Below are positions 1 through 64,000 of a stretch of DNA of 64,000 nt, piece after piece (the first letter of the stretch is position 1; each line of letters opens with the position of its first letter). The notes beneath the pieces are model-generated. The model was not told where the DNA came from, did no database searches, and saw only the letters and a program-made list of their open reading frames with translations. The stretch comes from an uncultured Lachnospiraceae bacterium. Lineage in GTDB: Bacteria; Bacillota; Clostridia; Lachnospirales; Lachnospiraceae. The translations under genes and the position numbers were made by a program. Where the stretch lies: positions 62,001-126,000 of the forward strand of contig CANQPM010000006.1 in NCBI GenBank assembly GCA_947625775.1. Reading direction: 5' to 3'.

Positions 1-1
1 T

Positions 2-973
2 GACCATATCCAAGGACATGGGACATATCTTATGCAGGTATTAGGAGTTTTTATGACATCGGGCGGCGGAAGCGCTGGTTATATTGGCGGCGATATGCCG
101 TTAGCGGTAGGCTTTGCGCTGATAGCTGGGCTTGCGGTGTTTTGGGGTTGCTGTATTAAAAAATATGAGTGGGGCTTGGATAATAAGCTTATCAAATTTG
201 GGGTCATATGTTCTGAATTTGCGGTGACTTCCATAATATTGTCTCTCAGGATATTTCCTTGGGACAGTTTGTGGAGCATAAATCTGGGGATAGCAAAAAT
301 TTTCTGCAGAGTACAGTTCCCATGGCGGTATCTGTCTATGGCGACGGTTTTCTGCCTGTATGCATCAATCATAGGCATAAAGCTGCTTGGAGAGCATAAG
401 CCGAATTGGAAAAATGCTGTTTGCGGTTTTATGGTAATATGTACGCTAATTATTGTGGGCGATTTTTATATGAATTTTGCGAATGGTACGGGAACTGTTG
501 TAAGCTGCATGAATACTGATTTAACTAATCTTGGCGGCGGCGGTGAGTATCTTCCTTTAAACACGGCATATGATGTCGTATCAGAGGATGACTTGTTTTC
601 AAGGCGTATCATAACAGATGAATCATGTGTGACAGTTACGGATTATGACTATACGGACGGCGTTACGACTTTCTGGTGCAGTAATGCCTCTGATGATGAA
701 AAGACGGTAGAAATTCCGCTGCTCAACTATGACAACTATCATGCATACGCGCTGAATGGCGGCGAAGAACTTTCTATATCAAATGGCTGGAATAATTATG
801 TAAATGTAGTTGTGAAGCCTCATTATGAAGGAATGATAAAGGTGCAGTATGAAATACCTGTTTTGTGGAAGGTTTCATATATTGTTTCCGTGCTTGTGGC
901 ATTGAGCATGATAGCAGGTGTTATTTATGAAAAACGAAAAGGGGCAGGCATAGTGAACCTGCGGAGGGAATAA
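2..973 (+). CDS. C-terminal part of a large polytopic membrane protein (PF10131/YfhO-like), cut by window edge
   Basis: The reading frame is open back to base 2, so the gene begins upstream; the first ATG in the window (base 32) is internal. The visible part has several hydrophobic spans, the FPWRYL-type motif at about base 320 seen in 6-pyruvoyl-tetrahydropterin-synthase-related membrane proteins (PF10131), then roughly 130 residues of polar, beta-rich, probably extracytoplasmic sequence, and a last membrane span before a basic tail. Members are suspected GT-C-type glycosyltransferases or glycan-processing proteins, but no biochemistry is implied by the sequence. It overlaps the next gene by one base (TAATG), suggesting translational coupling. 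The 5' part, where GT-C catalytic residues would lie, is not visible. Confidence 0.7.
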   Translation, partial: DHIQGHGTYLMQVLGVFMTSGGGSAGYIGGDMPLAVGFALIAGLAVFWGCCIKKYEWGLDNKLIKFGVICSEFAVTSIILSLRIFPWDSLWSINLGIAKIFCRVQFPWRYLSMATVFCLYASIIGIKLLGEHKPNWKNAVCGFMVICTLIIVGDFYMNFANGTGTVVSCMNTDLTNLGGGGEYLPLNTAYDVVSEDDLFSRRIITDESCVTVTDYDYTDGVTTFWCSNASDDEKTVEIPLLNYDNYHAYALNGGEELSISNGWNNYVNVVVKPHYEGMIKVQYEIPVLWKVSYIVSVLVALSMIAGVIYEKRKGAGIVNLRRE

Positions 974-1923
974 TGGTATATGATTGTTTTCAGTTCTTTA
1001 ATGAGCTGGATATACTGAAAATACGATTAAATGTATTAAATGACGTTGTTGACAGGTTTGTGATAAGCGAGGCGACAGAAACATTTTCGGGCATAAAAAA
1101 GCCGCTTTATTATGAAGAAAACAAGGAAATGTTTGCTGAATTTGCGGACAAGATTATACATGTGGTTGTGGAGGACACGCCTGAGGGCGGCACGCATGAG
1201 CGGGACACCTTCCAGAAAAATGCCGTGACGAGAGGGCTTGCAGGCTGTACTGATGATGACGTGATAATTTTCAGCGATTTGGACGAGATACCTAATCCTG
1301 AAAAAATCCGTGAAATTTTGGGGAATTTTCGGGAGGACAGGATTTACCACTTTGCACAGAGGCTTTTTTACTGTTACTTAAATATGGAGGAGGTTTCAGG
1401 GAATCTCTTGTCCTATGCGGGAGAGTTTGAGGGCGTGGAGCGTAAAAAATGGATAGGCACAAAGATGTTAAGCTATAAGCTTTTGCGTGAGCAGAATCTG
1501 CTTTTAGGCGAGCTGCGTTTTCCTGAGCGCAAGGAGATTGGCATACGCGTGGACGATGGAGGCTGGCATTTTGGCTATATGGGCGGACACGGCGAGAAGG
1601 ATATACGCAAGCGCGTGCAGGAAAAGGTAGTTTCCGCGGCGCATCAGGAGTATAATTCGCGTCATGTGATGTCGCAGGTTACAGACCAGATTAAAGACGG
1701 CAAGGACATATTCGGCAGAAACGCGCAGTTTGTAAGATGCGAGATAGATGAAACATTTCCGAAATATATAAGAGAACACCAAGAGGAGCTGGATTTTCTT
1801 ATAATGCATGAGGAAAGCGCGGCAGTAAAGGGAATGCGGCAGGTAAAAAGAACAATAAAAAACACTTGTTACGAAATGGCTGTGGCAGTTAAACGCATGA
1901 TTTTAAAGACGATAAGAAAATGA
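973..1923 (+). CDS. GT17-family glycosyltransferase (beta-1,4-GlcNAc transferase III-like)
   Basis: A 316-residue protein without membrane spans that matches glycosyltransferase family 17, whose best-known member is the eukaryotic bisecting N-acetylglucosaminyltransferase III. The N-terminus has the family pattern of an early YDCFQFFNELDIL block, SEATETFSG at about residue 32, and an acidic DLDE (residues 102-105) expected to hold the metal-nucleotide. A GGWHFGYMGG block lies near residue 195. The ATG overlaps the upstream stop (TAATG) with a GGAGGG ribosome site just before. It probably adds one sugar, perhaps GlcNAc, to the glycan assembled by this locus; donor and acceptor are inference. 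Confidence 0.85.
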   Translation: MVYDCFQFFNELDILKIRLNVLNDVVDRFVISEATETFSGIKKPLYYEENKEMFAEFADKIIHVVVEDTPEGGTHERDTFQKNAVTRGLAGCTDDDVIIFSDLDEIPNPEKIREILGNFREDRIYHFAQRLFYCYLNMEEVSGNLLSYAGEFEGVERKKWIGTKMLSYKLLREQNLLLGELRFPERKEIGIRVDDGGWHFGYMGGHGEKDIRKRVQEKVVSAAHQEYNSRHVMSQVTDQIKDGKDIFGRNAQFVRCEIDETFPKYIREHQEELDFLIMHEESAAVKGMRQVKRTIKNTCYEMAVAVKRMILKTIRK

Positions 1924-1943
1924 GAAGGACAACGTAAAACATT

Positions 1944-2906
1944 ATGGAAACAAAAAAGCCAGTCAAGGTATCAGTCTGCGTGCCGTCATATAACAATGCC
2001 GATGAAGTTAAACGGCTGATGGATTCGGTTGTTATGCAGGAGTATAAGGACTATGAGGTAAATATATCCGATGATTCCACAAATGATGAGATTGCAGAGC
2101 TTGTCAGGGAATATTCGGGAGTGCGCTTAAACTATGTTCACAATCAAAAGCCGCTCGGGCATATCTTTAACTGGAACGCGGCAATCAAAATGGCAAAAGG
2201 CGAATACATCAAGATAATGTTCAGCGATGACTGGTTTACGGATAAGGACAGCCTTGGAAAGTTTGCGGCTATGCTCGACGATGCGCCAGAGGCTTTGCTT
2301 GCGTTTTCGGGCAGCAGGCAGGTGATGCTTTGCAGGCAGGCGGGGGAAAATGTGCAGCATGTTACAAGCGAGCATAAGCTTTCGTCATATGACAGATATG
2401 CCTCCGCGGATTATATAGCGGGTTTAAGGCAGGATTACAGGCGGCTCTTTTTAAGCAATCAGATAGGCGCGCCGAGCGCTACGATATACCGCCGAGGTGC
2501 TAAGCTAGTGCTTTTTGACGAACAGAGCAATTGGGCGTCTGATATGTTTTTGTATTTTGATTTGCTGCAAAATAACAGTAATTTTGCATATACGCGTGAG
2601 CCGCTGATAGCGATTGGCGTACATGAAAACCAATATACGGAGAGCTTTTCGGAGAAGGATATGCGGATATATAACGACTATAGGTATATGTATATCAAAT
2701 ACGGCTTAAGCAAATCACGTGAGTGCAGGGAATATTTTGCTGAGAAATTTATTGTTAAATACAAAAAAGGGCTGAAAGAGGCAAGGGCGCTTGGTATAGA
2801 TGCGGGCGTATATTTGAAAAAATGCCTTGGGGAGCTGCGTGACAGCGCAGGATGTTTTTTACGGCACAGATTATCAAGACTTGGCAAAGGCGGTAAAAAG
2901 AATTAA
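1944..2906 (+). CDS. Glycosyltransferase family 2
   Basis: A 320-residue GT-A-fold inverting glycosyltransferase. The nucleotide-binding opening VSVCVPSYNN is at residues 9-18, the first acidic pair in SDDS at 42-45, and the DXD-equivalent FSDDW at 93-97. The C-terminus is basic and lacks obvious membrane spans. The ribosome site (AAGGAC) is rather far (about 15 bases) from the ATG, so expression may depend on the upstream gene. Substrate unknown. Confidence 0.85.
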   Translation: METKKPVKVSVCVPSYNNADEVKRLMDSVVMQEYKDYEVNISDDSTNDEIAELVREYSGVRLNYVHNQKPLGHIFNWNAAIKMAKGEYIKIMFSDDWFTDKDSLGKFAAMLDDAPEALLAFSGSRQVMLCRQAGENVQHVTSEHKLSSYDRYASADYIAGLRQDYRRLFLSNQIGAPSATIYRRGAKLVLFDEQSNWASDMFLYFDLLQNNSNFAYTREPLIAIGVHENQYTESFSEKDMRIYNDYRYMYIKYGLSKSRECREYFAEKFIVKYKKGLKEARALGIDAGVYLKKCLGELRDSAGCFLRHRLSRLGKGGKKN

Positions 2907-2907
2907 A

Positions 2908-4092
2908 ATGGAAGATAAGTTAAAGGCAATTGGAAACGCCTGTTTTTGGACAGCGGTTATTATTGAACTAATTGTTGTAATCATTGATAAAAGCGCATAT
3001 ATAAATCCATATGAAGGCATTATTTTCAGGATTACATTTTTGCTGTTTTGCGTAAAAGTTTTTACGACAAAATATTCGCGTCGCGAGTGGCTTTGTATGG
3101 CAATAGTCGGGCTGATTGTGGTTATATCATATTTTGTTAATGAGCGTGATGAGGCCGTGCGGGCTGCAATGTTTGTATTTGCCTGTAAGGATGTGCCGAT
3201 AAAAAGGCTTTTGAAGATTGTATTGGCAGTGACTTTGACAGGCACGATAGTGCTTTTTGCCTTATCTGTGGCTGGAATTTATGGAGAGCTTACAGTAACC
3301 GCTAATTTTGGGCGAGGCCCATTTCCAGGCATAATTGAGACAAGATACTGTTTTGGAATGGGGCATCCAAACGCATTTCAGTGTATGATATTTATGATGA
3401 GCACAGTCGCACTGTATTTATGGGCGGATAAAATGAGATGGTATCATTTTATTGCAGTCGTGGCGGCAAATTATATTATGTTTATTTTTACTGATTCAAA
3501 TACGGCGATGCTTGTTATTTTGGCAGTAGTATTCGGCATCGCGCTGCTTAGATATTGTGAGAAGCTGCGGAATGGAAAGGCAGTATATATCATGGGGGCT
3601 TTGCTGGTATTGTCGGTTGTTGTGTTTTCAGCCGTGGGTTCACATATAGGGATAGAGACTCCGTTTATGTATAGCTTGGATCAGGTTTTAAATGGACGAT
3701 TCCAATATGCGCATCAAATTGAAAACGCCAGAATGGAGAATTGGCATTTGTTCGCCGCACCCGAAAACCAAGAATATTTTGACCAAGGATTTATCAGATT
3801 GTTTTACTGGTATGGCATCATTCCAGGCATAGTTTATGTATTAGGAAATTTATATCTCATATATCAAAGCTGGCTGAAAAAGGATTACTGCCTGCTGGTA
3901 ATAGTTGTAGGGTATGCCGTTTTTTCCATAATGGAGGCTCATTTAATTTCAGTATATCTGCTAAGGAATTATCTGCTGGTATGGCTGGGGTATTATTGCT
4001 TTCAGCCTGTTACGCAAAATCAGAATGCCCCTTGCGGGGGATATTTGTGGCAGCTGCCGCAGATGCTTGTAAAAGGAGCTGATTTTCAATGA
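2908..4092 (+). CDS. O-antigen polymerase/ligase-like membrane protein (Wzy-type)
   Basis: A 394-residue protein with about ten hydrophobic spans and a large extracytoplasmic loop late in the chain (residues 260-310), the usual outline of Wzy polymerases and O-antigen ligases. The GMGHPNAFQ segment near residue 150 resembles the conserved histidine-containing loop of Wzy-like proteins from Gram-positive capsule loci. I chose ATG 2908 rather than the TTG at 2827 because the longer form would overlap the preceding gene by 80 bases and adds polar sequence ahead of the first span. It ends in an ATGA overlap with the next gene. Likely polymerises lipid-linked repeat units outside the membrane. Confidence 0.7.
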   Translation: MEDKLKAIGNACFWTAVIIELIVVIIDKSAYINPYEGIIFRITFLLFCVKVFTTKYSRREWLCMAIVGLIVVISYFVNERDEAVRAAMFVFACKDVPIKRLLKIVLAVTLTGTIVLFALSVAGIYGELTVTANFGRGPFPGIIETRYCFGMGHPNAFQCMIFMMSTVALYLWADKMRWYHFIAVVAANYIMFIFTDSNTAMLVILAVVFGIALLRYCEKLRNGKAVYIMGALLVLSVVVFSAVGSHIGIETPFMYSLDQVLNGRFQYAHQIENARMENWHLFAAPENQEYFDQGFIRLFYWYGIIPGIVYVLGNLYLIYQSWLKKDYCLLVIVVGYAVFSIMEAHLISVYLLRNYLLVWLGYYCFQPVTQNQNAPCGGYLWQLPQMLVKGADFQ

Positions 4093-4910
4093 AGCTTGTT
4101 ACAGTTATAGTGATTTCATACTGTTCATCAGATACAATCACAGAAACCCTTGACAGCATAAAAGCCCAGACATATAAAAACATAGAGCTGATTATAGCAG
4201 ACGACTGTTCAATGGATAATTCAGTGCAGACAGCGAAGGATTGGATTGCACATAACGGCAAACAGCTTTACGCGGTCAGGCTTGTCACAGCTCCGCAGAA
4301 TGGGGGAATACCGTCTAACATAAACAGAGCGTTGAAATTGGCGGCAGGAGAGTATCTAAAAATTATAGCAGCTGATGATTATATGGCTCCTGAGGCGATA
4401 GAGGAGTATGTAAGCTTTTGTGAAGAAAATCCAAGGGCAGTCCCAATTGCAAAGGTAAAGCTGTTTGGCAGCGAAAATGCAGATTTTGCGCCGATTCAAA
4501 AATACTGTAACAATTGTTATGAATTTGCACAAAAGGATTACAGGGAACAGTATAGCATGCTTTTGAAGCAAAACCGAATTGTGGCGCCATCGGGCTCGTT
4601 TTATCCTATGGAGGCAGTAAAGGCGGTCGGCGGATATGATGAAAATTACCGTTGGTTTGAGGATTATCCTATGAATTTGAAGGTAATGCATCTCGGATAC
4701 CGCTGCGGATTTATTGATAAAGAGCTTGTCTTCTACAGAATATCGGATAAGTCAATAACTGCGTCAAGCATGGACAGGCTGAAAAAAACAGAAGCGAAGC
4801 TGTTCTTCAGGCTTAAGCTATGGTATATGCTTCAAAATGGCATGGGCTGGGAGGCAGTGAAACAGTCAAGGGCATGGATTAAAATTTTGTTAAAAAGGAA
4901 TCGGTATTAA
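4089..4910 (+). CDS. Glycosyltransferase family 2
   Basis: A 273-residue GT-A protein. VTVIVISYCSS opens the fold, ADDCS (residues 37-41) and AADDY (about 96-100) supply the acidic nucleotide/metal-binding residues, and a basic, amphipathic tail suggests membrane association. Coupled to both neighbours: ATGA overlap upstream and TAATG overlap downstream. An AAGGAG ribosome site sits 10 bases before the ATG. The GGYDENYRWFEDYPM segment near residue 185 is the usual acceptor-side loop of capsule GT2 enzymes. Confidence 0.85.
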   Translation: MKLVTVIVISYCSSDTITETLDSIKAQTYKNIELIIADDCSMDNSVQTAKDWIAHNGKQLYAVRLVTAPQNGGIPSNINRALKLAAGEYLKIIAADDYMAPEAIEEYVSFCEENPRAVPIAKVKLFGSENADFAPIQKYCNNCYEFAQKDYREQYSMLLKQNRIVAPSGSFYPMEAVKAVGGYDENYRWFEDYPMNLKVMHLGYRCGFIDKELVFYRISDKSITASSMDRLKKTEAKLFFRLKLWYMLQNGMGWEAVKQSRAWIKILLKRNRY

Positions 4911-6118
4911 TGAATATTCTTATAATACCTGCGTTTTTTCAGACAAAGCAGCGTCCTACGCTTGGAAGCTTTTTTGGGGAACAGGCTTTGGCATTGAAGG
5001 AAGCAGGGCATGATGTAGCTGTTTTGTACTGTGACACTTACTCGGTGAAATGCATAAAAGATTATATTGGCTACAGTGAAAAAGGTATGGAAAATATACA
5101 GGGCATAAGCATATATCGCAAGCGCGTATTTTGCCCGCTAAAGCATGGAATAGAAGGTCATAGGGATGCATTTTCAAATGCTGTTTTGGAACTGTATGAT
5201 AAATATGCGTCAGAAGGAAAAAAAGCAGACGTTATCCATGCGCATTGCTGTGTGTGGGCGGGATACGCTGCAATGAAGCTGTCGGAAAAAACAAAAATAC
5301 CATATGTTATCACTGAACATGCGACGCTTTTTCAGCTTCATAAGGATAAAATCAAGGGCAAAAACAGAGAGTGCATATCAGATGCGTTTAGGAAGGCGGC
5401 GCGGATAGTATGCGTAAGCAGGGCTTTTGGTGAACTTATTAGGGAGTATTCTGACAATATAGAAATTATTGGAAACGTAGTAGACTGTAAAAGATTTTGC
5501 ATACAGAAAGAACATGAAACAAAATATAAAAATAACAAATGTTCTTTTTTGGCAGTATGTTATATGGGCGACGAGGCGCAGCTGCATAAAAAAGGTATCG
5601 ATTTGTTGCTGGAAGCTTGGGCTGAAATAGCCGAAAAATATCCAAATGCAAAATTAATTATCGGCGGAGGTGGAAAAGCGTCTGAAAAAGTAGTAGAATG
5701 GATAAATAGGTATAATATTTCAGACAGCGTTGAGCTTATCGGCGCATTAAGCCGTGATGAGGTGGCAATGCAGATGCAGCAATGTGACTGTTTTGCGCTG
5801 CCGAGCAGATACGAGACTTTTGGAGTCGTATATATTGAGGCAATGGCATGCGGAAAGCCTGTTATAGCTGCTGCGAATGGCGGACCTGATGATTTTGTCA
5901 AGGATTTTAACGGTATTCTTATAAAGCCGGAGGATAAGGACGAGCTTGTCAGCGCAATGGAAAAGATGATAAATGTACTGGGTGAGCCAGATGCGGCATA
6001 TCAGCCTGAAAAAATCGCGGCGTATGTCAGGGAAAATTTTTCCAGCGAGGCGATAGCGCAGAAGCTTGAAGAATTGTATTCGGGCTTAGTTGGAAACTGC
6101 CGTGAAGGAAGCTGTTAA
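4910..6118 (+). CDS. Glycosyltransferase family 4
   Basis: A 402-residue GT-B-fold retaining glycosyltransferase. The N-terminal half has the PTLGSFFGEQALAL acceptor-domain motif and HAHCCVWAGYAA. The C-terminal half carries LPSRYETFGVVYIEAMACG with the E-x7-E donor-site signature around residue 300. No membrane spans. Its start overlaps the previous stop (TAATG). The family transfers sugars from NDP donors to lipid-linked acceptors on the cytoplasmic face. Confidence 0.85.
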   Translation: MNILIIPAFFQTKQRPTLGSFFGEQALALKEAGHDVAVLYCDTYSVKCIKDYIGYSEKGMENIQGISIYRKRVFCPLKHGIEGHRDAFSNAVLELYDKYASEGKKADVIHAHCCVWAGYAAMKLSEKTKIPYVITEHATLFQLHKDKIKGKNRECISDAFRKAARIVCVSRAFGELIREYSDNIEIIGNVVDCKRFCIQKEHETKYKNNKCSFLAVCYMGDEAQLHKKGIDLLLEAWAEIAEKYPNAKLIIGGGGKASEKVVEWINRYNISDSVELIGALSRDEVAMQMQQCDCFALPSRYETFGVVYIEAMACGKPVIAAANGGPDDFVKDFNGILIKPEDKDELVSAMEKMINVLGEPDAAYQPEKIAAYVRENFSSEAIAQKLEELYSGLVGNCREGSC

Positions 6119-6188
6119 GCGGGGCTGTAAGGCGCGTTTTTACGGGCAGGAGAAGGAATATAAATTGATTTGTGAATAAACGGAGCAG

Positions 6189-6920
6189 ATGATGTGCGGA
6201 ATTTTAGTTTCAATATTGACGCCTTGTTATAACAGCGCAGAAACAATAGAAAAGACATTGGAATGTATCGAAAAACAGACTTATACAAATATTGAATATA
6301 TAATAATAGACGGAGGCTCGACGGACGGCACTCTGGAGATAATTGACCGCCATAGAAGCCGCCTTCCAGAAAAGCTTACTGTCATATCGGAGAATGACAA
6401 CGGCATCTATGATGCGATGAACAAGGGCATACGGCTTGCCAATGGAGAGCTTATTGGCATAGTGAACAGTGATGACTGGTATGAGTATGATACTGTCGAG
6501 CAGGCGGTAACACATCGCAATAATAAAAAATATCAGGTAATTTATGGCATGCAGCGAAATTTCTTAAATGGAAAGGAAAGATCGGTATTCATCAACAGCC
6601 ACGAATTTTTGCCAGAACTGATGATAACCCATTCCACCTGTTTTGTGACTAAGGCAACGTATGATGACTTTGGCGTTTTTAACTTAAAATACCGTTCATC
6701 TGCCGATTTGGAGCTGATGCTGAGATTACGCGATGCAAAAGAGGTGGCATTTACGCCTGTTATGCGGGTGATGTCGAATTTTCAGCTCGGCGGAATGTCA
6801 AGCAGCCAGAAGGGGGTACGTGAAACCGCCAAAATTCGATATGAGCATGGCTATATGTCGCGGAAAAGGTATTATTTTACGATTGTAAAAAGCCATATTT
6901 ATGAATGGCTGCAAAAGTAA
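6189..6920 (+). CDS. Glycosyltransferase family 2 (WcaA/colanic-acid type)
   Basis: A short 243-residue GT2. VSILTPCYNSAETIEKTL opens the domain, IIDGGSTDGTLEII and VNSDDWY are the nucleotide-binding motifs, typical of the group that includes colanic-acid and PGL-type transferases. Two ATG codons in tandem follow a GGAG site. The 70 bases before it hold no recognisable signal. Confidence 0.85.
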   Translation: MMCGILVSILTPCYNSAETIEKTLECIEKQTYTNIEYIIIDGGSTDGTLEIIDRHRSRLPEKLTVISENDNGIYDAMNKGIRLANGELIGIVNSDDWYEYDTVEQAVTHRNNKKYQVIYGMQRNFLNGKERSVFINSHEFLPELMITHSTCFVTKATYDDFGVFNLKYRSSADLELMLRLRDAKEVAFTPVMRVMSNFQLGGMSSSQKGVRETAKIRYEHGYMSRKRYYFTIVKSHIYEWLQK

Positions 6921-6982
6921 ACAGTTTGCCCAAAGCCGTCGTGCAATGTGTGGGCGGTTGAAGAAGAGGTGAGAAAGGGTGT

Positions 6983-7885
6983 ATGTGCATTAAAGAAAAA
7001 GAAAAATTAAATATTATACGTATCAGCGATGGACTTGGCAATCAAATGTTTCAATATGCGTTTGGTTATGGGATGTACAGAAAGACAGGGCGGGGAATGG
7101 TCGTAGACCCTATGTATTCTGGTCAATTGCGTCATTATCAATTAGAGTGTTTTAAAATTGATTTTTCAAAGAGATTTGTCGGGAAAAGAACAGACAATGT
7201 TTTAGGTTTGGGTTCTCGAAATTCCGCTCCTTTTCGTTTAAAATACAGGGAATACAAGACAAAATGCGAACGCCTTGAGGTTGTAAAAGAAGCGTCTCCG
7301 ATGAAATATGATGAAAGTATATACTTGAGCAGTGCAGCGTATTATGTTGGTTTCTGGCAGTCATACAGATATTTTGATGAATATTATGATGATATAAAAA
7401 GACAATTTCAGCCAAAATATTCTTTAAGTCTACAGGGAAAAAACTATTTGAAAAGCATAGAAAGTGAATTGCAAAATGGCATGGAAACAGTTTCTCTTCA
7501 TGTTCGAAGGACAGACTATAACAGAATAAAAAATAATGTATGTTTAGGCATTCAATTTTATAAGCAGGCGTTGGAATGTATGCGGAATAAGATTGGCGAA
7601 TTTTCATTGTATATTTTTACGGATGATAAGGAATTTGTGAAGCAAAATTTTCATTTTATTGACTATGTTTTAATTGAAGGGATAAGTGATTTAGAGGAAT
7701 TTGCCTTAATGCAGAAATGTCGGAATCATATTATAGCAAACAGCACATATAGTTGGTGGGGAGCATATCTTGCTGATGATAAAGGAGGGTGCGTGTATGC
7801 GCCATTGACAGATATGTGGACAGGGCAATTTTACCTGCCTCAATGGAATAAGATTGAAACGCAGGTAGGATATTCAAACTGGTAA
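6983..7885 (+). CDS. Alpha-1,2-fucosyltransferase (GT11)
   Basis: A 300-residue enzyme with the three hallmarks of family GT11: [13 protein letters not shown] at residues 16-28, the HVRRTDY box (about 173-179, the GDP-fucose-binding HxRRxDY motif) and [11 protein letters not shown] near residue 254. Bacterial members transfer L-fucose from GDP-fucose to galactose-type acceptors. No GDP-fucose synthesis genes (gmd, fcl) are in the window, so the donor must be made elsewhere. The gene follows an AGGTG/AAAGG ribosome site and is more AT-rich than its flanks, consistent with separate acquisition. Confidence 0.9.
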
Positions 7886-7925
7886 GGCTTTGCAAAGAAG
7901 CTATTGGTTTAATGGGAGAAAGTGT

Positions 7926-9047
7926 ATGAAGCTTGGAGTAATATCGCTTAATACAGAAGCAAAAAATTTAAGCCAATATTATAACTCGCAGGCGGAGGGA
8001 CTTGCAAAGGCGCTGGCGCAAAAAGGCAATGATGTGCTTGTATATCATCTTGTCCCTGATTTGGAGAAGGAATCGGAGACACTGGAAAGAAGCGGAATAA
8101 CTGTAGAGTACCAGAAATGCAGGCACATAGGGAAACACGCCCTGCCAGACTACAGGCGTCTTGACAGCTCAAGGGAATGTTATATCGTGGCTTCTGATAA
8201 TTACATTGCCTTCGGCAGCTTTTATAAATGGTGTGCAGGAAATGGAATTGTCTGCCTGCCATATATAGGAGTAGTGCGGAGCAATAACTCATCAGCGCTG
8301 AAAAAAAGAATAGTTGACATTCTGTGCAATAACGTGCAATATTATAAGAAAGCGCCGACAGTAGTAAAGACGCCTGCGCTTGCAGAATACCTAAAAAGCA
8401 AGGGCGCTGGGAATAACATTTACACCGTTCCCGTAGGACTTGATACAGAGCTGCTGAACAGTAACTATGCAGATTATAGCATATCGGAATTAAAACGGCA
8501 GTGGGGCTACAGCGATACAGACAAGATTGTACTGTTTGTAGGGCGCATGACGGCAGAAAAGCAGCCCCTTAAAATGATAGAAATTTTTGAAAAATTATAT
8601 CAGCAGGACAAGCATTACAGGCTGCTTATGGTAGGACAGGGCGAGCTGTATGATATGGCGGCTGAAAGCATAGACCATAAAGGCTTAAGCGGCGCAGCCG
8701 TAATATATAAAAAAGTACCAAACGAAAAAATGTGGGAGCTCTACAGGCTTTCGGAATGTTATGTAAACCTGAATACTCACGAGATATTCGGAATGGCAAT
8801 CCTTGAGGCAATGTATTACGAGGGGGCGGTCATCGCGCTAAAAGCGCCTGGCCCGTCACTGATTATTGAAGATGAAGTGTCTGGATATATTTGTGATACG
8901 GAGGACATTCTCATTGAAAGGATATTAAAGGCGGACAGGAGCAAAATCGGAATAAAGGCGCAGGAGCGCGTTTTAAAAAATTTTGTGTGGGAAAAGTCGG
9001 CGGAGGATATGCTGAAAATCATAAATGAATTGCTGCGGCAGGCTTAA
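7926..9047 (+). CDS. Glycosyltransferase family 4
   Basis: A 373-residue GT-B enzyme. Start ATG 7926 is preferred over TTG 7890 because it follows a GGGAGAA ribosome site and places the Rossmann opening (MKLGVISLN) at the N-terminus. [17 protein letters not shown] marks the donor domain and [13 protein letters not shown] the E-x7-E signature. Substrate unknown. Confidence 0.85.
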
Positions 9048-9108
9048 ACGCAGCTGATAAAAAGCGTAAACATAAAAAGGTTCAGCAGAAAGCAGAGGAT
9101 TGTAAAAT

Positions 9109-10200
9109 ATGCAGATAAAAAGCAACGTACTTGACAGGCAGTTTTATATGTACCAGAGCGAATACGAGGACGCGGCGCTCAGAGTCCTGCGCTCAGGCTG
9201 GTATGTGCTTGGAAATGAGGTAAAGCAGTTTGAGGAGGAATTTGCCTCATACACAGGCAGGAAATACTGTGTAGGCTTAAATTCAGGGCTTGACGCGCTG
9301 ACAATGTCAGTCCGCGCTCTCGGCATAGGCAGGGGAGACGAGGTGATTGTACAGGCTAACACATATATAGCGACAGTGTTAGGAGTCACTGAAAATGGCG
9401 CGACGCCCGTATTTGTTGAACCTGACGAATATTTTAACATTGATGCAGACAAAATAGAGGCAGCAATAACAAACCGCACTAAAGCCATTATGATAGTCCA
9501 TCTGTACGGGCAGGCAGGCAACATGAAAAAGGCGGTTGAGACGGCGCAGAAATACAACCTTCCCATAATAGAAGACTGCGCGCAGTCCCACGGAGCCTGC
9601 TTTAACGGAAAAATGACGGGCGCTTTCGGCATATCGGGCTGCTTTAGCTTTTACCCTACAAAAAATCTTGGCGCTTTCGGCGACGCGGGTGCGATTGTGA
9701 CAGACGATGAAGAATTTGCGGACAAAATACGCATGATGCGCAACTACGGCAGCAAAGTACGCTATTACAATGAAATAGAGGGCGTAAATTCAAGGCTGGA
9801 CGAGCTGCAGGCGGCGCTTCTGAGAGTAAAGCTTTCGCATATAGATGAGCTTAATGATGAAAGGAAACGACTTGCGCAGAACTATAATGCAGGCATTAAA
9901 AACAGTAAGCTCAAGCTCCCGCAGATAAGGGAGGGCGCAGACAGCGTTTTTCACCAGTATGTCGTTCTCTGTGAAAACAGGGAGGAGTTTCAGGCGTTTT
10001 TGGAAAAGCATGGCATACAGACGCAGATACATTATCCTGTACCGCCGCATTTGGCTGAATGTTATAAGCATTTGGGACATAAAAAGGGCGATTTCCCGAT
10101 AACCGAATCGTATGCGGACAGAGTGGTAAGCCTTCCGATTTACACAGGAATGACAGAGGCTGAACAGGATTACGTGATAGATAAAATCAATATGTTTTAA
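9109..10200 (+). CDS. fdtB: DegT/DnrJ/EryC1 sugar aminotransferase, FdtB/QdtB-like
   Basis: A 363-residue PLP-dependent aminotransferase. SFYPTKNLGAFGDAG carries the Schiff-base lysine at about residue 185; EDCAQSHGA (155-163) holds the PLP-contacting aspartate. The order aminotransferase, FdtA-type ketoisomerase, N-acetyltransferase is the classic set that turns dTDP-4-keto-6-deoxyglucose into dTDP-3-acetamido-3,6-dideoxyhexose (Fuc3NAc or Qui3NAc), and the sequence fits the FdtB/QdtB branch of the family. Which hexose epimer is made cannot be read here. RmlA/RmlB for the precursor are not in the window. Confidence 0.8.
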   Translation: MQIKSNVLDRQFYMYQSEYEDAALRVLRSGWYVLGNEVKQFEEEFASYTGRKYCVGLNSGLDALTMSVRALGIGRGDEVIVQANTYIATVLGVTENGATPVFVEPDEYFNIDADKIEAAITNRTKAIMIVHLYGQAGNMKKAVETAQKYNLPIIEDCAQSHGACFNGKMTGAFGISGCFSFYPTKNLGAFGDAGAIVTDDEEFADKIRMMRNYGSKVRYYNEIEGVNSRLDELQAALLRVKLSHIDELNDERKRLAQNYNAGIKNSKLKLPQIREGADSVFHQYVVLCENREEFQAFLEKHGIQTQIHYPVPPHLAECYKHLGHKKGDFPITESYADRVVSLPIYTGMTEAEQDYVIDKINMF

Positions 10201-10273
10201 TGCATATCGGCGCAGGAGGACAGGCGTTTTGCAAGCGCTGTTTTTGAGCCGACAAGTGGTATGGGAGATTAAA

Positions 10274-10687
10274 ATGATAGAAAAATGCAAACTGATAGAA
10301 TTTCCGCAGCGCGGTGACGAGCGCGGGCATCTTGTTATCGTGGAGGGAAAACAGGATATACCGTTTGACATAAAGAGAGTGTTTTATATTTACGGCTCGG
10401 ACAAAGACGTAGTGCGCGGCAGGCATGCCAATTATAATTCGGAATTTGTCCTCATAAATGTGGCAGGCACATCTAAAGTGAAGGTTGACGACGGAACAAA
10501 CCAAAAGGTGTTTAACCTTGACAGGCCGCATATAGGCATATACCTGCCTAAGCTTGTGTGGAAGGATATGTATGATTTTTCGGAGGATTCCGTGCTTTTA
10601 TGCCTTTCCAGCGAGCATTATGATGCGGAGGAGTACATCAGGGATTATGACAAGTATATTGAAGTGGTAAAAAAACTAAAAAAATAA
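10274..10687 (+). CDS. fdtA: FdtA/QdtA-family cupin, dTDP-4-keto-6-deoxyhexose 3,4-ketoisomerase-like
   Basis: A 137-residue single cupin domain. ATG 10274 was chosen over the TTG at 10229 because it gives the family length and starts directly before the first strand (KLIEFPQRGDERG). The metal-free active-site strand reads VVRGRHANYN: the first histidine is present (residue 51) but the position of the second histidine of the usual HxH pair is asparagine (53). The rest (VAGTSKVKVDDG, GIYLPKLVWKDMYDFSEDSVLLCL) is canonical. It should isomerise the 4-keto sugar to the 3-keto sugar used by the neighbouring aminotransferase, but the substitution makes the exact reaction less certain. Confidence 0.75.
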   Translation: MIEKCKLIEFPQRGDERGHLVIVEGKQDIPFDIKRVFYIYGSDKDVVRGRHANYNSEFVLINVAGTSKVKVDDGTNQKVFNLDRPHIGIYLPKLVWKDMYDFSEDSVLLCLSSEHYDAEEYIRDYDKYIEVVKKLKK

Positions 10688-10726
10688 CAACCGATTGATT
10701 AATATAATTTGGGCGGAGATGTTGCG

Positions 10727-11224
10727 ATGTTAAGAAAGCTTGAGGAAAAAGACATTCCATACATGCTCGAATGGATGCATGACAGGGAAATAATAAGCGG
10801 TTTCCAGACTCCGTTTGATAAATACACGGAGGCGGAGGCAAAGTCCTTTATAGAAAACAGCTTTAGCGGCGCAAATCAGCATTTTGCCTTTACGGATGAA
10901 AATGATGAATATTTAGGCACTATAAGCCTGAAAAATATATCATATAAAAATATGAGAGCGGAGTACGCAGTCGTAGCTCGGAAAAAAGCCCAGGGAACAG
11001 GAGCCGCAAGAAAGGCGACAGAGGAGCTTTTAAGGTATGCGTTTGATGAATTGAAGTTGCATAAGGTTTATTTGAGCGTACTCGAAAAGAATTACCGCGC
11101 AAGAAGCTTTTACGAAAAATGCGGTTTTAAATATGAGGGCACGGACGTAGACGCGGTGCTGATAGACGGCGAGTACCAGACACATATCTGGTATGGCTTA
11201 ATTCAAGGCGCAGTGAAGGAATGA
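10727..11224 (+). CDS. GNAT N-acetyltransferase, probably acting on the 3-amino sugar
   Basis: A 165-residue GNAT (RimJ/RimL-like) protein. The acetyl-CoA pyrophosphate loop is ARKKAQGTGAARKA, and YRARSFYEKCGFKYEG near the C-terminus is the typical last motif. ATG 10727 follows a GGCGGAG site with 8 bases spacing; the TTG at 10709 overlaps that site. Position directly after the ketoisomerase and aminotransferase suggests it N-acetylates dTDP-Fuc3N/Qui3N. Characterised FdtC/QdtC enzymes are left-handed beta-helix proteins, so this would be a non-homologous replacement; that assignment is inference. Confidence 0.7.
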   Translation: MLRKLEEKDIPYMLEWMHDREIISGFQTPFDKYTEAEAKSFIENSFSGANQHFAFTDENDEYLGTISLKNISYKNMRAEYAVVARKKAQGTGAARKATEELLRYAFDELKLHKVYLSVLEKNYRARSFYEKCGFKYEGTDVDAVLIDGEYQTHIWYGLIQGAVKE

Positions 11225-11230
11225 ATAAAG

Positions 11231-12907
11231 ATGAGCAACAGTAAAAACATCTCAATAATAGTATTTTCAAAGGGAAGGCCGCTGCAGCTCCACGCATACC
11301 TTGAAAGCCTGTTTAGGTTTTCAGATGCGGCGCAGGATATGGTATTGGTGTTGTACTGTGAAACAGAGGGCATAAGATACGAAAAGCTGATAAGCAGCTT
11401 CCCTGACGTAAGGTGGATAAAGGAAACTAAATTTGAAACGGATTTAAAGCAGTCAATAGAAAATGCAGGCGAATATATAATGTTCGGTTGCGATGATGTC
11501 GTGTTTACAAGCGCTTTCAGCCTTGCAGGAGCTGCCGATTACTTGAAAAACAATCCGCAGGTGTTTGGCTACAGCTTCCGTCTCGGGGAAAATATTAAGC
11601 CATATCCTGATAATCTTTCAAAGGACGGGGATGTCCTTGAATGGAACTGGGAGGGCTGCGATAAGCCCCACTACAATTATCCGTGGGAGCTTGACTGTAC
11701 GCTGTACCGCAAAGAGGACGTGCGGCGCATGACGTGTGAAGAAACAGGGGCAATAAAAAATCCCAACTATTATGAAGCGATGATTACCCCAGACAACAGG
11801 AGTGCGCGCATTGCGAGAAAAAATATGGCATGCAGTAAAAGCAGAGGGTGCGCCATAGTCATTACGGTAAACCGCGTTCAGGACACTCACCAGAACGGCT
11901 TTGATGACAGCCTGATTACGGACATATATTCACTGGACAGGCTTTACAATGACGAGGATAACCGTCTTGACATAGAAAAAATATCGTCAATGCCCAACAG
12001 TGTGATTCATGTCGGGGCTGAATACTTTATATTAAAAAAGCCAGCCAAAGGCTACTCACGGGCGCGTCTGATAAAAAAGAAACTGAAAAATCTTGAGGAC
12101 AGGCTTGCAAGATTTCCAAAGCGCATATACCGCCATTTTGAGCGCAGAAGCTATGAAAACGGAAAATACGCAAAAAAACTGGTAATACTCACTACAGAGA
12201 AGACGCTGGAGGTTTTGGAGGAGCACAGGATAAGCTTTCTGCGCTATGGCGACGGTGAGATTGCCCTGATGAGCGGCAGCTCCATACCTTTTCAGGAATA
12301 TGACGCAAGGCTTGCCCAGAGACTCAAGGAGCTGCTAAAGCTCAGCGATTACAGAATACGCGTAGGAATACCGTACTACTATATGTGCCCGCTGAAAAAC
12401 CTTAATCCATTTGTGGAGGGCTTTGCCAAATCCCTGTCATCACAAAGGAGTTTCCTACTCAAGGAATGCAGGGATGATATGTCATATATAGACACCTGCA
12501 TCACTCAGGTTTACCAGACATACAAAGAGTATGACTTTGACGCCTACTATGCGCGCATGCAGAAGCTGCTGGGCAGCAGGGATGTAACGGTCATCTGCGG
12601 CGAGGGCGTATTGGACAGGCTTGAAAATAATGCACTGTCGGTGTGCAGGAGCGTAGAATATATATATGCGCCGAGCATAAATGCATTTTCAAGGTATGAT
12701 GAAATTCTGGCGGCGGCGCTGAAAACAGACAAGAACAGGCTCGTGTGCATAGTGCTCGGACCGACAGCAAAGGTCTTAGTGTACGACTTGCACCAAAACG
12801 GCTATCAGGCGTGGGATATGGGGCATTATTTCAAGGATTATGATTCCTATATCAGAAAAAGGCCTAGGACAGAGGCGGAGATAGCGCAGTTTTATAAGCC
12901 GGATTGA
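11231..12907 (+). CDS. Two-domain glycosyltransferase: GT-A-like N-terminus fused to GT-D (DUF1792) C-terminus
   Basis: A 558-residue fusion. Residues 1 to about 285 form a GT-A-like domain (ISIIVFSKGRPLQLHAYL at the start, FGCDDVVF acidic motif near 94). Residues about 315-552 match the GT-D fold (DUF1792), with LRYGDGEIALMSG containing the DGE catalytic/metal motif, an early proline-rich PYYYMCPL and a late VLGPTAKVLVYDL segment. GT-D enzymes such as streptococcal DGT1 add glucose in Fap1-type protein glycosylation. The linker (290-315) is rich in lysine and arginine. Two consecutive sugar additions by one polypeptide is the simplest reading; substrates are unknown. Confidence 0.8.
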   Translation: MSNSKNISIIVFSKGRPLQLHAYLESLFRFSDAAQDMVLVLYCETEGIRYEKLISSFPDVRWIKETKFETDLKQSIENAGEYIMFGCDDVVFTSAFSLAGAADYLKNNPQVFGYSFRLGENIKPYPDNLSKDGDVLEWNWEGCDKPHYNYPWELDCTLYRKEDVRRMTCEETGAIKNPNYYEAMITPDNRSARIARKNMACSKSRGCAIVITVNRVQDTHQNGFDDSLITDIYSLDRLYNDEDNRLDIEKISSMPNSVIHVGAEYFILKKPAKGYSRARLIKKKLKNLEDRLARFPKRIYRHFERRSYENGKYAKKLVILTTEKTLEVLEEHRISFLRYGDGEIALMSGSSIPFQEYDARLAQRLKELLKLSDYRIRVGIPYYYMCPLKNLNPFVEGFAKSLSSQRSFLLKECRDDMSYIDTCITQVYQTYKEYDFDAYYARMQKLLGSRDVTVICGEGVLDRLENNALSVCRSVEYIYAPSINAFSRYDEILAAALKTDKNRLVCIVLGPTAKVLVYDLHQNGYQAWDMGHYFKDYDSYIRKRPRTEAEIAQFYKPD

Positions 12908-12927
12908 CATATTACAGGAGAAAACAC

Positions 12928-14016
12928 GTGAAAATAGTAATAGACTGCTTTAAGCTTGTAAAAGGAGCTGGCAAAAGCATAGGAATATATAACCTTGCGC
13001 TAAATCTTGTGCGTGAATTGGCAAGGGATAGTCAGGGGAATGAGATTATCATACTGGGCAATTCATACAATAAGGCGGATTTTGACATAAACGGCGTAAC
13101 ATTTTGTGAGCAGCGAAAAAATCCGTTAAATAAGCTGGTATGTATTTTCTGGGAGCTTTTTGAGGTTTCGATAATTGCCAGAAAATTAAAAGCGGACAAA
13201 GTTCTGTTTCCGCGGGGATATGCATCAATGCTCCATTTGACAAAGGAATATGTTATTATACATGATATGATACCGTTCTATTATCATGAAAATTATCCTG
13301 ATTACTTTAACAGGCTTGAAAATTTTTATATAATGTGGAGATTGAAAGCCTCTGCGCGAAAGGCGGACAAGGTAATCACCATATCTGAAGCTTCCAAAAG
13401 GGACATAATGAAGTATTCAAACGCAGACGAGGCGAAGATAACCGTTATTTATAACGGCTATAATGCGATTGGGAAAGTTTTCGGCGAAAAACCGAAGGAT
13501 GATTATATTATTGCGATGACTTCTGCGCTGCCGCACAAAAATGTGGAGGGAATACTGCGCAGCTATGAAAAATACTGTGAGAAGGAAGCTTTCCCATTGC
13601 CGATGACAGTAATAGGCATAGATGACATATCAAAATTTAAAATCGCGGAAAAGGCTGCCTCAAATATTACTTGTATAAGCTACATTGAAAATAATGAGGA
13701 GCTTTACAGGCTTATATATGGAGCAAGGGCATTCATGTTTTTATCTCTTATAGAAGGCTTTGGATTTCCGCCGATAGAGGCAATGCAGCTCGGTACGCCT
13801 GTGATATGTTCAGACACGAGCTCGCTGCCCGAGGTAGCGGCAGACGCGGCGCTGTATGTACCGCCGACGGATTATTTGCAGACGGCGGAGTGCCTTGCAC
13901 AGCTGCTCAGTAATCAGTCCTTGGCGGAGGATATGCGCAGGAAAGGCATAGAGAATGTCAAAAGATTCAGCTGGGAGATAACAGGTAAGCAATATAGAAA
14001 AGCGCTGTTTGGATAA
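12928..14016 (+). CDS. Glycosyltransferase family 4 (mannosyltransferase-like)
   Basis: A 362-residue GT-B enzyme of the WbaZ/MtfB-like group. I chose GTG 12928, seven bases after CAGGAG, over TTG 12904, which would overlap the previous gene. The YVIIHDMIPFYYHE and ADKVITISEASKRD motifs lie in the N-terminal half, and SLIEGFGFPPIEAMQLG with SDTSSLPEVA in the donor domain. Related enzymes use GDP-mannose, but other donors are possible. Confidence 0.85.
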   Translation: MKIVIDCFKLVKGAGKSIGIYNLALNLVRELARDSQGNEIIILGNSYNKADFDINGVTFCEQRKNPLNKLVCIFWELFEVSIIARKLKADKVLFPRGYASMLHLTKEYVIIHDMIPFYYHENYPDYFNRLENFYIMWRLKASARKADKVITISEASKRDIMKYSNADEAKITVIYNGYNAIGKVFGEKPKDDYIIAMTSALPHKNVEGILRSYEKYCEKEAFPLPMTVIGIDDISKFKIAEKAASNITCISYIENNEELYRLIYGARAFMFLSLIEGFGFPPIEAMQLGTPVICSDTSSLPEVAADAALYVPPTDYLQTAECLAQLLSNQSLAEDMRRKGIENVKRFSWEITGKQYRKALFG

Positions 14017-14046
14017 GTGACGGACAGAATATAGGAGAGGGAACAT

Positions 14047-15705
14047 TTGAAAAAAGAGCTGCGGGCAAATACTTATTATATATTAGTTGCAATAACAGGA
14101 ATGGCAACATTTATAGCGCTGTATGGCTGGAATGTACTTAATCCGTCATATGATGACTGGCTTTTTGCTGGTCCAGGGGATTTAATGCAGCATTATCTGG
14201 GCTGGTGCTTTTATAGGAGAGGGGACTGGACATTTCCGATAGGTCTGACGAATAATCTGGCATATCCCGACTATTCATCAGTCATATATACGGATTCAAT
14301 CCCTTTGTTTGCCGTGTTTTTTAAGCTTTTGTCGCCGATATTGCCAAAAACGTTCCAGTATTTTGGGTTATGGGGCATAATAAGCTTTGTCTTGCAGGGA
14401 ATTTTTTCGGTGATGCTTCTGCAGGAGCTTAAAGTGGGCAAGGCGCAGGCGTATATAGCGAGCTTTATCTTTATGCTGTCGCCTATTGTGATAGAAAGAA
14501 TGTACCGTCATACGGCGCTCGGCACCCACTGGATTATACTCGCAAGCATATACCTGTTTGTAAGGCATAAAAAGGACTATGATAATATAAAGAAATCCGC
14601 TATATGCTGGGGGGCAGTAGGGGCTTTAATCCCGTCAATCCATATGTATTTTCTGCCGATGTGCGGAATGTTCCTTGGCGGATATGTGCTGTGCAGCCTT
14701 ATAAAGGCAAAAAAAATAAAGCTTAAGTATTTTGCGCCCGCTCTTTCGTTTGCGCTGGGGCTGTTTGCCGTCACATTTTTGCTTGGAGGATTTTCAACAC
14801 GTGCGTCGGCATCCACAAGCGACGGATTAGGGGAATGCAGCTTTAACTTAAATGGTTTTTTCAATCCCAAGGGCTATTCGGAGTTTTTCCCCAGCCTGCC
14901 GTACTGTTTTGACAGTCAGTATGAGGGCTTTGCCTATCTGGGGCTTGGCGTGTTTATGCTGTTGTTTTTTGCCATGGCATATATAGTAATCTGCCTTGCA
15001 AAAAAAGCGGCGAGAAGTGACAGGGATTTTGTAATGTATGCGGCAGTGTATGTGTTGATGTCAATCGGACTCATAATGTTTGCCGCATCGCCGCAGGTGA
15101 CATTTAATGACCGGCTGCTGTTTAAGTACCCGGACAGCAGCACTCTGGAGCATTACTGGGGAATCTTCCGCTCGACGGGAAGAATCGTGTGGCCTGTATG
15201 TTATCTCATATATATTGCCGCGGTTATGTGCAATGACAGGTTATGGAAAAGGGCTGGAAAAACCTACGCCGCAGCCGCGATCATCGCATTATGCGTTTTG
15301 GCGCAGTTTGCGGATATATATGGTAAGCTTGCGGGAGCAAGGCAGGCTTACGCAGAGCGTATAGATTACGTTTCACCGCTTGAAAACGACATTTGGGACA
15401 GGCTTTCCGAGATTGACTCGTTTGAGCATATAGTATGGGTATCGCCGCATTTTGAAAATCGTGAAATAATGAACATAGCAGAGTTTGCAAACGATAATGG
15501 GCTCACAATGAATAATTATTACTTTGCGAGGGCTATCGGAGTAGTGGACAACGTTAAAAAGGAAATGGAAAATCTTAATGAAGCCTGTATCTATATTTTC
15601 AGGACCTCTGAGCCGGAGGGCATAGAGGATTATGACTTATATACTTATGAGGCTGACGGCTATATAATAGGCGTCGTCCCTGAAATAGGGCAGAGAATTA
15701 ATTGA
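14047..15705 (+). CDS. Polytopic membrane protein of the DUF6311 type (GT-C-like)
   Basis: A 552-residue protein with about ten hydrophobic spans and a C-terminal soluble tail (from about residue 430). The first loop carries PGDLMQHYLGWCFYRRGDWTFPIG, a block typical of DUF6311 proteins; the acidic residue in such a first extracytoplasmic loop is where GT-C enzymes place their catalytic aspartate. A TTG start follows a GGAGAGGG site. Probably transfers a side-group sugar from a polyprenyl-phosphate donor outside the membrane; this is inferred from topology. Confidence 0.65.
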   Translation: MKKELRANTYYILVAITGMATFIALYGWNVLNPSYDDWLFAGPGDLMQHYLGWCFYRRGDWTFPIGLTNNLAYPDYSSVIYTDSIPLFAVFFKLLSPILPKTFQYFGLWGIISFVLQGIFSVMLLQELKVGKAQAYIASFIFMLSPIVIERMYRHTALGTHWIILASIYLFVRHKKDYDNIKKSAICWGAVGALIPSIHMYFLPMCGMFLGGYVLCSLIKAKKIKLKYFAPALSFALGLFAVTFLLGGFSTRASASTSDGLGECSFNLNGFFNPKGYSEFFPSLPYCFDSQYEGFAYLGLGVFMLLFFAMAYIVICLAKKAARSDRDFVMYAAVYVLMSIGLIMFAASPQVTFNDRLLFKYPDSSTLEHYWGIFRSTGRIVWPVCYLIYIAAVMCNDRLWKRAGKTYAAAAIIALCVLAQFADIYGKLAGARQAYAERIDYVSPLENDIWDRLSEIDSFEHIVWVSPHFENREIMNIAEFANDNGLTMNNYYFARAIGVVDNVKKEMENLNEACIYIFRTSEPEGIEDYDLYTYEADGYIIGVVPEIGQRIN

Positions 15706-15802
15706 AAAAGCAGGGCGATTATGTTAAGATTTATATAGCTTGCCATTTGCCATTATATGGCTGCAAAATCAAGCAAATAAAGAATATATAGAGGGTAACT
15801 GA

Positions 15803-16417
15803 ATGACAGGGCATTACAATGATAAAGACAAGGATTATGCTGATGATTACTTTGCCAAGAGACTGGAAGCGCATGTGGGCGTTTTCCAAAGGATAGCTTC
15901 GGACAGGGAATTTATGGGCAATATTATGGAAATTGGCGATAAAATAATAGATTCTCTGGAAAACGGGGGAGGAATATACCTGTGCGGGAACGGCGGGAGC
16001 GCGGCTGACGCTCAGCATATCGCGGCAGAGTTTGTAAGCAGGTTTTATAAGGAGCGTCCAGGAATGAATGCGGAGGCTCTTTCCGTGAATACATCTATAC
16101 TCACGGCAATAGGAAACGATTATGAGTTTGACAGGATTTTTGTGCGACAGCTGGAGGCTAAGGCAAAATCAGGAGATGTGCTGATAGGCATAAGTACAAG
16201 CGGGAGCTCAAAAAACGTGATGAAGGCATTAGAATATGCCAAAAATAATGGCATTTTAGCTGTCCTGCTTATGGGTGGCTTTGAAAGATCGGAGCTAAAA
16301 GCCGTGGCTGACTATATAGTTAAAGTGCCCTCCACAGATACGCCGAGGATTCAGGAGGCGCATATATTTATTGGGCATGTGATAGCGGAATACGTCGAGC
16401 ATAGAATGTTTGGATGA
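15803..16417 (+). CDS. gmhA: Sedoheptulose-7-phosphate isomerase
   Basis: A 204-residue SIS-domain protein with all GmhA landmarks. CGNGGSAADAQHIAAEF (61-77) and GISTSGSSKNV bind the phosphate; by alignment the metal/catalytic residues are H72 and E76 plus Q184 and H192, with the same 4- and 8-residue spacing as in the E. coli enzyme (H61, E65, Q172, H180). It makes D-glycero-D-manno-heptose 7-phosphate. The rest of a heptose pathway lies 38 kb downstream together with a second, divergent SIS protein. Its stop overlaps an ATG (ATGA) just ahead of the ABC transporter. Confidence 0.85.
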   Translation: MTGHYNDKDKDYADDYFAKRLEAHVGVFQRIASDREFMGNIMEIGDKIIDSLENGGGIYLCGNGGSAADAQHIAAEFVSRFYKERPGMNAEALSVNTSILTAIGNDYEFDRIFVRQLEAKAKSGDVLIGISTSGSSKNVMKALEYAKNNGILAVLLMGGFERSELKAVADYIVKVPSTDTPRIQEAHIFIGHVIAEYVEHRMFG

Positions 16418-16437
16418 GCCTGAGAAGAGGGGCAGAA

Positions 16438-18180
16438 ATGTTAAAGAAGATAAATTATGTATTGAACAGAAAACAGAAAATACAGCTGGTTCTGCTTTTG
16501 GTTGTCATATTTGTGGGGGCGTTTGTCGAGCTTTTGGGGGTGTCGGCTGTGCTGCCTGTCATCAATGTCGCATTGGCGCCTGAAACGATAGACGAGACAT
16601 GGTATCTTGCCGAGATAAAGAGAATAATGGGCTTCACGCAGCCAAGCCAGATACTTAAATTTTTGGCGGCAGCGCTTATACTTATATATATACTTAAAAA
16701 TATATACGTGATGATGATGTACAGCTTTCAATACCGTTTTATTTATAACAATCAGAGGTATTTGTCCGTAAAAATGATGAAATGCTATATGAAGCAGAAC
16801 TACCTTTTCCATATATCAAAGAATGTTGCGGAGTTCCAGCGCAACATAACTAATGATGTGAATGGATTTTTTACGGTGGCGTTAAATGTACTTCAGTTTC
16901 TGGCGGAAATGAGCGTGTGCGTTGTTATTGTCATCTTTTTGCTGATACAGGACTGGGCGTCTACAATTGCCGCAGCCTCGTTTCTTTTTGTGTTTCTGCT
17001 TATTTTTACAAGGTTTTTCAGGGTAGTGCTGGTTCGCAAGGGAGAGGAAAGCAGACAGGTAAATGTACAGGTTACAAAATGGCTGTTTCAGGCGTTTTCT
17101 GGAATTAAAGAAATTAAAGTGACAAATAAGGAGCCCTTTTTCATTGAACGCTATGATAGGCAGTATAAGAAGTGCGCAGAGGTTCAGCGGCAGCAGTCGA
17201 TACTTACAGCATTGCCAAGGCCGATTATGGAAACAGTGTGTATATCAAGCCTTATGCTGGTGCTTATTGTAAAGCTTCAAATAGATAATGCAGATATGAC
17301 CTCGTTTATTTCAACAATATCTGTGTTTGCCGTGGCGGCTTTCCGTATGCTGCCCTCATTCAACAGAATAACAGGTTATCTGGGCGGTATGATGTTTAAT
17401 AAGCCAGCCATAGATGCAGTGTATAAAGATTTGGTCGAAATTGAGGGGCTGAATAAAAATGCGGAGTACTCAAAAAGTGAAGAAGAAACTCTGGAGCTGG
17501 AGAATGAGATAAGGCTGGATAATGTGTCATTCAAATACCCTGAAACCGACAGATGGATATTGAAAAATGCCAGTCTGGAAATAAAGAAGAACAGCTCAGT
17601 GGCATTTATAGGAGCGTCAGGAGCGGGCAAAACGACGCTTGCCGACTTAATCCTGGGATTGCTTGAGCAGCAGGAGGGTACGATTACGGTAGACGGCAGC
17701 GATATCAGGGAGCATATGCATTCATGGCATGAAATCATAGGTTACATTCCGCAGACTATTTATTTGATGGATGATACTATTCGGGCAAATATCACGTTTG
17801 GAATTGATGAGGAGCAGATTGATGAAAAGATTATCCAGAGGGTTTTAAAGGAGGCGCAGCTTGATGAGTTTGTAGCTTCGCTAAAGGACGGACTCGATAC
17901 CATAGTGGGCGACAGGGGCGTGAAGCTGTCTGGCGGGCAGCGGCAGCGCATAGGCATAGCAAGGGCGCTCTACCGTAATCCTAAGGTGCTTGTGCTTGAC
18001 GAGGCGACTTCGGCGCTTGACAATGATACTGAAAAGGAAGTCATGGCGGCGATAGAAGGGCTTCATGGCACTAGGACATTGATTATTATTGCGCATAGGC
18101 TTAGTACGATTAAGAATTGTGATGTGGTGTATGAGGTGGGGGATGGGAAGGCTGTGATGATAGGCAATAATGATATTTAA
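16438..18180 (+). CDS. ABC transporter, MsbA/PglK-type lipid-linked oligosaccharide flippase (first copy)
   Basis: A 580-residue half-transporter: an N-terminal six-span domain (residues 1-310) fused to an ATPase domain. Walker A GASGAGKTTL is at about 392, the signature LSGGQRQR at about 497, and Walker B VLVLDEATS about 20 residues later; the D-loop and switch histidine (IIAHRLST) are intact. ATG 16438 follows GAAGAGGGGC. It is clearly paralogous to the gene at 41104, sharing the LNRKQKIQ opening. No Wzx flippase is in the window, so these ABC proteins probably move the lipid-linked glycans. Confidence 0.8.
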   Translation: MLKKINYVLNRKQKIQLVLLLVVIFVGAFVELLGVSAVLPVINVALAPETIDETWYLAEIKRIMGFTQPSQILKFLAAALILIYILKNIYVMMMYSFQYRFIYNNQRYLSVKMMKCYMKQNYLFHISKNVAEFQRNITNDVNGFFTVALNVLQFLAEMSVCVVIVIFLLIQDWASTIAAASFLFVFLLIFTRFFRVVLVRKGEESRQVNVQVTKWLFQAFSGIKEIKVTNKEPFFIERYDRQYKKCAEVQRQQSILTALPRPIMETVCISSLMLVLIVKLQIDNADMTSFISTISVFAVAAFRMLPSFNRITGYLGGMMFNKPAIDAVYKDLVEIEGLNKNAEYSKSEEETLELENEIRLDNVSFKYPETDRWILKNASLEIKKNSSVAFIGASGAGKTTLADLILGLLEQQEGTITVDGSDIREHMHSWHEIIGYIPQTIYLMDDTIRANITFGIDEEQIDEKIIQRVLKEAQLDEFVASLKDGLDTIVGDRGVKLSGGQRQRIGIARALYRNPKVLVLDEATSALDNDTEKEVMAAIEGLHGTRTLIIIAHRLSTIKNCDVVYEVGDGKAVMIGNNDI

Positions 18181-18209
18181 AAACTATTTTGTAAGGCAGG
18201 TAAATAGGT

Positions 18210-19175
18210 GTGGATATTTTAGTTAGCATAGTGATTCCTATATACAATGTTGGTCAATATTTAAAAACCTGTTTGGATAGTGTAGTAAGGCAGTCATACG
18301 GAAATATAGAAATTATTTTGGTTGATGATGGTTCCACAGATGAAAGCGGCGGTATTTGTGATGAATATGCAGAGTTTGACAATAGGGTACAGGTAATTCA
18401 TAAAGCAAATGGAGGTCTATCTTCTGCTAGAAATTGTGGCATGGAAATTGCCAAGGGAGCGTATATTGCATTTGTAGATTCCGATGATTTTATTCATAAT
18501 AGATTCGTAGAAATACTTTTGAGTATAGCTATCGGAAACGATTCAGATATTGTTGTAGGGGATTTTGAAGTATTTATTAATGAGGATAAGTGTAAAGATA
18601 AGGAATTGACCGGTTGGCAAATTGAACAGGCACAAGTATTAAATGAGAAACAGCTATATGATAATGATTTTATTCATAAAGAAACTACATGCTTGACAGT
18701 CGCATGGGGAAAAATATATAAGAGAGAACTGTTTAATGATATAATATATCCAATTGGGAAGATTAATGAGGATACGCATACCACATATAGGGTTATGGAT
18801 AAAGCAAATCGGGTAGTGTATTTAAAGGAACCATTATACTTTTGGCGAGAACGTACTGACTCCATCTCAAGAGGAAAATTTACTACTAAGCAGTTATCTG
18901 GATTGGAAGCTCTTACAGAGCAATTCAGTTACTTTAATGCCCTTAAAAGGCAGAGATATGTGGAAATAGTAACAGATGCGTGGTGGGATTGGTTCTTTTA
19001 TTGTTATAATCGAATGAATGAACAGGGGATAGACTATAAAGAAGCACTAAAACCATTTTATAAATATATGTGTAATCATATAAAATATGTTAAATTGACT
19101 AAAAGTGTTGGACTAACTAATTGGTTAAGGTATAGATATCTTGTTTATTATAAATTAAGAAAGTGGTTTAAATGA
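18210..19175 (+). CDS. Glycosyltransferase family 2
   Basis: A 321-residue GT-A enzyme, GTG start. VSIVIPIYNVGQYLKTCL, LVDDGSTDESGGICDEY (38 onward) and FVDSDDF (about 92-98) are textbook GT2 motifs of the capsular type. The base composition drops sharply from here onward relative to the preceding 18 kb. ATGA overlap with the next gene. Confidence 0.85.
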   Translation: MDILVSIVIPIYNVGQYLKTCLDSVVRQSYGNIEIILVDDGSTDESGGICDEYAEFDNRVQVIHKANGGLSSARNCGMEIAKGAYIAFVDSDDFIHNRFVEILLSIAIGNDSDIVVGDFEVFINEDKCKDKELTGWQIEQAQVLNEKQLYDNDFIHKETTCLTVAWGKIYKRELFNDIIYPIGKINEDTHTTYRVMDKANRVVYLKEPLYFWRERTDSISRGKFTTKQLSGLEALTEQFSYFNALKRQRYVEIVTDAWWDWFFYCYNRMNEQGIDYKEALKPFYKYMCNHIKYVKLTKSVGLTNWLRYRYLVYYKLRKWFK

Positions 19176-21133
19176 AAGCATCATTTATAAGAAATAAGAA
19201 AATTTTATTTGCAGTAATAACCGTTATTTTATCGTTAGTAAATGCAATATCATACTATCATTTATGGGAGACGGATATTAGTGTGCCTTTGACAGGGTTT
19301 AGGTCTGACTCACTTGGAGTATTGTTGGATTTGAACAATCATATCAGGGGAGGAAATGCACGTTTAAATGTAATATATGGGGCTCCTAATTTATGTAGTT
19401 GGTCAGGAAGCTTTGGTGATGCGGAGTTCGTAATTCCACTGTTGGTTATTTTGAGTAGATTTGTTGGAAGTATTACTGCCGCTGTAAATATATGTGCTGT
19501 TTTTAATAGTGTCATGATAGCTGTAAGCATGTATTATGTTTGCACAAAGCTTAATATTAGTGAGGCTGTATCTGCTGTTGTAGCTATTATTTATTCAAGT
19601 TTACCGTTTTGGGTTTTTGCAGCAAATACTTTATGGGTGCTATACGGCGTGGCGTTTTATATTCCGCTATTCTGTTATCTGGCTATACGGCTTATGTCAG
19701 AAGAACCTTTAGTGAAAAAGGATTTAATAATGCTTATATTTGTTACATTTTATGTGGGGCTGTCGGTAGCGTACTGGGCATTTTTTTGTATGCTAATATT
19801 AGCATTGATTGGGATATACGCATTATTGGGCTTGAAGGAAAAATCTAAAATAATGCAGGTTCTTATGTCGTATATTTTGATATTTTTGGGAATTTTGGGC
19901 TATACCTTGCCTAATATTTTTCATAAAATTAATAGTGAGTATTTTGATGGACTTTATAATAATGGGGGTTACATTATTATATATATACTTATGGTAAGCA
20001 CTGCATTATTATTGATATTTTTATTTTATAAGTATATATATCCGCGTATTACTATGAGTCATATATATGCGTTTGTTGCGTTATTTTGTATTTTCATAGG
20101 TATAGGGTATGTGGTTTTAAAGAAATATACAAATTACATAGGGATGTACGGCGACAGAACCGTGGAAATGGTAGAACTATACAGCAATTATAGCATTTTT
20201 GGAATATTTTGTCCAGCACCGAATAATATTCTGTTTAATCTTGGAGAGTCAGAAGTTCAAGTGTGGGATGATTTGTATTTTGATAATTTTACGGTTATGC
20301 TGGGAACGGCTGCGGGTGTAGGTTTTATATATTCATTCATGCATATTATCAGCTATTCTGATAATATGGATAATAAGACTCGGACACTTTCGATATGTGG
20401 TAAAATTAGTTGTTTTATAATGTTTTTTACACTTAAAGGCGGACTGGCTTCTGTGGTTGCAGCATTTGTTACTACAGGAATAAGGTACTATAATAGGCTG
20501 TGTGTTTTTATTGCTTGTTTTTCACTGATCGCCTTTGGAATATTAGTAGACAAAGTAATTGGCAAGATAAATCGTATAGAAGCGGCCGACATTATGGGCA
20601 AAGCAAAATACAGCTGCATTTTGGCAGGGCTGCTAATTTGCGAGGTACTGTCTATGCCTGCAGACTTTATATATGAGGATTTTTATGGCATAAAAGATTA
20701 CAAAACAAGAAAGGCTGAATATGATGAATGGGTTGATTATATTGCGAGAATAGAGAGTACTTTTGAACACGAGGGGGGGATGGTATTAGAATTACCATAT
20801 ATAGTTGATGATGAGAGATATATAGACTTGTTTTGGGATGGAAGAATGTATGATTTAGCCATTCCGGCTATTTTGGCAAAAACAACCGCTTGGAGCTATG
20901 GTAGTGGATGGAAAACGGACACTGACATAATAAATGATACAGAAAAATTCTTAATGGAAGTTATAGATGTTGGATTTTCAGGCATTTATGTGGATTCTCT
21001 TTTGGCTCCTTGCGAAGATAAAGTGGAGAGGCTGGAAGAATATCTGGGTAAGCCTATTGTGTGCAATAGTTCGAGAAGATATTTTTTTAATCTTGAGGAG
21101 TATGCAGAGAAAGTCAAAGGAGGCGCATTGTAA
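19172..21133 (+). CDS. Large polytopic membrane protein (PF10131/YfhO-like, GT-C-like)
   Basis: A 653-residue protein with about twelve hydrophobic spans followed by a C-terminal soluble domain (about 515-653) that contains GGMVLELPYIVDDERYID. The overall plan matches the partial protein at the left edge. The first loop (residues 35-60) has PLTGFRSDSLG, an acidic site in the position GT-C enzymes use. A run of seven G lies inside the soluble domain (20773-20779), in frame. It overlaps the next gene by one base (TAATG). Function unproven; probable glycan-modifying transferase. Confidence 0.65.
   Translation: MKASFIRNKKILFAVITVILSLVNAISYYHLWETDISVPLTGFRSDSLGVLLDLNNHIRGGNARLNVIYGAPNLCSWSGSFGDAEFVIPLLVILSRFVGSITAAVNICAVFNSVMIAVSMYYVCTKLNISEAVSAVVAIIYSSLPFWVFAANTLWVLYGVAFYIPLFCYLAIRLMSEEPLVKKDLIMLIFVTFYVGLSVAYWAFFCMLILALIGIYALLGLKEKSKIMQVLMSYILIFLGILGYTLPNIFHKINSEYFDGLYNNGGYIIIYILMVSTALLLIFLFYKYIYPRITMSHIYAFVALFCIFIGIGYVVLKKYTNYIGMYGDRTVEMVELYSNYSIFGIFCPAPNNILFNLGESEVQVWDDLYFDNFTVMLGTAAGVGFIYSFMHIISYSDNMDNKTRTLSICGKISCFIMFFTLKGGLASVVAAFVTTGIRYYNRLCVFIACFSLIAFGILVDKVIGKINRIEAADIMGKAKYSCILAGLLICEVLSMPADFIYEDFYGIKDYKTRKAEYDEWVDYIARIESTFEHEGGMVLELPYIVDDERYIDLFWDGRMYDLAIPAILAKTTAWSYGSGWKTDTDIINDTEKFLMEVIDVGFSGIYVDSLLAPCEDKVERLEEYLGKPIVCNSSRRYFFNLEEYAEKVKGGAL
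20773..20779 (+). repeat. Poly-G tract, 7 G, in frame
   Basis: Seven consecutive G inside the C-terminal domain of the membrane protein at 19172. The current length keeps the gene open. It is the shortest class of tract seen here and the only one in the left third of the window. Confidence 0.8.
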
Positions 21134-22344
21134 TGGAAAAATGCGGATGCATTAAGGCAAAACACTATATAACTACAATGATTGTAACAATTGCTCTTGT
21201 TTGGCTTTATATTTTTCTTAAAGACATCAAAATCAGTAGTTCATTTATTTCGTATGATATTGATAAGGCAACAGATTCTCTTGGAATTAGTATTATGGAA
21301 AATAATATTACAGATCAGAATTTATTTTCGTTTTGGGATTATAATCTGCAATATTTGTTAGTGCTGATATTAGGCAGCATATGTAGTAACATGTATATTA
21401 GTGTTAATATATATTTTATATTTACTTTTTTGTTAATATCGGTGAGTATGCTTGCTTTTTTACAAAGATTTAATATAAAACCTGCAATTGCGGTGGAAGT
21501 GTCTGTGATAATGTCGTTTTTGCCATATCATATTGACAGAGGCGAAAGTCAGCTTGTGACATCGTCATTTTATATGGTTCCAATATTTACAGGGATTTTT
21601 TATGAGCTTTATTATGAGGCAAAGACAGAAAGCATTAACAGATGGTACTTGATTGTGATGGGCATATCACCGCTGATTGACTTGAAACTATCAATTATGG
21701 TAATAATATTGGTGGTGGTATTAGCAATACACAGAAGAAGTATTGCTGTTGTTAGGATTAGCGCAATATATCTCTGCCCATTAGTGCTAATGTCATTGCT
21801 GATAGGGAAACTTACAGGACTGTTCAGTGTGTATGATTTAAATAGAGATATAGAGATGGCAAGAGCCGAGGGAATGCGTTTTATGGATTTGCTCATGCCA
21901 TTTCGGTATCACATATTAGACATATTTCATAATTATAGATGCGAATATGATGTTATGTTTTCAGCACATGGCGAGAGTGGTTTAAATTCTATGGGGATAC
22001 TGCTATCTGTTGGATTTGTTGCAAGTATTCTATTATTGTTTGCTAAAAAGAAAACGGATAAAAGAATACAATGGATGGCATGGTTAAATGTGCTGATAAT
22101 TCTTATAGCCAATATTAATGGATTTAATATTTTATTTGAATATTTGGGAATTCATATAACTTATTGGAATAGGATGGCAATATTTATACTGGTTTGGTCT
22201 GGGGCGGTTTTGGCTATAATTGCGGATGGACTCTTAAATAAGGTTGAGGACAAAAAATATTTTTTGCCTGTAAAAGCTGTAATGTTTTGCATAGGCTTGC
22301 TTGAATTTGGTGAACTTTTGATGCGTCAAAATATGAGCATATGA
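21133..22344 (+). CDS. Polytopic membrane protein, shorter relative of the preceding gene
   Basis: A 403-residue protein with about ten hydrophobic spans and no C-terminal soluble domain. The loop after the first span (YDIDKATDSLG) resembles the corresponding loop of the preceding protein, and YHIDRGESQLVTSSFYMVPI resembles the GT-C-like repeat in such proteins. An AAAGGAGG site precedes the ATG. At about 400 residues it is short for the family (550-650), either a trimmed form or a transporter-like partner. Very AT-rich. Confidence 0.55.
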   Translation: MEKCGCIKAKHYITTMIVTIALVWLYIFLKDIKISSSFISYDIDKATDSLGISIMENNITDQNLFSFWDYNLQYLLVLILGSICSNMYISVNIYFIFTFLLISVSMLAFLQRFNIKPAIAVEVSVIMSFLPYHIDRGESQLVTSSFYMVPIFTGIFYELYYEAKTESINRWYLIVMGISPLIDLKLSIMVIILVVVLAIHRRSIAVVRISAIYLCPLVLMSLLIGKLTGLFSVYDLNRDIEMARAEGMRFMDLLMPFRYHILDIFHNYRCEYDVMFSAHGESGLNSMGILLSVGFVASILLLFAKKKTDKRIQWMAWLNVLIILIANINGFNILFEYLGIHITYWNRMAIFILVWSGAVLAIIADGLLNKVEDKKYFLPVKAVMFCIGLLEFGELLMRQNMSI

Positions 22345-22393
22345 AAAATGATTTGTAATAGTCTGAAAGGTTTTATTTAAGGCGGTGGTTGCG

Positions 22394-23986
22394 GTGACTC
22401 GTTATTTTAATACTGAGGGCTTGTGCAGGCCGAAAGAGCATTATATGGTACGGCTCGACGACAGGCTGGAGCAGATCAAAAATACACTTGTGGACAGGAA
22501 AAAGTATTTTGTCATAAACAGAGGCCGCCAGTATGGAAAGACGACTACTCTGAGGGCATTGGAGCAGTATTTGAAGGACGATTACACAGTGCTGTCACTG
22601 GATTTTCAGGAGCTGGAAACAGAAAAATTTGCAAACAGCACAGTGTTTTCGCGGGCGCTTGCAAGAAAAATGTGCGAGGCGTTTCGCTATACGGAGGCGG
22701 AAGACAGAGAGCAGCTGCAGAAGCCTCTGGCGGATTTTAAGGACAATAATCCTGATGGCGGGCTGGAGGAGCTGTTTGAATGTATCAGCACTATATGCGG
22801 CCGCAGCCTGCATCCGATAGTTTTGATGATTGATGAAGTTGACAGCGCCTCAAATAATCAGGTTTTTGTTGATTTCCTGGCACAGCTTCGGGCCCGCTAT
22901 TTGAAGCGCGATAAGGCGCCAATTTTTCATTCCGTGATTTTAGCGGGGGTATATAATATCAAAAACCTGAAATTAAAGCTGCGCCCCGAATCGGAACACC
23001 AGTATAACAGTCCATGGAATATAGCAGCTGATTTTAAGATAAGCATGAGCTTTTCCGTAAGCCAGATTGCAGGAATGTTGAAAGAGTATGAAGCTGATTA
23101 TCACACAGGAATGGATATACAGGCTGTGTCGGAGGAGATATATGCATACACATCAGGCTATCCGGTGCTGGTGTCGGCAATATGCAAATATATCGATGAA
23201 GACCTGTCTACAGATGAAGAATTTGACGGTCAGGACAAAATCTGGTCAAAGGCAGGTGTCATAAGTGCTGTCAGAAGACTGCAGACTAAGAACATTACTC
23301 TGTTTGAAAGCATGGTTCGTCATCTCGATACATTTCCAGAGATGAAGAAAATGTTTTATTCAATATTATTTAAAGGGAGCGAATTTTCATATAATTCAGA
23401 TGCGAAGGAGATTGATTTGGCATGTATGTTTGGCTATGCCGTTGGCAGTGATGGTAAGGTGCGGATTGCCAATCGCATTTTTGAAACGCGCCTTTACAAT
23501 TATTTTTATTCAGAGGAGGAACTTTCTAATGCAATAATTCAGGAGGCAAAGCGCAATAAGAGCAGCTTTATCAATGACGGCAGGCTTGACATGGATGCTG
23601 TAATGCGCAAATTTGTGACAGCCTTCGGCGATATCTACGGCAAAAATACTGACAGCTTTATTGAGGATAATGGGCGCAAGCTGTTTTTGATGTATCTGCG
23701 CCCTATCATCAACGGAGCAGGCAATTACTATATTGAAGCGCGGACAAGGGATGATAAGCGCACGGATATTGTCGTCGATTATCACGGCGAGCAGTTTATC
23801 ATAGAGCTCAAGATATGGCATGGCAATGAGTATAATGACAGAGGCGAAAAACAGCTTTCAGAATATCTTGACTATTATCATCAGGATAAAGGATATCTGC
23901 TCAGTTTCAATTTCAACAGGAAAAAAGAGGTTGGAGTGAAGGAAATACGGGCTGGCGGAAAGGTGATTGTGGAGGCGGTTGTGTAG
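22394..23986 (+). CDS. AAA-ATPase-like protein with C-terminal PD-(D/E)XK nuclease domain (PF09820/PF08011 type)
   Basis: A 530-residue protein. The N-terminal AAA-like domain has a modified Walker A (RGRQYGKTT, 43-51) and a Walker B (VLMIDEVDSA, about 145). The C-terminal domain has TDIVVDYHGEQFIIELKIW, the D-...-E-x-K core of the PD-(D/E)XK_9 nuclease-like family, so both catalytic halves look intact. GTG 22394 sits eight bases after AAGGCGG; GTG 22385 is the alternative. The family is expanded in Clostridia and Bacteroidetes; its role (defence or DNA maintenance has been suggested) is unknown. It is the only non-glycan gene here and its composition is GC-richer than both flanks, suggesting insertion. 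Confidence 0.8.
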   Translation: MTRYFNTEGLCRPKEHYMVRLDDRLEQIKNTLVDRKKYFVINRGRQYGKTTTLRALEQYLKDDYTVLSLDFQELETEKFANSTVFSRALARKMCEAFRYTEAEDREQLQKPLADFKDNNPDGGLEELFECISTICGRSLHPIVLMIDEVDSASNNQVFVDFLAQLRARYLKRDKAPIFHSVILAGVYNIKNLKLKLRPESEHQYNSPWNIAADFKISMSFSVSQIAGMLKEYEADYHTGMDIQAVSEEIYAYTSGYPVLVSAICKYIDEDLSTDEEFDGQDKIWSKAGVISAVRRLQTKNITLFESMVRHLDTFPEMKKMFYSILFKGSEFSYNSDAKEIDLACMFGYAVGSDGKVRIANRIFETRLYNYFYSEEELSNAIIQEAKRNKSSFINDGRLDMDAVMRKFVTAFGDIYGKNTDSFIEDNGRKLFLMYLRPIINGAGNYYIEARTRDDKRTDIVVDYHGEQFIIELKIWHGNEYNDRGEKQLSEYLDYYHQDKGYLLSFNFNRKKEVGVKEIRAGGKVIVEAVV

Positions 23987-24044
23987 TGGAGCCTAAAGTT
24001 ATATATAAAGAACAAAAATAAGAAATATTTGAGAAGGGCAAGAG

Positions 24045-25151
24045 ATGAGTAAAAACATATATTTTTTTATCGGAACTGAAGCGGAGCTCATAAAAGTATT
24101 TCCAGTGATAGTAGAATGCCAGAACAATGGCGCTATATGCAATATAATAGCATCGGGGCAAAATGATATTACAAAAAGTCGAATTATGGAGTTTACAAAG
24201 TTAAATGGCAAATTCTTAGAGCTGTCAAAAGAAGAAAGCATAACCAAAAGTGCGCTTGGTCTGATGAAATGGTTTGTAAAAACAAAGAAACTGGCTGCAA
24301 AAGCAATAGAGAATGAGTTTGGACAACAAGAGCTTCAAGGCGCTTATATGGTTATCCATGGAGATACTGTATCAACTATGATGGGGGCAATGGTAGGTAA
24401 AAAGCTTGGAATGATAGTATGTCATGTAGAAGCGGGACTTAGATCCCATAATCTATTTAATCCGTTTCCAGAGGAAATAGACAGGCTGGTTTCCAGCAGA
24501 ATGTCGGAAATTCATTTTGCACCAGGCGATGAACCTGCAAAAAACCTAAAAAATGCCAAGGGACAAGTCGTAAACACAAAACAAAACACATTGATTGACA
24601 GCCTTAGATTTTCGGAAAATATTCCTGTTGACATCAATATTGCGGAAATACTTAGTGATGACTATTTTGTATTTGTAATGCATCGGCAGGAAAATTTGGC
24701 AAATAAAAAATTTGTGTGCGATGTGGCTGCTGAAATAATAAATGTGTCCAAGCAGTATAAATGTGTGCTCATTCTTCATGAAATTACAAAAAATGCATTT
24801 AAAAAATTTGGGATAATGGATATGCTGGATAAAGAAGACAATATTATCCTGCAGCCAAGGGTGGATTATTTTGATTTTATGAAACTATTAAAGAATGCAC
24901 GATTTGTAATTACTGATGGAGGTAGTAATCAGGAGGAATTATTTTATATGAATAAGCCATGCCTTATTATGCGTAAGACTACTGAGCGCAGGGAAGGGCT
25001 TGGAAAAAATGCAAGGCTGTTTAATGGAGATGCAAGTGATATTAGGAAATTTGTAAGTGAATATAAGAATAATAAGAGAGAAGTGAGTGGTATATTGAAC
25101 GAAAGACCCTCTCAGCTTATAGCGAATATATTGATAGGGGGCATTATATGA
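24045..25151 (+). CDS. UDP-GlcNAc 2-epimerase-like protein (WecB family)
   Basis: A 368-residue GT-B-like epimerase. Family marks: VIHGDTVSTMMGAM, CHVEAGLRSHN, PEEIDRLVSSR, VMHRQENL and DGGSNQEELFYMNKPCLIMRKTTER. The substitution of DGG for the usual DSGG and the absence of the canonical GTRPE opening (here FIGTEAELIK) mark it as a divergent branch, so a substrate other than UDP-GlcNAc is possible. Two further members of the superfamily occur here (35035 and 47519). Confidence 0.7.
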   Translation: MSKNIYFFIGTEAELIKVFPVIVECQNNGAICNIIASGQNDITKSRIMEFTKLNGKFLELSKEESITKSALGLMKWFVKTKKLAAKAIENEFGQQELQGAYMVIHGDTVSTMMGAMVGKKLGMIVCHVEAGLRSHNLFNPFPEEIDRLVSSRMSEIHFAPGDEPAKNLKNAKGQVVNTKQNTLIDSLRFSENIPVDINIAEILSDDYFVFVMHRQENLANKKFVCDVAAEIINVSKQYKCVLILHEITKNAFKKFGIMDMLDKEDNIILQPRVDYFDFMKLLKNARFVITDGGSNQEELFYMNKPCLIMRKTTERREGLGKNARLFNGDASDIRKFVSEYKNNKREVSGILNERPSQLIANILIGGII

Positions 25152-25225
25152 CCAGCTTATAAATGGTGTTATATATCTTAGGAGAAAATCAGATTGTTAT
25201 GTAGATAAGAAGGGAAGAAAGAGTA

Positions 25226-25859
25226 ATGAGTATTAAATATTTATTAATTAAACTAGATCATTTAATTACTGAAAAACTTAACCATTGTGTGGAACAGATA
25301 AAATACGGGAAGGAAATTGACTTTTCAATAGCTAGTATGGATAGATACGGGGGGGGTGTATAAGGACAGTATTCCTTATCAGGCAACGGTGTTTATTGAT
25401 TATAGAATGGTAAAATCTTTGAATATAGAAAAAAGCGACAGTATATTAGATATTGGATGTGGAAAAGGAAAAATGGTTTACTGGTTTAGCAAGATAGGAT
25501 TTGGCAAAAGCGATGGGCTTGAATATTCAAAGGAACTAGCATGCTGTGCTGAAAGAAATATGAAAATGCTAAAAAGAGATTGTAAAATTATACATGCAGA
25601 TGCTGCATTATTTGATGGATATAGCAATTATAATTATTATTATTTTGCTAATCCGTTTGGTAAGGAAACTATGAGAACGGTAATAAATAAAATAGAGGAG
25701 AGTTATAATAAAAAACCAAGAAAGATAATTATTATTTATCATAATCCATTATGTCATAATACTATTATTGAATCTGATTTTTTTCATTTAGTATGTTCTA
25801 ATAAAAATTTATATAGAAAGATTACTGGACGTGTAGAAAATGTCTATTCGAATGAGTGA
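25226..25859 (+). pseudogene. SAM-dependent methyltransferase-like gene, frameshifted (phase-off) at a poly-G tract
   Basis: Translation from ATG 25226 (after AAGGGAAG) runs 43 codons and stops directly after a run of eight G. The remainder continues in another frame from within the tract to 25859 and contains the SAM-binding motif LDIGCGKGKM. With seven G the two parts join into about 210 residues that align end to end with the intact paralog at 26171 (MDRYGGVYKD corresponds to GIDGIYKRD). It is therefore either a phase-off contingency gene or a homopolymer sequencing error, not random decay, since both halves remain open. Methyl acceptor unknown. Confidence 0.8.
25349..25356 (+). repeat. 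Poly-G tract, 8 G, out of frame
   Basis: Eight G at the exact frameshift point of the methyltransferase gene. Removing one G restores the frame. Confidence 0.85.
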
Positions 25860-25925
25860 TTAAGTTATGTTTTAATTATAATGATAGGAAATGAGCGGTT
25901 GAATTTAGTGCAGGGAAGGGATAAA

Positions 25926-26168
25926 ATGTATATGCAGGCAAGTATATTAGAATGGCTTGATAGTAGTAATGAGAAGTATGGAGATAAAGTAGCTGTTTGC
26001 GATGATGATTGCAAAATAACATTTAAGCAATACCATGATAAGGCCATAGGAATTGCAAGGGCAATTATTGACATTGGTTTAATGACTAAAAATGCCATCG
26101 CTGTTTATCTGGAAAAGAGTGCAAAAGTGTTAGTTTCATTTATAGTATGGCAATGGGAGAAACAATAA
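25926..26168 (+). pseudogene. N-terminal fragment of an AMP-dependent ligase (adenylation domain)
   Basis: An 80-codon open frame after an AGGGAAGGGAT site. ILEWLDSSNEKYGDKVAV and YLEKSAKVLVSFI align with the first 75 residues of the complete ligase at 26793, then the match stops abruptly and the frame ends at VWQWEKQ. None of the ATP-binding motifs is present. Together with the preceding methyltransferase it looks like the remains of a diverged duplicate of the methyltransferase-ligase pair that follows. Confidence 0.7.
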
Positions 26169-26170
26169 AA

Positions 26171-26803
26171 ATGAATATAAAAAGTTTGCTTATGAAAATA
26201 GATATATTCTTTACAGGATATTTACTATCAAGAATAGAGACTATTTTATATGGTGTTGATTTTTCAAGACCTGAGGGTATAGATGGAATATATAAGCGCG
26301 ACGAAATCCATTACCAAGCAAGTATGGTCAGTATCGTAAGAAAAGCAATAAAGGAGCTAAAGCCAGACAGCAATGATGCAATAATAGATGTGGGCTGCGG
26401 CAAGGGAAAGATGGTATGGTTTTTCAGAAAAAGCGGATTTGGCAAAAGTGATGGCATTGAGTTTTCAAAAACTATAGCAGAGTGTGGACAGCAAAATTTA
26501 AAGAAACTAGGATTGGACAGCATTATATATAATGAAGACGCAACTTTATTTGAAAATTATGAAGACTATAATTACTTCTATTTTTATAATCCTTTTGTAG
26601 GAGAAATATTTAGAAGTACTGTAAGAAAAATCCTAGAGAGTACGAAAAACAAGGAAATAATTTTTGTCTATTTAAATCCATTATGTCATGATATTTTAGA
26701 AAATGAATTTCGTATGGTTTTAGTTAAAAAATATTCTAATTTTTATAGAAAAATATCTGGGAGAGAGATATATATATACAGGAGTAATGGGCATGAAGTA
26801 TAG
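26171..26803 (+). CDS. SAM-dependent methyltransferase-like protein
   Basis: A 210-residue class I methyltransferase-like protein with VGCGKGKM as SAM motif I (residues about 77-84) and DGIEFSK as motif II. ATG 26171 is chosen by alignment with the start of the related gene at 25226; in-frame ATGs at 26147 and 26153 overlap the ligase fragment. It is intact, without a G tract at the position where its relative has one. It lies 5' of a ligase, a carrier protein and an acyltransferase, so it may act in the same modification. Target unknown. Confidence 0.65.
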   Translation: MNIKSLLMKIDIFFTGYLLSRIETILYGVDFSRPEGIDGIYKRDEIHYQASMVSIVRKAIKELKPDSNDAIIDVGCGKGKMVWFFRKSGFGKSDGIEFSKTIAECGQQNLKKLGLDSIIYNEDATLFENYEDYNYFYFYNPFVGEIFRSTVRKILESTKNKEIIFVYLNPLCHDILENEFRMVLVKKYSNFYRKISGREIYIYRSNGHEV

Positions 26804-28310
26804 CATATTGGATTATTTTGAGGATAACGTTAATAAAATGCCGAGTAAAATTGCGGTAGAGGAAAAAGACAATAACATAACCTATAAAGAGTTGTGTGAA
26901 ACCTCGATTGCGCTAGGTCGACATCTTATTTCAAAAGGAATAAAGAAAAAAAATGTTGTTATATATCTTGACAAGGGCATTCAGTGTGTGCAGGCGATTT
27001 TAGGCGCTTTGTATAGTGCTAATATGTATTGCATTTTGGATGTGGCTTCACCTATAGAACGAGTTAAGAATATTTGTGGTACGCTATGTGCAACCGTTAT
27101 TGTAACATCTGATAAGTATTTGGAAAAAGTTAGAGATAGTTTCACTGATTATGAAATTATCTTGGTCAATGATGTAAAATATGAGGTGACTGACTACAAA
27201 GCTATAGAGAGTGTAAGAAATTCAGTAATAGACACAGATGCCGTATACGCTTTATTTACGTCAGGCTCTACAGGAGTGCCTAAGGGAACTGTAGTATCAC
27301 ACAGATCTGTCATAAGTTACATTCAATCCGTTTCGGAAGCATTTTCGCTTGATGAAAATGTGATTTTTGGCAATCAAACCCCATTTTATTTTAGCATGTC
27401 TGTACTAGATATTTTTTCAACTATTATTTTGGGTGCAACGCTTGTAATAGTGCCTAAAATGTATTTTTCGTTTCCGGTAAAGCTAATAGAATACTTAAAT
27501 ATCAAAAAAGTAAATACAATATATTGGGTTCCGACAGCAATGTGTATAGTTGCAAATCGTGATACATTTACGGCTGTTGTCCCACAATATTTATCTGCTG
27601 TCTTGTTTGCAGGGGAAGTTATGCCTGTAAAACAGCTCAATTATTGGATAAAATATCTGCCTGAATGCAAATTTGCAAATTTATATGGTCCAACCGAAAT
27701 AACAGATACAGGGACATATTACATTGTCAACAGAAAATTTGAGGACTATGAGCAGTTGCCAATAGGAAAGCCGTTTAGAAATTGCGATGTATTTATTTTA
27801 AATAGCGAAAATAAGCTTGCGGTGAGTGAGGAAGAAGGCGAAATTTGTGTAAGGGGCTCTTTTTTGGGAGCAGGTTATTTTAATAATATAGAAAAAACAA
27901 AAGAGGTTTTCTGCCAGAATCCATTGAATAGCAGTTACCCTGAAATAATATATAGGACAGGCGATATAGGCAAATATAATAAATATGGAGAAATTGAATA
28001 TATATCAAGGAAAGATTTCCAAATAAAGCGGATGGGATACCGAATAGAACTTGGAGAAATAGAAAGTGCTGTTAATGCATTGGAGAAGGTGGATAATTGC
28101 GTTTGCGTCTATGACAGCAGTTCAAAAAAGATAGTGCTATTTTATGTTGGAATAGTCAATGAGGAATCTGTAAAATGCGCTGTAGAGGGAAATGTTCCAA
28201 CATATATGTATCCAGATAAAATATGCAAGGTTGATAATATACCTATTAATCCTAATGGTAAATTTGATAGGAAATTATTAATGAGTATGATAAAAGGAGA
28301 AGAAAATTAA
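26793..28310 (+). CDS. AMP-dependent acyl/amino-acid ligase (DltA/NRPS adenylation type)
   Basis: A 505-residue adenylate-forming enzyme. Core motifs: FTSGSTGVPKG (A3, about 154-164), LYGPTEITD (A5), YRTGDIG (A7/A8 region) and the C-terminal catalytic lysine in NPNGKFDRK (A10). The GGAG site is eight bases from ATG 26793. It is followed after two bases by a carrier protein, so it should adenylate a small carboxylic or amino acid and load it on that carrier, as DltA does with D-alanine for DltC. The substrate pocket cannot be assigned by eye. Confidence 0.85.
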   Translation: MKYSILDYFEDNVNKMPSKIAVEEKDNNITYKELCETSIALGRHLISKGIKKKNVVIYLDKGIQCVQAILGALYSANMYCILDVASPIERVKNICGTLCATVIVTSDKYLEKVRDSFTDYEIILVNDVKYEVTDYKAIESVRNSVIDTDAVYALFTSGSTGVPKGTVVSHRSVISYIQSVSEAFSLDENVIFGNQTPFYFSMSVLDIFSTIILGATLVIVPKMYFSFPVKLIEYLNIKKVNTIYWVPTAMCIVANRDTFTAVVPQYLSAVLFAGEVMPVKQLNYWIKYLPECKFANLYGPTEITDTGTYYIVNRKFEDYEQLPIGKPFRNCDVFILNSENKLAVSEEEGEICVRGSFLGAGYFNNIEKTKEVFCQNPLNSSYPEIIYRTGDIGKYNKYGEIEYISRKDFQIKRMGYRIELGEIESAVNALEKVDNCVCVYDSSSKKIVLFYVGIVNEESVKCAVEGNVPTYMYPDKICKVDNIPINPNGKFDRKLLMSMIKGEEN

Positions 28311-28311
28311 T

Positions 28312-28554
28312 ATGATAAGGGATACTTTAAAAAAGATTTTGTATAGCGTCAGTGAAACTGCTAAAAAATATAGTGGATGCGATATGATAGAAGACGGGAT
28401 TTTGGAATCTGTTGAAATAATGGAGATAGTATCAGAAATTGAAGAAAATTTTAATCTTAGCGTTCCGCCGGAGTTGATTATTCCAGAGTATTTTGCATCC
28501 TTAGATACGTTAGAAAAACTAGTTAATGATGCGAAGGAAAAAAACAATGGGTAA
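28312..28554 (+). CDS. Acyl/aminoacyl carrier protein
   Basis: An 80-residue acidic, helical protein. DGILESVEIMEIV contains the phosphopantetheine-attachment serine (S33) in the position of the usual D/E-S-L/V motif, and PPELIIPEYFASLDTLEKL is the helix III region. Sandwiched between an adenylation enzyme and an acyltransferase, it is the dedicated carrier of this cassette. It overlaps the next gene by eight bases. Confidence 0.85.
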   Translation: MIRDTLKKILYSVSETAKKYSGCDMIEDGILESVEIMEIVSEIEENFNLSVPPELIIPEYFASLDTLEKLVNDAKEKNNG

Positions 28555-29479
28555 ATTAATATTATTCATATTGGAGAGATTTCCATATTTAGAAGTGTTT
28601 ATCAGATGCTTTTTATGGAAGTTTCCACAGATAAAACAGCTGGTAAAGGATAAAAATTCCCATAGCAAAAAAAATACAATGGGAAGACAAGACAAGGAAA
28701 TTTGGAATAAAGTCAAAGAAAAAATAAAAGAGTTCGGAATAGCTAAAGGTGATATTGTGTTAGTCCATTCAAGTATGGATGGATTAGCTAATGCCGGTGT
28801 AACACCCAAGGAAGTTATAGACTTTCTTTTGGATATTGTCGGAGATCAAGGCACGTTGGTTTTTGCGGCATATCCAAAGTGTAAACAGTATAAAGATGAA
28901 AAAGATATATTGTATTATGACCCCAAACGGACTGTATCATGGACGGGGCTGCTTCCAAACGTGTTTTGCAAATATGATGGCGTTGTAAGAAGCTGCTTTC
29001 CATATAATACGTTGGCAGCAAAAGGCAGATATGCTGAAGATATGATGAAAAATAATTTAGATGATGATGCATCGCAAGGGAAAAATTCCGCATGGCAGTT
29101 TTGCATAGATCATTATGCAAAAATTTTATATTTAGGTGTTTCAGCAGCATTAAGCTGTACGATGATGAATTATCCAGAGGATGCACTGGGAGAAAATTGG
29201 TATGTAAAAGACTGGTATGGAACACAAAGATATGCTATTAAGCATGGCGATGAAATTATTTTTAAAACAATCAAGGAGAGGCATCCGGAATGGTATCGTT
29301 TTTATGCAATGTTTCATAGCGAATATTGGATGATTAAACACAATTTTTTAATAAGGGACGAAATAGAAGGAGTATATGTTGGATTTACAGAGAATATGCA
29401 TGAATTGGCTGAAGAGTTATTGCGTTTAGGTCGGCAGGGTAAATCCGTATATAGAATACCTAAAAAGTATTGGAAGTAA
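28547..29479 (+). CDS. AAC(3)-family acyltransferase, probably transferring the carrier-bound acyl group to an amino sugar
   Basis: A 310-residue member of the aminoglycoside 3-N-acetyltransferase family (PF02522). VLVHSSMDGLANAG (71-84) is the family's first motif and FVYNTLAA-like, WYRFYAMFHSEYW blocks follow. There is an N-terminal extension of about 50 residues with a hydrophobic start. Members in glycan clusters acylate amino sugars rather than antibiotics; the adjacent ligase and carrier suggest that the donor is a carrier thioester. That last step is inference; antibiotic resistance is unlikely from context. Confidence 0.75.
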   Translation: MGKLILFILERFPYLEVFIRCFLWKFPQIKQLVKDKNSHSKKNTMGRQDKEIWNKVKEKIKEFGIAKGDIVLVHSSMDGLANAGVTPKEVIDFLLDIVGDQGTLVFAAYPKCKQYKDEKDILYYDPKRTVSWTGLLPNVFCKYDGVVRSCFPYNTLAAKGRYAEDMMKNNLDDDASQGKNSAWQFCIDHYAKILYLGVSAALSCTMMNYPEDALGENWYVKDWYGTQRYAIKHGDEIIFKTIKERHPEWYRFYAMFHSEYWMIKHNFLIRDEIEGVYVGFTENMHELAEELLRLGRQGKSVYRIPKKYWK

Positions 29480-29484
29480 AGATT

Positions 29485-30324
29485 ATGGCAAAGGTAGCAT
29501 TTAGATTTGACATTGATTCCCATTTATGTATGAGAGATGGCGTGCCTGTATTAATTGACATGTCTGAACGGCTTAATGTGCCGTTTACATTTTACGTAAA
29601 TGCAGGAAGGGCAATAAGCATTAAGGATACGCTGCTTTCTCTCATAAAACATAAGCATGAAGAAGATACAAAAAAGCTGTCCGCTATGCAGAAGCTAGGA
29701 TTAAAAGAGTATGCTTATGCAGCTATTGTGAATCCTAGGATGACTAGATATAAAGAAAACATTCAGATGATTTACCGCTCAAAATGTGAGCTTGGCATAC
29801 ATGGAGGAATGAATCATTCTCATTGGTATATGTATGCTGAAAAATGGAATTATGAAAAATGCAGGAGTGAATTACTGGCAGGTATTTCTGAGATAAGGAA
29901 GATAATACCTGATTATGAGCCGTTGGGTTTTGCTGCACCGGGATTTGTAACCAGTGATAATGTAGAAAAGGCATTAAAGGATGTGGGATTTAAATATAGT
30001 TCTAATTGGCATAGTAATGGGTCAGACGAAATCTTTTCAGATTTTGGGGAATATTCCACAATAGGCGTTAATTTGTGTGGCGAACCAGGCGGAGTGGCAT
30101 ATTGGGAATATGCAAAAGCAAATGAATGGACAGATGAACAAACTATAAATTATTTTATGCATATGGTAAAGACCAAGCCTTATATTGTAGTATTTGATCA
30201 CCCATACTTTGCAGCGCTTAAAGAAAAATCATTACTGGAGCATATAATTTGTCAGGTCAAAGATGAAGGCAATGAGATTGTGACTATGAGTGATATGATA
30301 ATGGAAAGAAGGAAAAATGGATAA
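29485..30324 (+). CDS. Polysaccharide deacetylase-fold protein, ArnD-like
   Basis: A 279-residue NodB-fold (CE4-like) protein. RFDIDSHLCMRDGVPVLID at the start resembles ArnD (deformylase of undecaprenyl-phosphate-Ara4FN), with D9 and D11 as metal/base residues and IHGGMNHSHW supplying metal histidines. No signal peptide, so it acts in the cytoplasm or at the inner membrane face. ATG 29485 follows TGGAAG. It overlaps the next gene by eight bases. A formyltransferase occurs at 61806, but a functional link is only a possibility. Confidence 0.75.
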   Translation: MAKVAFRFDIDSHLCMRDGVPVLIDMSERLNVPFTFYVNAGRAISIKDTLLSLIKHKHEEDTKKLSAMQKLGLKEYAYAAIVNPRMTRYKENIQMIYRSKCELGIHGGMNHSHWYMYAEKWNYEKCRSELLAGISEIRKIIPDYEPLGFAAPGFVTSDNVEKALKDVGFKYSSNWHSNGSDEIFSDFGEYSTIGVNLCGEPGGVAYWEYAKANEWTDEQTINYFMHMVKTKPYIVVFDHPYFAALKEKSLLEHIICQVKDEGNEIVTMSDMIMERRKNG

Positions 30325-31327
30325 AATTTATTTTAGCATTGTAATGGCTGCGTACAATTCAGAGGATACGATTGAACGGGCTTTAAAAAGCATACGGTCG
30401 CAGAAATTCAGGCAGGAGGAAATAGAAATACTTGTTGTTGATGGAGGTTCAACTGATAAAACACTGGAAATAGCAAAAAAATATAATGCAGTTATATTGC
30501 AAAATCCTTACAAGCTTCCAGAGCCTGCAAAAACTATAGGGCTGAAGCATGCATCAGGGAAATATGTATGTATTATGGATACGGACGAGGAAATCCCTGA
30601 TATAACAATATTTCAACAGCGTAAGGCAGTTTTGGAACATTATAATGAAATTAAATGTCTTGCAATAGGGTTGCTTACTCCGAATGGAAGCCGCCCTTGC
30701 TGTTATTATATTAATGCAGTAGGAGATCCATTTACATGCTTTGTGTATTCGACATTTAAAGACAGCATGGAGGGGTTGATAGTAAAAAAAGGAAAGTTTG
30801 TTTCGGAGTATAATTGTTATATTGCCCAATATAGCGAAAATGATATTAAACCTATTGGTGATAGTGGTATTGTTATGGATTTGCGATATATAAGAGATAA
30901 TTATAATGATCTTTTGGACGACTTAACTACTTCAGATATTTTTGATATGATAATTGCAGATACGGGTTATGTGGGATATATAAAGTATGATAATCATTAT
31001 CACTATACATCAGCATCAATAGAAACGTTTCTGAAAAAAGTAAAATTTCGTATAATTAATAATATATTTGATGTAAAAGGTTCAGGATACTCAAGCAAAG
31101 CTCAAAGAAATAAAAAATTATTTTTCAGAAAATATCTGTTTCCGATATATGCTATATGTATTATTGTACCATTATTTGAGGGAATACGTATGGCTTTTAA
31201 CTATAAACATTGGATATTTTTGATGCATCCATTGTTTTGTCTATATGTAATATTTGAGATATTTATTCAATATTCATGCAAGCTTTTAGGAATTAAAAAG
31301 AAAAATGCCGATTATGCGAAGAATTAG
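30317..31327 (+). CDS. Glycosyltransferase family 2 with C-terminal membrane segment
   Basis: A 336-residue GT2. FSIVMAAYNSEDTIERAL, VVDGGSTDKTLEIA and MDTDEEI are the nucleotide/metal motifs. The last 70 residues contain two hydrophobic stretches (FPIYAICIIVPLF and HPLFCLYVIFEIF), suggesting membrane anchoring. The 170 bases downstream hold no clear terminator. Confidence 0.85.
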   Translation: MDKIYFSIVMAAYNSEDTIERALKSIRSQKFRQEEIEILVVDGGSTDKTLEIAKKYNAVILQNPYKLPEPAKTIGLKHASGKYVCIMDTDEEIPDITIFQQRKAVLEHYNEIKCLAIGLLTPNGSRPCCYYINAVGDPFTCFVYSTFKDSMEGLIVKKGKFVSEYNCYIAQYSENDIKPIGDSGIVMDLRYIRDNYNDLLDDLTTSDIFDMIIADTGYVGYIKYDNHYHYTSASIETFLKKVKFRIINNIFDVKGSGYSSKAQRNKKLFFRKYLFPIYAICIIVPLFEGIRMAFNYKHWIFLMHPLFCLYVIFEIFIQYSCKLLGIKKKNADYAKN

Positions 31328-31500
31328 TTGGCAAAAAACTTGTGTGGGATAAATTTGGCGTCTCATTAAATTTTGTGAATATGCTCAAAATGTAATATGT
31401 TAAAAACGCTTAAAAAAGATTGTATATGAAAAAAATGTATGTTATTATAATTAGAGGTAACTAATATAATAAAAGCCTAGGGCAAAGCGTGGAGCATATA

Positions 31501-32514
31501 ATGAAAAAAATAGTAGAGCTTATAGTGCCATGCTATAATGAAGAAAATTGCATACAAGCGTTTTATGATAGTGTTAGGGAAGTTTTTAAAAAACTATATA
31601 AATATGATTTTATTATAACATTTGTAGACGATGGCAGTAAGGACAATACGCTTAACATAATAAAAGAGGTCGTGGATACGGCAACAATAGGGATAGTGCA
31701 ATATATATCACTGTCGCGTAATTTTGGAAAAGAATCTGCAATTTATGCAGGATTAAGTAAGAGCAGAGGTGACTATGTAGCATTGCTGGATGCTGATTTG
31801 CAGCATCCACCAGAGCTTCTTGCAAAAATGCTTGATGCTCTTGAAAATGAAGGCTATGATAGGGCGACAGCAAGGAGAATATCAAGAACAGGCGAACCTG
31901 TGATTAGAAGCTTATTTTCAAGAGCATTTTACCATATTATAAACCATGTTACTGTTATAGATTTAGTGCCAGGAAGCACAGATTATTGTTTAATGAGGCG
32001 CAGCGTAGTTGAGGCAATGCTTTCTATGACAGAGCGTGAGCGGTTTACAAAGGGGATATATACTTGGGTTGGATACAAAAACAAATGGATTGAATATGAA
32101 AATGTCGAAAGAGTAGCAGGCAGGACCAAATGGAATTTCATAGGACTTCTTCGCTATGCATATAGTGGTTTTGTTGCCTTTGCGACAACGCCATTGCGAG
32201 GAGTTGTTTACCTAGGAGTAGTTATTACTATAGCAGCGTTTATATATGCCTTGAATATATGGATAAATGCAGTCCGAGAACCGTATGTGCCAAGAACTGG
32301 TTACTCAAGCATAATGATAGTTATGTTATTTCTGGGAGGTGTGATTATCACCACATTGGGAATGATAGGTGAGTATTTGGCAAGGATATATATGGAGGTG
32401 AAAAGGCGTCCTATTTATTTTGAGAGGGAAACTAATATAGTTGATAATTATATGACTTGTGATAAAGAGGAAAGGATTAATAATCAGGTGGAAAATAATA
32501 ATGGAGCAATGTGA
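31501..32514 (+). CDS. GtrB/YkcC-type bactoprenol-phosphate glycosyltransferase
   Basis: A 337-residue GT2 with two C-terminal membrane spans (about 240-265 and 275-303), the DPM1/GtrB architecture. LIVPCYNEEN, FVDDGSKDNT, LSRNFGKESA and LDADLQHPPE are diagnostic for enzymes that make polyprenyl-phosphate-hexose. Such a product is the donor for GT-C-type membrane transferases, several of which are in this locus (14047, 19172, 52239). ATG 31501 lies six bases after GGAG; GTG 31489 is less likely. Confidence 0.85.
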   Translation: MKKIVELIVPCYNEENCIQAFYDSVREVFKKLYKYDFIITFVDDGSKDNTLNIIKEVVDTATIGIVQYISLSRNFGKESAIYAGLSKSRGDYVALLDADLQHPPELLAKMLDALENEGYDRATARRISRTGEPVIRSLFSRAFYHIINHVTVIDLVPGSTDYCLMRRSVVEAMLSMTERERFTKGIYTWVGYKNKWIEYENVERVAGRTKWNFIGLLRYAYSGFVAFATTPLRGVVYLGVVITIAAFIYALNIWINAVREPYVPRTGYSSIMIVMLFLGGVIITTLGMIGEYLARIYMEVKRRPIYFERETNIVDNYMTCDKEERINNQVENNNGAM

Positions 32515-33547
32515 TTTAAGTGTCATTATTCCAATATATAATGGTGGACGATTTTTGAAATCGACTTTGGACAGTATTCTAGGGCAAACGTACAGAAATT
32601 ATGAATTAATATTGGTAGATGATGGCTCGACAGATAATACTTCGGTTATATGTGATGAGTATTCTAAGAAAGATGAGAGAATAAAAGTGCTCCATCAAAA
32701 AAATGGCGGAATGTCAAATGCCAGGGACAATGGTTATAAGACTGCCTTAAATAATACGTCGATTTTATTTTTGGATGCTGATGATATTTTCGTGGAAAAT
32801 ATGTTTGAAGATATGATGAAGCATAAGGATGCGGAAATTGTGTGCATTTGCTACAAGAACGTTAATACAGATAAAATAATGTCATATCAATTTGATGTAT
32901 CGGTCGTTAAGACCGAGCAGATGACAGGAAAAGAATTAATGCCAAGGTATCTGGAACCCGGTGATAGTATGGGCAAGGTGGGGAATTTTGTAGGAATGAT
33001 GTTCAGTAGAGAATTTTATAAAAAAATGGATTCTATTATTAGGGCTGCACAAAACATTCTTCCTCAAAATTATTTGAATGATGTGTATTGTGGACCGCGT
33101 TTTCTGATGAACGCTAATAGAGTAGTTTTGCTTGATGGTATATATATGGCACATAGAATCTCAAAATATACGGACAGCCGACTGATGAAACCTAATGACT
33201 TGCATTATGAATTAGCGCTGGCAAATAAAATGAACATTGAGTATTATAAAAGCTGTAATTGTGATGTGGCATATGATGAACATCTCATTGGATTTTATTT
33301 GGTTATTTTGAAGCTTTGGTATCAGGCTGTAACAAGGGAAAAAGATGACTCAAAAAAAAGAAGATGCGTTGAGATGATAGATGATTATTATAATGAATAC
33401 TATAATGAGCTTAAAGAATTAAAATGCAATTCGTTTAATGATAAAATGATAAAAGGTTCTATTATGTTATGGAAAATAAATAAGTCATTATGGCGTTTTA
33501 CAGTGGGTACATTGAGATATGAAGTTATGTATAGACTACAAGTATGA
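32501..33547 (+). CDS. Glycosyltransferase family 2
   Basis: A 348-residue capsular-type GT2: LSVIIPIYNGGRFLKSTL, LVDDGSTDNTSVICDEY, NGGMSNARDNG and FLDADDIF. ATG 32501 follows AGGTGG at nine bases and overlaps the preceding gene by 14 bases. Confidence 0.85.
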   Translation: MEQCDLSVIIPIYNGGRFLKSTLDSILGQTYRNYELILVDDGSTDNTSVICDEYSKKDERIKVLHQKNGGMSNARDNGYKTALNNTSILFLDADDIFVENMFEDMMKHKDAEIVCICYKNVNTDKIMSYQFDVSVVKTEQMTGKELMPRYLEPGDSMGKVGNFVGMMFSREFYKKMDSIIRAAQNILPQNYLNDVYCGPRFLMNANRVVLLDGIYMAHRISKYTDSRLMKPNDLHYELALANKMNIEYYKSCNCDVAYDEHLIGFYLVILKLWYQAVTREKDDSKKRRCVEMIDDYYNEYYNELKELKCNSFNDKMIKGSIMLWKINKSLWRFTVGTLRYEVMYRLQV

Positions 33548-33623
33548 TATATGAGTACAGGTAATAATAACGAGTAAAATATTATTCGGCAGTTTATAAT
33601 GGCACATTTTGGAGGAACTGAAA

Positions 33624-34982
33624 TTGAAAAATATATTAGTTATTAGCTGGCATTTTGCACCTCAAAATGAGATAGGCGCGATAAGATTTACTAAAATGGT
33701 AAAATATTTGGCGCGTACGGGTGAGTATCATTTTTGGGTAATTTGTAAAGAAACAGATGAAAAAGAAATGCATGATAAAATTCTTCAAAGAGATATGGAA
33801 GAGGTATCTGAATATGTTACAATTTTCCCAGTTCATATTGATAAATTGGAAATTATAGAAAAATTGAAAAGTTGTATTTTGAGAAAAATAATGGAGCAGC
33901 AGAAAGGGGCTGATATAAGATATTCTGATGTGGAACGCAAATTAATTTCCAGTAGCGAAACTGGTATAAATGGAGGATTAAAAAGAATTGTAGGAAAAAC
34001 TATTACATTTATGAATGGTATATACTTGTTTATAAGCAATGACATAGTATTCGCCCAAAAAGGATTTAAAATTTATAAGCATATTGCAGCGAACAATATG
34101 GATGTGATGCTTTCGACTTGGGGACCAACGGGTGATATATTGTTAGGATTAAAGATAAAAAAAGACAATAAAAAAATCAAATGGATCATGGACTATAGAG
34201 ATTTGTGTATTGCATCTTTTAAGCTGGAGCAGATTGGATTAAGGCATGTTGCATATAGAGCGGATAAAGCAGCAGAATATATTACAGGTGTAAGTAAACA
34301 ATGTAATGGTTCTGGAAAGTATATGAAAAAGTTCCATGCTATTATTAATGGATATGATAAGGAAGATATTGAAGGCCTTTCAAATACTGGGAAAAATGAT
34401 AAATTAAGAATAGTTTATACTGGAAGCATTTATAATGGTAGAAATCTTAGGATTTTATTTAAAATTTTACATGAGCTAGCAGAAGAAAAGATAATCAATC
34501 CACAAATGATTTCTGTTGAATATGCGGGTAAAGATTTTGGAATAATAGAGCAGGATGCTAAGGAATATTCTATGGAAAATATATTAATAAATCGAGGAAT
34601 GTTGCAAAGGGAGAAGTCATTGGAACTTCAGCATGAAGCAGATATACTGTGCGTGGTAACATGGAATACAGAAAAGGAAGGCGATGCAATTACAGGTAAG
34701 TTTATTGAGTATTTTATGATGAAAAAGCCTATTTTTTCTATTGTGATAGGAAATAAAAAGAATAGCATTGTAAAACGAATAACTGATAGGGCTAATATTG
34801 GCTATTCGTATGAAGAATCAAGTGGGAATGAGGGATATTTGGAAGCTAAGCAGTGGATATCAGAAAAATATTCAACATTTTTAAAAAATGGGCAAATTGA
34901 TATCAATCCGGATGAAATGTATTTGGATAAATTCAGCAGTAAGAGTATGGCGAAGCGGTTTAAAAGACTTATTGATGGATAA
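33624..34982 (+). CDS. Glycosyltransferase family 4-like (GT-B)
   Basis: A 452-residue GT-B-like protein. The start WHFAPQNEIGAIRFTKMVKYL is the acceptor-domain pattern of WbuB-like transferases, and IVYTGSIYNGRNLRILFKIL marks the donor domain. The usual E-x7-E signature is degenerate (EKEGDAITGKFIEYFMMKKP). TTG 33624 is chosen because it lies eight bases after GGAGG, which the TTG at 33609 overlaps. Substrate unknown. Confidence 0.7.
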   Translation: MKNILVISWHFAPQNEIGAIRFTKMVKYLARTGEYHFWVICKETDEKEMHDKILQRDMEEVSEYVTIFPVHIDKLEIIEKLKSCILRKIMEQQKGADIRYSDVERKLISSSETGINGGLKRIVGKTITFMNGIYLFISNDIVFAQKGFKIYKHIAANNMDVMLSTWGPTGDILLGLKIKKDNKKIKWIMDYRDLCIASFKLEQIGLRHVAYRADKAAEYITGVSKQCNGSGKYMKKFHAIINGYDKEDIEGLSNTGKNDKLRIVYTGSIYNGRNLRILFKILHELAEEKIINPQMISVEYAGKDFGIIEQDAKEYSMENILINRGMLQREKSLELQHEADILCVVTWNTEKEGDAITGKFIEYFMMKKPIFSIVIGNKKNSIVKRITDRANIGYSYEESSGNEGYLEAKQWISEKYSTFLKNGQIDINPDEMYLDKFSSKSMAKRFKRLIDG

Positions 34983-35034
34983 GGGTATAATGTCTTTATC
35001 TTTACGTTTTAAATAATTAAGGAGCAACAAATAT

Positions 35035-36147
35035 ATGGCAAAAAGAAATATTAGTATATTGCATATAGTAGGGAACAGACCACAATTCATAAAACTTGCG
35101 CCAGTATTTCGTGCGGTTGAGAATAGAGGCTATAAGCAGATGATAGTGCATTCCGGACAACATTTCGACAGCAATATGTCAGAAATTTTTTTTGAAGAGT
35201 TAGACATTCCTCGGCCAGATAAAAATTTACAAGTACATACGAATGGGGGTCATGCAGAAATGACGGCAAGAATGATGCTGGCGTTAGAACCTGTAATATC
35301 TGCCTATAGACCTGATATTGTCGTTGTATATGGAGATACTAATACAACATTGGCCGCCGCTTTGACAGCAAAGAAATTATGCATTCCGATTATTCACGTG
35401 GAAGCAGGTTCCAGAACTGGTAAGGAGTATAATCCAGAAGAAATAAATCGTGTTGTAGTAGATAGGATTTCCGATTTGTTATGTACGCCAGATAGGGAAT
35501 CATATGATAATTTAGTACAGGAACATTTGGAGAATAAGGCATTTTTCTCAGGGGATGTGATGTATGATACATTTTTATCTAATAAACAGCGTGTCAATAG
35601 TGAAAATTTGCTGATGGAATATTCTCTTGAGAAAAACAAATATATTCTTATGACATGGCATAGGCAGGAAAATACCTCTGATAAAGGGAAAATGACTGAT
35701 ATTATTGAACTTTTGGAACAGATTAGATATAAGATAATTTTGCCATTGCATCCAAGGACTAAGAAGAAGCTGCAAGAGTTTGAATTATGGGATAGGATAA
35801 ATAAAGTTTCTAATTTATGTATAACAGAACCAGTAGGGTATTTGGAAATGATAGGATTGCTTTCTAATTGCGCAATGACACTCACAGATTCAGGGGGAGT
35901 ATCGAAGGAGTCATTTTTTGCGGGAGTTAAGAGCTTGTTTATGGTTGATTTGAGAGTTTGGCCTGACTTGGAAAATAGTGGATGGATACGTCATTTGAGT
36001 CAAAATATAAATGAAAATATAGAGTTTATTGACAGCATATTTCAACAAGAAAAGATTGAAATTGAAATGCCAATGTTCTATGGCGATGGAAAGGCTGCTG
36101 AAAAAATCGTTGCTGAGATTGAGAAGAGGTTTAATACAGGAGAATAA
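35035..36147 (+). CDS. wbpI: NDP-N-acetylhexosamine 2-epimerase, WbpI/WecB-like
   Basis: A 370-residue non-hydrolysing 2-epimerase-like enzyme: IVGNRPQFIKLAP, HSGQHFDSNMS, VYGDTNTTLAAAL, HVEAGSRTG, PEEINRVVVDRISD and TDSGGVSKESFF. The SGQHFD...MS and NPEEINRV blocks are shared with WbpI. Its place beside WbpB- and WbpE-like genes suggests it epimerises UDP-GlcNAc3NAcA to UDP-ManNAc3NAcA, or a close analogue. WecB itself is the alternative. Confidence 0.75.
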   Translation: MAKRNISILHIVGNRPQFIKLAPVFRAVENRGYKQMIVHSGQHFDSNMSEIFFEELDIPRPDKNLQVHTNGGHAEMTARMMLALEPVISAYRPDIVVVYGDTNTTLAAALTAKKLCIPIIHVEAGSRTGKEYNPEEINRVVVDRISDLLCTPDRESYDNLVQEHLENKAFFSGDVMYDTFLSNKQRVNSENLLMEYSLEKNKYILMTWHRQENTSDKGKMTDIIELLEQIRYKIILPLHPRTKKKLQEFELWDRINKVSNLCITEPVGYLEMIGLLSNCAMTLTDSGGVSKESFFAGVKSLFMVDLRVWPDLENSGWIRHLSQNINENIEFIDSIFQQEKIEIEMPMFYGDGKAAEKIVAEIEKRFNTGE

Positions 36148-36152
36148 AATTT

Positions 36153-37229
36153 ATGAAATATGCACTGATAGGCTGCGGTAGAATATCGCCTAACCATATT
36201 GCAGCGGCTAAGGCTAATGGTATTGAGATTGCAGCAATATGTGATATATTGCCGGCAAATATGAAAGATAAAAGGTTAAAATTTGACTTAGGCAACAATA
36301 TAAGACAATATACTGATTACCATGAAATGCTTGAAAAAGAAAAGCCTGAACTGGTGGCTATTGCTACAGAGAGTGGAAAACATGCGCAGATTGCGTTAGA
36401 TTGTATGGATTATGGATGCAATCTGATTATTGAAAAGCCTATTGCGTTATCCATTGAGGATGCAGATAGGATTATTGAAAAATCAAACAGGTTAAATTTA
36501 AAGGTATGCGCATGCCATCAGAACAGATTCAATAAGTCAATACAAAAGATAAGGGAAGCAGTGGATAAAAACAGATTTGGAAAGATGTTCTACGGTACTG
36601 CACATATAAGATGGTGCAGGGATTATGAATATTATGCGCGCGCTAACTGGCGAGGTACATGGGAGCAGGATGGCGGTGCGCTGATGAACCAGTGTATTCA
36701 TAACATTGATTTGCTTCGGTGGATGATGGGTGATGAGGTTGAGGAAGTTGTGGGAATGACAGACCGTCTGCACCACAATTACATTGAGGCAGAGGATTTA
36801 GGCATTGCGTTGATAAAATTTAAAAACGGCGCATATGGAATTGTGGAAGGAACTACCAATATTTATCCGCAAAATCTTGAAGAAACATTGTATTTATTTG
36901 GGGAAAAAGGTACTGTAAAGGCTGGCGGGCAGTCGGTTAATGTCATTGAGGAATGGCGGTTTTCGGATATGCTTGATGACCCTGATGAAGTTAAAAGGCA
37001 GTTTCATGAAAATCCGCCTAATGTATATGGCTATGGGCATACACCTTTGTATGCAGATGTTATTGAGGCGATTCAGGATGACAGGAAGCCATATGTTGAT
37101 GCCGAGGCAGGGAAAAGAGCACTGGAGTTGGTGCTTGCAATATACAAATCATCTGCAAATAAAACAATAGTAAAATTGCCATTAGAAAATTGCGCGACAA
37201 TACAATTTAAAGATAGGTTTCATGTGTAG
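36153..37229 (+). CDS. wbpB: Gfo/Idh/MocA oxidoreductase, WbpB-like
   Basis: A 358-residue NAD-dependent oxidoreductase. YALIGCGRISPNHI opens the Rossmann fold and IIEKPIALSIEDAD carries the family's EKP lysine; HIRWCRDYEYY and GGALMNQCIHNIDLLRWM follow in the substrate domain. WbpB oxidises the C3 hydroxyl of UDP-GlcNAcA for the following amination by WbpE. No gene for the C6 oxidation (WbpA) was found in the window. Confidence 0.8.
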   Translation: MKYALIGCGRISPNHIAAAKANGIEIAAICDILPANMKDKRLKFDLGNNIRQYTDYHEMLEKEKPELVAIATESGKHAQIALDCMDYGCNLIIEKPIALSIEDADRIIEKSNRLNLKVCACHQNRFNKSIQKIREAVDKNRFGKMFYGTAHIRWCRDYEYYARANWRGTWEQDGGALMNQCIHNIDLLRWMMGDEVEEVVGMTDRLHHNYIEAEDLGIALIKFKNGAYGIVEGTTNIYPQNLEETLYLFGEKGTVKAGGQSVNVIEEWRFSDMLDDPDEVKRQFHENPPNVYGYGHTPLYADVIEAIQDDRKPYVDAEAGKRALELVLAIYKSSANKTIVKLPLENCATIQFKDRFHV

Positions 37230-37253
37230 AAAAAAGGAATGTGGGTAACTGTA

Positions 37254-37583
37254 ATGAGAAATATCAAAAGTTATTCTGAAAAATATTTAATACCAGGGTT
37301 TGAAAAGTATAAGGTATTGTACAGAAGAAAAAAGTTATGGAGATTATTAAGGAATATTCGCCTAAAAAAATTCTAGAGATTGATGGTTATTAAAAAGATA
37401 TCTAAACCGTTTCGTGAATTTGGTGGAGAACCCAAGCCATATTTTAGAATAAGAAAGGTGTTTAATCCAGACATTATGAGAGCTGAAACTGAAAAAGCAA
37501 TAAAAGATAATATACCAATGGGGGGTAATTTTCCCCACTGTGAGCTGTACTTCCAGGCATTATCAGAACTGGAGGCAACATAA
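37254..37583 (+). pseudogene. Decayed SAM-methyltransferase-like gene (internal deletion plus frameshift)
   Basis: From ATG 37254 (after GGGTAAC) a 40-codon frame stops at 37376. Adding one A in the A6 run near 37328 changes the end of that frame to KKVMEIIKEYSPKKILEI, the usual lead-in to a methyltransferase motif I, which then breaks off at the place where GCG should follow. The distal open frame (37380-37583) reads FGGEPKPYFRIRKVFNPD and NIPMGGNFPHCELYFQAL and lacks its own ribosome site. The simplest reading is a larger gene that lost its middle. Its stop overlaps the next ATG (TAATG). Confidence 0.55.
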
Positions 37584-38458
37584 TGGAACACTTCTCTGGC
37601 ATTATAGGTGTATCATATATAGGAAATCCTGTATCAAATACGGCAATGTTTGTGACTAAAAAAGTCGCACATCTTTTGGATAATTTAAAGGATGTTTCGG
37701 GATGTTTGATTTTTGCTGAAAATGGAATAAAAGTAAATGATTATATGCAAAAGTGCAATTATTTTTGCTTTTCGGACAAACCTCAAAGAGATTATGCTAA
37801 ATTTGTAAATGTATTGTACAGTAAAAGAATTAGGGAAGAAAGGCAAAAAAAGTATATGCTTACCTCGGAGGGATATTATGTTGGTGAGGGAGCAGTAATT
37901 GGTGAAAATTCATATATTGAGCCATTATGTATTATAGGACACGATGTTACAATAGGCAGAAATGCGACCATTCTGTCAGGAACAGTAATTAAAAACAGTA
38001 TAATTGGCGATGATTTTTTGGCAAATGAGCATTCACTTATTGGAGCTGCGGGCTTTACAATAACAGAGGATGAACACAAAAACAAATTGAGAATACCTAC
38101 TATGGGTGGGGTTAAAATTGGAAATCGTGTTGAGATAGGCGCACATGACAATATATCCTGTGGAACAGGCGGTAATACTATAATAGAAGATTATGTAAAA
38201 TTAGACGCGTTTGTGTACATCGGTCATGATTCGCACCTGTTTCCTAATGTAGAAATTACGGCAGGAAACATTGTGGGGGGATTTGCGGTGATTAATAAGA
38301 ATGTATATGTAGGTATTAATTCAAGCATACGCAATAGAATTTTCATAGGCGAAAACAGTATAGTAGGGATGGGGTCTAACGTAACAAAAAGTGTGGAATC
38401 AAATATTACAGTGGCGGGAAATCCAGCAAGAATGTTTGAAAAGAAGAAGAAGGAATGA
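37583..38458 (+). CDS. Left-handed beta-helix acyltransferase (LpxD/WbpD-like)
   Basis: A 291-residue hexapeptide-repeat protein. Residues 1-95 form a separate alpha/beta domain as in LpxD; from about 98 (GEGAVIGENSYIEPLCIIGHDVTIG) the isoleucine/valine-spaced hexapeptides run to the end, closing with VAGNPARMF. It sits between the WbpB- and WbpE-like genes where WbpD, the 3-N-acetyltransferase, would be. The N-terminal domain is absent from standard WbpD, so a different acyl group is possible. Confidence 0.7.
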   Translation: MEHFSGIIGVSYIGNPVSNTAMFVTKKVAHLLDNLKDVSGCLIFAENGIKVNDYMQKCNYFCFSDKPQRDYAKFVNVLYSKRIREERQKKYMLTSEGYYVGEGAVIGENSYIEPLCIIGHDVTIGRNATILSGTVIKNSIIGDDFLANEHSLIGAAGFTITEDEHKNKLRIPTMGGVKIGNRVEIGAHDNISCGTGGNTIIEDYVKLDAFVYIGHDSHLFPNVEITAGNIVGGFAVINKNVYVGINSSIRNRIFIGENSIVGMGSNVTKSVESNITVAGNPARMFEKKKKE

Positions 38459-38462
38459 CTAA

Positions 38463-39590
38463 ATGGAATTTAGGGATTTAAAGGCACAGTATCTAAAAAA
38501 TAAAACAGCGATTGACAATGCGATACAAAGCGTTCTGCTGAGCGGTCATTTTATTGGCGGTGAGCCTGTTAAACAGCTTGAGGAGAAACTTGCTGAATAT
38601 GTGGGAGTCAAACACTGTATTACATGCGCCAATGGCACGGATGCTTTGCAGCTTGCATTGATGGCTTTGGGGATTGGAGAAAATGACGCAGTATTTGTAC
38701 CTGATTTTACGTTTTTCTCTACAGCGGAGGTCGTACCTTGGGTCAATGCAACACCAATATTTGTAGATGTTGATGTGGATACGTTCAATATATCGCCGCA
38801 GTCATTAGAGGAAGCAATAATATCAGTAATAAAAGAAGGTAAATTGATACCCAAAGCAGTAATTGCGGTTGATTTATTTGGACAGCCAGCAGATTTCTAT
38901 GCAATTAGGGCGATAACACAAAAATATGATATGCTGCTGCTGGAAGATGGCGCACAAGGGTTTGGCGGTAGGATAGGGAATAAAAAAGCATGTAGCTTTG
39001 GCGACATCGCCACTACATCTTTTTTTCCGGCAAAACCATTAGGATGCTATGGCGATGGAGGTGCTGTGTTTACAGATAATGATGAATGGGCAGAGTTGAT
39101 ATCTTCATACAAAGTGCATGGAAAAGGTGAGGATAAGTACGATAATGTGCGTATAGGATTAAATTCGAGGCTTGATACCATACAGGCGGCAATTCTTCTT
39201 GAAAAATTGAAGTTTTTTGATGAGGAGATTGATATCTGCAATAAAGTGGCGGAGGAGTATACGTTACGTTTGAAGGATATAGTTAAAACACCGATAGTAA
39301 AAGAAGGGATGACATCAAGTTGGGCGCAATATACTGTTTGCGTTCAAAATAGTGAAGTTCGTAAAAAAGTGATAAAAGTTTTGAATGAGAATGATATTCC
39401 GACAGGAATATATTATAAGAGACCGTTGCATCAACAGGAAGCTTTTCAATTTGAACGACAATATAATAGAAAAAATTGCAGTGTGACGGAAAACATTTGT
39501 GGTTGTTGTCTTTCGTTGCCTATGCATACCTATTTAGATATGAGGGATATACAGTATATAACTGAGAAAATAGCGCATGCGATTATTTGA
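38463..39590 (+). CDS. wbpE: DegT aminotransferase, WbpE-like
   Basis: A 375-residue PLP enzyme: CANGTDALQLALMALGIG, EDGAQGFGG, and TSFFPAKPLGCYGDGGAV with the Schiff-base lysine at 191. FFPAKPLGCYGDGGA is the variant typical of WbpE/WlbC, the aminotransferases that make UDP-GlcNAc3NA. Fits the WbpB-WbpE pair at this site. It could conceivably also supply the missing LegC activity of the legionaminic acid set, but its sequence favours WbpE. Confidence 0.8.
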   Translation: MEFRDLKAQYLKNKTAIDNAIQSVLLSGHFIGGEPVKQLEEKLAEYVGVKHCITCANGTDALQLALMALGIGENDAVFVPDFTFFSTAEVVPWVNATPIFVDVDVDTFNISPQSLEEAIISVIKEGKLIPKAVIAVDLFGQPADFYAIRAITQKYDMLLLEDGAQGFGGRIGNKKACSFGDIATTSFFPAKPLGCYGDGGAVFTDNDEWAELISSYKVHGKGEDKYDNVRIGLNSRLDTIQAAILLEKLKFFDEEIDICNKVAEEYTLRLKDIVKTPIVKEGMTSSWAQYTVCVQNSEVRKKVIKVLNENDIPTGIYYKRPLHQQEAFQFERQYNRKNCSVTENICGCCLSLPMHTYLDMRDIQYITEKIAHAII

Positions 39591-39628
39591 GTGGGATATG
39601 AAAGTACTACAAAAAAGGAAAGAGAATA

Positions 39629-41068
39629 ATGGATGATCTGTTAAAAAAATTTTTAGAATTTGAGAAAGAAGAAAAATTATTTGAGCTTAAATATAAAGAT
39701 ATACCTTATTGGCAGGCATTAAGGGAACACGTATATATGTGGATATTTGAAAAGGAAACGTCCTTACATTGGACAGATATGTATTCTGCACAGTCATGGG
39801 TTGTATTGCGTAAACGAGTGACAGTATTGTTAAAAAATTTGTTTCATGATATTATAAATTATCATAGAATAAAGCCAGGAGATCTATTATATATGGATAG
39901 AATAAACGAGAGAAAGGTTGATGATAAAATTCTTAATCCATATTTTGACTTTTGGGAGTTTGGAGAAATATGCGCAGTTAGACGATGCACAATAAACAGA
40001 TATAGTGGCAAATATCCCTGCGCGGAGGTGGGAACTTCTGTTCCAGATGCTATTTCTGCATTAGGACATATATGGAATAAGGCAACATATAAAATAAGAT
40101 GGAAATATGCAAATGGTGAAATTAAAAAGTTGGATGAAATATCAGAAAAGATTAATAAAAAATTTGGAATAGTGATTTCGGGAGAACGGTTATTTGAAAA
40201 TGTTCTAGAAAATGTAAAGTATCATAGAGTATATGGAAAATATTATAATAAGCTGTTGAATAAAGTGCGCCCCAAAGCAATTATGCTATTGTGTGCATAT
40301 GACGAATTGTTTTATCCACTATGTGCAACTGCAAAGAAAAATCATATTCCAGTTATTGAACTGCAACATGGATTAATTACTGAACATAGATCTTATTGTT
40401 ATGGTGATACTAGTTCAGTCGGCAAAGAATTGCCAGACTACTTGTTTACTTATGGAGAATTTTGGAATAAGAATATTAATATGCCTGACTGTGTAAAAGT
40501 AATAGCAGTGGGAAATCCGTTTTTGGAAAACAGGAAAGATAGATTTAATGAAAAATGTCCGGATGATAAAAAAATAGTCTTTTACTCTGAGCCAGCTGTA
40601 GGGAAAGCATTACAAAAAATTATATTGGATTTTTTGGAACAAAATAAAGAATATATGGTTTACTTTAAAATGCATCCAATGGAAATGGATACTGCATGGG
40701 AAAAAAAATACAATTTATTGCTCAACCATCCTAATGTTGAAATGGTAACAGGCGACAGAGAAATTTATGAATTGCTGGCAATGGCAAGACACCATGTTGT
40801 AGTTCAGTCAACAGTGATATATGAAGCATTAGCGTTTAATGTAAAACGGTATATTTTTCACTTGAATGATAGGCTAATGCCTTTTGTACAGCCATTGATA
40901 GACTCTGGATGGGCATGCATATTTGAAAGTGTAGAAGAATTTGAACATTTGTTAAAAAATTATCCTGATAGTGCAGGCACATTAGAAATTAGTCAATTAT
41001 GGAGACCAAATGCTAAGGACGAGGGACATGAAGCGCTGAGAAAAATAATGTATGGCGATAAAAGTTAG
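39629..41068 (+). CDS. Capsule-type GT-B glycosyltransferase, family uncertain
   Basis: A 479-residue soluble protein. VIELQHGLITEHRSY in the middle and VVVQSTVIYEALAFNVKRYI near the C-terminus recall the HG and nucleotide-binding motifs of capsule transferases and CDP-glycerol/sialyl-type GT-B enzymes. KMHPMEMD is the small phosphate-binding element. I do not recognise the exact family. It precedes the second ABC flippase and may add an unusual residue such as an acidic sugar. Confidence 0.5.
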   Translation: MDDLLKKFLEFEKEEKLFELKYKDIPYWQALREHVYMWIFEKETSLHWTDMYSAQSWVVLRKRVTVLLKNLFHDIINYHRIKPGDLLYMDRINERKVDDKILNPYFDFWEFGEICAVRRCTINRYSGKYPCAEVGTSVPDAISALGHIWNKATYKIRWKYANGEIKKLDEISEKINKKFGIVISGERLFENVLENVKYHRVYGKYYNKLLNKVRPKAIMLLCAYDELFYPLCATAKKNHIPVIELQHGLITEHRSYCYGDTSSVGKELPDYLFTYGEFWNKNINMPDCVKVIAVGNPFLENRKDRFNEKCPDDKKIVFYSEPAVGKALQKIILDFLEQNKEYMVYFKMHPMEMDTAWEKKYNLLLNHPNVEMVTGDREIYELLAMARHHVVVQSTVIYEALAFNVKRYIFHLNDRLMPFVQPLIDSGWACIFESVEEFEHLLKNYPDSAGTLEISQLWRPNAKDEGHEALRKIMYGDKS

Positions 41069-41103
41069 GATGTATGTTGATTTGGTGTCTAATAGGGAGC
41101 CAG

Positions 41104-42876
41104 ATGATGAATAACGTTAGGTATTTTGCAGAAGCATTAAAAAAATTAAACATATTATTAAATAGAAGACAAAAAATACAGAGTATTAATGTTTTGTTAT
41201 GGATGTTCATATCTTCTGTGTTTGAATTATTAGGCATTTCTATAATGCTTCCGTTTATTAATGCATTGTTAAGCCCAGAAAAATTAATGGAAAATAGATA
41301 TGTTACTTTGTTGGTTGAATATTTGGGAGTTCAATCTTACACAGGTATTTTGGCGGTTCTAATAGTAGGCATTATTATTATTTATATAGTAAAGAATGTA
41401 TTGCTTGTCTGTTCGAGGGGGATACAGGTAAAGTATCAATGCCAGATAGAAGAGGAATTGTCAATAAATATGGTTACATCTTATATGAATAGGCCATATT
41501 CTTATTTTGTAAATACAAACAGCAGTGATATACGGCAGGGGGCTATAGTTGATGTAGCTAATATTTTTCAAATTCTTCAAGCTCTTTTACAGTTAATTGC
41601 AGAAGGAATAACATGTGCTGCCATTATCACATATATTGTGTACACGGATTGGATTATGGCATTAGGGCTTGCAATAGCTGGAAGCTTAATTGTAGTGATT
41701 TTAACTCTTGGGTTGAAAAATATATTGAAGCGTGAAGGAAATCGGTTCAGAAAATATGATATGGAAAAAAACAAGAGAATTGCAGAGATTTCGCAGGGAA
41801 TCAAAGATATATTTGTGATGCAGAGAAAACGTTTTTTTGTAGATGGATATGAGAAAACCTATGATGAGTATAAAAAGGCAAAAATTGTAAACAATATCGT
41901 ATTGAGCTGCCCAGAAAGAATTATTGAGGCGGTATTTGTTTCATGTATTTTATTGATTGTATTTTTGAGGATTGTTCAAGGAGTTGAGGCAGATGTGTTT
42001 ATTGCGAAGTTGGGTGTCTTTGTGGTAGCGGCATATCGACTTCTGCCTTCAGTTAATAAATTCTCTGTTAATTTGAATCAAATTATTTTTTATAATCCGT
42101 CGCTTAGTGCCGCCTATGATAATATTCAAGCGGCAAGGGAATATACAAATGTTGAGATGGAAGGTAACGGTGATGAGAATATTAGTTTTAGACACAGCAT
42201 TAATATACAAAATGTAACATGGTGCTATGAAGCGGAAGAAAAAAAAGTGTTGGAAAATGTGTCATTGCAGATAAATAAAGGGGATTCGGTTGCACTTATT
42301 GGAGAATCAGGCTCTGGAAAAACAACACTTGCAGATATTTTGCTAGGCTTGTATAAGCCTATACAAGGAAGAGTATTAGCGGACGGAAAGGATATTTATT
42401 CAAATTTAAAACAGTGGGCGAAAATTATTTCTTATGTTCCACAAACTGTTTATCTGCTTGATGATACTGTTAAAAATAATATTATTTTTGGACATAGTGA
42501 GGCAGACGAAGCAAAGGTGTGGAAAGCACTGGAACAGGCACAGCTAAAAACATTTATTGAAAGCTTGCCAAATGGATTGGATACAATGGTAGGAGAGGCT
42601 GGCGTAAGGTTTTCGGGAGGGCAGCGACAGCGAATTGCTATTGCAAGGGCTTTGTATAATAATCCGAGTGTATTGATATTGGACGAAGCAACAGCTGCAT
42701 TGGATAATGACACAGAAGCTGCCGTCATGGAAGCGATTAACTTACTAAAGGGGAAAAAGACGTTGATTATTATAGCACACAGGCTGTCAACAATTAAAAA
42801 TTGCAATAAGGTTTATGAAGTAAAGGATAAAAAAATTATTGATGAAACATTGAAGTATGCAAATCAGGATTTTTGA
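41104..42876 (+). CDS. ABC transporter, MsbA/PglK-type flippase (second copy)
   Basis: A 590-residue half-transporter: six-span domain, then Walker A GESGSGKTTL (about 400), signature FSGGQRQR and Walker B VLILDEAT. It shares with the copy at 16438 the LNRRQKIQ start and the ELLGISIMLPFINALLSPE segment. ATG 41104 (seven bases after GGGAG) is preferred over ATG 41074. Two flippases suggest two lipid-linked glycans, or two clusters that were joined. Confidence 0.8.
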   Translation: MMNNVRYFAEALKKLNILLNRRQKIQSINVLLWMFISSVFELLGISIMLPFINALLSPEKLMENRYVTLLVEYLGVQSYTGILAVLIVGIIIIYIVKNVLLVCSRGIQVKYQCQIEEELSINMVTSYMNRPYSYFVNTNSSDIRQGAIVDVANIFQILQALLQLIAEGITCAAIITYIVYTDWIMALGLAIAGSLIVVILTLGLKNILKREGNRFRKYDMEKNKRIAEISQGIKDIFVMQRKRFFVDGYEKTYDEYKKAKIVNNIVLSCPERIIEAVFVSCILLIVFLRIVQGVEADVFIAKLGVFVVAAYRLLPSVNKFSVNLNQIIFYNPSLSAAYDNIQAAREYTNVEMEGNGDENISFRHSINIQNVTWCYEAEEKKVLENVSLQINKGDSVALIGESGSGKTTLADILLGLYKPIQGRVLADGKDIYSNLKQWAKIISYVPQTVYLLDDTVKNNIIFGHSEADEAKVWKALEQAQLKTFIESLPNGLDTMVGEAGVRFSGGQRQRIAIARALYNNPSVLILDEATAALDNDTEAAVMEAINLLKGKKTLIIIAHRLSTIKNCNKVYEVKDKKIIDETLKYANQDF

Positions 42877-42893
42877 TATAAATGCTGAATATC

Positions 42894-42922
42894 TTGTTTT
42901 GCTATATTGTCTAGTGTAAAAT
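42894..42922 (+). promoter_or_regulatory. Possible sigma-A promoter ahead of the legionaminic acid genes
   Basis: TTGTTT and TAAAAT separated by 17 bases, about 110 bases before ptmE, in a 153-base AT-rich gap that holds no gene. A short inverted repeat (AGTATT/AATACT) follows at about 42926. The match is only moderate. Confidence 0.3.
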
Positions 42923-43029
42923 GTAAGTATTGATAAGAAATACTGGTGAAATTTGTTTGGGGGAATACTTTATTGTATACTTTAAAAAAGTTATGGTAAT
43001 TTAAGAAGAGTGTTTGGTGTGGAGTGATG

Positions 43030-44109
43030 ATGGAAAAAAGGATAATAAACCTGAAAGAAAAGGATTTGAACATCATATCGGAAAATGCTACACTGAGACA
43101 GGCGCTTGAAAGTCTGGACATGGTACGGGTGAAAGTGCTACTGGTAGTCAGTCAAGATCGTCTGGTAGCTTCACTGACAGATGGAGATATCAGACGGGCA
43201 ATATTGTCTGGACATTCTGTTGAATCTCCAATAATTAATATTGCTAATTACACCCCTTTTTATTTGGTAGAAGATAATATTGATTTAATAGAAAAATATT
43301 TAGATGAAAAACAGATAGTAGCAATACCTATTGTAGATGATGATAAGAAAATTCAGAAGATATATGCTTTGGACTATGTAAATTCAGAAGAACGAATAAA
43401 CGAAATAGATGTTCCCGTTGTGATTATGGCAGGAGGACTGGGGACAAGGCTGTATCCGTACACAAAAATACTTCCCAAACCACTAATTCCAATAGGCGAT
43501 ATACCTATTTCTGAGAGGATAATACAATCGTTTCAGAACGTGGGATGTAAAGAATTTCATATGATTGTAAATTACAAACGAAATATGATTAAGGCATATT
43601 TTAATGATAATGATTTCAACTATAATATAAAATTTTGGGATGAAGAAATTCCGCTGGGAACTGGCGGCGGTATATTTCTATTAAAGAATACAATAAAGGA
43701 TACATTTATATTAACTAACTGTGACGTGATAATACTAGACGATATCAGTAAAATAATAGAGCATCACAAGCAAAATAATAATAAAGTCACAATGGTATGC
43801 TCATTGAAGAATTTTGAAATTCCTTATGGTATTGTGAATTTTTCGGATGGAGGCGAGATAGCTTCTTTTCAGGAAAAGCCACAGATGTCATTCTTTACTA
43901 ACACAGGATATTATATATTAGACAGTGAAATCTTTAACTATATTAATGAAAATGAGAAAATAGGAATGCCTGAGATTATAGATAGAATGAGAAATGACAA
44001 CAAAAAAGTAGGAATATATCCAATCAGTGAAAATTCATGGCTTGATATGGGGCAGTTTGACACAATGGAGAGTATGGAGAGGACTTTGAGAAAATATAAT
44101 CTATTATAA
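43030..44109 (+). CDS. ptmE: Glucosamine-1-phosphate guanylyltransferase (PtmE-like): CBS pair plus nucleotidyltransferase
   Basis: A 359-residue protein. Residues 1-120 form two CBS domains (ENATLRQALESLD, SLTDGDIRRAIL); from about 130 a nucleotidyltransferase with MAGGLGTRLYPYTKILPKPLIPIGD and LTNCDVIILDD. This CBS-nucleotidyltransferase layout is that of Campylobacter PtmE, which makes GDP-glucosamine for the GDP-route to legionaminic acid. LegB follows directly. Three start codons lie in tandem (43024, 43027, 43030); the last is best spaced from GGAG. Confidence 0.8.
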   Translation: MEKRIINLKEKDLNIISENATLRQALESLDMVRVKVLLVVSQDRLVASLTDGDIRRAILSGHSVESPIINIANYTPFYLVEDNIDLIEKYLDEKQIVAIPIVDDDKKIQKIYALDYVNSEERINEIDVPVVIMAGGLGTRLYPYTKILPKPLIPIGDIPISERIIQSFQNVGCKEFHMIVNYKRNMIKAYFNDNDFNYNIKFWDEEIPLGTGGGIFLLKNTIKDTFILTNCDVIILDDISKIIEHHKQNNNKVTMVCSLKNFEIPYGIVNFSDGGEIASFQEKPQMSFFTNTGYYILDSEIFNYINENEKIGMPEIIDRMRNDNKKVGIYPISENSWLDMGQFDTMESMERTLRKYNLL

Positions 44110-44137
44110 GCATAAAAGATTTTGCGGGAGTGAGGCA

Positions 44138-45118
44138 ATGAAGAAAGTATTGGTGACAGGTGCGGACGGTTTTATAGGAAGCCATTTGACGGAAGCCTTG
44201 TTGGAAAAGGGATATGATGTAAAGGCATTTACTCTGTATAATTCATTTAATACATGGGGGTGGTTGGACACACTGCCCAAAGAGAAGTTAAATGAGATTG
44301 AGATATTCAGTGGAGACATAAGAGATCCGAACGGTATCAGGGAAGCGATGAAAGGGATAGACACAGTATTTCACTTAGCAGCGTTGATTGCAATACCGTT
44401 TAGTTATCATTCACCGGATTCTTATGTAGACACAAACATAAAAGGCACTTTGAATGTGTTGCAGGCAGCACGCGCAATGGATTTGGAGAAGCTTCTTATA
44501 ACATCTACATCAGAAGTGTATGGAACCGCACAATATGTGCCTATTGATGAAAAGCATCCTTTTCAAGGACAGTCGCCATATTCAGCGACAAAAATCGGAG
44601 CAGACAGGTTGGCAGAAAGCTTTTACAGGAGTTTTAATCTGCCAGTATCAATAGTAAGACCATTTAATACATATGGTCCCAGGCAGTCAGCAAGGGCAGT
44701 GATTCCGACTATTATAACGCAGCTTTTATCAGGCAAGGAAACATTGCAGCTTGGCGCGTTGACACCGACAAGGGATTTCAATTATGTCAAAGATACAGCG
44801 GCGGGATTTATTGCGATTGCTGAGTCTGATAAGACAATCGGTGAAGAGATTAATATAGCCACACAGTGTGAGGTTTCAATAGGAGATTTGGCAAAGGAGA
44901 TAATTGCACAGATTAACCCAAATGTTCGGATAGTATGTGATGAGCAGCGTCTTAGACCTGAAAAGAGTGAGGTAAATCGGCTGTTAGGTTCTAATGAAAA
45001 GATTAAGAAACTGACGGACTGGAAACCATCATATACTTTGAAGGAAGGCATTGAAGAAACAATTAAATTTTTCAAAGAAAATTTGGATAGGTATAAAGTG
45101 GATATCTATAATATATAA
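44138..45118 (+). CDS. legB: GDP-GlcNAc 4,6-dehydratase
   Basis: A 326-residue extended SDR. TGADGFIGSHLTEAL binds NAD; STSEVYGTA and SPYSATKIGAD hold the catalytic residues (Y-x3-K). ALIAIPFSYHSPDSYVDTNI, NTYGPRQSARAVIPTI and LGALTPTRDFNYV are highly characteristic of LegB. The product is the 4-keto-6-deoxy sugar that LegC normally aminates; no legC follows here. Confidence 0.88.
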   Translation: MKKVLVTGADGFIGSHLTEALLEKGYDVKAFTLYNSFNTWGWLDTLPKEKLNEIEIFSGDIRDPNGIREAMKGIDTVFHLAALIAIPFSYHSPDSYVDTNIKGTLNVLQAARAMDLEKLLITSTSEVYGTAQYVPIDEKHPFQGQSPYSATKIGADRLAESFYRSFNLPVSIVRPFNTYGPRQSARAVIPTIITQLLSGKETLQLGALTPTRDFNYVKDTAAGFIAIAESDKTIGEEINIATQCEVSIGDLAKEIIAQINPNVRIVCDEQRLRPEKSEVNRLLGSNEKIKKLTDWKPSYTLKEGIEETIKFFKENLDRYKVDIYNI

Positions 45119-45151
45119 GGAAAGTGCGAATAGCGCTTTATATGGTATTGT

Positions 45152-45832
45152 ATGGAAAAAATAATAGTAATAGGTAATGGCGGGCATGCCGCAAGCATTG
45201 TTGATACATTGGAGAGCGGGCATGTTTACGACATTGCAGGGTATATAGTGAATGATGCAGAAAATGAAGGTATGCCTATGAGATATCCCGTGTTAGGCTG
45301 TGATGATGATTTGGAAAACATATTTAAAAATGGAATTACTAATGCGGCGGTAGGGATTGGGTATATGGGAAAATCAAAAGTGCGCGAGAAGTTGTGGACA
45401 GTTTTAAAGAAAATAGGATATATATTGCCAACTGTATGTGATCCGACAGCTATTGTGTCAAAGAGTGCGCAAATAGGAGAAGGATGCTTTATAGGGAAAG
45501 GAGCAATTATAAATTCTAATGCTGTGATTGAAAAAATGTGTATTATTAACAGTGGTGCAATCGTGGAGCATGATTGTTTGGTTGGCGCCTTTTCCCATAT
45601 ATCAGTTGGAAGCATATTGTGTGGGAATGTCAATGTAGGTGACAGCACATTTGTAGGAGCTAACGCGACCGTCATTCAGGGGTTGAATATAGGGAAAGGC
45701 TGTACAGTTGGTGCAGGGTGTACATTAAGAAAGGATTTGGCGGATATGAGTATTTATATTGATGGGCAAAAGCATACAGGGGGGGGGTATAATGTTATAG
45801 GAATTATACTCCATCGGGGGTGTGCGGCATGA
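45152..45832 (+). CDS. NeuD/PglD/LegH-like N-acetyltransferase
   Basis: A 226-residue NeuD-family protein: small N-terminal Rossmann part (IIVIGNGGHAASIVDTL) then left-handed beta-helix with IEHD-like VEHDCLVGAFSHIS, whose histidine is the catalytic base in PglD. It is the likely LegH N-acetyltransferase. Family members usually end around residue 210; here a nine-G tract at 209-211 is followed by 13 residues (YNVIGIILHRG...) that bring the stop into ATGA overlap with the next gene. The ribosome site is weak. Confidence 0.75.
   Translation: MEKIIVIGNGGHAASIVDTLESGHVYDIAGYIVNDAENEGMPMRYPVLGCDDDLENIFKNGITNAAVGIGYMGKSKVREKLWTVLKKIGYILPTVCDPTAIVSKSAQIGEGCFIGKGAIINSNAVIEKMCIINSGAIVEHDCLVGAFSHISVGSILCGNVNVGDSTFVGANATVIQGLNIGKGCTVGAGCTLRKDLADMSIYIDGQKHTGGGYNVIGIILHRGCAA
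45779..45787 (+). repeat. Poly-G tract, 9 G, near the 3' end of the NeuD-like gene
   Basis: Nine G encode three glycines. With ten G the frame stops at once (TAA); with eight G it stops four codons later. Only lengths in the present phase run to the ATGA overlap with the next gene. Confidence 0.85.
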
Positions 45833-46521
45833 ACGCAGCACAGAATCTGAAGCCATGGAATGGATTGCCGTTACTTATTTTTGGAACATCAGGAATTTCA
45901 AAGGAAGTCAAGAATGTAATTGATGAAATTAATGCGGAAAATCCTGCGGATGTTTATGAAGTTATTGGATTTGTTTCTGAATGTAAAAAAGATGTAGGAA
46001 GCATTATATCTGAACGCAAAGTAGTGTGTTGCGATGAGGATTTTGAAGATTATATAAAAGAGTATGTTCAGCTCGGCGTGGTGATACCATTAGGGACACC
46101 TGCCATAAAAAAGAAAATTGTAGAAAAAATAGCTACTTATCCAAATTTAGTATATCCTAATATCATTTCGCCAACAGCTAAAATAATGGACAGGCATACT
46201 GTTGAAATGGGAGTAGGAAATATTATATGCAGTGGGTGTATTTTAACTACCGAGATTAAAATGGGAAGTTTTAATCTGATTAATATTAATTCTACAATAG
46301 GGCATAACGCAATAATAGGAAATTATGGAGTAATTAATCCTCTTGCCTCCGTGTCAGGCGGAGTTGAGATAGCAGATGAGGTGCTTCTTGGGGCGGGGTG
46401 TGCTGTGAAGCAGGGGATATCAGTAGGGAAAAAGAGTATTGTGGGATTGGGAGCAATAATAGTGAAAGATATTGAGGAAGACTCTGTAATGATATGTAAA
46501 GCGGCGGAAAGGAAAAAATAA
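45829..46521 (+). CDS. Second NeuD-like acyltransferase
   Basis: A 230-residue NeuD-family protein: LLIFGTSGISKEVKNVI, then hexapeptide repeats (TAKIMDRHTVEMGVGNIICSG..., STIGHNAIIGNYGVIN with the base histidine). It shares the outline but not the details of its neighbour, so the two may add acetyl groups to different positions, for example N-acetylation and O-acetylation of the nonulosonate. Stop overlaps the next ATG (TAATG). Confidence 0.75.
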   Translation: MNAAQNLKPWNGLPLLIFGTSGISKEVKNVIDEINAENPADVYEVIGFVSECKKDVGSIISERKVVCCDEDFEDYIKEYVQLGVVIPLGTPAIKKKIVEKIATYPNLVYPNIISPTAKIMDRHTVEMGVGNIICSGCILTTEIKMGSFNLININSTIGHNAIIGNYGVINPLASVSGGVEIADEVLLGAGCAVKQGISVGKKSIVGLGAIIVKDIEEDSVMICKAAERKK

Positions 46522-47522
46522 TGGACAAAGGAATATTTATAATTGCCGAGGCAGGAGTAAATCATAATGGTGATATAAATATTGCCAAGCAGCTTGTGGA
46601 TGTGGCTGTGGAGGCAAGGGCGGATGCTGTGAAGTTTCAAACATTTATTGGTGAAAAATGCGTTTCTTCAAAAGCAGAAAAGGCGGCATACCAAAAACAG
46701 ACGGTAGGGGAAGCAGGCAGTCAGCTTGATATGATAAAAAAGCTGGAGATGCCACAGGATGCTTTCTGTGTGTTAAAGGAATATTGTGAGAAGAAGAAAA
46801 TCAAGTTTATGTCTACTGCCTTTGATATTGACAGCGCTATGTTTTTGGATGATATAGGAGTTGATGTTTTCAAGATACCTTCTGGGGAGATAACAAATTA
46901 TCCATTATTAAAAGTAATAGGGCAGTTCAAAAAAAGGGTGATCATGTCTACAGGCATGAGTGAAGTTCATGAAATAAAAGCCGCTATTGATGTATTAAAA
47001 CAATATGGCACTAATGACATATCAGTCCTGCATTGCAATACACAGTACCCTACACCCATGGAGGATGTTAATCTGAAAGCTATGCAGCAGCTAAGGAATG
47101 AACTGGACTTGCCTATAGGATATTCTGATCATACCTTGGGAATTGAAGTGCCGATTGCAGCAGCCGCGCTGGGAGCGGAAATCATTGAAAAGCATTTTAC
47201 TATGGACAGAAATATGGAAGGTCCGGATCACAGGGCGAGTCTTGAGCCTGACGAGCTGAAAAAAATGGTTGAGGGAATACGTAACATAGAAAAAGCGCTT
47301 GGCGACGGGATAAAAAGAGTATCGCCATCGGAAAAGGAAAACCTTAATATAGTCAGAAAGAGCATTGTAGCTTCAGTGGCGATAAATAAAGGTGATGTAT
47401 TTACGGAGGATAATATCACAGTAAAGCGACCTGGTAATGGCATTTCGCCAATGAGATGGAATGAGGTTATTGGAAAGAAAGCAGCGAGGAACTTTAAAGC
47501 AGACGAGCTGATTGAAATATGA
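46521..47522 (+). CDS. legI: N,N'-diacetyllegionaminate synthase
   Basis: A 333-residue NeuB/LegI-family synthase: IIAEAGVNHNGD, VKFQTF, STGMSEVHEI, LHCNTQYPTPMEDVNL, GYSDHTLGIEVPIAA and EKHFTMDRNMEGPDHRASLEPDEL, then a C-terminal SAF (antifreeze-like) domain from about 275. It condenses the 6-deoxy-diacetamido-mannose made by LegG with phosphoenolpyruvate. NeuB for sialic acid is the alternative, but LegB and LegG nearby favour legionaminate. Confidence 0.85.
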   Translation: MDKGIFIIAEAGVNHNGDINIAKQLVDVAVEARADAVKFQTFIGEKCVSSKAEKAAYQKQTVGEAGSQLDMIKKLEMPQDAFCVLKEYCEKKKIKFMSTAFDIDSAMFLDDIGVDVFKIPSGEITNYPLLKVIGQFKKRVIMSTGMSEVHEIKAAIDVLKQYGTNDISVLHCNTQYPTPMEDVNLKAMQQLRNELDLPIGYSDHTLGIEVPIAAAALGAEIIEKHFTMDRNMEGPDHRASLEPDELKKMVEGIRNIEKALGDGIKRVSPSEKENLNIVRKSIVASVAINKGDVFTEDNITVKRPGNGISPMRWNEVIGKKAARNFKADELIEI

Positions 47523-48685
47523 AGAAGATTTGTATAGTAACAGGGACGAGGGCTGAGTACGGATTGTTAAAGCCTGTAATTGAAAAAGTACACAAAGCGG
47601 AAGATATGGAGTTGCAGCTAGCTGTTACGGGGATGCACCTTTCAAGTGAATTTGGACTTACCTACCGCGAGATTGAAGACGATGGCTATCCGATAAGCAG
47701 CAAGATAGAAATGCTGCTCAGTTCAGATACTACAGTGGGCATCACTAAGTCGATGGGCGTAGCGCTGATGGGATTTGCTGATTATTTTGAAGAGAACCGA
47801 CCTGACATAGTTGTTATTTTGGGTGATAGGTATGAAATGCTTATGGTGGCATCAGCTGCAATGATTGCGAGGATACCGATAGCACATATACATGGAGGAG
47901 AAAAAACAGAAGGCGCAGTAGATGAGGCGATAAGGCATTGTATTACCAAAATGAGCCATCTGCATTTTACTTCAACAGAGGAATACAGAAACAGGGTGAT
48001 ACAGCTTGGGGAACAGCCACAGAATGTGTACAATGTCGGGGCACTTGGCATAGAGAGCATAAGAATGCTGAAACTTATGCAAAAAGAAGAACTAGAGAGA
48101 GATTTGGGCTTTGTTTTCAAAGAGTATACAATTATGGTGACATATCACCCTGTCACGCTTGAAAATATGACTTCTAGGGAACAGTTTGCCAATCTCTTGA
48201 GTGTTATTGACAAACATAAGGATATTTTTGTGATATTCACCAAGGCGAACTCAGACACGGACGGTAGGATAATTAATTATATGATAGACGAGTACGCGGC
48301 GAATAATAGCGATAGGTGTAAGGCATTTACGTCATTGGGACAATTAAGGTATCTTAGTGTACTGCAGTTTTGCGTTGCAGTTGTCGGAAATTCGTCAAGT
48401 GGTATTGTGGAAGCACCGTCTTTTGGAATACCGACCGTAAACATTGGTGATAGGCAAAAGGGGAGGTCGAGTCCAGAGTCAGTGGTACATTGCGGAAATA
48501 GCGTGGAAGAAATAGAAAAATTTTTGAAGCTTGCGCTGTCAAAGAATTTTAGGTTAAGGGCGAGAAAAGTTGAGAACATATATGAAAAGGCTGGGACATC
48601 TGATGCAATAATCAAAGTGATAAGGGATTATCTGAATAAAGGGATTAACATAAAGAAAGAATTTTATGATATTACATATGATTAA
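47519..48685 (+). CDS. legG: Hydrolysing 2-epimerase of the legionaminic acid pathway
   Basis: A 388-residue NeuC/LegG-type enzyme: VTGTRAEYGLLKPVI, ILGDRYEMLM, HIHGGEKTEGAVDEAIRHCI and GNSSSGIVEAPSFGIPTVNIGDRQKGR. It epimerises and releases the sugar from its nucleotide carrier, giving 2,4-diacetamido-2,4,6-trideoxymannose. ATGA overlap with legI upstream. After it comes a 353-base gap before legF. Confidence 0.87.
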   Translation: MKKICIVTGTRAEYGLLKPVIEKVHKAEDMELQLAVTGMHLSSEFGLTYREIEDDGYPISSKIEMLLSSDTTVGITKSMGVALMGFADYFEENRPDIVVILGDRYEMLMVASAAMIARIPIAHIHGGEKTEGAVDEAIRHCITKMSHLHFTSTEEYRNRVIQLGEQPQNVYNVGALGIESIRMLKLMQKEELERDLGFVFKEYTIMVTYHPVTLENMTSREQFANLLSVIDKHKDIFVIFTKANSDTDGRIINYMIDEYAANNSDRCKAFTSLGQLRYLSVLQFCVAVVGNSSSGIVEAPSFGIPTVNIGDRQKGRSSPESVVHCGNSVEEIEKFLKLALSKNFRLRARKVENIYEKAGTSDAIIKVIRDYLNKGINIKKEFYDITYD

Positions 48686-49038
48686 ACTATTCACAATAAA
48701 TAGCGAATAGTTTATATAATTGTGAACCTTTGGTAACTGAATACCTTACAATAGGAGAAAGAAGTGATGGAGATTATCAAAGAAAGATCATGCACAACAG
48801 AATATTAATGCAGAGTGCTTCATTGAATTAGGGAAGTGATGAGTAGTGAGTAATCTAGAGAAATCAAATGATTTGATGTAGTATATGGCTTGTATAGAGT
48901 ATCAAAGAAAAGGAACACAGAAATGGGATATAGTTAACTAAATATGAAAAGAAAAATTCTAGTATCAGGTATGTAGTTGAAGGGTTAATGACAGAGGTAG
49001 TGTTACATTATTTTTTATTATTGGAAAAGGAGGCTGTG
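48686..49038 (+). other. 353-base gap between legG and legF
   Basis: No intact gene. It begins with an AT-rich inverted repeat, AAACTATTC (48684-48692) and GAATAGTTT (48705-48713), without a following T run, so a weak terminator or attenuator at best. Two short frames with plausible ribosome sites (ATG 48767 after AGGAGAAAG, 13 codons; one starting MKRKILVSGM near 48943, 10 codons) look like stubs of lost genes. legC, absent from the pathway, could have been here, but nothing of it is recognisable. Confidence 0.5.
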
Positions 49039-49737
49039 ATGAGTAGTTTGGGAATAATAACTGCCAGAAGTGGATCTAAGGGAATTAAAGATAAGAACAT
49101 TCGGCATTTGGCAGGTAAGCCTCTAATTGCTTATACAATAGAAAACGCACTTCAAAGTCGATACATTGATGAAGTGATGGTATCCACAGATTCTGATATT
49201 TATGCATCAATAGCAAAAGATTATGGTGCAAATGTGCCGTTTTTAAGAAGTGACAGGAACTCTACAGATATTGCGGAATCAACTGATGTAGTGCTTGAAG
49301 TGTTAGAGGAATATGAAAGACTAGGACAGCATTTTGACGATTTTATTCTTTTGCAGCCGACCTCGCCATTGCGTACATGTAAGAATGTTAATGATGCGTT
49401 TCAGTTATTTTACGAAAGAGAGGCTGATTCAATAGTAAGCGTATGCGAATGTGAACACAGTCCTCTGCTGAGTAATGTTCTGCCTGATGATTTAAGTTTA
49501 TTTGGATTTATTAAAAATGTAGAAAGAAGACAGAATTTAAAAAAATTTTACAGGTTGAACGGAGCAATTTATATTTCTAAGGTAAATATGTTTAAAAACA
49601 TAAGGTCTTTTTACGGGAAAAATTCATATGCCTATATAATGGAGCAACGGGAATCTATAGATATTGACACTGAATTAGACTTTGAGTATGCAGAATTTTT
49701 AATGATTAAGGAGGTTCACAATGATCCAAAGGATTAA
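49039..49737 (+). CDS. legF: CMP-legionaminate synthase (cytidylyltransferase)
   Basis: A 232-residue NeuA/LegF-type enzyme. ITARSGSKGIKDKNIRHLAGKPLI is the CTP-binding signature; STDSDIYASIAKDYGA and LLQPTSPLR follow. ATG 49039 has a strong AAAGGAGG site; ATG 48988 lacks one. Its end overlaps the radical SAM gene by 17 bases, so the two are coupled. Confidence 0.85.
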   Translation: MSSLGIITARSGSKGIKDKNIRHLAGKPLIAYTIENALQSRYIDEVMVSTDSDIYASIAKDYGANVPFLRSDRNSTDIAESTDVVLEVLEEYERLGQHFDDFILLQPTSPLRTCKNVNDAFQLFYEREADSIVSVCECEHSPLLSNVLPDDLSLFGFIKNVERRQNLKKFYRLNGAIYISKVNMFKNIRSFYGKNSYAYIMEQRESIDIDTELDFEYAEFLMIKEVHNDPKD

Positions 49738-50707
49738 TCCTTTTGCACCAATATATCATAAGATAAATAATGGCAAAAACGAAGAAAAATACCATAAAAT
49801 TATACAAGGGGGGGGGAATGCACTCCCGGAATATCTGGATGTTGAATTGACTAATCTGTGTAATTATAGATGTTGTTTTTGTCCTACGGGGACGAATGCA
49901 ATGCAGCGGATGCGTGGAATGATGCCAGATGATGTTGCTAATGCTATTGTAGAGAATGTGCGGAAATATCATATTGCAGGTGTCAGGTTCATTCGCTGGG
50001 GTGAGCCGACAATGCACCCCAAATATATAGAGATTATGGAACATGTAAAAAAAGCGGGAGCGCTTATACATATCAATACTAATGGTTCTTTGCTGGATAA
50101 AGAACAGATGCGGCGCTTATTGGATATTCATCTTGACAGTATTAAGTTCTCTTTTCAAGGGGCTGATAAGGGAACTTATAATGAAATGCGTGAAGGGGGG
50201 GATTATGACAGATTACTAGAAATAGTGAGAACGTTTTATGAGTTGCGTGGTGACAGGGAATATCCATATATTCAAATTTCTACAACACTTACAAGTGAGG
50301 GGGCAGATCAGATTGAAGGATTTAAAAGAGATATAGGTGATTATTGTGATTATTATAATGTCGGTTATACGAAGCTGAATCATTTAGATGTAGAATCTAT
50401 GGGGATTGATGAGGAAAAGAAAGAAAAAATCAGACGTTTGCAGGAAAATGAAAAGATTAATCATAAATACCGCGAGGTATGCACGGAAGCATTTGATAAA
50501 CTGTCAATTAACTGGAATGGGGATGTAACGCTTTGCTGCTCAGACTATGACAATTTTATGATTGTAGGGAATGTGCTGGATAATGATATCAAAAGTATTT
50601 TCAACTGTAATGCGACAAAGATATACAGGAAGGCTATTGTTAACAGACAATACGGGTTGATAAAGTGTTGTCGGGAATGTTATGAAACAATTCCACTAAC
50701 AGAATAG
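49721..50707 (+). CDS. Radical SAM/SPASM-type protein
   Basis: A 328-residue radical SAM protein with the cluster motif C47-x3-C51-x2-C54 (NLCNYRCCFC), GEPTMHPK as motif 2 and a C-terminal cysteine set (LCCSDYDNF, IKCCRECYE) typical of SPASM domains. Strong AAGGAGG site. Two G tracts lie within it: nine G at residues 30-32 just before the cluster motif, and seven G at about residue 159. Inserted in a legionaminic acid operon between legF and the amidotransferase; the reaction is unknown, perhaps a modification of the nonulosonate or another sugar. Confidence 0.8.
   Translation: MIQRINPFAPIYHKINNGKNEEKYHKIIQGGGNALPEYLDVELTNLCNYRCCFCPTGTNAMQRMRGMMPDDVANAIVENVRKYHIAGVRFIRWGEPTMHPKYIEIMEHVKKAGALIHINTNGSLLDKEQMRRLLDIHLDSIKFSFQGADKGTYNEMREGGDYDRLLEIVRTFYELRGDREYPYIQISTTLTSEGADQIEGFKRDIGDYCDYYNVGYTKLNHLDVESMGIDEEKKEKIRRLQENEKINHKYREVCTEAFDKLSINWNGDVTLCCSDYDNFMIVGNVLDNDIKSIFNCNATKIYRKAIVNRQYGLIKCCRECYETIPLTE
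49808..49816 (+). repeat. Poly-G tract, 9 G, in frame
   Basis: Encodes three glycines about 15 residues before the iron-sulfur cysteines of the radical SAM protein. A change of one base would remove the whole catalytic domain. Confidence 0.85.
50195..50201 (+). repeat. Poly-G tract, 7 G, in frame
   Basis: Second tract in the same radical SAM gene, in the segment EMREGGDYDRL. Confidence 0.8.
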
Positions 50708-51075
50708 CTTTATGCACAATTTGGAAGATATTTAAGAAGGTTTTGAGTAGGGGAATCATCTTACTTAGGGGGATTACTGGAATTGGGGAAGGAGGGGGTA
50801 AACATATAAATTTTGTGTGAAATGATATAAAAATCATAATGAAATATATTAAAAATATTTGGAGGTAGAAAAGTGAAATATTGTAAAAAATGTACTATGC
50901 CAGATACAAGACCAGGTATTGTTTTTGACAGCAATGGAGTTTGCAGTGCGTGCAATCATTATGAAGCACGAAAAAATATCGATTGGAATAAACGCTGGAC
51001 AGAATTTGAGGAATTGTGCAACAGGTATCGTGGGTGTAATGGTTTGGGAAACTATGATTGTGCGATTGCAGTGTC

Positions 51076-51083
51076 GGGGGGGG
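51076..51083 (+). repeat. Poly-G tract, 8 G, out of frame, inside the PP-loop codons
   Basis: The tract encodes the two glycines of the SGGKDS ATP-binding loop. One G fewer restores the loop and the whole frame. Confidence 0.9.
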
Positions 51084-51411
51084 AAAGATAGTCATTTTCA
51101 AGTGCATATTATGAAAGAGGTTATGCATATGAATCCAATTTTGTTTTCTGTTGAGGATAATTTTCCGATGACAGAAGCAGGAAAATCAAATATTAAAAAT
51201 ATTAGTGAAGAATTTGGATGTCCAATTATTAGTTACAAACCAAATATAAAAGCGCAGAAAAAAGCTATGCGTAGTATGTTTGAAAAATATGGAAAGCCAA
51301 CATGGTATATTGACAGATATATTTATACATATCCGCTTTATATGGCACTAAAATTTAATACGATGTTATTGGTCTATGGGGAAAATGTTAGTTTTGAGTA
51401 TGGGGGGGTAG

Positions 51412-51418
51412 ATGCTGA
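51412..51418 (+). repeat. Poly-G tract, 7 G
   Basis: Second tract of the amidotransferase gene, in SFEYGGVDAEETY; consistent with the frame of the 3' part. Confidence 0.8.
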
Positions 51419-51983
51419 AGAAACATATTCGGCACGTTCTCAAATTAATAATGGCGTAGCAAGCGAGGTAAGCAGACAAGAACTTTTAAGTTTTGGACTT
51501 AATGAACAAGATTTGTGCATGATAGAGGCTCCAAGCAAAGAAGAAATTGAAATGTTGGATCCTATATATTTGAGTTATTTTTTGCCATGGAATAGCGTAA
51601 AGAATTATGAGTTCGCAAAAACAAGGGGATTTAAAGATTTAACGCACGAGTGGAAAAGGACACATACGCCAGAAGATTTTGATCAGGTAGACAGCAGAGC
51701 CTATCTTATTCACGCTTGGATGAAATATCCTAAATTTGGGCATGCTACGGCAACTGATTATACATCTCGATTCATAAGGTATGGATTAATTTCAAGAGAA
51801 GAAGCAATCAAGATTGTTAAAGAAAAAGACCATGCATTAGATCCTAAATGTGTGGAGGATTTTTGTGAGTTTTGTGGATATACAAAGGCAGAGTTTTATA
51901 GCATCGTTGATAAATTATATAATACTGATTTGTTTGAAAAAGATGATTTGGGGAGATGGAAATTGAAAACAGAAATAAACTAA

Positions 51984-52228
51984 ATTTGTCATATTGACAT
52001 TTATGTTTTTGCTGTGACACTTGGGTATTTCATTAAAACAACAGGAACGGATGTCGCTTTAATATGAAATGGGAATACAAAGGGAGGGCTTGCAGATATT
52101 GATGTGCTGGAAAAATGAAAGAAATAGACGGCATATTTGTAAATTATGAGATATAAAATGCATTGATGAAGCATTAAAAGCTATGTATAAAGGCTTAACA
52201 AAAAATATTATAATATAATGGAGAGTAT
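51984..52228 (+). other. 245-base gap with a possible small coding relic
   Basis: No intact gene. A TTGACA hexamer at 51994 has no acceptable -10 at 16-18 bases. An ATG near 52117 gives MKEIDGIFVNYEI then stop, and another frame a little further reads IDEALKAMYKGLTKNII, reminiscent of the start of a CBS domain like that of PtmE. This may be a remnant, but it is too short to prove. Confidence 0.3.
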
Positions 52229-52238
52229 ATGAAAAGTA

Positions 52239-53614
52239 ATGAATTGGCTAAAAAACACAAGAGCACGGCTTACTACTGGCTGTATAATTATTGGGCTGAT
52301 AAGCTGTTTTATATGGTATTTCAGCTATATAAATGAGCCTATAGGAGATGATGTGTTATTATATTTTGATGGTGCTATAGCTTCTTACTTGGATGATTAT
52401 GAGTTTGTATTAGGCGATAAACTGACATCATTTACACAAGTTATTAATGAACTCAAATTTATATATATGCATTGGTCAGGAAGAATGCCAGGTTATTTTT
52501 TGTGTTTGACGGGGAAATATTACCTAAAATCGTACAGGCGTTTCTCACAAGTGTTATATTTACGGTCAATATTCTGCTGGCAATGAGGATTGTTTATAGG
52601 AATTGGCTTAGGGTATTTTCAGCGCCTCTATCGTTTATAGCCATATTTCTGGCAGCTTACTGGTTTAGAGGCGGGTTGTTTTATTCATATATGTGGACTA
52701 TGGTTAGCGTATACTCATTCGGAGTAATGCTATGTTTGATTTATTATAATATGTCTGTTGTCAATTATCACGAAGGAAAAGAGTGTTCACCGCTGGTGCT
52801 TTGTGTGCTTGGTTTTTTGGCAGGATGTTCACATGAAGTGATATCAATCTGTTTAATAGCTATGGTTGGAATAGATTATTTGCTGCTTGTGGCTCACAAG
52901 AAAAGAAAATGGACATATATATTCAAACATACAGGGTTAGGAATGGGATATTTACTTGGTTTCTCTGCACCGGGTAATTTTTACAGGATGAAACAATCAC
53001 ACGATATAATTTCGGCAACGTTTGGTAAAAGATTGCGTGAAAGTTTGGTTCTGCATATATTGGCTGTTAAGGGAACTGTTTGTTGGGTATCGGTAGTTTG
53101 CTTTGCAGCGGCTGGTGTAGCAGTTGTTTTACTTATAAGAAAAAACAAGGATAAACTTGTTAAAATAATTGAAAGCGAAGCAATACCTGTACTTACGGGG
53201 GGGGGGGTATCTGTTGTAATGTGGTCTCTTGTTTCAACGAGGCCATACTATGGGATGGATTTTTGGATATTAATAGTTTATGCCATTTTGCTTCGCTTTA
53301 TAGTTGAGCTTTCCTTAATTATAGATAAAGCAAAAATAGACATATTGGCAACCGCGTGCGCAGGTATAACAATATTGTGTTTTATTGGTATGTACAGCAA
53401 GGAATTGCGGCTTTATAGCAGTGTGTCATTGCAAAGGCGCATCTTGGCAAAAGAGGCGGTCGAAAATAATATAGAACAGGTAGAGGTTCCTAGGTTTGAA
53501 GATTCCTTACTGGGAGATAGATATTCGTCAGATCTTAATGACCAGAAACAATATAATACAGCCTATTATGTTGCTTACTACGGAACTCGGCTAATAATTA
53601 AAGATGTAGAATAG
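52239..53614 (+). pseudogene. DUF6056-like polytopic membrane protein, frameshifted
   Basis: The first frame (from ATG 52239) has one span and the loop INEPIGDDVLLYFDGA, ending out of frame after HWSGRMPGYF. The second frame carries on with VFDGEILPKIVQAFLTSVIF and about eight spans to 53614. Inserting one T in the T6 run at 52496-52501 joins them into about 458 residues matching the DUF6056/GT-C-like pattern. The best ribosome site (GGAGAG) actually fits ATG 52229, which reaches the same frame only if one A is lost from the A6 run near 52250, so the 5' end may be damaged twice. An 11-G tract lies in the distal part. Confidence 0.65.
53197..53207 (+). repeat. Poly-G tract, 11 G
   Basis: Eleven G within the distal frame of the DUF6056-like gene, encoding TGGGV; in frame with that part at the present length. 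One of the two longest tracts in the window. Confidence 0.9.
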
Positions 53615-53656
53615 GTCAGTTAACAATAAAATATAATTATACATGAAAATGTGGCA

Positions 53657-53684
53657 TTGTAACATAAAATGTATGTAATATAAT
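53657..53684 (+). promoter_or_regulatory. Candidate sigma-A promoter ahead of the heptose genes
   Basis: TTGTAA and a perfect TATAAT separated by 16 bases, 209 bases before the SIS isomerase gene, in a 278-base gap with no intact gene. The gap marks the change from AT-rich to more GC-rich sequence, so an independent transcription unit from here is plausible. A 34-codon open stretch (about 53756-53842) lacks a start and similarity. Confidence 0.4.
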
Positions 53685-53892
53685 AAATGCGAGTTTGCAT
53701 CAATGTTTGCAACACTGACATATAGATTAAGTAGCAAAAACAATCTTTGAGAGAATAATGAAAAAGTACCAGTTAGGCTGATTGTTGCTTATTTGAAGAT
53801 ATTCAAGGTTTTATCAATGGACATGCAAGGATTTTGTATTTGAATAATAAGAATGTTACGTTAGGAATTTAGACAAACTTAAAAGAGGTGGA

Positions 53893-54477
53893 ATGAAATT
53901 GACAAACTTATATATAGATACATTGTGGGATTGTCTCAATAAAACTGAAATCTGGAAAGAAAACACATTTATTTATCGGGAATATAGCAAAGGAATAGAC
54001 TGTCTGTTTGATGAGTTTGTCAAACACAAGAACATCCAGTCCCGTCTTTTCTTCATCGGTAACGGCGGCAGCAGTGCGATAGCAAGTCATATGACAGCGG
54101 ATTTTATGAAAAATGGAGGAATGAATACATACAGCCTTTACGATAATGCAGTTACCACATGTATGGGAAATGATTACGGCTATGAGTATATATTTTCAAA
54201 ACCGCTTGAGTTCCTGCTCAGAGAGGATGATTTGCTGGTAGCAATCAGCAGTTCCGGTAACTCTCAAAATATAATCAATGCGATTAATGTTGCAAAGAGT
54301 AAAAAAGCGCATGTGATTACATTTACCGGTTTCAAGTCAGACAATAAAGTGAAGCAGATGGGCGACATCAATGTATATGTGCCCTGTGAAAAGTATGGTA
54401 TAGTGGAGTCTATCCATAATCTTATCTTACAGCAGATCGTTGATATGATAATGGAACGCGACGGAGTAACGATATAG
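53893..54477 (+). CDS. SIS-domain sugar isomerase, divergent GmhA-like
   Basis: A 194-residue SIS protein: FIGNGGSSAIASHMTADF (54-71) and AISSSGNSQNI. Compared with GmhA, the first metal histidine is kept (H66) but the next ligand is aspartate (D70) and the C-terminal ligands are replaced (IVESIHNLILQQ), so the chemistry may differ from the gene at 15803. With a HAD phosphatase and an HldE-like protein alongside, sedoheptulose 7-phosphate isomerisation is the natural guess. AGAGGTGG ribosome site. Confidence 0.7.
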   Translation: MKLTNLYIDTLWDCLNKTEIWKENTFIYREYSKGIDCLFDEFVKHKNIQSRLFFIGNGGSSAIASHMTADFMKNGGMNTYSLYDNAVTTCMGNDYGYEYIFSKPLEFLLREDDLLVAISSSGNSQNIINAINVAKSKKAHVITFTGFKSDNKVKQMGDINVYVPCEKYGIVESIHNLILQQIVDMIMERDGVTI

Positions 54478-54478
54478 G

Positions 54479-55027
54479 ATGGAAAAAGAGCGGATTTGTA
54501 AAAAGCCTGCTGTATTCCTTGACAGGGACGGTGTTTTGACAAAAGAAAAGAGTTATATATGTAAAATTGAAGAACTCGAGATTTTTCCATATGCGGCTGA
54601 ATGTATCCGCAGGATACATGAAAAAGGATACTATGCTATTGTGATAACCAATCAGAGCGGTGTGGCAAGAGGACTGTTTACTGAGGAAGAACTGAAAGGT
54701 ATGAACGTATATTTGAAAAGAGAAACAGGCATAGATGCAGTATATTATTGTCCGCATCATCCGGACGGGAAAATAATAAAGTACAGAAAGAATTGTAACT
54801 GCAGAAAACCTAACATAGGTATGATTGAAAAGGCATGCTGTGATTATGCGATTGATATAGGTCATTCATATATGATTGGTGACCGTGCTAGTGACATTTT
54901 GACAGGAAAGAAAGCGGGGTTGAAGACAATTCTGCTGGAATCTGGATACGGAACAAAAAGATTGGAAATGGATGTCAAACCTGATTACGTTCTGAATGAT
55001 TTACAAATGGTGTTAGATGTGTTATGA
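54479..55027 (+). CDS. gmhB: HAD-family heptose-1,7-bisphosphate phosphatase
   Basis: A 182-residue protein of the GmhB/histidinol-phosphatase HAD group. FLDRDGVLTKE holds the nucleophile and acid aspartates; ITNQSGVARG motif II; the CPHHPDG...CNCRKPNIGM segment is the zinc loop specific to GmhB-like enzymes; IGDRASDI motif IV. It removes the 7-phosphate of heptose 1,7-bisphosphate. Confidence 0.88.
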   Translation: MEKERICKKPAVFLDRDGVLTKEKSYICKIEELEIFPYAAECIRRIHEKGYYAIVITNQSGVARGLFTEEELKGMNVYLKRETGIDAVYYCPHHPDGKIIKYRKNCNCRKPNIGMIEKACCDYAIDIGHSYMIGDRASDILTGKKAGLKTILLESGYGTKRLEMDVKPDYVLNDLQMVLDVL

Positions 55028-55055
55028 TGAAGTATATATTTTGGAGGATAAGTCT

Positions 55056-56045
55056 ATGATTTCATTGGTAACGGGTGGCTGTGGTTTTATTGGTTCACAT
55101 ATGGTGGATAGGCTTTTGGTAGAGGGACATAATGTCAGGGTTATTGATAACTGGACTACTGGAAGACCGCAAAATCTGGAACATCAGAAAGATAACCCTA
55201 ATCTTACGGTATATCATATGGATATTAGAAACAAAGAGGAGATTGAGCCGATTTTTAAGGATGTGGATTATGTATTCCATTTTGCCGCGTTAGCGGACAT
55301 TGTGCCTTCTATACAGAGACCATGGGATTATTATTCATCTAATGTCCTCGGAACATACAATGTGGTTGAATGTGCAAAAAATGCGAATATTAAGAAACTG
55401 GTTTATGCTGCATCGTCATCATGCTATGGTATTCCGAATGAATATCCGACAAAGGAGAATGCGGAAATCAGACCGCAATATCCATATGCGCTCACCAAAC
55501 GGTTAGGCGAGGAGACTGTTCTGCACTGGGGGCAGGTGTATGGTCTTCCGGTAATCACACTTCGGCTTTTTAATGTATATGGCACGCGGTCAAGAACATC
55601 CGGCACTTATGGCGCAGTATTTGGTGTTTTTTTGGCACAGAAGCTTGCGGGCAAGCCGTTTACGGTAGTAGGAGACGGCAATCAGACAAGAGATTTTACA
55701 TATGTGACCGATATCGCTGATGCTTTTTACACGGCAGCTATGTCTGATGTGGTACAGGATACATTTAATGTTGGAAGCGGCGGTACATACTCTGTGAATC
55801 GCCTTTGTGAACTCTTGGGCGGTGAGATAACACACATCCCTAAGCGCCCGGGTGAGCCGGATTGTACTTTTGCTGACACGACTAAGATTGAGAGCAGACT
55901 GGGCTGGAAAGCAAAAGTGACATTTGAGGAAGGCGTACAGAAGGTCTTGGATAACATTGATTACTGGCGGGAAGCGCCGGTTTGGACACCGGACAGCATC
56001 GGCGTGGCCACAGAGGACTGGTTCAAGTATTTAGGACGTTCATAA
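55056..56045 (+). CDS. NAD-dependent nucleotide-sugar epimerase/dehydratase
   Basis: A 329-residue extended SDR: TGGCGFIGSHMVDRL, FHFAALADIVPS, AASSSCYG and PQYPYALTKRLGEE with the Y-x3-K pair, then LFNVYGTRSRTSGTYGAVFGVF. ATG 55056 follows TTGGAGGA; the upstream in-frame ATG (55017) overlaps gmhB. Located between gmhB and the HldE-like gene, it probably modifies the NDP-heptose (for example epimerisation), but UDP-hexose 4-epimerase activity cannot be excluded. Confidence 0.75.
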   Translation: MISLVTGGCGFIGSHMVDRLLVEGHNVRVIDNWTTGRPQNLEHQKDNPNLTVYHMDIRNKEEIEPIFKDVDYVFHFAALADIVPSIQRPWDYYSSNVLGTYNVVECAKNANIKKLVYAASSSCYGIPNEYPTKENAEIRPQYPYALTKRLGEETVLHWGQVYGLPVITLRLFNVYGTRSRTSGTYGAVFGVFLAQKLAGKPFTVVGDGNQTRDFTYVTDIADAFYTAAMSDVVQDTFNVGSGGTYSVNRLCELLGGEITHIPKRPGEPDCTFADTTKIESRLGWKAKVTFEEGVQKVLDNIDYWREAPVWTPDSIGVATEDWFKYLGRS

Positions 56046-56087
56046 CACAGATGTGGCAATAAATATTGCAGAAAGTATGGTATATGT

Positions 56088-57623
56088 ATGAGCAAGATAG
56101 TATCTAAGGAAAAATTTAAGAATGAGATTCGACCATTATTGAAAAAGGAAAATAAAACAATCGTACTATGCCATGGTGTTTTCGATGTGGTGCATCCGGG
56201 ACATATTATACACTTAGAACAGGCAAAAGACCTGGGGGGGGGTATCCTCGTCGTTTCTGTTACTGCGTCTAAATATGTAAGGAAAGGACCTGGCAGACCG
56301 TATTTCAATGATGAGATGCGTATGAAATTCCTGGAAGCGTTGGAGTGTGTTGATTATGTTATGCTTTCAGAAGGATATACGGTAGATGATATTGTGGAGG
56401 CTGTAGAGCCTGATATCTATGTCAAAGGTGAAGAGTATGCGAAAGCAGAAGACGATATCACAGGTAAAATCAATGAAGAGAAGGCGCTAGTAGAAAAGCA
56501 CGGAGGTGTAATTCGATATACGACCGGACAGACATATAGTTCGACTAAACTTATCAATACTGTTATGGCAGGTCTGCCGGAAGATGTTATTCAATATGCG
56601 GAAAATTTCAAACAATCATATTCTATAGAAGATATAAAGATGTATGCGGACAAAGCCTCGGCACTGAAAATCTTAGTAGTCGGGGATATCATAATTGATA
56701 AATATACTTACTGCAGAGTACAGGGGCTTATGAGTAAGGATATGGGATATTCCGCACGTATCAGCAATTCAGAAGAGTATCTTGGCGGCGCGATTGCCGT
56801 TGCAAGGCATCTGTCCAGCTTCAGCAGCAATATAACATTGCTGTCTATGATTGGCAGCGAACAGGATCTGCGGACAAGGCTGCATGAAGAATTATCTGAG
56901 CAAATGGATCTTAAGCTCATTGTGGATGAGGAATTTCCTACAATTATAAAACACCGATATCTTACTAAGAATGCGAAGAGGGAAGAATATAGGAAGGTAT
57001 TGGCGGTCAACAATATACCGGAGAAGATGCGGCATAATCAGGAGAGCAGAGAGCAGTTCTTAAAGGAACTGAATGACTGCATATGTGATTATGACGTTGT
57101 ATTTTTGTGCGATTTTGGACATGGTCTGATAGACGAAGATACGATGGAACTGATTCAGCAGAAAGCAAGGTTTCTTGTGCTGAATTGTCAGACGAACTCT
57201 ACCAATAAAGGGATGAATATTATTACTAAATATCATCGTGCTGATGCTTTTGCCTGTGATCAGCAGGAACTTAGACTGGCGTTTCCTATGTATATGGATG
57301 ACGAAGAAATGGGATTTGCAAAATTATCGGAACACCTTCACAGTAAAGGGTGGCTTACGAGAGGGGCGTTGGGGGCTTATGGTATAGAAAATGGAAAGAT
57401 GCATAATTGCCCTGCATTTACTTTGACAGTGAAAGACACAGTAGGCGCTGGGGATGCCTTTTTAGCCGTGGCGGGTGTGTTTTCTTCAGCTGGAGCACCA
57501 ATAGAAATAGGAACATTTGTTGGTAACATTGCGGGAGCATTAGGCGCAAATATTGTGGGAAATAAAGAGGCAGTGGAAAAGGTTAATATATTGAAATATG
57601 CAAATACATTATTGAATGTATAG
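56088..57623 (+). CDS. hldE: HldE-like bifunctional enzyme with swapped domains (nucleotidyltransferase then kinase)
   Basis: A 511-residue protein. Residues 20-160 are a nucleotidyltransferase (CHGVFDVVHPGH with HPGH at 36-39; YVKGEEYA; late TYSSTKLI). Residues about 190-505 are a PfkB-type kinase (LVVGDIIIDKY, and DTVGAGDAFLA near 455 with the catalytic aspartate). E. coli HldE has the opposite order. Together with the isomerase and phosphatase this completes a route to an NDP-heptose. A nine-G tract encodes residues 50-52 of the nucleotidyltransferase. The ribosome site is weak. Confidence 0.8.
   Translation: MSKIVSKEKFKNEIRPLLKKENKTIVLCHGVFDVVHPGHIIHLEQAKDLGGGILVVSVTASKYVRKGPGRPYFNDEMRMKFLEALECVDYVMLSEGYTVDDIVEAVEPDIYVKGEEYAKAEDDITGKINEEKALVEKHGGVIRYTTGQTYSSTKLINTVMAGLPEDVIQYAENFKQSYSIEDIKMYADKASALKILVVGDIIIDKYTYCRVQGLMSKDMGYSARISNSEEYLGGAIAVARHLSSFSSNITLLSMIGSEQDLRTRLHEELSEQMDLKLIVDEEFPTIIKHRYLTKNAKREEYRKVLAVNNIPEKMRHNQESREQFLKELNDCICDYDVVFLCDFGHGLIDEDTMELIQQKARFLVLNCQTNSTNKGMNIITKYHRADAFACDQQELRLAFPMYMDDEEMGFAKLSEHLHSKGWLTRGALGAYGIENGKMHNCPAFTLTVKDTVGAGDAFLAVAGVFSSAGAPIEIGTFVGNIAGALGANIVGNKEAVEKVNILKYANTLLNV
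56234..56242 (+). repeat. Poly-G tract, 9 G, in frame
   Basis: Encodes the glycines after DL in KDLGGGILVV of the HldE-like protein, early in the nucleotidyltransferase domain, so a one-base change would remove both activities. Confidence 0.85.
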
Positions 57624-57657
57624 CAACATATATGTCGATAATTAATTGGAGGAATAT

Positions 57658-58935
57658 ATGACATTTAAGGAGTTTTGTATAAAGAGCAAACATTTTTTGA
57701 TGCTGAGTGGAGCGTTTGGCAAGGCAAAGAAAATAGAGTATTATTTATCTAGCAGAGAGAATTCGGGATATAATGTAAATCATAATGAATGGAAAAAATC
57801 TGTTCAGAAAATAAAAAGCAAATATACGGAAATCAGAGTTCATACATTATGGAGTACAAGAATAGGCGAGTATTTGGTCAGATATCTTAGGGCTGTGGAA
57901 GATTCGGCTGAAAATGAAAAAAAAGGGATTTTGGATGTATTTGTTTTATCAGATTGTATTAACCATAATTCTCGATTGTCGCAAATAATGGGAAGGCATA
58001 TTTGTATTATTGATGACACTAATGTTGAAATGTGGAGATATATTTTGCGGCATTTTCCCAATGTGCAGGTTGCTAAATGCTGGGCGGACTATGAAATCAA
58101 GAAGAATGACAGGCTGCGCAACTCGAAAGATACAGTTAAGTATTTTGAATTGACTGCGGAAGAAGAAGCTGAGGGCATGAACAAAATGAAAGCAATGCAG
58201 CTTCAGCAGCCGTTTGTGTGCGTTTCAAGTAGGGATAAGGCATATCTTCATAGTATTTTCCCATTGAAAGATTGCATATATCATGATTATAGGGATTCAG
58301 ATATTAATAACTTTAATCTTGCGGCAGATTATTTGACACAAGAAGGCATAATGGCAGTGCGAATGGGACGAGCGGTTGATAAAACTGTGGAATTTGGTAA
58401 TTGTATTGATTATGCGAACAATTATTATGATGAGCTAATGGATATTGTATTATCTAAAGGGTGTAGATTTTATGTCGGCGATTCATCAGGGATTGTGTGG
58501 TTACCAATGGTTATGAATAAACCAATAGCTTTAAGAAACTGGATTCCAGTTTTTCTTAATTCAGAATCACTTCCATATAATCCTCATAATTTGCTTATAT
58601 TTAAGAAGTATTATTTAAAATCAGAAGGTAGATTTTTGTCAATAAAGGAGATGATGAAAATTGAGGCTGAAGTTAGATATGATGGTAATAAATATGCAGA
58701 ATATGGTATTGAGGTGATAGAAAATAGTGCAGAAGAAACACTTGATTTAGTAATGGAAATGAATGAAAGATTGGATGGTAAATGGAAAGAAACAAGAGAA
58801 GATATTGCGCTTCAAGATAAGTTTCAATCGATTTATAAAGAATGGTGTGAACGGCAACACTATCAGGATAGTGAAGTTTTGCATATCAGAGTGGGAGCGT
58901 TATTTCTTAGAAAAAATCAATATCTATTAGTTTGA
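57658..58935 (+). CDS. TIGR04372-type putative glycosyltransferase
   Basis: A 425-residue soluble protein resembling the TIGR04372 group of putative glycosyltransferases: VCVSSRDKAYLHSIF in mid-chain, then YHDYRDSDINNFNLAADYLTQEG, AVRMGRAVDK and CRFYVGDSSGIVWLPMVMNKPIAL. The last blocks resemble the nucleotide-binding half of a GT-B fold. ATG 57658 follows TTGGAGGA. Substrate unknown. Confidence 0.65.
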   Translation: MTFKEFCIKSKHFLMLSGAFGKAKKIEYYLSSRENSGYNVNHNEWKKSVQKIKSKYTEIRVHTLWSTRIGEYLVRYLRAVEDSAENEKKGILDVFVLSDCINHNSRLSQIMGRHICIIDDTNVEMWRYILRHFPNVQVAKCWADYEIKKNDRLRNSKDTVKYFELTAEEEAEGMNKMKAMQLQQPFVCVSSRDKAYLHSIFPLKDCIYHDYRDSDINNFNLAADYLTQEGIMAVRMGRAVDKTVEFGNCIDYANNYYDELMDIVLSKGCRFYVGDSSGIVWLPMVMNKPIALRNWIPVFLNSESLPYNPHNLLIFKKYYLKSEGRFLSIKEMMKIEAEVRYDGNKYAEYGIEVIENSAEETLDLVMEMNERLDGKWKETREDIALQDKFQSIYKEWCERQHYQDSEVLHIRVGALFLRKNQYLLV

Positions 58936-58950
58936 TAAAGGAGTATTGTT

Positions 58951-60024
58951 ATGGAAGATTATAGGGTAGATTCGCATAAATTGATGTTTCATGTAGATAA
59001 AGTATCGGATTGGATGCAGGGAAAAGAGATATATCCAATCAATGCAGAGATAGGTCTTGCTGGTGCGTGCAATCATAGATGTATTTTTTGCGCGGTAGAC
59101 TATATGGGATATGAACCGAAAGTGTTGTCAAAGGAAATTACAAACATACGGTTTAAAGAAATGCGTTCCAAGGGTTTGAAAAGTATTTTGTTTGCTGGAA
59201 CAGGTGAGCCGCTTTTGAATAAAGATGCGCCAGATATAATAAATAATACGAAGACCATGGGAGTGGATGTTGCACTATCTACAAATGGAGTGCTATTTAC
59301 GGAAGATATAGCTAAAGAGTGTATGGAATCAATTTCGTGGATCCGATTTAGCACATCGGCGGGAACCGAAGATACATATAAAAAAATTCATCAAGGGAAA
59401 GATGGAGATTTGGAAAGGGTATTCACTAATATTTATAATGCGGCACAATTTAAGAAGAAGCATAATTTAAGAACAACTTTAAATGTACAAATTGTAATGA
59501 TACCCGAAAACATTGATGAAGTAATTATGTTGGCTAAAAAGGTGAAGGAATTGGGAGCAGATCAATATTTAGTGAAATCGTTTGGCTGGCAACCGTTGAG
59601 TGTAAGCAGTTTAAAAAAAGAAATTAATAGGACGACATTTTATGATAATCATGAAGAGATTGTTAGAGAATTAGCAGAATTGAATGATGAAAAATTTAGG
59701 GCAGTATATAGATTCAACCGTATGAGCAAAGCTAAAATTGAAAAGAATTATTCTGAATGTTATGCCATGCCGTTTCACACGAATATTGACGCAAATGGAG
59801 ATGTTTGGCCGTGTTGTCAGCTGATTGGGACACCAGATATGTGTTTTGGCAATATATATCAACAATCTTTTGAAGAAATATGGCAAGGTGATGCACGTAA
59901 ACATGCAATACAATGTATAAAGGATACGAAACTGGCAGGATGTGCGCCAGAATGTAGACTAGATGACATGAATCGATACTTGAATGAATTAAAACACCCA
60001 AGCGCACATGTGAACTTTATTTAG
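58951..60024 (+). CDS. Radical SAM/SPASM protein (first of a tandem pair)
   Basis: A 357-residue radical SAM protein. ACNHRCIFC gives the cluster motif C40-x3-C44-x2-C47, AGTGEPLLN is the glycine-rich SAM motif, and the C-terminus has a SPASM-like cysteine set (WPCCQLIG, GCAPECRLDDMNRYL) for one or two auxiliary clusters. AAAGGAG site. It is similar over its full length to the next gene. No leader peptide gene is near, so a carbohydrate or lipid-linked substrate is more likely than a peptide. Confidence 0.8.
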   Translation: MEDYRVDSHKLMFHVDKVSDWMQGKEIYPINAEIGLAGACNHRCIFCAVDYMGYEPKVLSKEITNIRFKEMRSKGLKSILFAGTGEPLLNKDAPDIINNTKTMGVDVALSTNGVLFTEDIAKECMESISWIRFSTSAGTEDTYKKIHQGKDGDLERVFTNIYNAAQFKKKHNLRTTLNVQIVMIPENIDEVIMLAKKVKELGADQYLVKSFGWQPLSVSSLKKEINRTTFYDNHEEIVRELAELNDEKFRAVYRFNRMSKAKIEKNYSECYAMPFHTNIDANGDVWPCCQLIGTPDMCFGNIYQQSFEEIWQGDARKHAIQCIKDTKLAGCAPECRLDDMNRYLNELKHPSAHVNFI

Positions 60025-60073
60025 AGAGAATTATGATGTGAATGATAGATAAAATGTTATGTTAGGAGAAGAA

Positions 60074-61135
60074 ATGGCTGAAGATTTTAAATTAGATTCC
60101 CATAAATTAATATATCATCCCTGTGAAGTTGCAAGATGGCTTCGTGGGGAAGAAATATATCCTATCGAAATTGAGATATCACCTAGTGGAGCCTGTAATC
60201 ATCGTTGTATTTTTTGCGCAGTAGACTATTTGGGATATGAACCAGTTTTTTTGGATACGCAGATGATGATTCAGAACGTAAAGCATATGAAAAAGCAAGG
60301 ATTAAAAAGTGTAATATGTTCTGGGGAAGGAGAACCATTGTTAAATAGGAATATGCCTCAAATGGCAGTTGAAATGAAAAATATGGGAATAGATGTAGCG
60401 ATGGCATCAAATGGTGTGTTATTAAGCAAAGAAATTACACGAGAATGCTTGAAATCATTTACTTGGGTCAGGTTCAGTGTGGCGGCTGCTCATGAAGAAA
60501 CTTATAGTAAGATACATCGAGGACAAAAAGGTGATTTACAAAAGGCATTGAACAATATTGCATATGCCGTGGAGTGGAAGAAAAGAAATCATTTGACAAC
60601 TACTTTAGGTGTACAGTGTTTATTGATAAGAGAAAATAGAAATGAAATTATTGATATGGCACAAATGCTTAAAGAAATAGGGGTTGACTATTTTACGGTC
60701 AAACCATATTCTCAGCATAGACAAAGTACTAATCATATGGAAGTTGATTATAAAGAACTTTTAGACTTGGGAAAGGATATTTCACGGTATGAATCAGAAG
60801 ATTTTAGAATATATTATCGCTCAAATGCCATGAAAAAAATGAAGGTAGATAAAGCATATGATAATTGTTATGGTTTACCATTTATGACTCATATTGATTC
60901 TAAAGGAAATGTGTGGCCTTGCATTAATTTTATTGGAAATGAGAAATTTCTATACGGAAATTTATATGAGCAGACTTTTGAAGAAATATGGAAAGGCGAA
61001 CAACGGCAGCGTGTTATATCAATGTTTGAGGAATTTGATATAAATGGCATATGCCGAGAGGCTTGTCGCTTGGATGAAATCAATAAATATTTGTATCAGT
61101 TAAAAAATCCGGGAGAACATATTAATTTTATATAG
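60074..61135 (+). CDS. Radical SAM/SPASM protein (second of a tandem pair)
   Basis: A 353-residue paralog of the preceding protein with the same opening (FKLDSHKLIYH), cluster motif C41-x3-C45-x2-C48 (ACNHRCIFC), GEGEPLLN, and C-terminal CREACRLDEINKYL. One difference is WPCINF in place of WPCCQL, so one auxiliary cysteine is missing. ATG 60074 follows TAGGAG. The pair probably performs related or successive steps on the same sugar. Confidence 0.8.
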   Translation: MAEDFKLDSHKLIYHPCEVARWLRGEEIYPIEIEISPSGACNHRCIFCAVDYLGYEPVFLDTQMMIQNVKHMKKQGLKSVICSGEGEPLLNRNMPQMAVEMKNMGIDVAMASNGVLLSKEITRECLKSFTWVRFSVAAAHEETYSKIHRGQKGDLQKALNNIAYAVEWKKRNHLTTTLGVQCLLIRENRNEIIDMAQMLKEIGVDYFTVKPYSQHRQSTNHMEVDYKELLDLGKDISRYESEDFRIYYRSNAMKKMKVDKAYDNCYGLPFMTHIDSKGNVWPCINFIGNEKFLYGNLYEQTFEEIWKGEQRQRVISMFEEFDINGICREACRLDEINKYLYQLKNPGEHINFI

Positions 61136-61158
61136 TATATGAAACAGGAAGATGGTAT

Positions 61159-61728
61159 ATGAATAGCTATTTATCAAATGAGCAGCTTGCAGATTTGCAT
61201 TTAAAAAAATTTGGAGAAAATGTAAAAATAAGTAGTAGAGCAGTTTTTTATTCTCCTGAGAATATTATTATTGGAAATAATGTTCGAATTGATGATTTTG
61301 CTTTTATTAGTGGCAGTGGCGGAATAAATATTGGTAATTATGTTCATATTGCTGCATATAGTGCTTTATTTGGAAAGTATGGAATAGACATTGGTGATTA
61401 TGTGAATATTAGTAGCCGTGTTAGTATTTATTCTACCAGTGATGATTATTCTGGAGAATATATGACTGGGCCGTTAGTTGGTCAAGAATACATTAATGAT
61501 ATAGGACAAAAAATATTAATTGAAAATCATGCCATTATTGGCACGGGAAGTGTGTTGCTTCCAGGTGCTATTTTGCATCAAGGAGTGGCAGTTGGGGCTA
61601 TGAGTCTTGTGAAAGAAGAATTGGAATCGTATAAGATATATGCTGGAATTCCGACAGAGTATATTAAGGATAGAAAAAAAGAAATGTTAAATAAAGAATA
61701 TGATTTTGTACGGGGGGGGGGGTATTAA
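61159..61728 (+). CDS. Hexapeptide-repeat O/N-acetyltransferase
   Basis: A 189-residue left-handed beta-helix protein of the WbbJ/maltose-acetyltransferase kind: IIIGNNVRIDDFAFISGSGGINIGNYVHIAAYSALFGKYG in repeats, then the loop and LIENHAIIGTGSVLLPGAILHQGVAVGA. The end IPTEYIKDRK is the usual closing helix. The final residues RGGGY are encoded by an 11-G tract directly before the stop codon. The tract length decides how the gene ends (see findings). Confidence 0.8.
   Translation: MNSYLSNEQLADLHLKKFGENVKISSRAVFYSPENIIIGNNVRIDDFAFISGSGGINIGNYVHIAAYSALFGKYGIDIGDYVNISSRVSIYSTSDDYSGEYMTGPLVGQEYINDIGQKILIENHAIIGTGSVLLPGAILHQGVAVGAMSLVKEELESYKIYAGIPTEYIKDRKKEMLNKEYDFVRGGGY
61712..61722 (+). repeat. 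Poly-G tract, 11 G, at the acetyltransferase stop codon
   Basis: With 11 G the frame ends two codons after the tract. With 12 (or 9) it runs without a stop into the formyltransferase frame; with 10 it extends about 30 codons and stops overlapping the formyltransferase start. Confidence 0.9.
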
Positions 61729-61805
61729 ACCAACTTGTTTTTTTGTGTTGGTTAATCTTTTGGCAGGATGCCTTTTGCATACAGCGCGGGAAAAGAGGTG
61801 CGCGT

Positions 61806-62555
61806 ATGATTAAGGTTATTTTTATGGCCAAGGAAACATATTCATCAATCAAAGCACTTGAATATATATGTTATGTGAGTGACATCACAGTCATTGGAGC
61901 TGTGATTCGATATAATGATTTAGGACTGCATAAATTATGTGAAAAAAATCATATTCCTATTTTAACGGAAGCAGAAATTAAGAATAATTATTATGATGGA
62001 ACATTATCTGCAGATTATATTTTTTCATTTTATTGGAAAAAAGTATCCTCAGATTTATTGTTAATTCCACAAATAGGTAGCATTAATTTCCATCCAGGTC
62101 CTTTGCCAGAGGCTCGTGGGTCTGGATATCATATTGCAATTCTTGAAAATTGGGGATATTGGGGTGTGACGGCGCATTATATGGATGAGGAATTTGATAC
62201 AGGTGCTATTATACAATGCAATCGTTTTTCTATTGATGCAAACATTGTTAACAAGGACTTGGTTACTTTGACTCATGAAAGGTTATTTGCCTTATTTAAA
62301 GATATTGTTAACAGGATTCTTGATGGTGAAAGATTTATAGGAGAGGAACAGACGGAAGGAAGATATTTTAGTTTACATGAATTAGAGGATAGTAAATTAA
62401 TTAATCCAAATGAGAGCGCAGAACAAATAAATAGAAAAATTCGTGCTTTTTGGAATCCGCCATACCATGGGGCTCAAATTGATATGGCAGGAGAAAAATA
62501 TACGTTAATTAATAAAGAAATCCTTGATTGGATTGCAGAGAAGATTAAAACGTAA
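61806..62555 (+). CDS. Formyltransferase (ArnA-N/methionyl-tRNA formyltransferase fold)
   Basis: A 249-residue formyltransferase. INFHPGPLPEARGSGY contains the catalytic asparagine (N94) and histidine (H96), and EEFDTGAII the aspartate (D131), matching the N-H-D triad spacing of ArnA and sugar N-formyltransferases. It should transfer formyl from N10-formyltetrahydrofolate to an amino sugar, plausibly one made by the DegT enzyme that follows. ATG 61806 follows AGAGGTG. The frame is open upstream to 61743 and beyond, in register for a fusion to the acetyltransferase. Confidence 0.82.
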   Translation: MIKVIFMAKETYSSIKALEYICYVSDITVIGAVIRYNDLGLHKLCEKNHIPILTEAEIKNNYYDGTLSADYIFSFYWKKVSSDLLLIPQIGSINFHPGPLPEARGSGYHIAILENWGYWGVTAHYMDEEFDTGAIIQCNRFSIDANIVNKDLVTLTHERLFALFKDIVNRILDGERFIGEEQTEGRYFSLHELEDSKLINPNESAEQINRKIRAFWNPPYHGAQIDMAGEKYTLINKEILDWIAEKIKT

Positions 62556-62584
62556 CTATTTTTTAACAATAGAGGAGAAAGTAT

Positions 62585-63718
62585 ATGGATAGAGTTATTA
62601 AACCAACGCAGCCAGTTATGCCACAATATGATAGATACATAAGGGAAATTAAAGACATATGGGATACAAAGGTTTTAACAAATAATGGTAATAAAGTTTG
62701 TAAACTACAACATGATATTTGTAATTACATGAATTGCAAAAATTCTGATTTGTTTGTTAATGGACATTCTGCCTTAATAATTGCAATTCGTGCGTTAAAT
62801 TTAAAGGGGGAGGTTTTAACATCACCATTTACTTTTGTTTCTACTACTAATGCCATTGTACAGAACGGGTTAACACCAGTTTTTTGTGATATCGATGACA
62901 GCTATAATATAGATGTAAGTAAATTGGAAGGCAAAATTACAGATAATACATGTGCCATAATAACGCCCCATATTTTTGGTATTCCTTGTAAAGTAAAGGA
63001 AATAGAAAGATTGGCTTTAAAATACAACTTAAAGGTGATATATGATGGAGCACAGGCGTTTGGCACTAAGATTGACGGAAAACATATAGGTGCATATGGA
63101 GATATAACGATGTTCAGCCTCCATGCAATCAAAGTGTATAATTCAATAGAAGGGGGACTGTTGGTATATTCGAATGATAAATTACATGAGAGTTTTGAGT
63201 TATACAGAAATTTTGGAATTTCATATGACGAAGACAAAAATGATGTTATTGTATGTGGTATAAATGCAAAAATGAATGAATTTCAAGCCGCTATGGGAAT
63301 TTTAGGGCTTGAAATCGTAGAAGATGAAATTGGTGTACGAAAAAAGCTGGCAAGTATATATATTGACAGATTGTCAAAAATAGACGGAATAGATACATAT
63401 CCGTATGAAGACGGGATTGATTATAATTATGCATATTTTCCTATACGTATAAAACAGGAAAAGGTTGGTTTTGATAGAGACACATTATTTCTTCGATTGA
63501 AGGAAAGAGGAATAATAACAAGAAAGTTATATGATACACTTAGCTGCGACTACAGTTATTATAAAGAAGGCAGATATAAAATGGATGTTGAGTATGCAAG
63601 AAAAATTTCTAAAGAAGCGTTAGATTTACCATTGTATGGAGGACTTCAAATATCAGATATCGAACATGTTTGTGATACTATTATGGCTATTTGTAAGGAG
63701 GAAAGTAATGTCAAATAA
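62585..63718 (+). CDS. DegT/DnrJ/EryC1 sugar aminotransferase
   Basis: A 377-residue PLP enzyme. SLHAIKVYNSIEGG carries the Schiff-base lysine (K183) in the VioA-like SxHAxKxxNxxEGG pattern, and YDGAQAFG the PLP aspartate. VioA-like enzymes make 4-amino-4,6-dideoxy sugars; with the adjacent formyltransferase and acetyltransferase this suggests a formylated or acetylated amino-dideoxyhexose. AGAGGAG site. It overlaps the next gene by 11 bases. Confidence 0.8.
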   Translation: MDRVIKPTQPVMPQYDRYIREIKDIWDTKVLTNNGNKVCKLQHDICNYMNCKNSDLFVNGHSALIIAIRALNLKGEVLTSPFTFVSTTNAIVQNGLTPVFCDIDDSYNIDVSKLEGKITDNTCAIITPHIFGIPCKVKEIERLALKYNLKVIYDGAQAFGTKIDGKHIGAYGDITMFSLHAIKVYNSIEGGLLVYSNDKLHESFELYRNFGISYDEDKNDVIVCGINAKMNEFQAAMGILGLEIVEDEIGVRKKLASIYIDRLSKIDGIDTYPYEDGIDYNYAYFPIRIKQEKVGFDRDTLFLRLKERGIITRKLYDTLSCDYSYYKEGRYKMDVEYARKISKEALDLPLYGGLQISDIEHVCDTIMAICKEESNVK

Positions 63719-64000
63719 TTTGGAAAAAAGTGTGTATAGTAATTTAAAAATATTGTATCATTCTGAGAAGATAGCAGATATTATAAATGGAAAAAGGACA
63801 GCTCCTATATATATTAGAATAAAACCTACAAATACCTGTAATCAAAATTGTTATTATTGCGGTTCTAAAGACGATAATGTACCAGAAGAACGCAAATTCG
63901 ATTGTAAGGCATTTATTCCGCAGCAAAAAATGCGTGAAATTATAGAAGATATATCGGATATAGGAGTCAAGGCTGTTACTTTCAGCGGCGGTGGGGAACC
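63708..64000 (+). CDS. Radical SAM protein, N-terminal part (cut by window edge)
   Basis: An ATG at 63708 after AAGGAGGAAA opens a frame that runs to the window end (97 codons). PTNTCNQNCYYC gives the cluster motif C44-x3-C48-x2-C51, and the last residues (TFSGGGE) begin the glycine-rich SAM motif. It is distinct from the tandem pair at 58951 and 60074. Fourth radical SAM protein in this part of the locus. Confidence 0.8.
   Translation, partial: MSNNLEKSVYSNLKILYHSEKIADIINGKRTAPIYIRIKPTNTCNQNCYYCGSKDDNVPEERKFDCKAFIPQQKMREIIEDISDIGVKAVTFSGGGE

Follow-up and report, generated by a model that had tools for sequence, protein, structure and literature searches.

Switching of surface genes by poly-G tracts has been described chiefly in Campylobacter, Neisseria and Treponema, and the tracts described here in a gut bacterium of the Lachnospiraceae look like such random on/off switches. 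The tract genes of Campylobacter jejuni include nonulosonate genes, and surface variation in gut Clostridia has so far been discussed mainly in terms of DNA inversion. A search covering mainly open papers found no report of poly-G switching in Lachnospiraceae or Clostridia. For C. jejuni NCTC11168, PMC4965091 gives 29 loci with G/C tracts of at least 7. Promoter tracts are covered in PMC7864442: in Treponema pallidum the poly-G of tp0126 lies between -35 and -10 with an optimum at 17-bp spacing and the paralogous surface genes tprE, G and J have poly-G in their promoters, and the promoter poly-G between -35 and -10 of Neisseria meningitidis porA sets the spacer length.

We analyzed a window of 64,000 nucleotides from an uncultured Lachnospiraceae bacterium (GCA_947625775.1, contig CANQPM010000006.1; genome G000 below). 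Direct counting revealed ten G runs of at least 7, eight of them within 45779-61722, and no C run of at least 6. The original prediction had named ten runs of 7-11 G, eight of them in this interval, and no comparable C run; the recount agrees, with nine of the ten coordinates correct and the run placed at 51412 actually starting at 51402, 10 bases off. The runs and the genes concerned are as follows.

20773..20779, + strand: G7, in frame in an ORF (19172-21133) with no Pfam family; may be chance
25226..25859, + strand: methyltransferase-like gene in two frames (Methyltransf_25, PCMT)
25349..25356, + strand: G8 tract (ATAC-G8-TGTAT) breaking the frame of this gene
43024..44109, + strand: nucleotidyltransferase with CBS-like N-terminal part, which we take to be PtmE-like
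44138..45118, + strand: LegB, NAD-dependent 4,6-dehydratase (TIGR04180, 526.7 bits, cut-off 475)
45152..45832, + strand: PglD-like hexapeptide acetyltransferase, with tract 45779 in its final codons
45779..45787, + strand: G9 tract (ATACA-G9-TATAAT) at the gene end, 33 bases upstream of the next gene
45820..46521, + strand: second PglD-like acetyltransferase
46521..47522, + strand: NeuB-type synthase (TIGR03569, 508 bits, cut-off 400)
47519..48685, + strand: NeuC-type UDP-GlcNAc 2-epimerase (TIGR03568)
48988..49737, + strand: CMP-nonulosonate cytidylyltransferase-like (nearest model PseF, score under cut-off)
49721..50707, + strand: radical SAM protein with SPASM domain
49808..49816, + strand: G9 tract close to the radical SAM gene start, in frame
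50195..50201, + strand: in-frame G7 further along the radical SAM gene; could be a chance run
50873..51983, + strand: WbuX-type N-acetyl sugar amidotransferase in two frames (TIGR03573)
51076..51083, + strand: G8 tract at the amidotransferase SGGKDS motif, which breaks the frame
51402..51408, + strand: G7 in the second amidotransferase piece, in frame; may be chance
52239..53614, + strand: DUF6056 membrane protein gene, in two frames already near 52540, where there is no G run
53197..53207, + strand: G11 tract (TTAC-G11-TAT), in frame within the DUF6056 gene (second piece)
53893..54477, + strand: GmhA-like sugar-phosphate isomerase (score under model cut-off)
56088..57623, + strand: HldE-like nucleotidyltransferase-kinase (score under HldE cut-off)
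56234..56242, + strand: G9 tract within the HldE-like gene, in frame
61159..61728, + strand: hexapeptide acetyltransferase, with tract 61712 in its final codons
61712..61722, + strand: G11 tract (GTAC-G11-TAT) at the 3' end of this acetyltransferase gene

As had been claimed, genes of CMP-legionaminic acid type, the amidotransferase, the heptose-type kinase/nucleotidyltransferase and acyltransferases contain the cluster's longer tracts. Likewise, the two one-base frameshifts noticed earlier are found as frames broken at the tracts 25349 (methyltransferase) and 51076 (amidotransferase): in the former gene ORF 25226-25363 precedes the tract and ORF 25356-25859 follows it, and in the latter TIGR03573 model positions 1-70 fall in piece one and 71-344 in piece two. 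The tracts 45779 and 61712 at gene ends show no clear on/off effect, and the frame after 61712 is open into the next gene.

We assume, with a probability of about 0.87, that the longer G tracts are genome-wide contingency loci which would gain and lose G by strand slippage and would act in a translational and a transcriptional mode. In the translational mode, tracts in envelope glycan and other envelope-modification genes would shift the reading frame, giving every cell its own combination of working genes, and the legionaminic-acid-type cluster with the genes after it would be the densest group. In the transcriptional mode, tracts between -35 and -10 of genes for secreted LysM and other proteins would alter the spacer and with it promoter strength. 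Tract length would presumably change inside a single population, expression in this host would depend on the length of the spacer, and the switching would serve escape from phage, immunity or competitors.

Markov sequences of order 1 to 3 (60 per order) contained on average 1.2-3.3 runs of at least 7 (maximum 7) versus 10 observed in the window, and 0.02-0.32 runs of at least 9 versus 5. A synonymous-codon shuffle of 55 ORFs gave 1.74 runs of at least 7 (9 observed; maximum 6 among 300 shuffles) and 0.18 of at least 9 (5 observed). A G run is extended by a further base with a probability of 0.20-0.32 while its length is at most 5, and of 0.70-0.77 once it has reached 6 to 8; for A and T runs the trend is opposite, and none is longer than 8. 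The three 7-G runs, taken alone, can perhaps be explained by chance. It is in our view very unlikely that the whole set is a by-product, arising from G-rich coding strands and GGG codons for glycine, extended by chance or by the assembly and playing no part in switching. The window strand is indeed G-rich (15333 G, 8710 C), the 7-G runs are close to the order-1 and order-3 expectation, six tracts have no obvious switch position, and some neighbouring genomes carry very long, artificial-looking G runs near contig ends; however, the length plateau above 6 is restricted to G, and tracts recur at the same sites in several genomes.

A genome-wide count, proposed along with the original prediction, confirmed the excess. 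With long G runs masked, run statistics predict about 2 runs of at least 9 in G000 versus 29 observed, and about 10 of at least 8 versus 35 distinct runs; tract lengths of the set are 8-13. Twelve of the 35 lie in G000:C6:107779-134322, a 26.5-kb stretch picked after the data were seen (expected 0.25, Poisson 9e-17), which extends past the window and has six of its 12 tracts downstream of it; this clustering again speaks against a by-product. The 22 tracts outside contig C6 comprise 10 in envelope-type genes, six in promoters and six elsewhere (L032, L036, L038, L039, L047, L048), one of the latter lying where two oxidoreductase-like genes meet. Described gene by gene, the tract genes are rich in surface structures, and in two relatives (32 tract genes found) 13 of the 20 listed open tract genes have a Pfam family, mostly of envelope type. 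The even density across housekeeping genes named beforehand as contrary evidence is thus mostly not seen, given 12 of 35 runs in one stretch, but 6 of 22 tracts outside C6 are unclassed.

A broken frame was found at 29 of the 79 coding tracts of at least 8 that have long ORFs on both sides (37%), compared with 144/2694 for G3, 29/605 for G4 and 11/126 for G5-6 in the same stretches (Fisher 1e-14 against G4), which is a further point against a by-product. In both the amidotransferase and an MBOAT gene the split falls at the tract, and the protein model continues on the other side. Broken frames at GGG or GGGG runs have a background of about 5%, and gene junctions or assembly errors are also possible sources of such frames.

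Frame state goes with tract length at two sites, both outside the window and compared between species. An AMP-binding gene is open with G9 in G017 and broken with G10 in G027, and over 2698 bp at 99.07% identity the sole gap is one base, at the tract; the MBOAT gene is broken with G9 in G000 and G017 and open with G11 in G020 (flanks 95.8-99.2%). Judged from these sequences, the length-linked frame change at matching sites in relatives supports switching. Five matching sites could be aligned on both flanks; two of them show a difference in tract length and three have tracts of identical length. Two tract genes have orthologs that are without the tract (the amidotransferase site of tract 51076 has no G run in two genus relatives, and tract 56234 gives the HldE-like protein one extra residue compared with seven genus orthologs, all without a run); therefore, tracts come and go. 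Coding tracts could instead act on RNA, with polymerase or ribosome slippage yielding a full and a short product from DNA of fixed length. The halves of broken genes both remain open, as this would require, but tract lengths of close relatives differ along with the frame and the promoter tracts would be left unexplained, and we regard RNA slippage as highly improbable. Least probable of all is that tracts are mainly seams for the exchange of gene blocks between strains: at 45779, homology with G020 (92.9%; G10 there) begins at 45774, five bases before the tract, and the different upstream genes of both genomes end through the tract, but this is the single clear case, five other sites are homologous on both flanks, and promoter tracts would need a separate reason.

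Contingency loci in promoters are suggested by the six G000 promoter tracts outside C6, which are placed between TTGACA and either TATAAT or a sequence close to it. The arrangement TTGACA-N5-12-G7-N0-8-TATAAT occurs at 15 places in 6 of 38 genus genomes and at none in the reversed control, a placement that a by-product does not account for, and the design also turns up in MAGs from several further gut lineages, one cultured species among them; Emergencia timonensis (L119) is a cultured carrier. All eight closest LysM genes (five in G000, three in two other species) have a poly-G promoter, one of these tracts being interrupted and followed by an ORF with an internal stop, and a family of 401-aa genes (L043) has it in 4/4 genomes with the gene. 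Spacers in the five G000 promoters with TATAAT are 19-21 bp, not 17, which would mean presently weak promoters or another optimum. The genes behind promoter tracts encode surface or secreted proteins in the LysM family, but not at L040, a radical SAM gene, and the 401-aa protein at L043 may or may not be of this kind. An automatically called promoter at L031:3684 was rejected as it lies inside an epimerase gene, and the reading that distant LysM homologs lack the tract was dropped once the far-upstream regions of C-terminal-LysM genes were covered. The idea of a phase-variable glycan locus is supported by the longer tracts in glycan genes and the two broken frames, but is too narrow because the tract set is genome-wide and includes promoters.

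Tracts of the genus share the signature ATAC-N0-2-G(n)-TAT, whose ATAC and GTAT flanks are reverse complements. TAT follows 63 of 109 coding tracts in four species, in all codon phases, and 12 of 16 tracts in the genus member G035. As the reason, a feature common to all long G runs was rejected (0/19 in the poly-G-rich G052 of another family), as were a protein-level cause, since codon phases are even (24, 20, 15), and internal promoters, since T at +6 is at background level (0.27); TATAAT is present in 5 of the 63. A flank hairpin was rejected as well, pairing being barely above that of permuted flanks (82/2000 permutations match the observed value), and we therefore prefer a shared consensus over site-specific stems. 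It is conceivable, but rather doubtful, that a dedicated sequence-specific activity makes or keeps tracts at this signature in coding and promoter DNA, beyond simple slippage; if true, the bacterium would write its own switches.

If the tracts are contingency loci, a two-mode poly-G set would make a commensal clone a mixture of surface types, with a bearing on phage escape, immune recognition and strain differences read from assemblies, and many 'pseudogenes' would be switched-off genes.

Compared with the poly-G/poly-C loci of C. jejuni, the number of tracts per genome, their lengths and their position within coding regions of surface glycan genes are similar, but the host is a Gram-positive Lachnospiraceae bacterium with promoter tracts too, all cluster tracts are G on the coding strand and the flanks are ATAC-G(n)-TAT. 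As in T. pallidum tp0126 and tpr, promoter poly-G precedes surface-type proteins of a paralogous family; these are, however, unrelated LysM and other secreted Gram-positive proteins, and at the sites seen the G tract abuts TATAAT. N. meningitidis porA is one porin gene, in contrast to the paralogous family sharing a promoter design here. Invertible promoters also switch surface genes of gut commensals, but by DNA inversion with a recombinase, whereas the poly-G sites can be described without recourse to inverted repeats or a recombinase.

Ten runs of 7-11 G were found in the window, nine of them exactly where they had been noted and one at 51402 instead of 51412, and C runs of at least 6 are absent from the whole 64 kb. 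Markov sequences (60 per order) contained a mean of 1.2 to 3.3 runs of at least 7 G with a maximum of 7, and 0.02 to 0.32 runs of at least 9 G were expected compared to five observed. Synonymous shuffling of 55 ORFs yielded 1.74 runs of at least 7 G versus nine observed and 0.18 runs of at least 9 G versus five. The chance that a G run gains another base is 0.20-0.32 while it is no longer than 5 and 0.70-0.77 once it has reached 6 to 8; A/T runs dwindle with length and none exceeds 8. The null models together with the extension behavior therefore show a genuine excess of long G runs, but also that a single run of 7 G is little proof.

The cluster in this region encodes LegB, NeuB- and NeuC-type enzymes, a PseF-like cytidylyltransferase, two PglD-like acetyltransferases and a WbuX-type amidotransferase, a CMP-legionaminic-acid-type set that presumably acts jointly in the synthesis of legionaminic acid. 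The tracts relate to the reading frames as follows:

25349, coding strand: frame change that splits a methyltransferase-like gene after its first 45 codons
45779, coding strand: tract at the 3' end of a gene
49808, coding strand: tract in frame
51076, coding strand: one-base frame change where the two amidotransferase pieces meet (TIGR03573 1-70 in the first, 71-344 in the second)
53197, coding strand: tract in frame, within the DUF6056 gene 52239-53614
56234, coding strand: tract in frame
61712, coding strand: tract at the 3' end of a gene

Both frame changes that had been suspected at tracts were recovered. The DUF6056 gene has a further frame break near 52540, and as no G run is located there, this looks like another cause of breakage or an assembly error. 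The corresponding site lacks a G run in the amidotransferase orthologs of 2 genomes and in the HldE-like orthologs of 7, and the HldE-like protein of the window's genome is one residue longer at the tract. From 45774 to 48779 the window is 92.9% identical over 3006 bp to G020 of the same genus (locus L216), with homology beginning 5 bases ahead of tract 45779; upstream of it the genes of both genomes differ, yet both terminate through the tract, which could be a recombination seam between gene blocks.

For a comparison between genomes of the genus, tracts of at least 8 G were collected near the places listed for the window's own genome G000 (35), G017 (49), G020 (30) and G027 (26). The frame differs across 29 of the 79 tracts (37%) with a long ORF on either side, and across shorter runs of the same stretches in 5.3% (G3), 4.8% (G4) and 8.7% (G5-6). 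Five sites carry a tract in at least two genomes with homology on both flanks, and the lengths differ at two of them. An MBOAT gene is broken with 9 G in G000 and in G017, where one extra base adjoins the tract, and open with 11 G in G020. An AMP-binding gene is open with 9 G in G017 versus broken with 10 G in G027; the region is 99.07% identical across 2698 bp with a single 1-base gap. At the other three the lengths are equal (9 and 9 at two, 10 in all at the promoter of a 401-aa protein).

The G000 assembly (3.75 Mb, 42 contigs), in which the window is C6:62001-126000, contains 35 distinct G runs of at least 8, 29 of them at least 9 and 16 at least 10. Twelve are located in C6:107779-134322 (0.25 expected), including six downstream of the window end in genes for radical SAM-like, epimerase-like, methyltransferase-like (annotated by eye) and DUF6020 (two tracts) proteins and a 645-aa protein without Pfam match. 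A transposase-like gene on the opposite strand (L031:9161-10411, IS110-like by eye) lies immediately past this cluster. The 22 tracts outside contig C6 comprise ten in envelope-type genes, six in promoters and six that fit neither class (L032, L036, L038, L039, L047 where two genes adjoin that look oxidoreductase-like by eye, and L048 at a contig end). The envelope-type genes include DUF6020, at least two methyltransferases amid glycan genes, an MBOAT gene that the tract divides (model positions 80-252 on one side, 263-324 on the other), a hexapeptide acetyltransferase, PMT_2, a sulfatase-fold protein, YfhO on the opposite strand, and, among genes for sugar and radical SAM proteins, one without Pfam match (L044). 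Poly-G phase variation is the preferred interpretation, with a probability of about 0.87. The originally proposed glycan locus at 45779..61722 was drawn too narrowly and is the densest portion of a larger poly-G system. Six of 36 genus genomes examined have zero 9-G words. In G035 some runs reach 20 to 40 G (C49:17917-17970 and C65:159655-159689), possibly an assembly artefact.

Six G000 tracts follow a TTGACA. Five lead directly into TATAAT (spacers of 19, 21, 19, 19 and 19 bp) ahead of four secreted LysM proteins and the 401-aa protein, which lacks a Pfam match and is encoded behind a poly-G promoter in each of the four genomes carrying it; one leads into TAGTAT (16 bp) ahead of a radical SAM protein gene. 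The pattern TTGACA-N5-12-G7-N0-8-TATAAT occurs at 15 places in 6 of 38 genus genomes, and its reversed control nowhere in these 38. LysM relatives gave 17 matches in 10 of the 38 genomes. The eight closest genes belong to G000 (five), G017 (two) and G027 (one), and in every one of them a tract separates TTGACA from a TATAAT or near match. Seven tracts have 10, 11, 11, 10, 10, 12 and 10 G; the eighth is interrupted (six G, T, four G) and its ORF contains an internal stop. Two G000 promoters have interrupted tracts (C4:101211 and 110016; L219 and L208), one upstream of the stop-containing LysM ORF, and both are possibly decayed switches. Among the nine more distant relatives, with promoter class read for seven, two (G003, and G005 as assigned from coordinates) are also downstream of a poly-G promoter, one in G012 (L199) has a poly-C spacer of 8 C between TTGACA and TATAAT (TTGACATACCCCCCCCGATGTATATAAT), and four have neither within 555-1449 bases upstream.

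In public genomes, TTGACA-N5-10-AC-G7-N0-7-TATAAT was found in at least 114 stretches. Among the matches listed, most come from gut MAGs of Clostridia and Bacilli and a few from elsewhere (Saccharibacteria, Treponema, Selenomonadaceae, Emergencia timonensis). The G020 match agrees in contig number and coordinates with CANQSB010000045.1, from an uncultured Lachnospiraceae bacterium of rabbit, on which the placement of the genus rests. The 114 loci listed hold 123 matches, 112 with G up to TATAAT and spacers of 19 (58), 18 (33), 17 (12), 16 (6), 20 (2) and 15 bp (1). Among the matches listed, 84 of 108 first downstream ORFs have a strongly hydrophobic N-terminus versus 3 of 12 behind plain promoters of these loci, a small control. 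A family starting with MKNLKMFAI recurs as tandem paralogs in uncultured rabbit-gut Bacilli (L122, L141, L162, L170, L178 and others), with up to 4 copies in one 8-kb stretch (L170), each with its own TTGACA...ATACG9TATAAT promoter; a variable surface-protein family is possible. When 398 genomes were drawn evenly from the phylum, only G000 and four more matched, the four at a single place apiece and three of them with impure G, the reversed control being absent among the matches listed, and the design is therefore rare overall and patchy. Emergencia timonensis, with a poly-G promoter upstream of a secreted-protein gene (L119), is a cultured species and offers a laboratory handle.

The tracts also share their flanks. 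TAT directly follows 63 of 109 coding tracts (13/24 in G000, 25/39 in G017, 11/26 in G020, 14/20 in G027), and 2.6 to 7.2% of G4-6 runs in these four genomes; ATAC ends 0 to 2 bases 5' of 49 of the 109. As TAT occupies all three codon phases (24, 20, 15), the rule acts at the DNA level. It extends to G035 of the same genus (12/16 tracts) and is absent after the 19 tracts of G052 from another family, a genome with several hundred 9-G words whose flanks are unlike those of this genus (L291-L310). The strict flank motif occurs in 11 of 294 drawn genomes of the order (nine in G000, six in G035, two in G517 of another family, one in each of eight), and 6 genomes hold a single match to its reversed control. 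Slippage-prone AT flanks, considered as a cause, would give no preference for TAT above ATA.

Comparable systems are described in the literature: 29 poly-G/C loci of at least 7 in one Campylobacter jejuni strain (PMC4965091), a poly-G spacer with an optimum of 17 bp at tp0126 and poly-G promoters on paralogous tpr genes in Treponema pallidum, and Neisseria porA as the classic case of a poly-G promoter spacer (PMC7864442). The same two modes, translational and promoter, are distinguished by PhasomeIt (PMC6321876). What is new here is the host group, the TAT rule and the use of the two modes together, with a family of LysM paralogs. The poly-G tracts of this genus would operate like the Campylobacter, Treponema and Neisseria systems.
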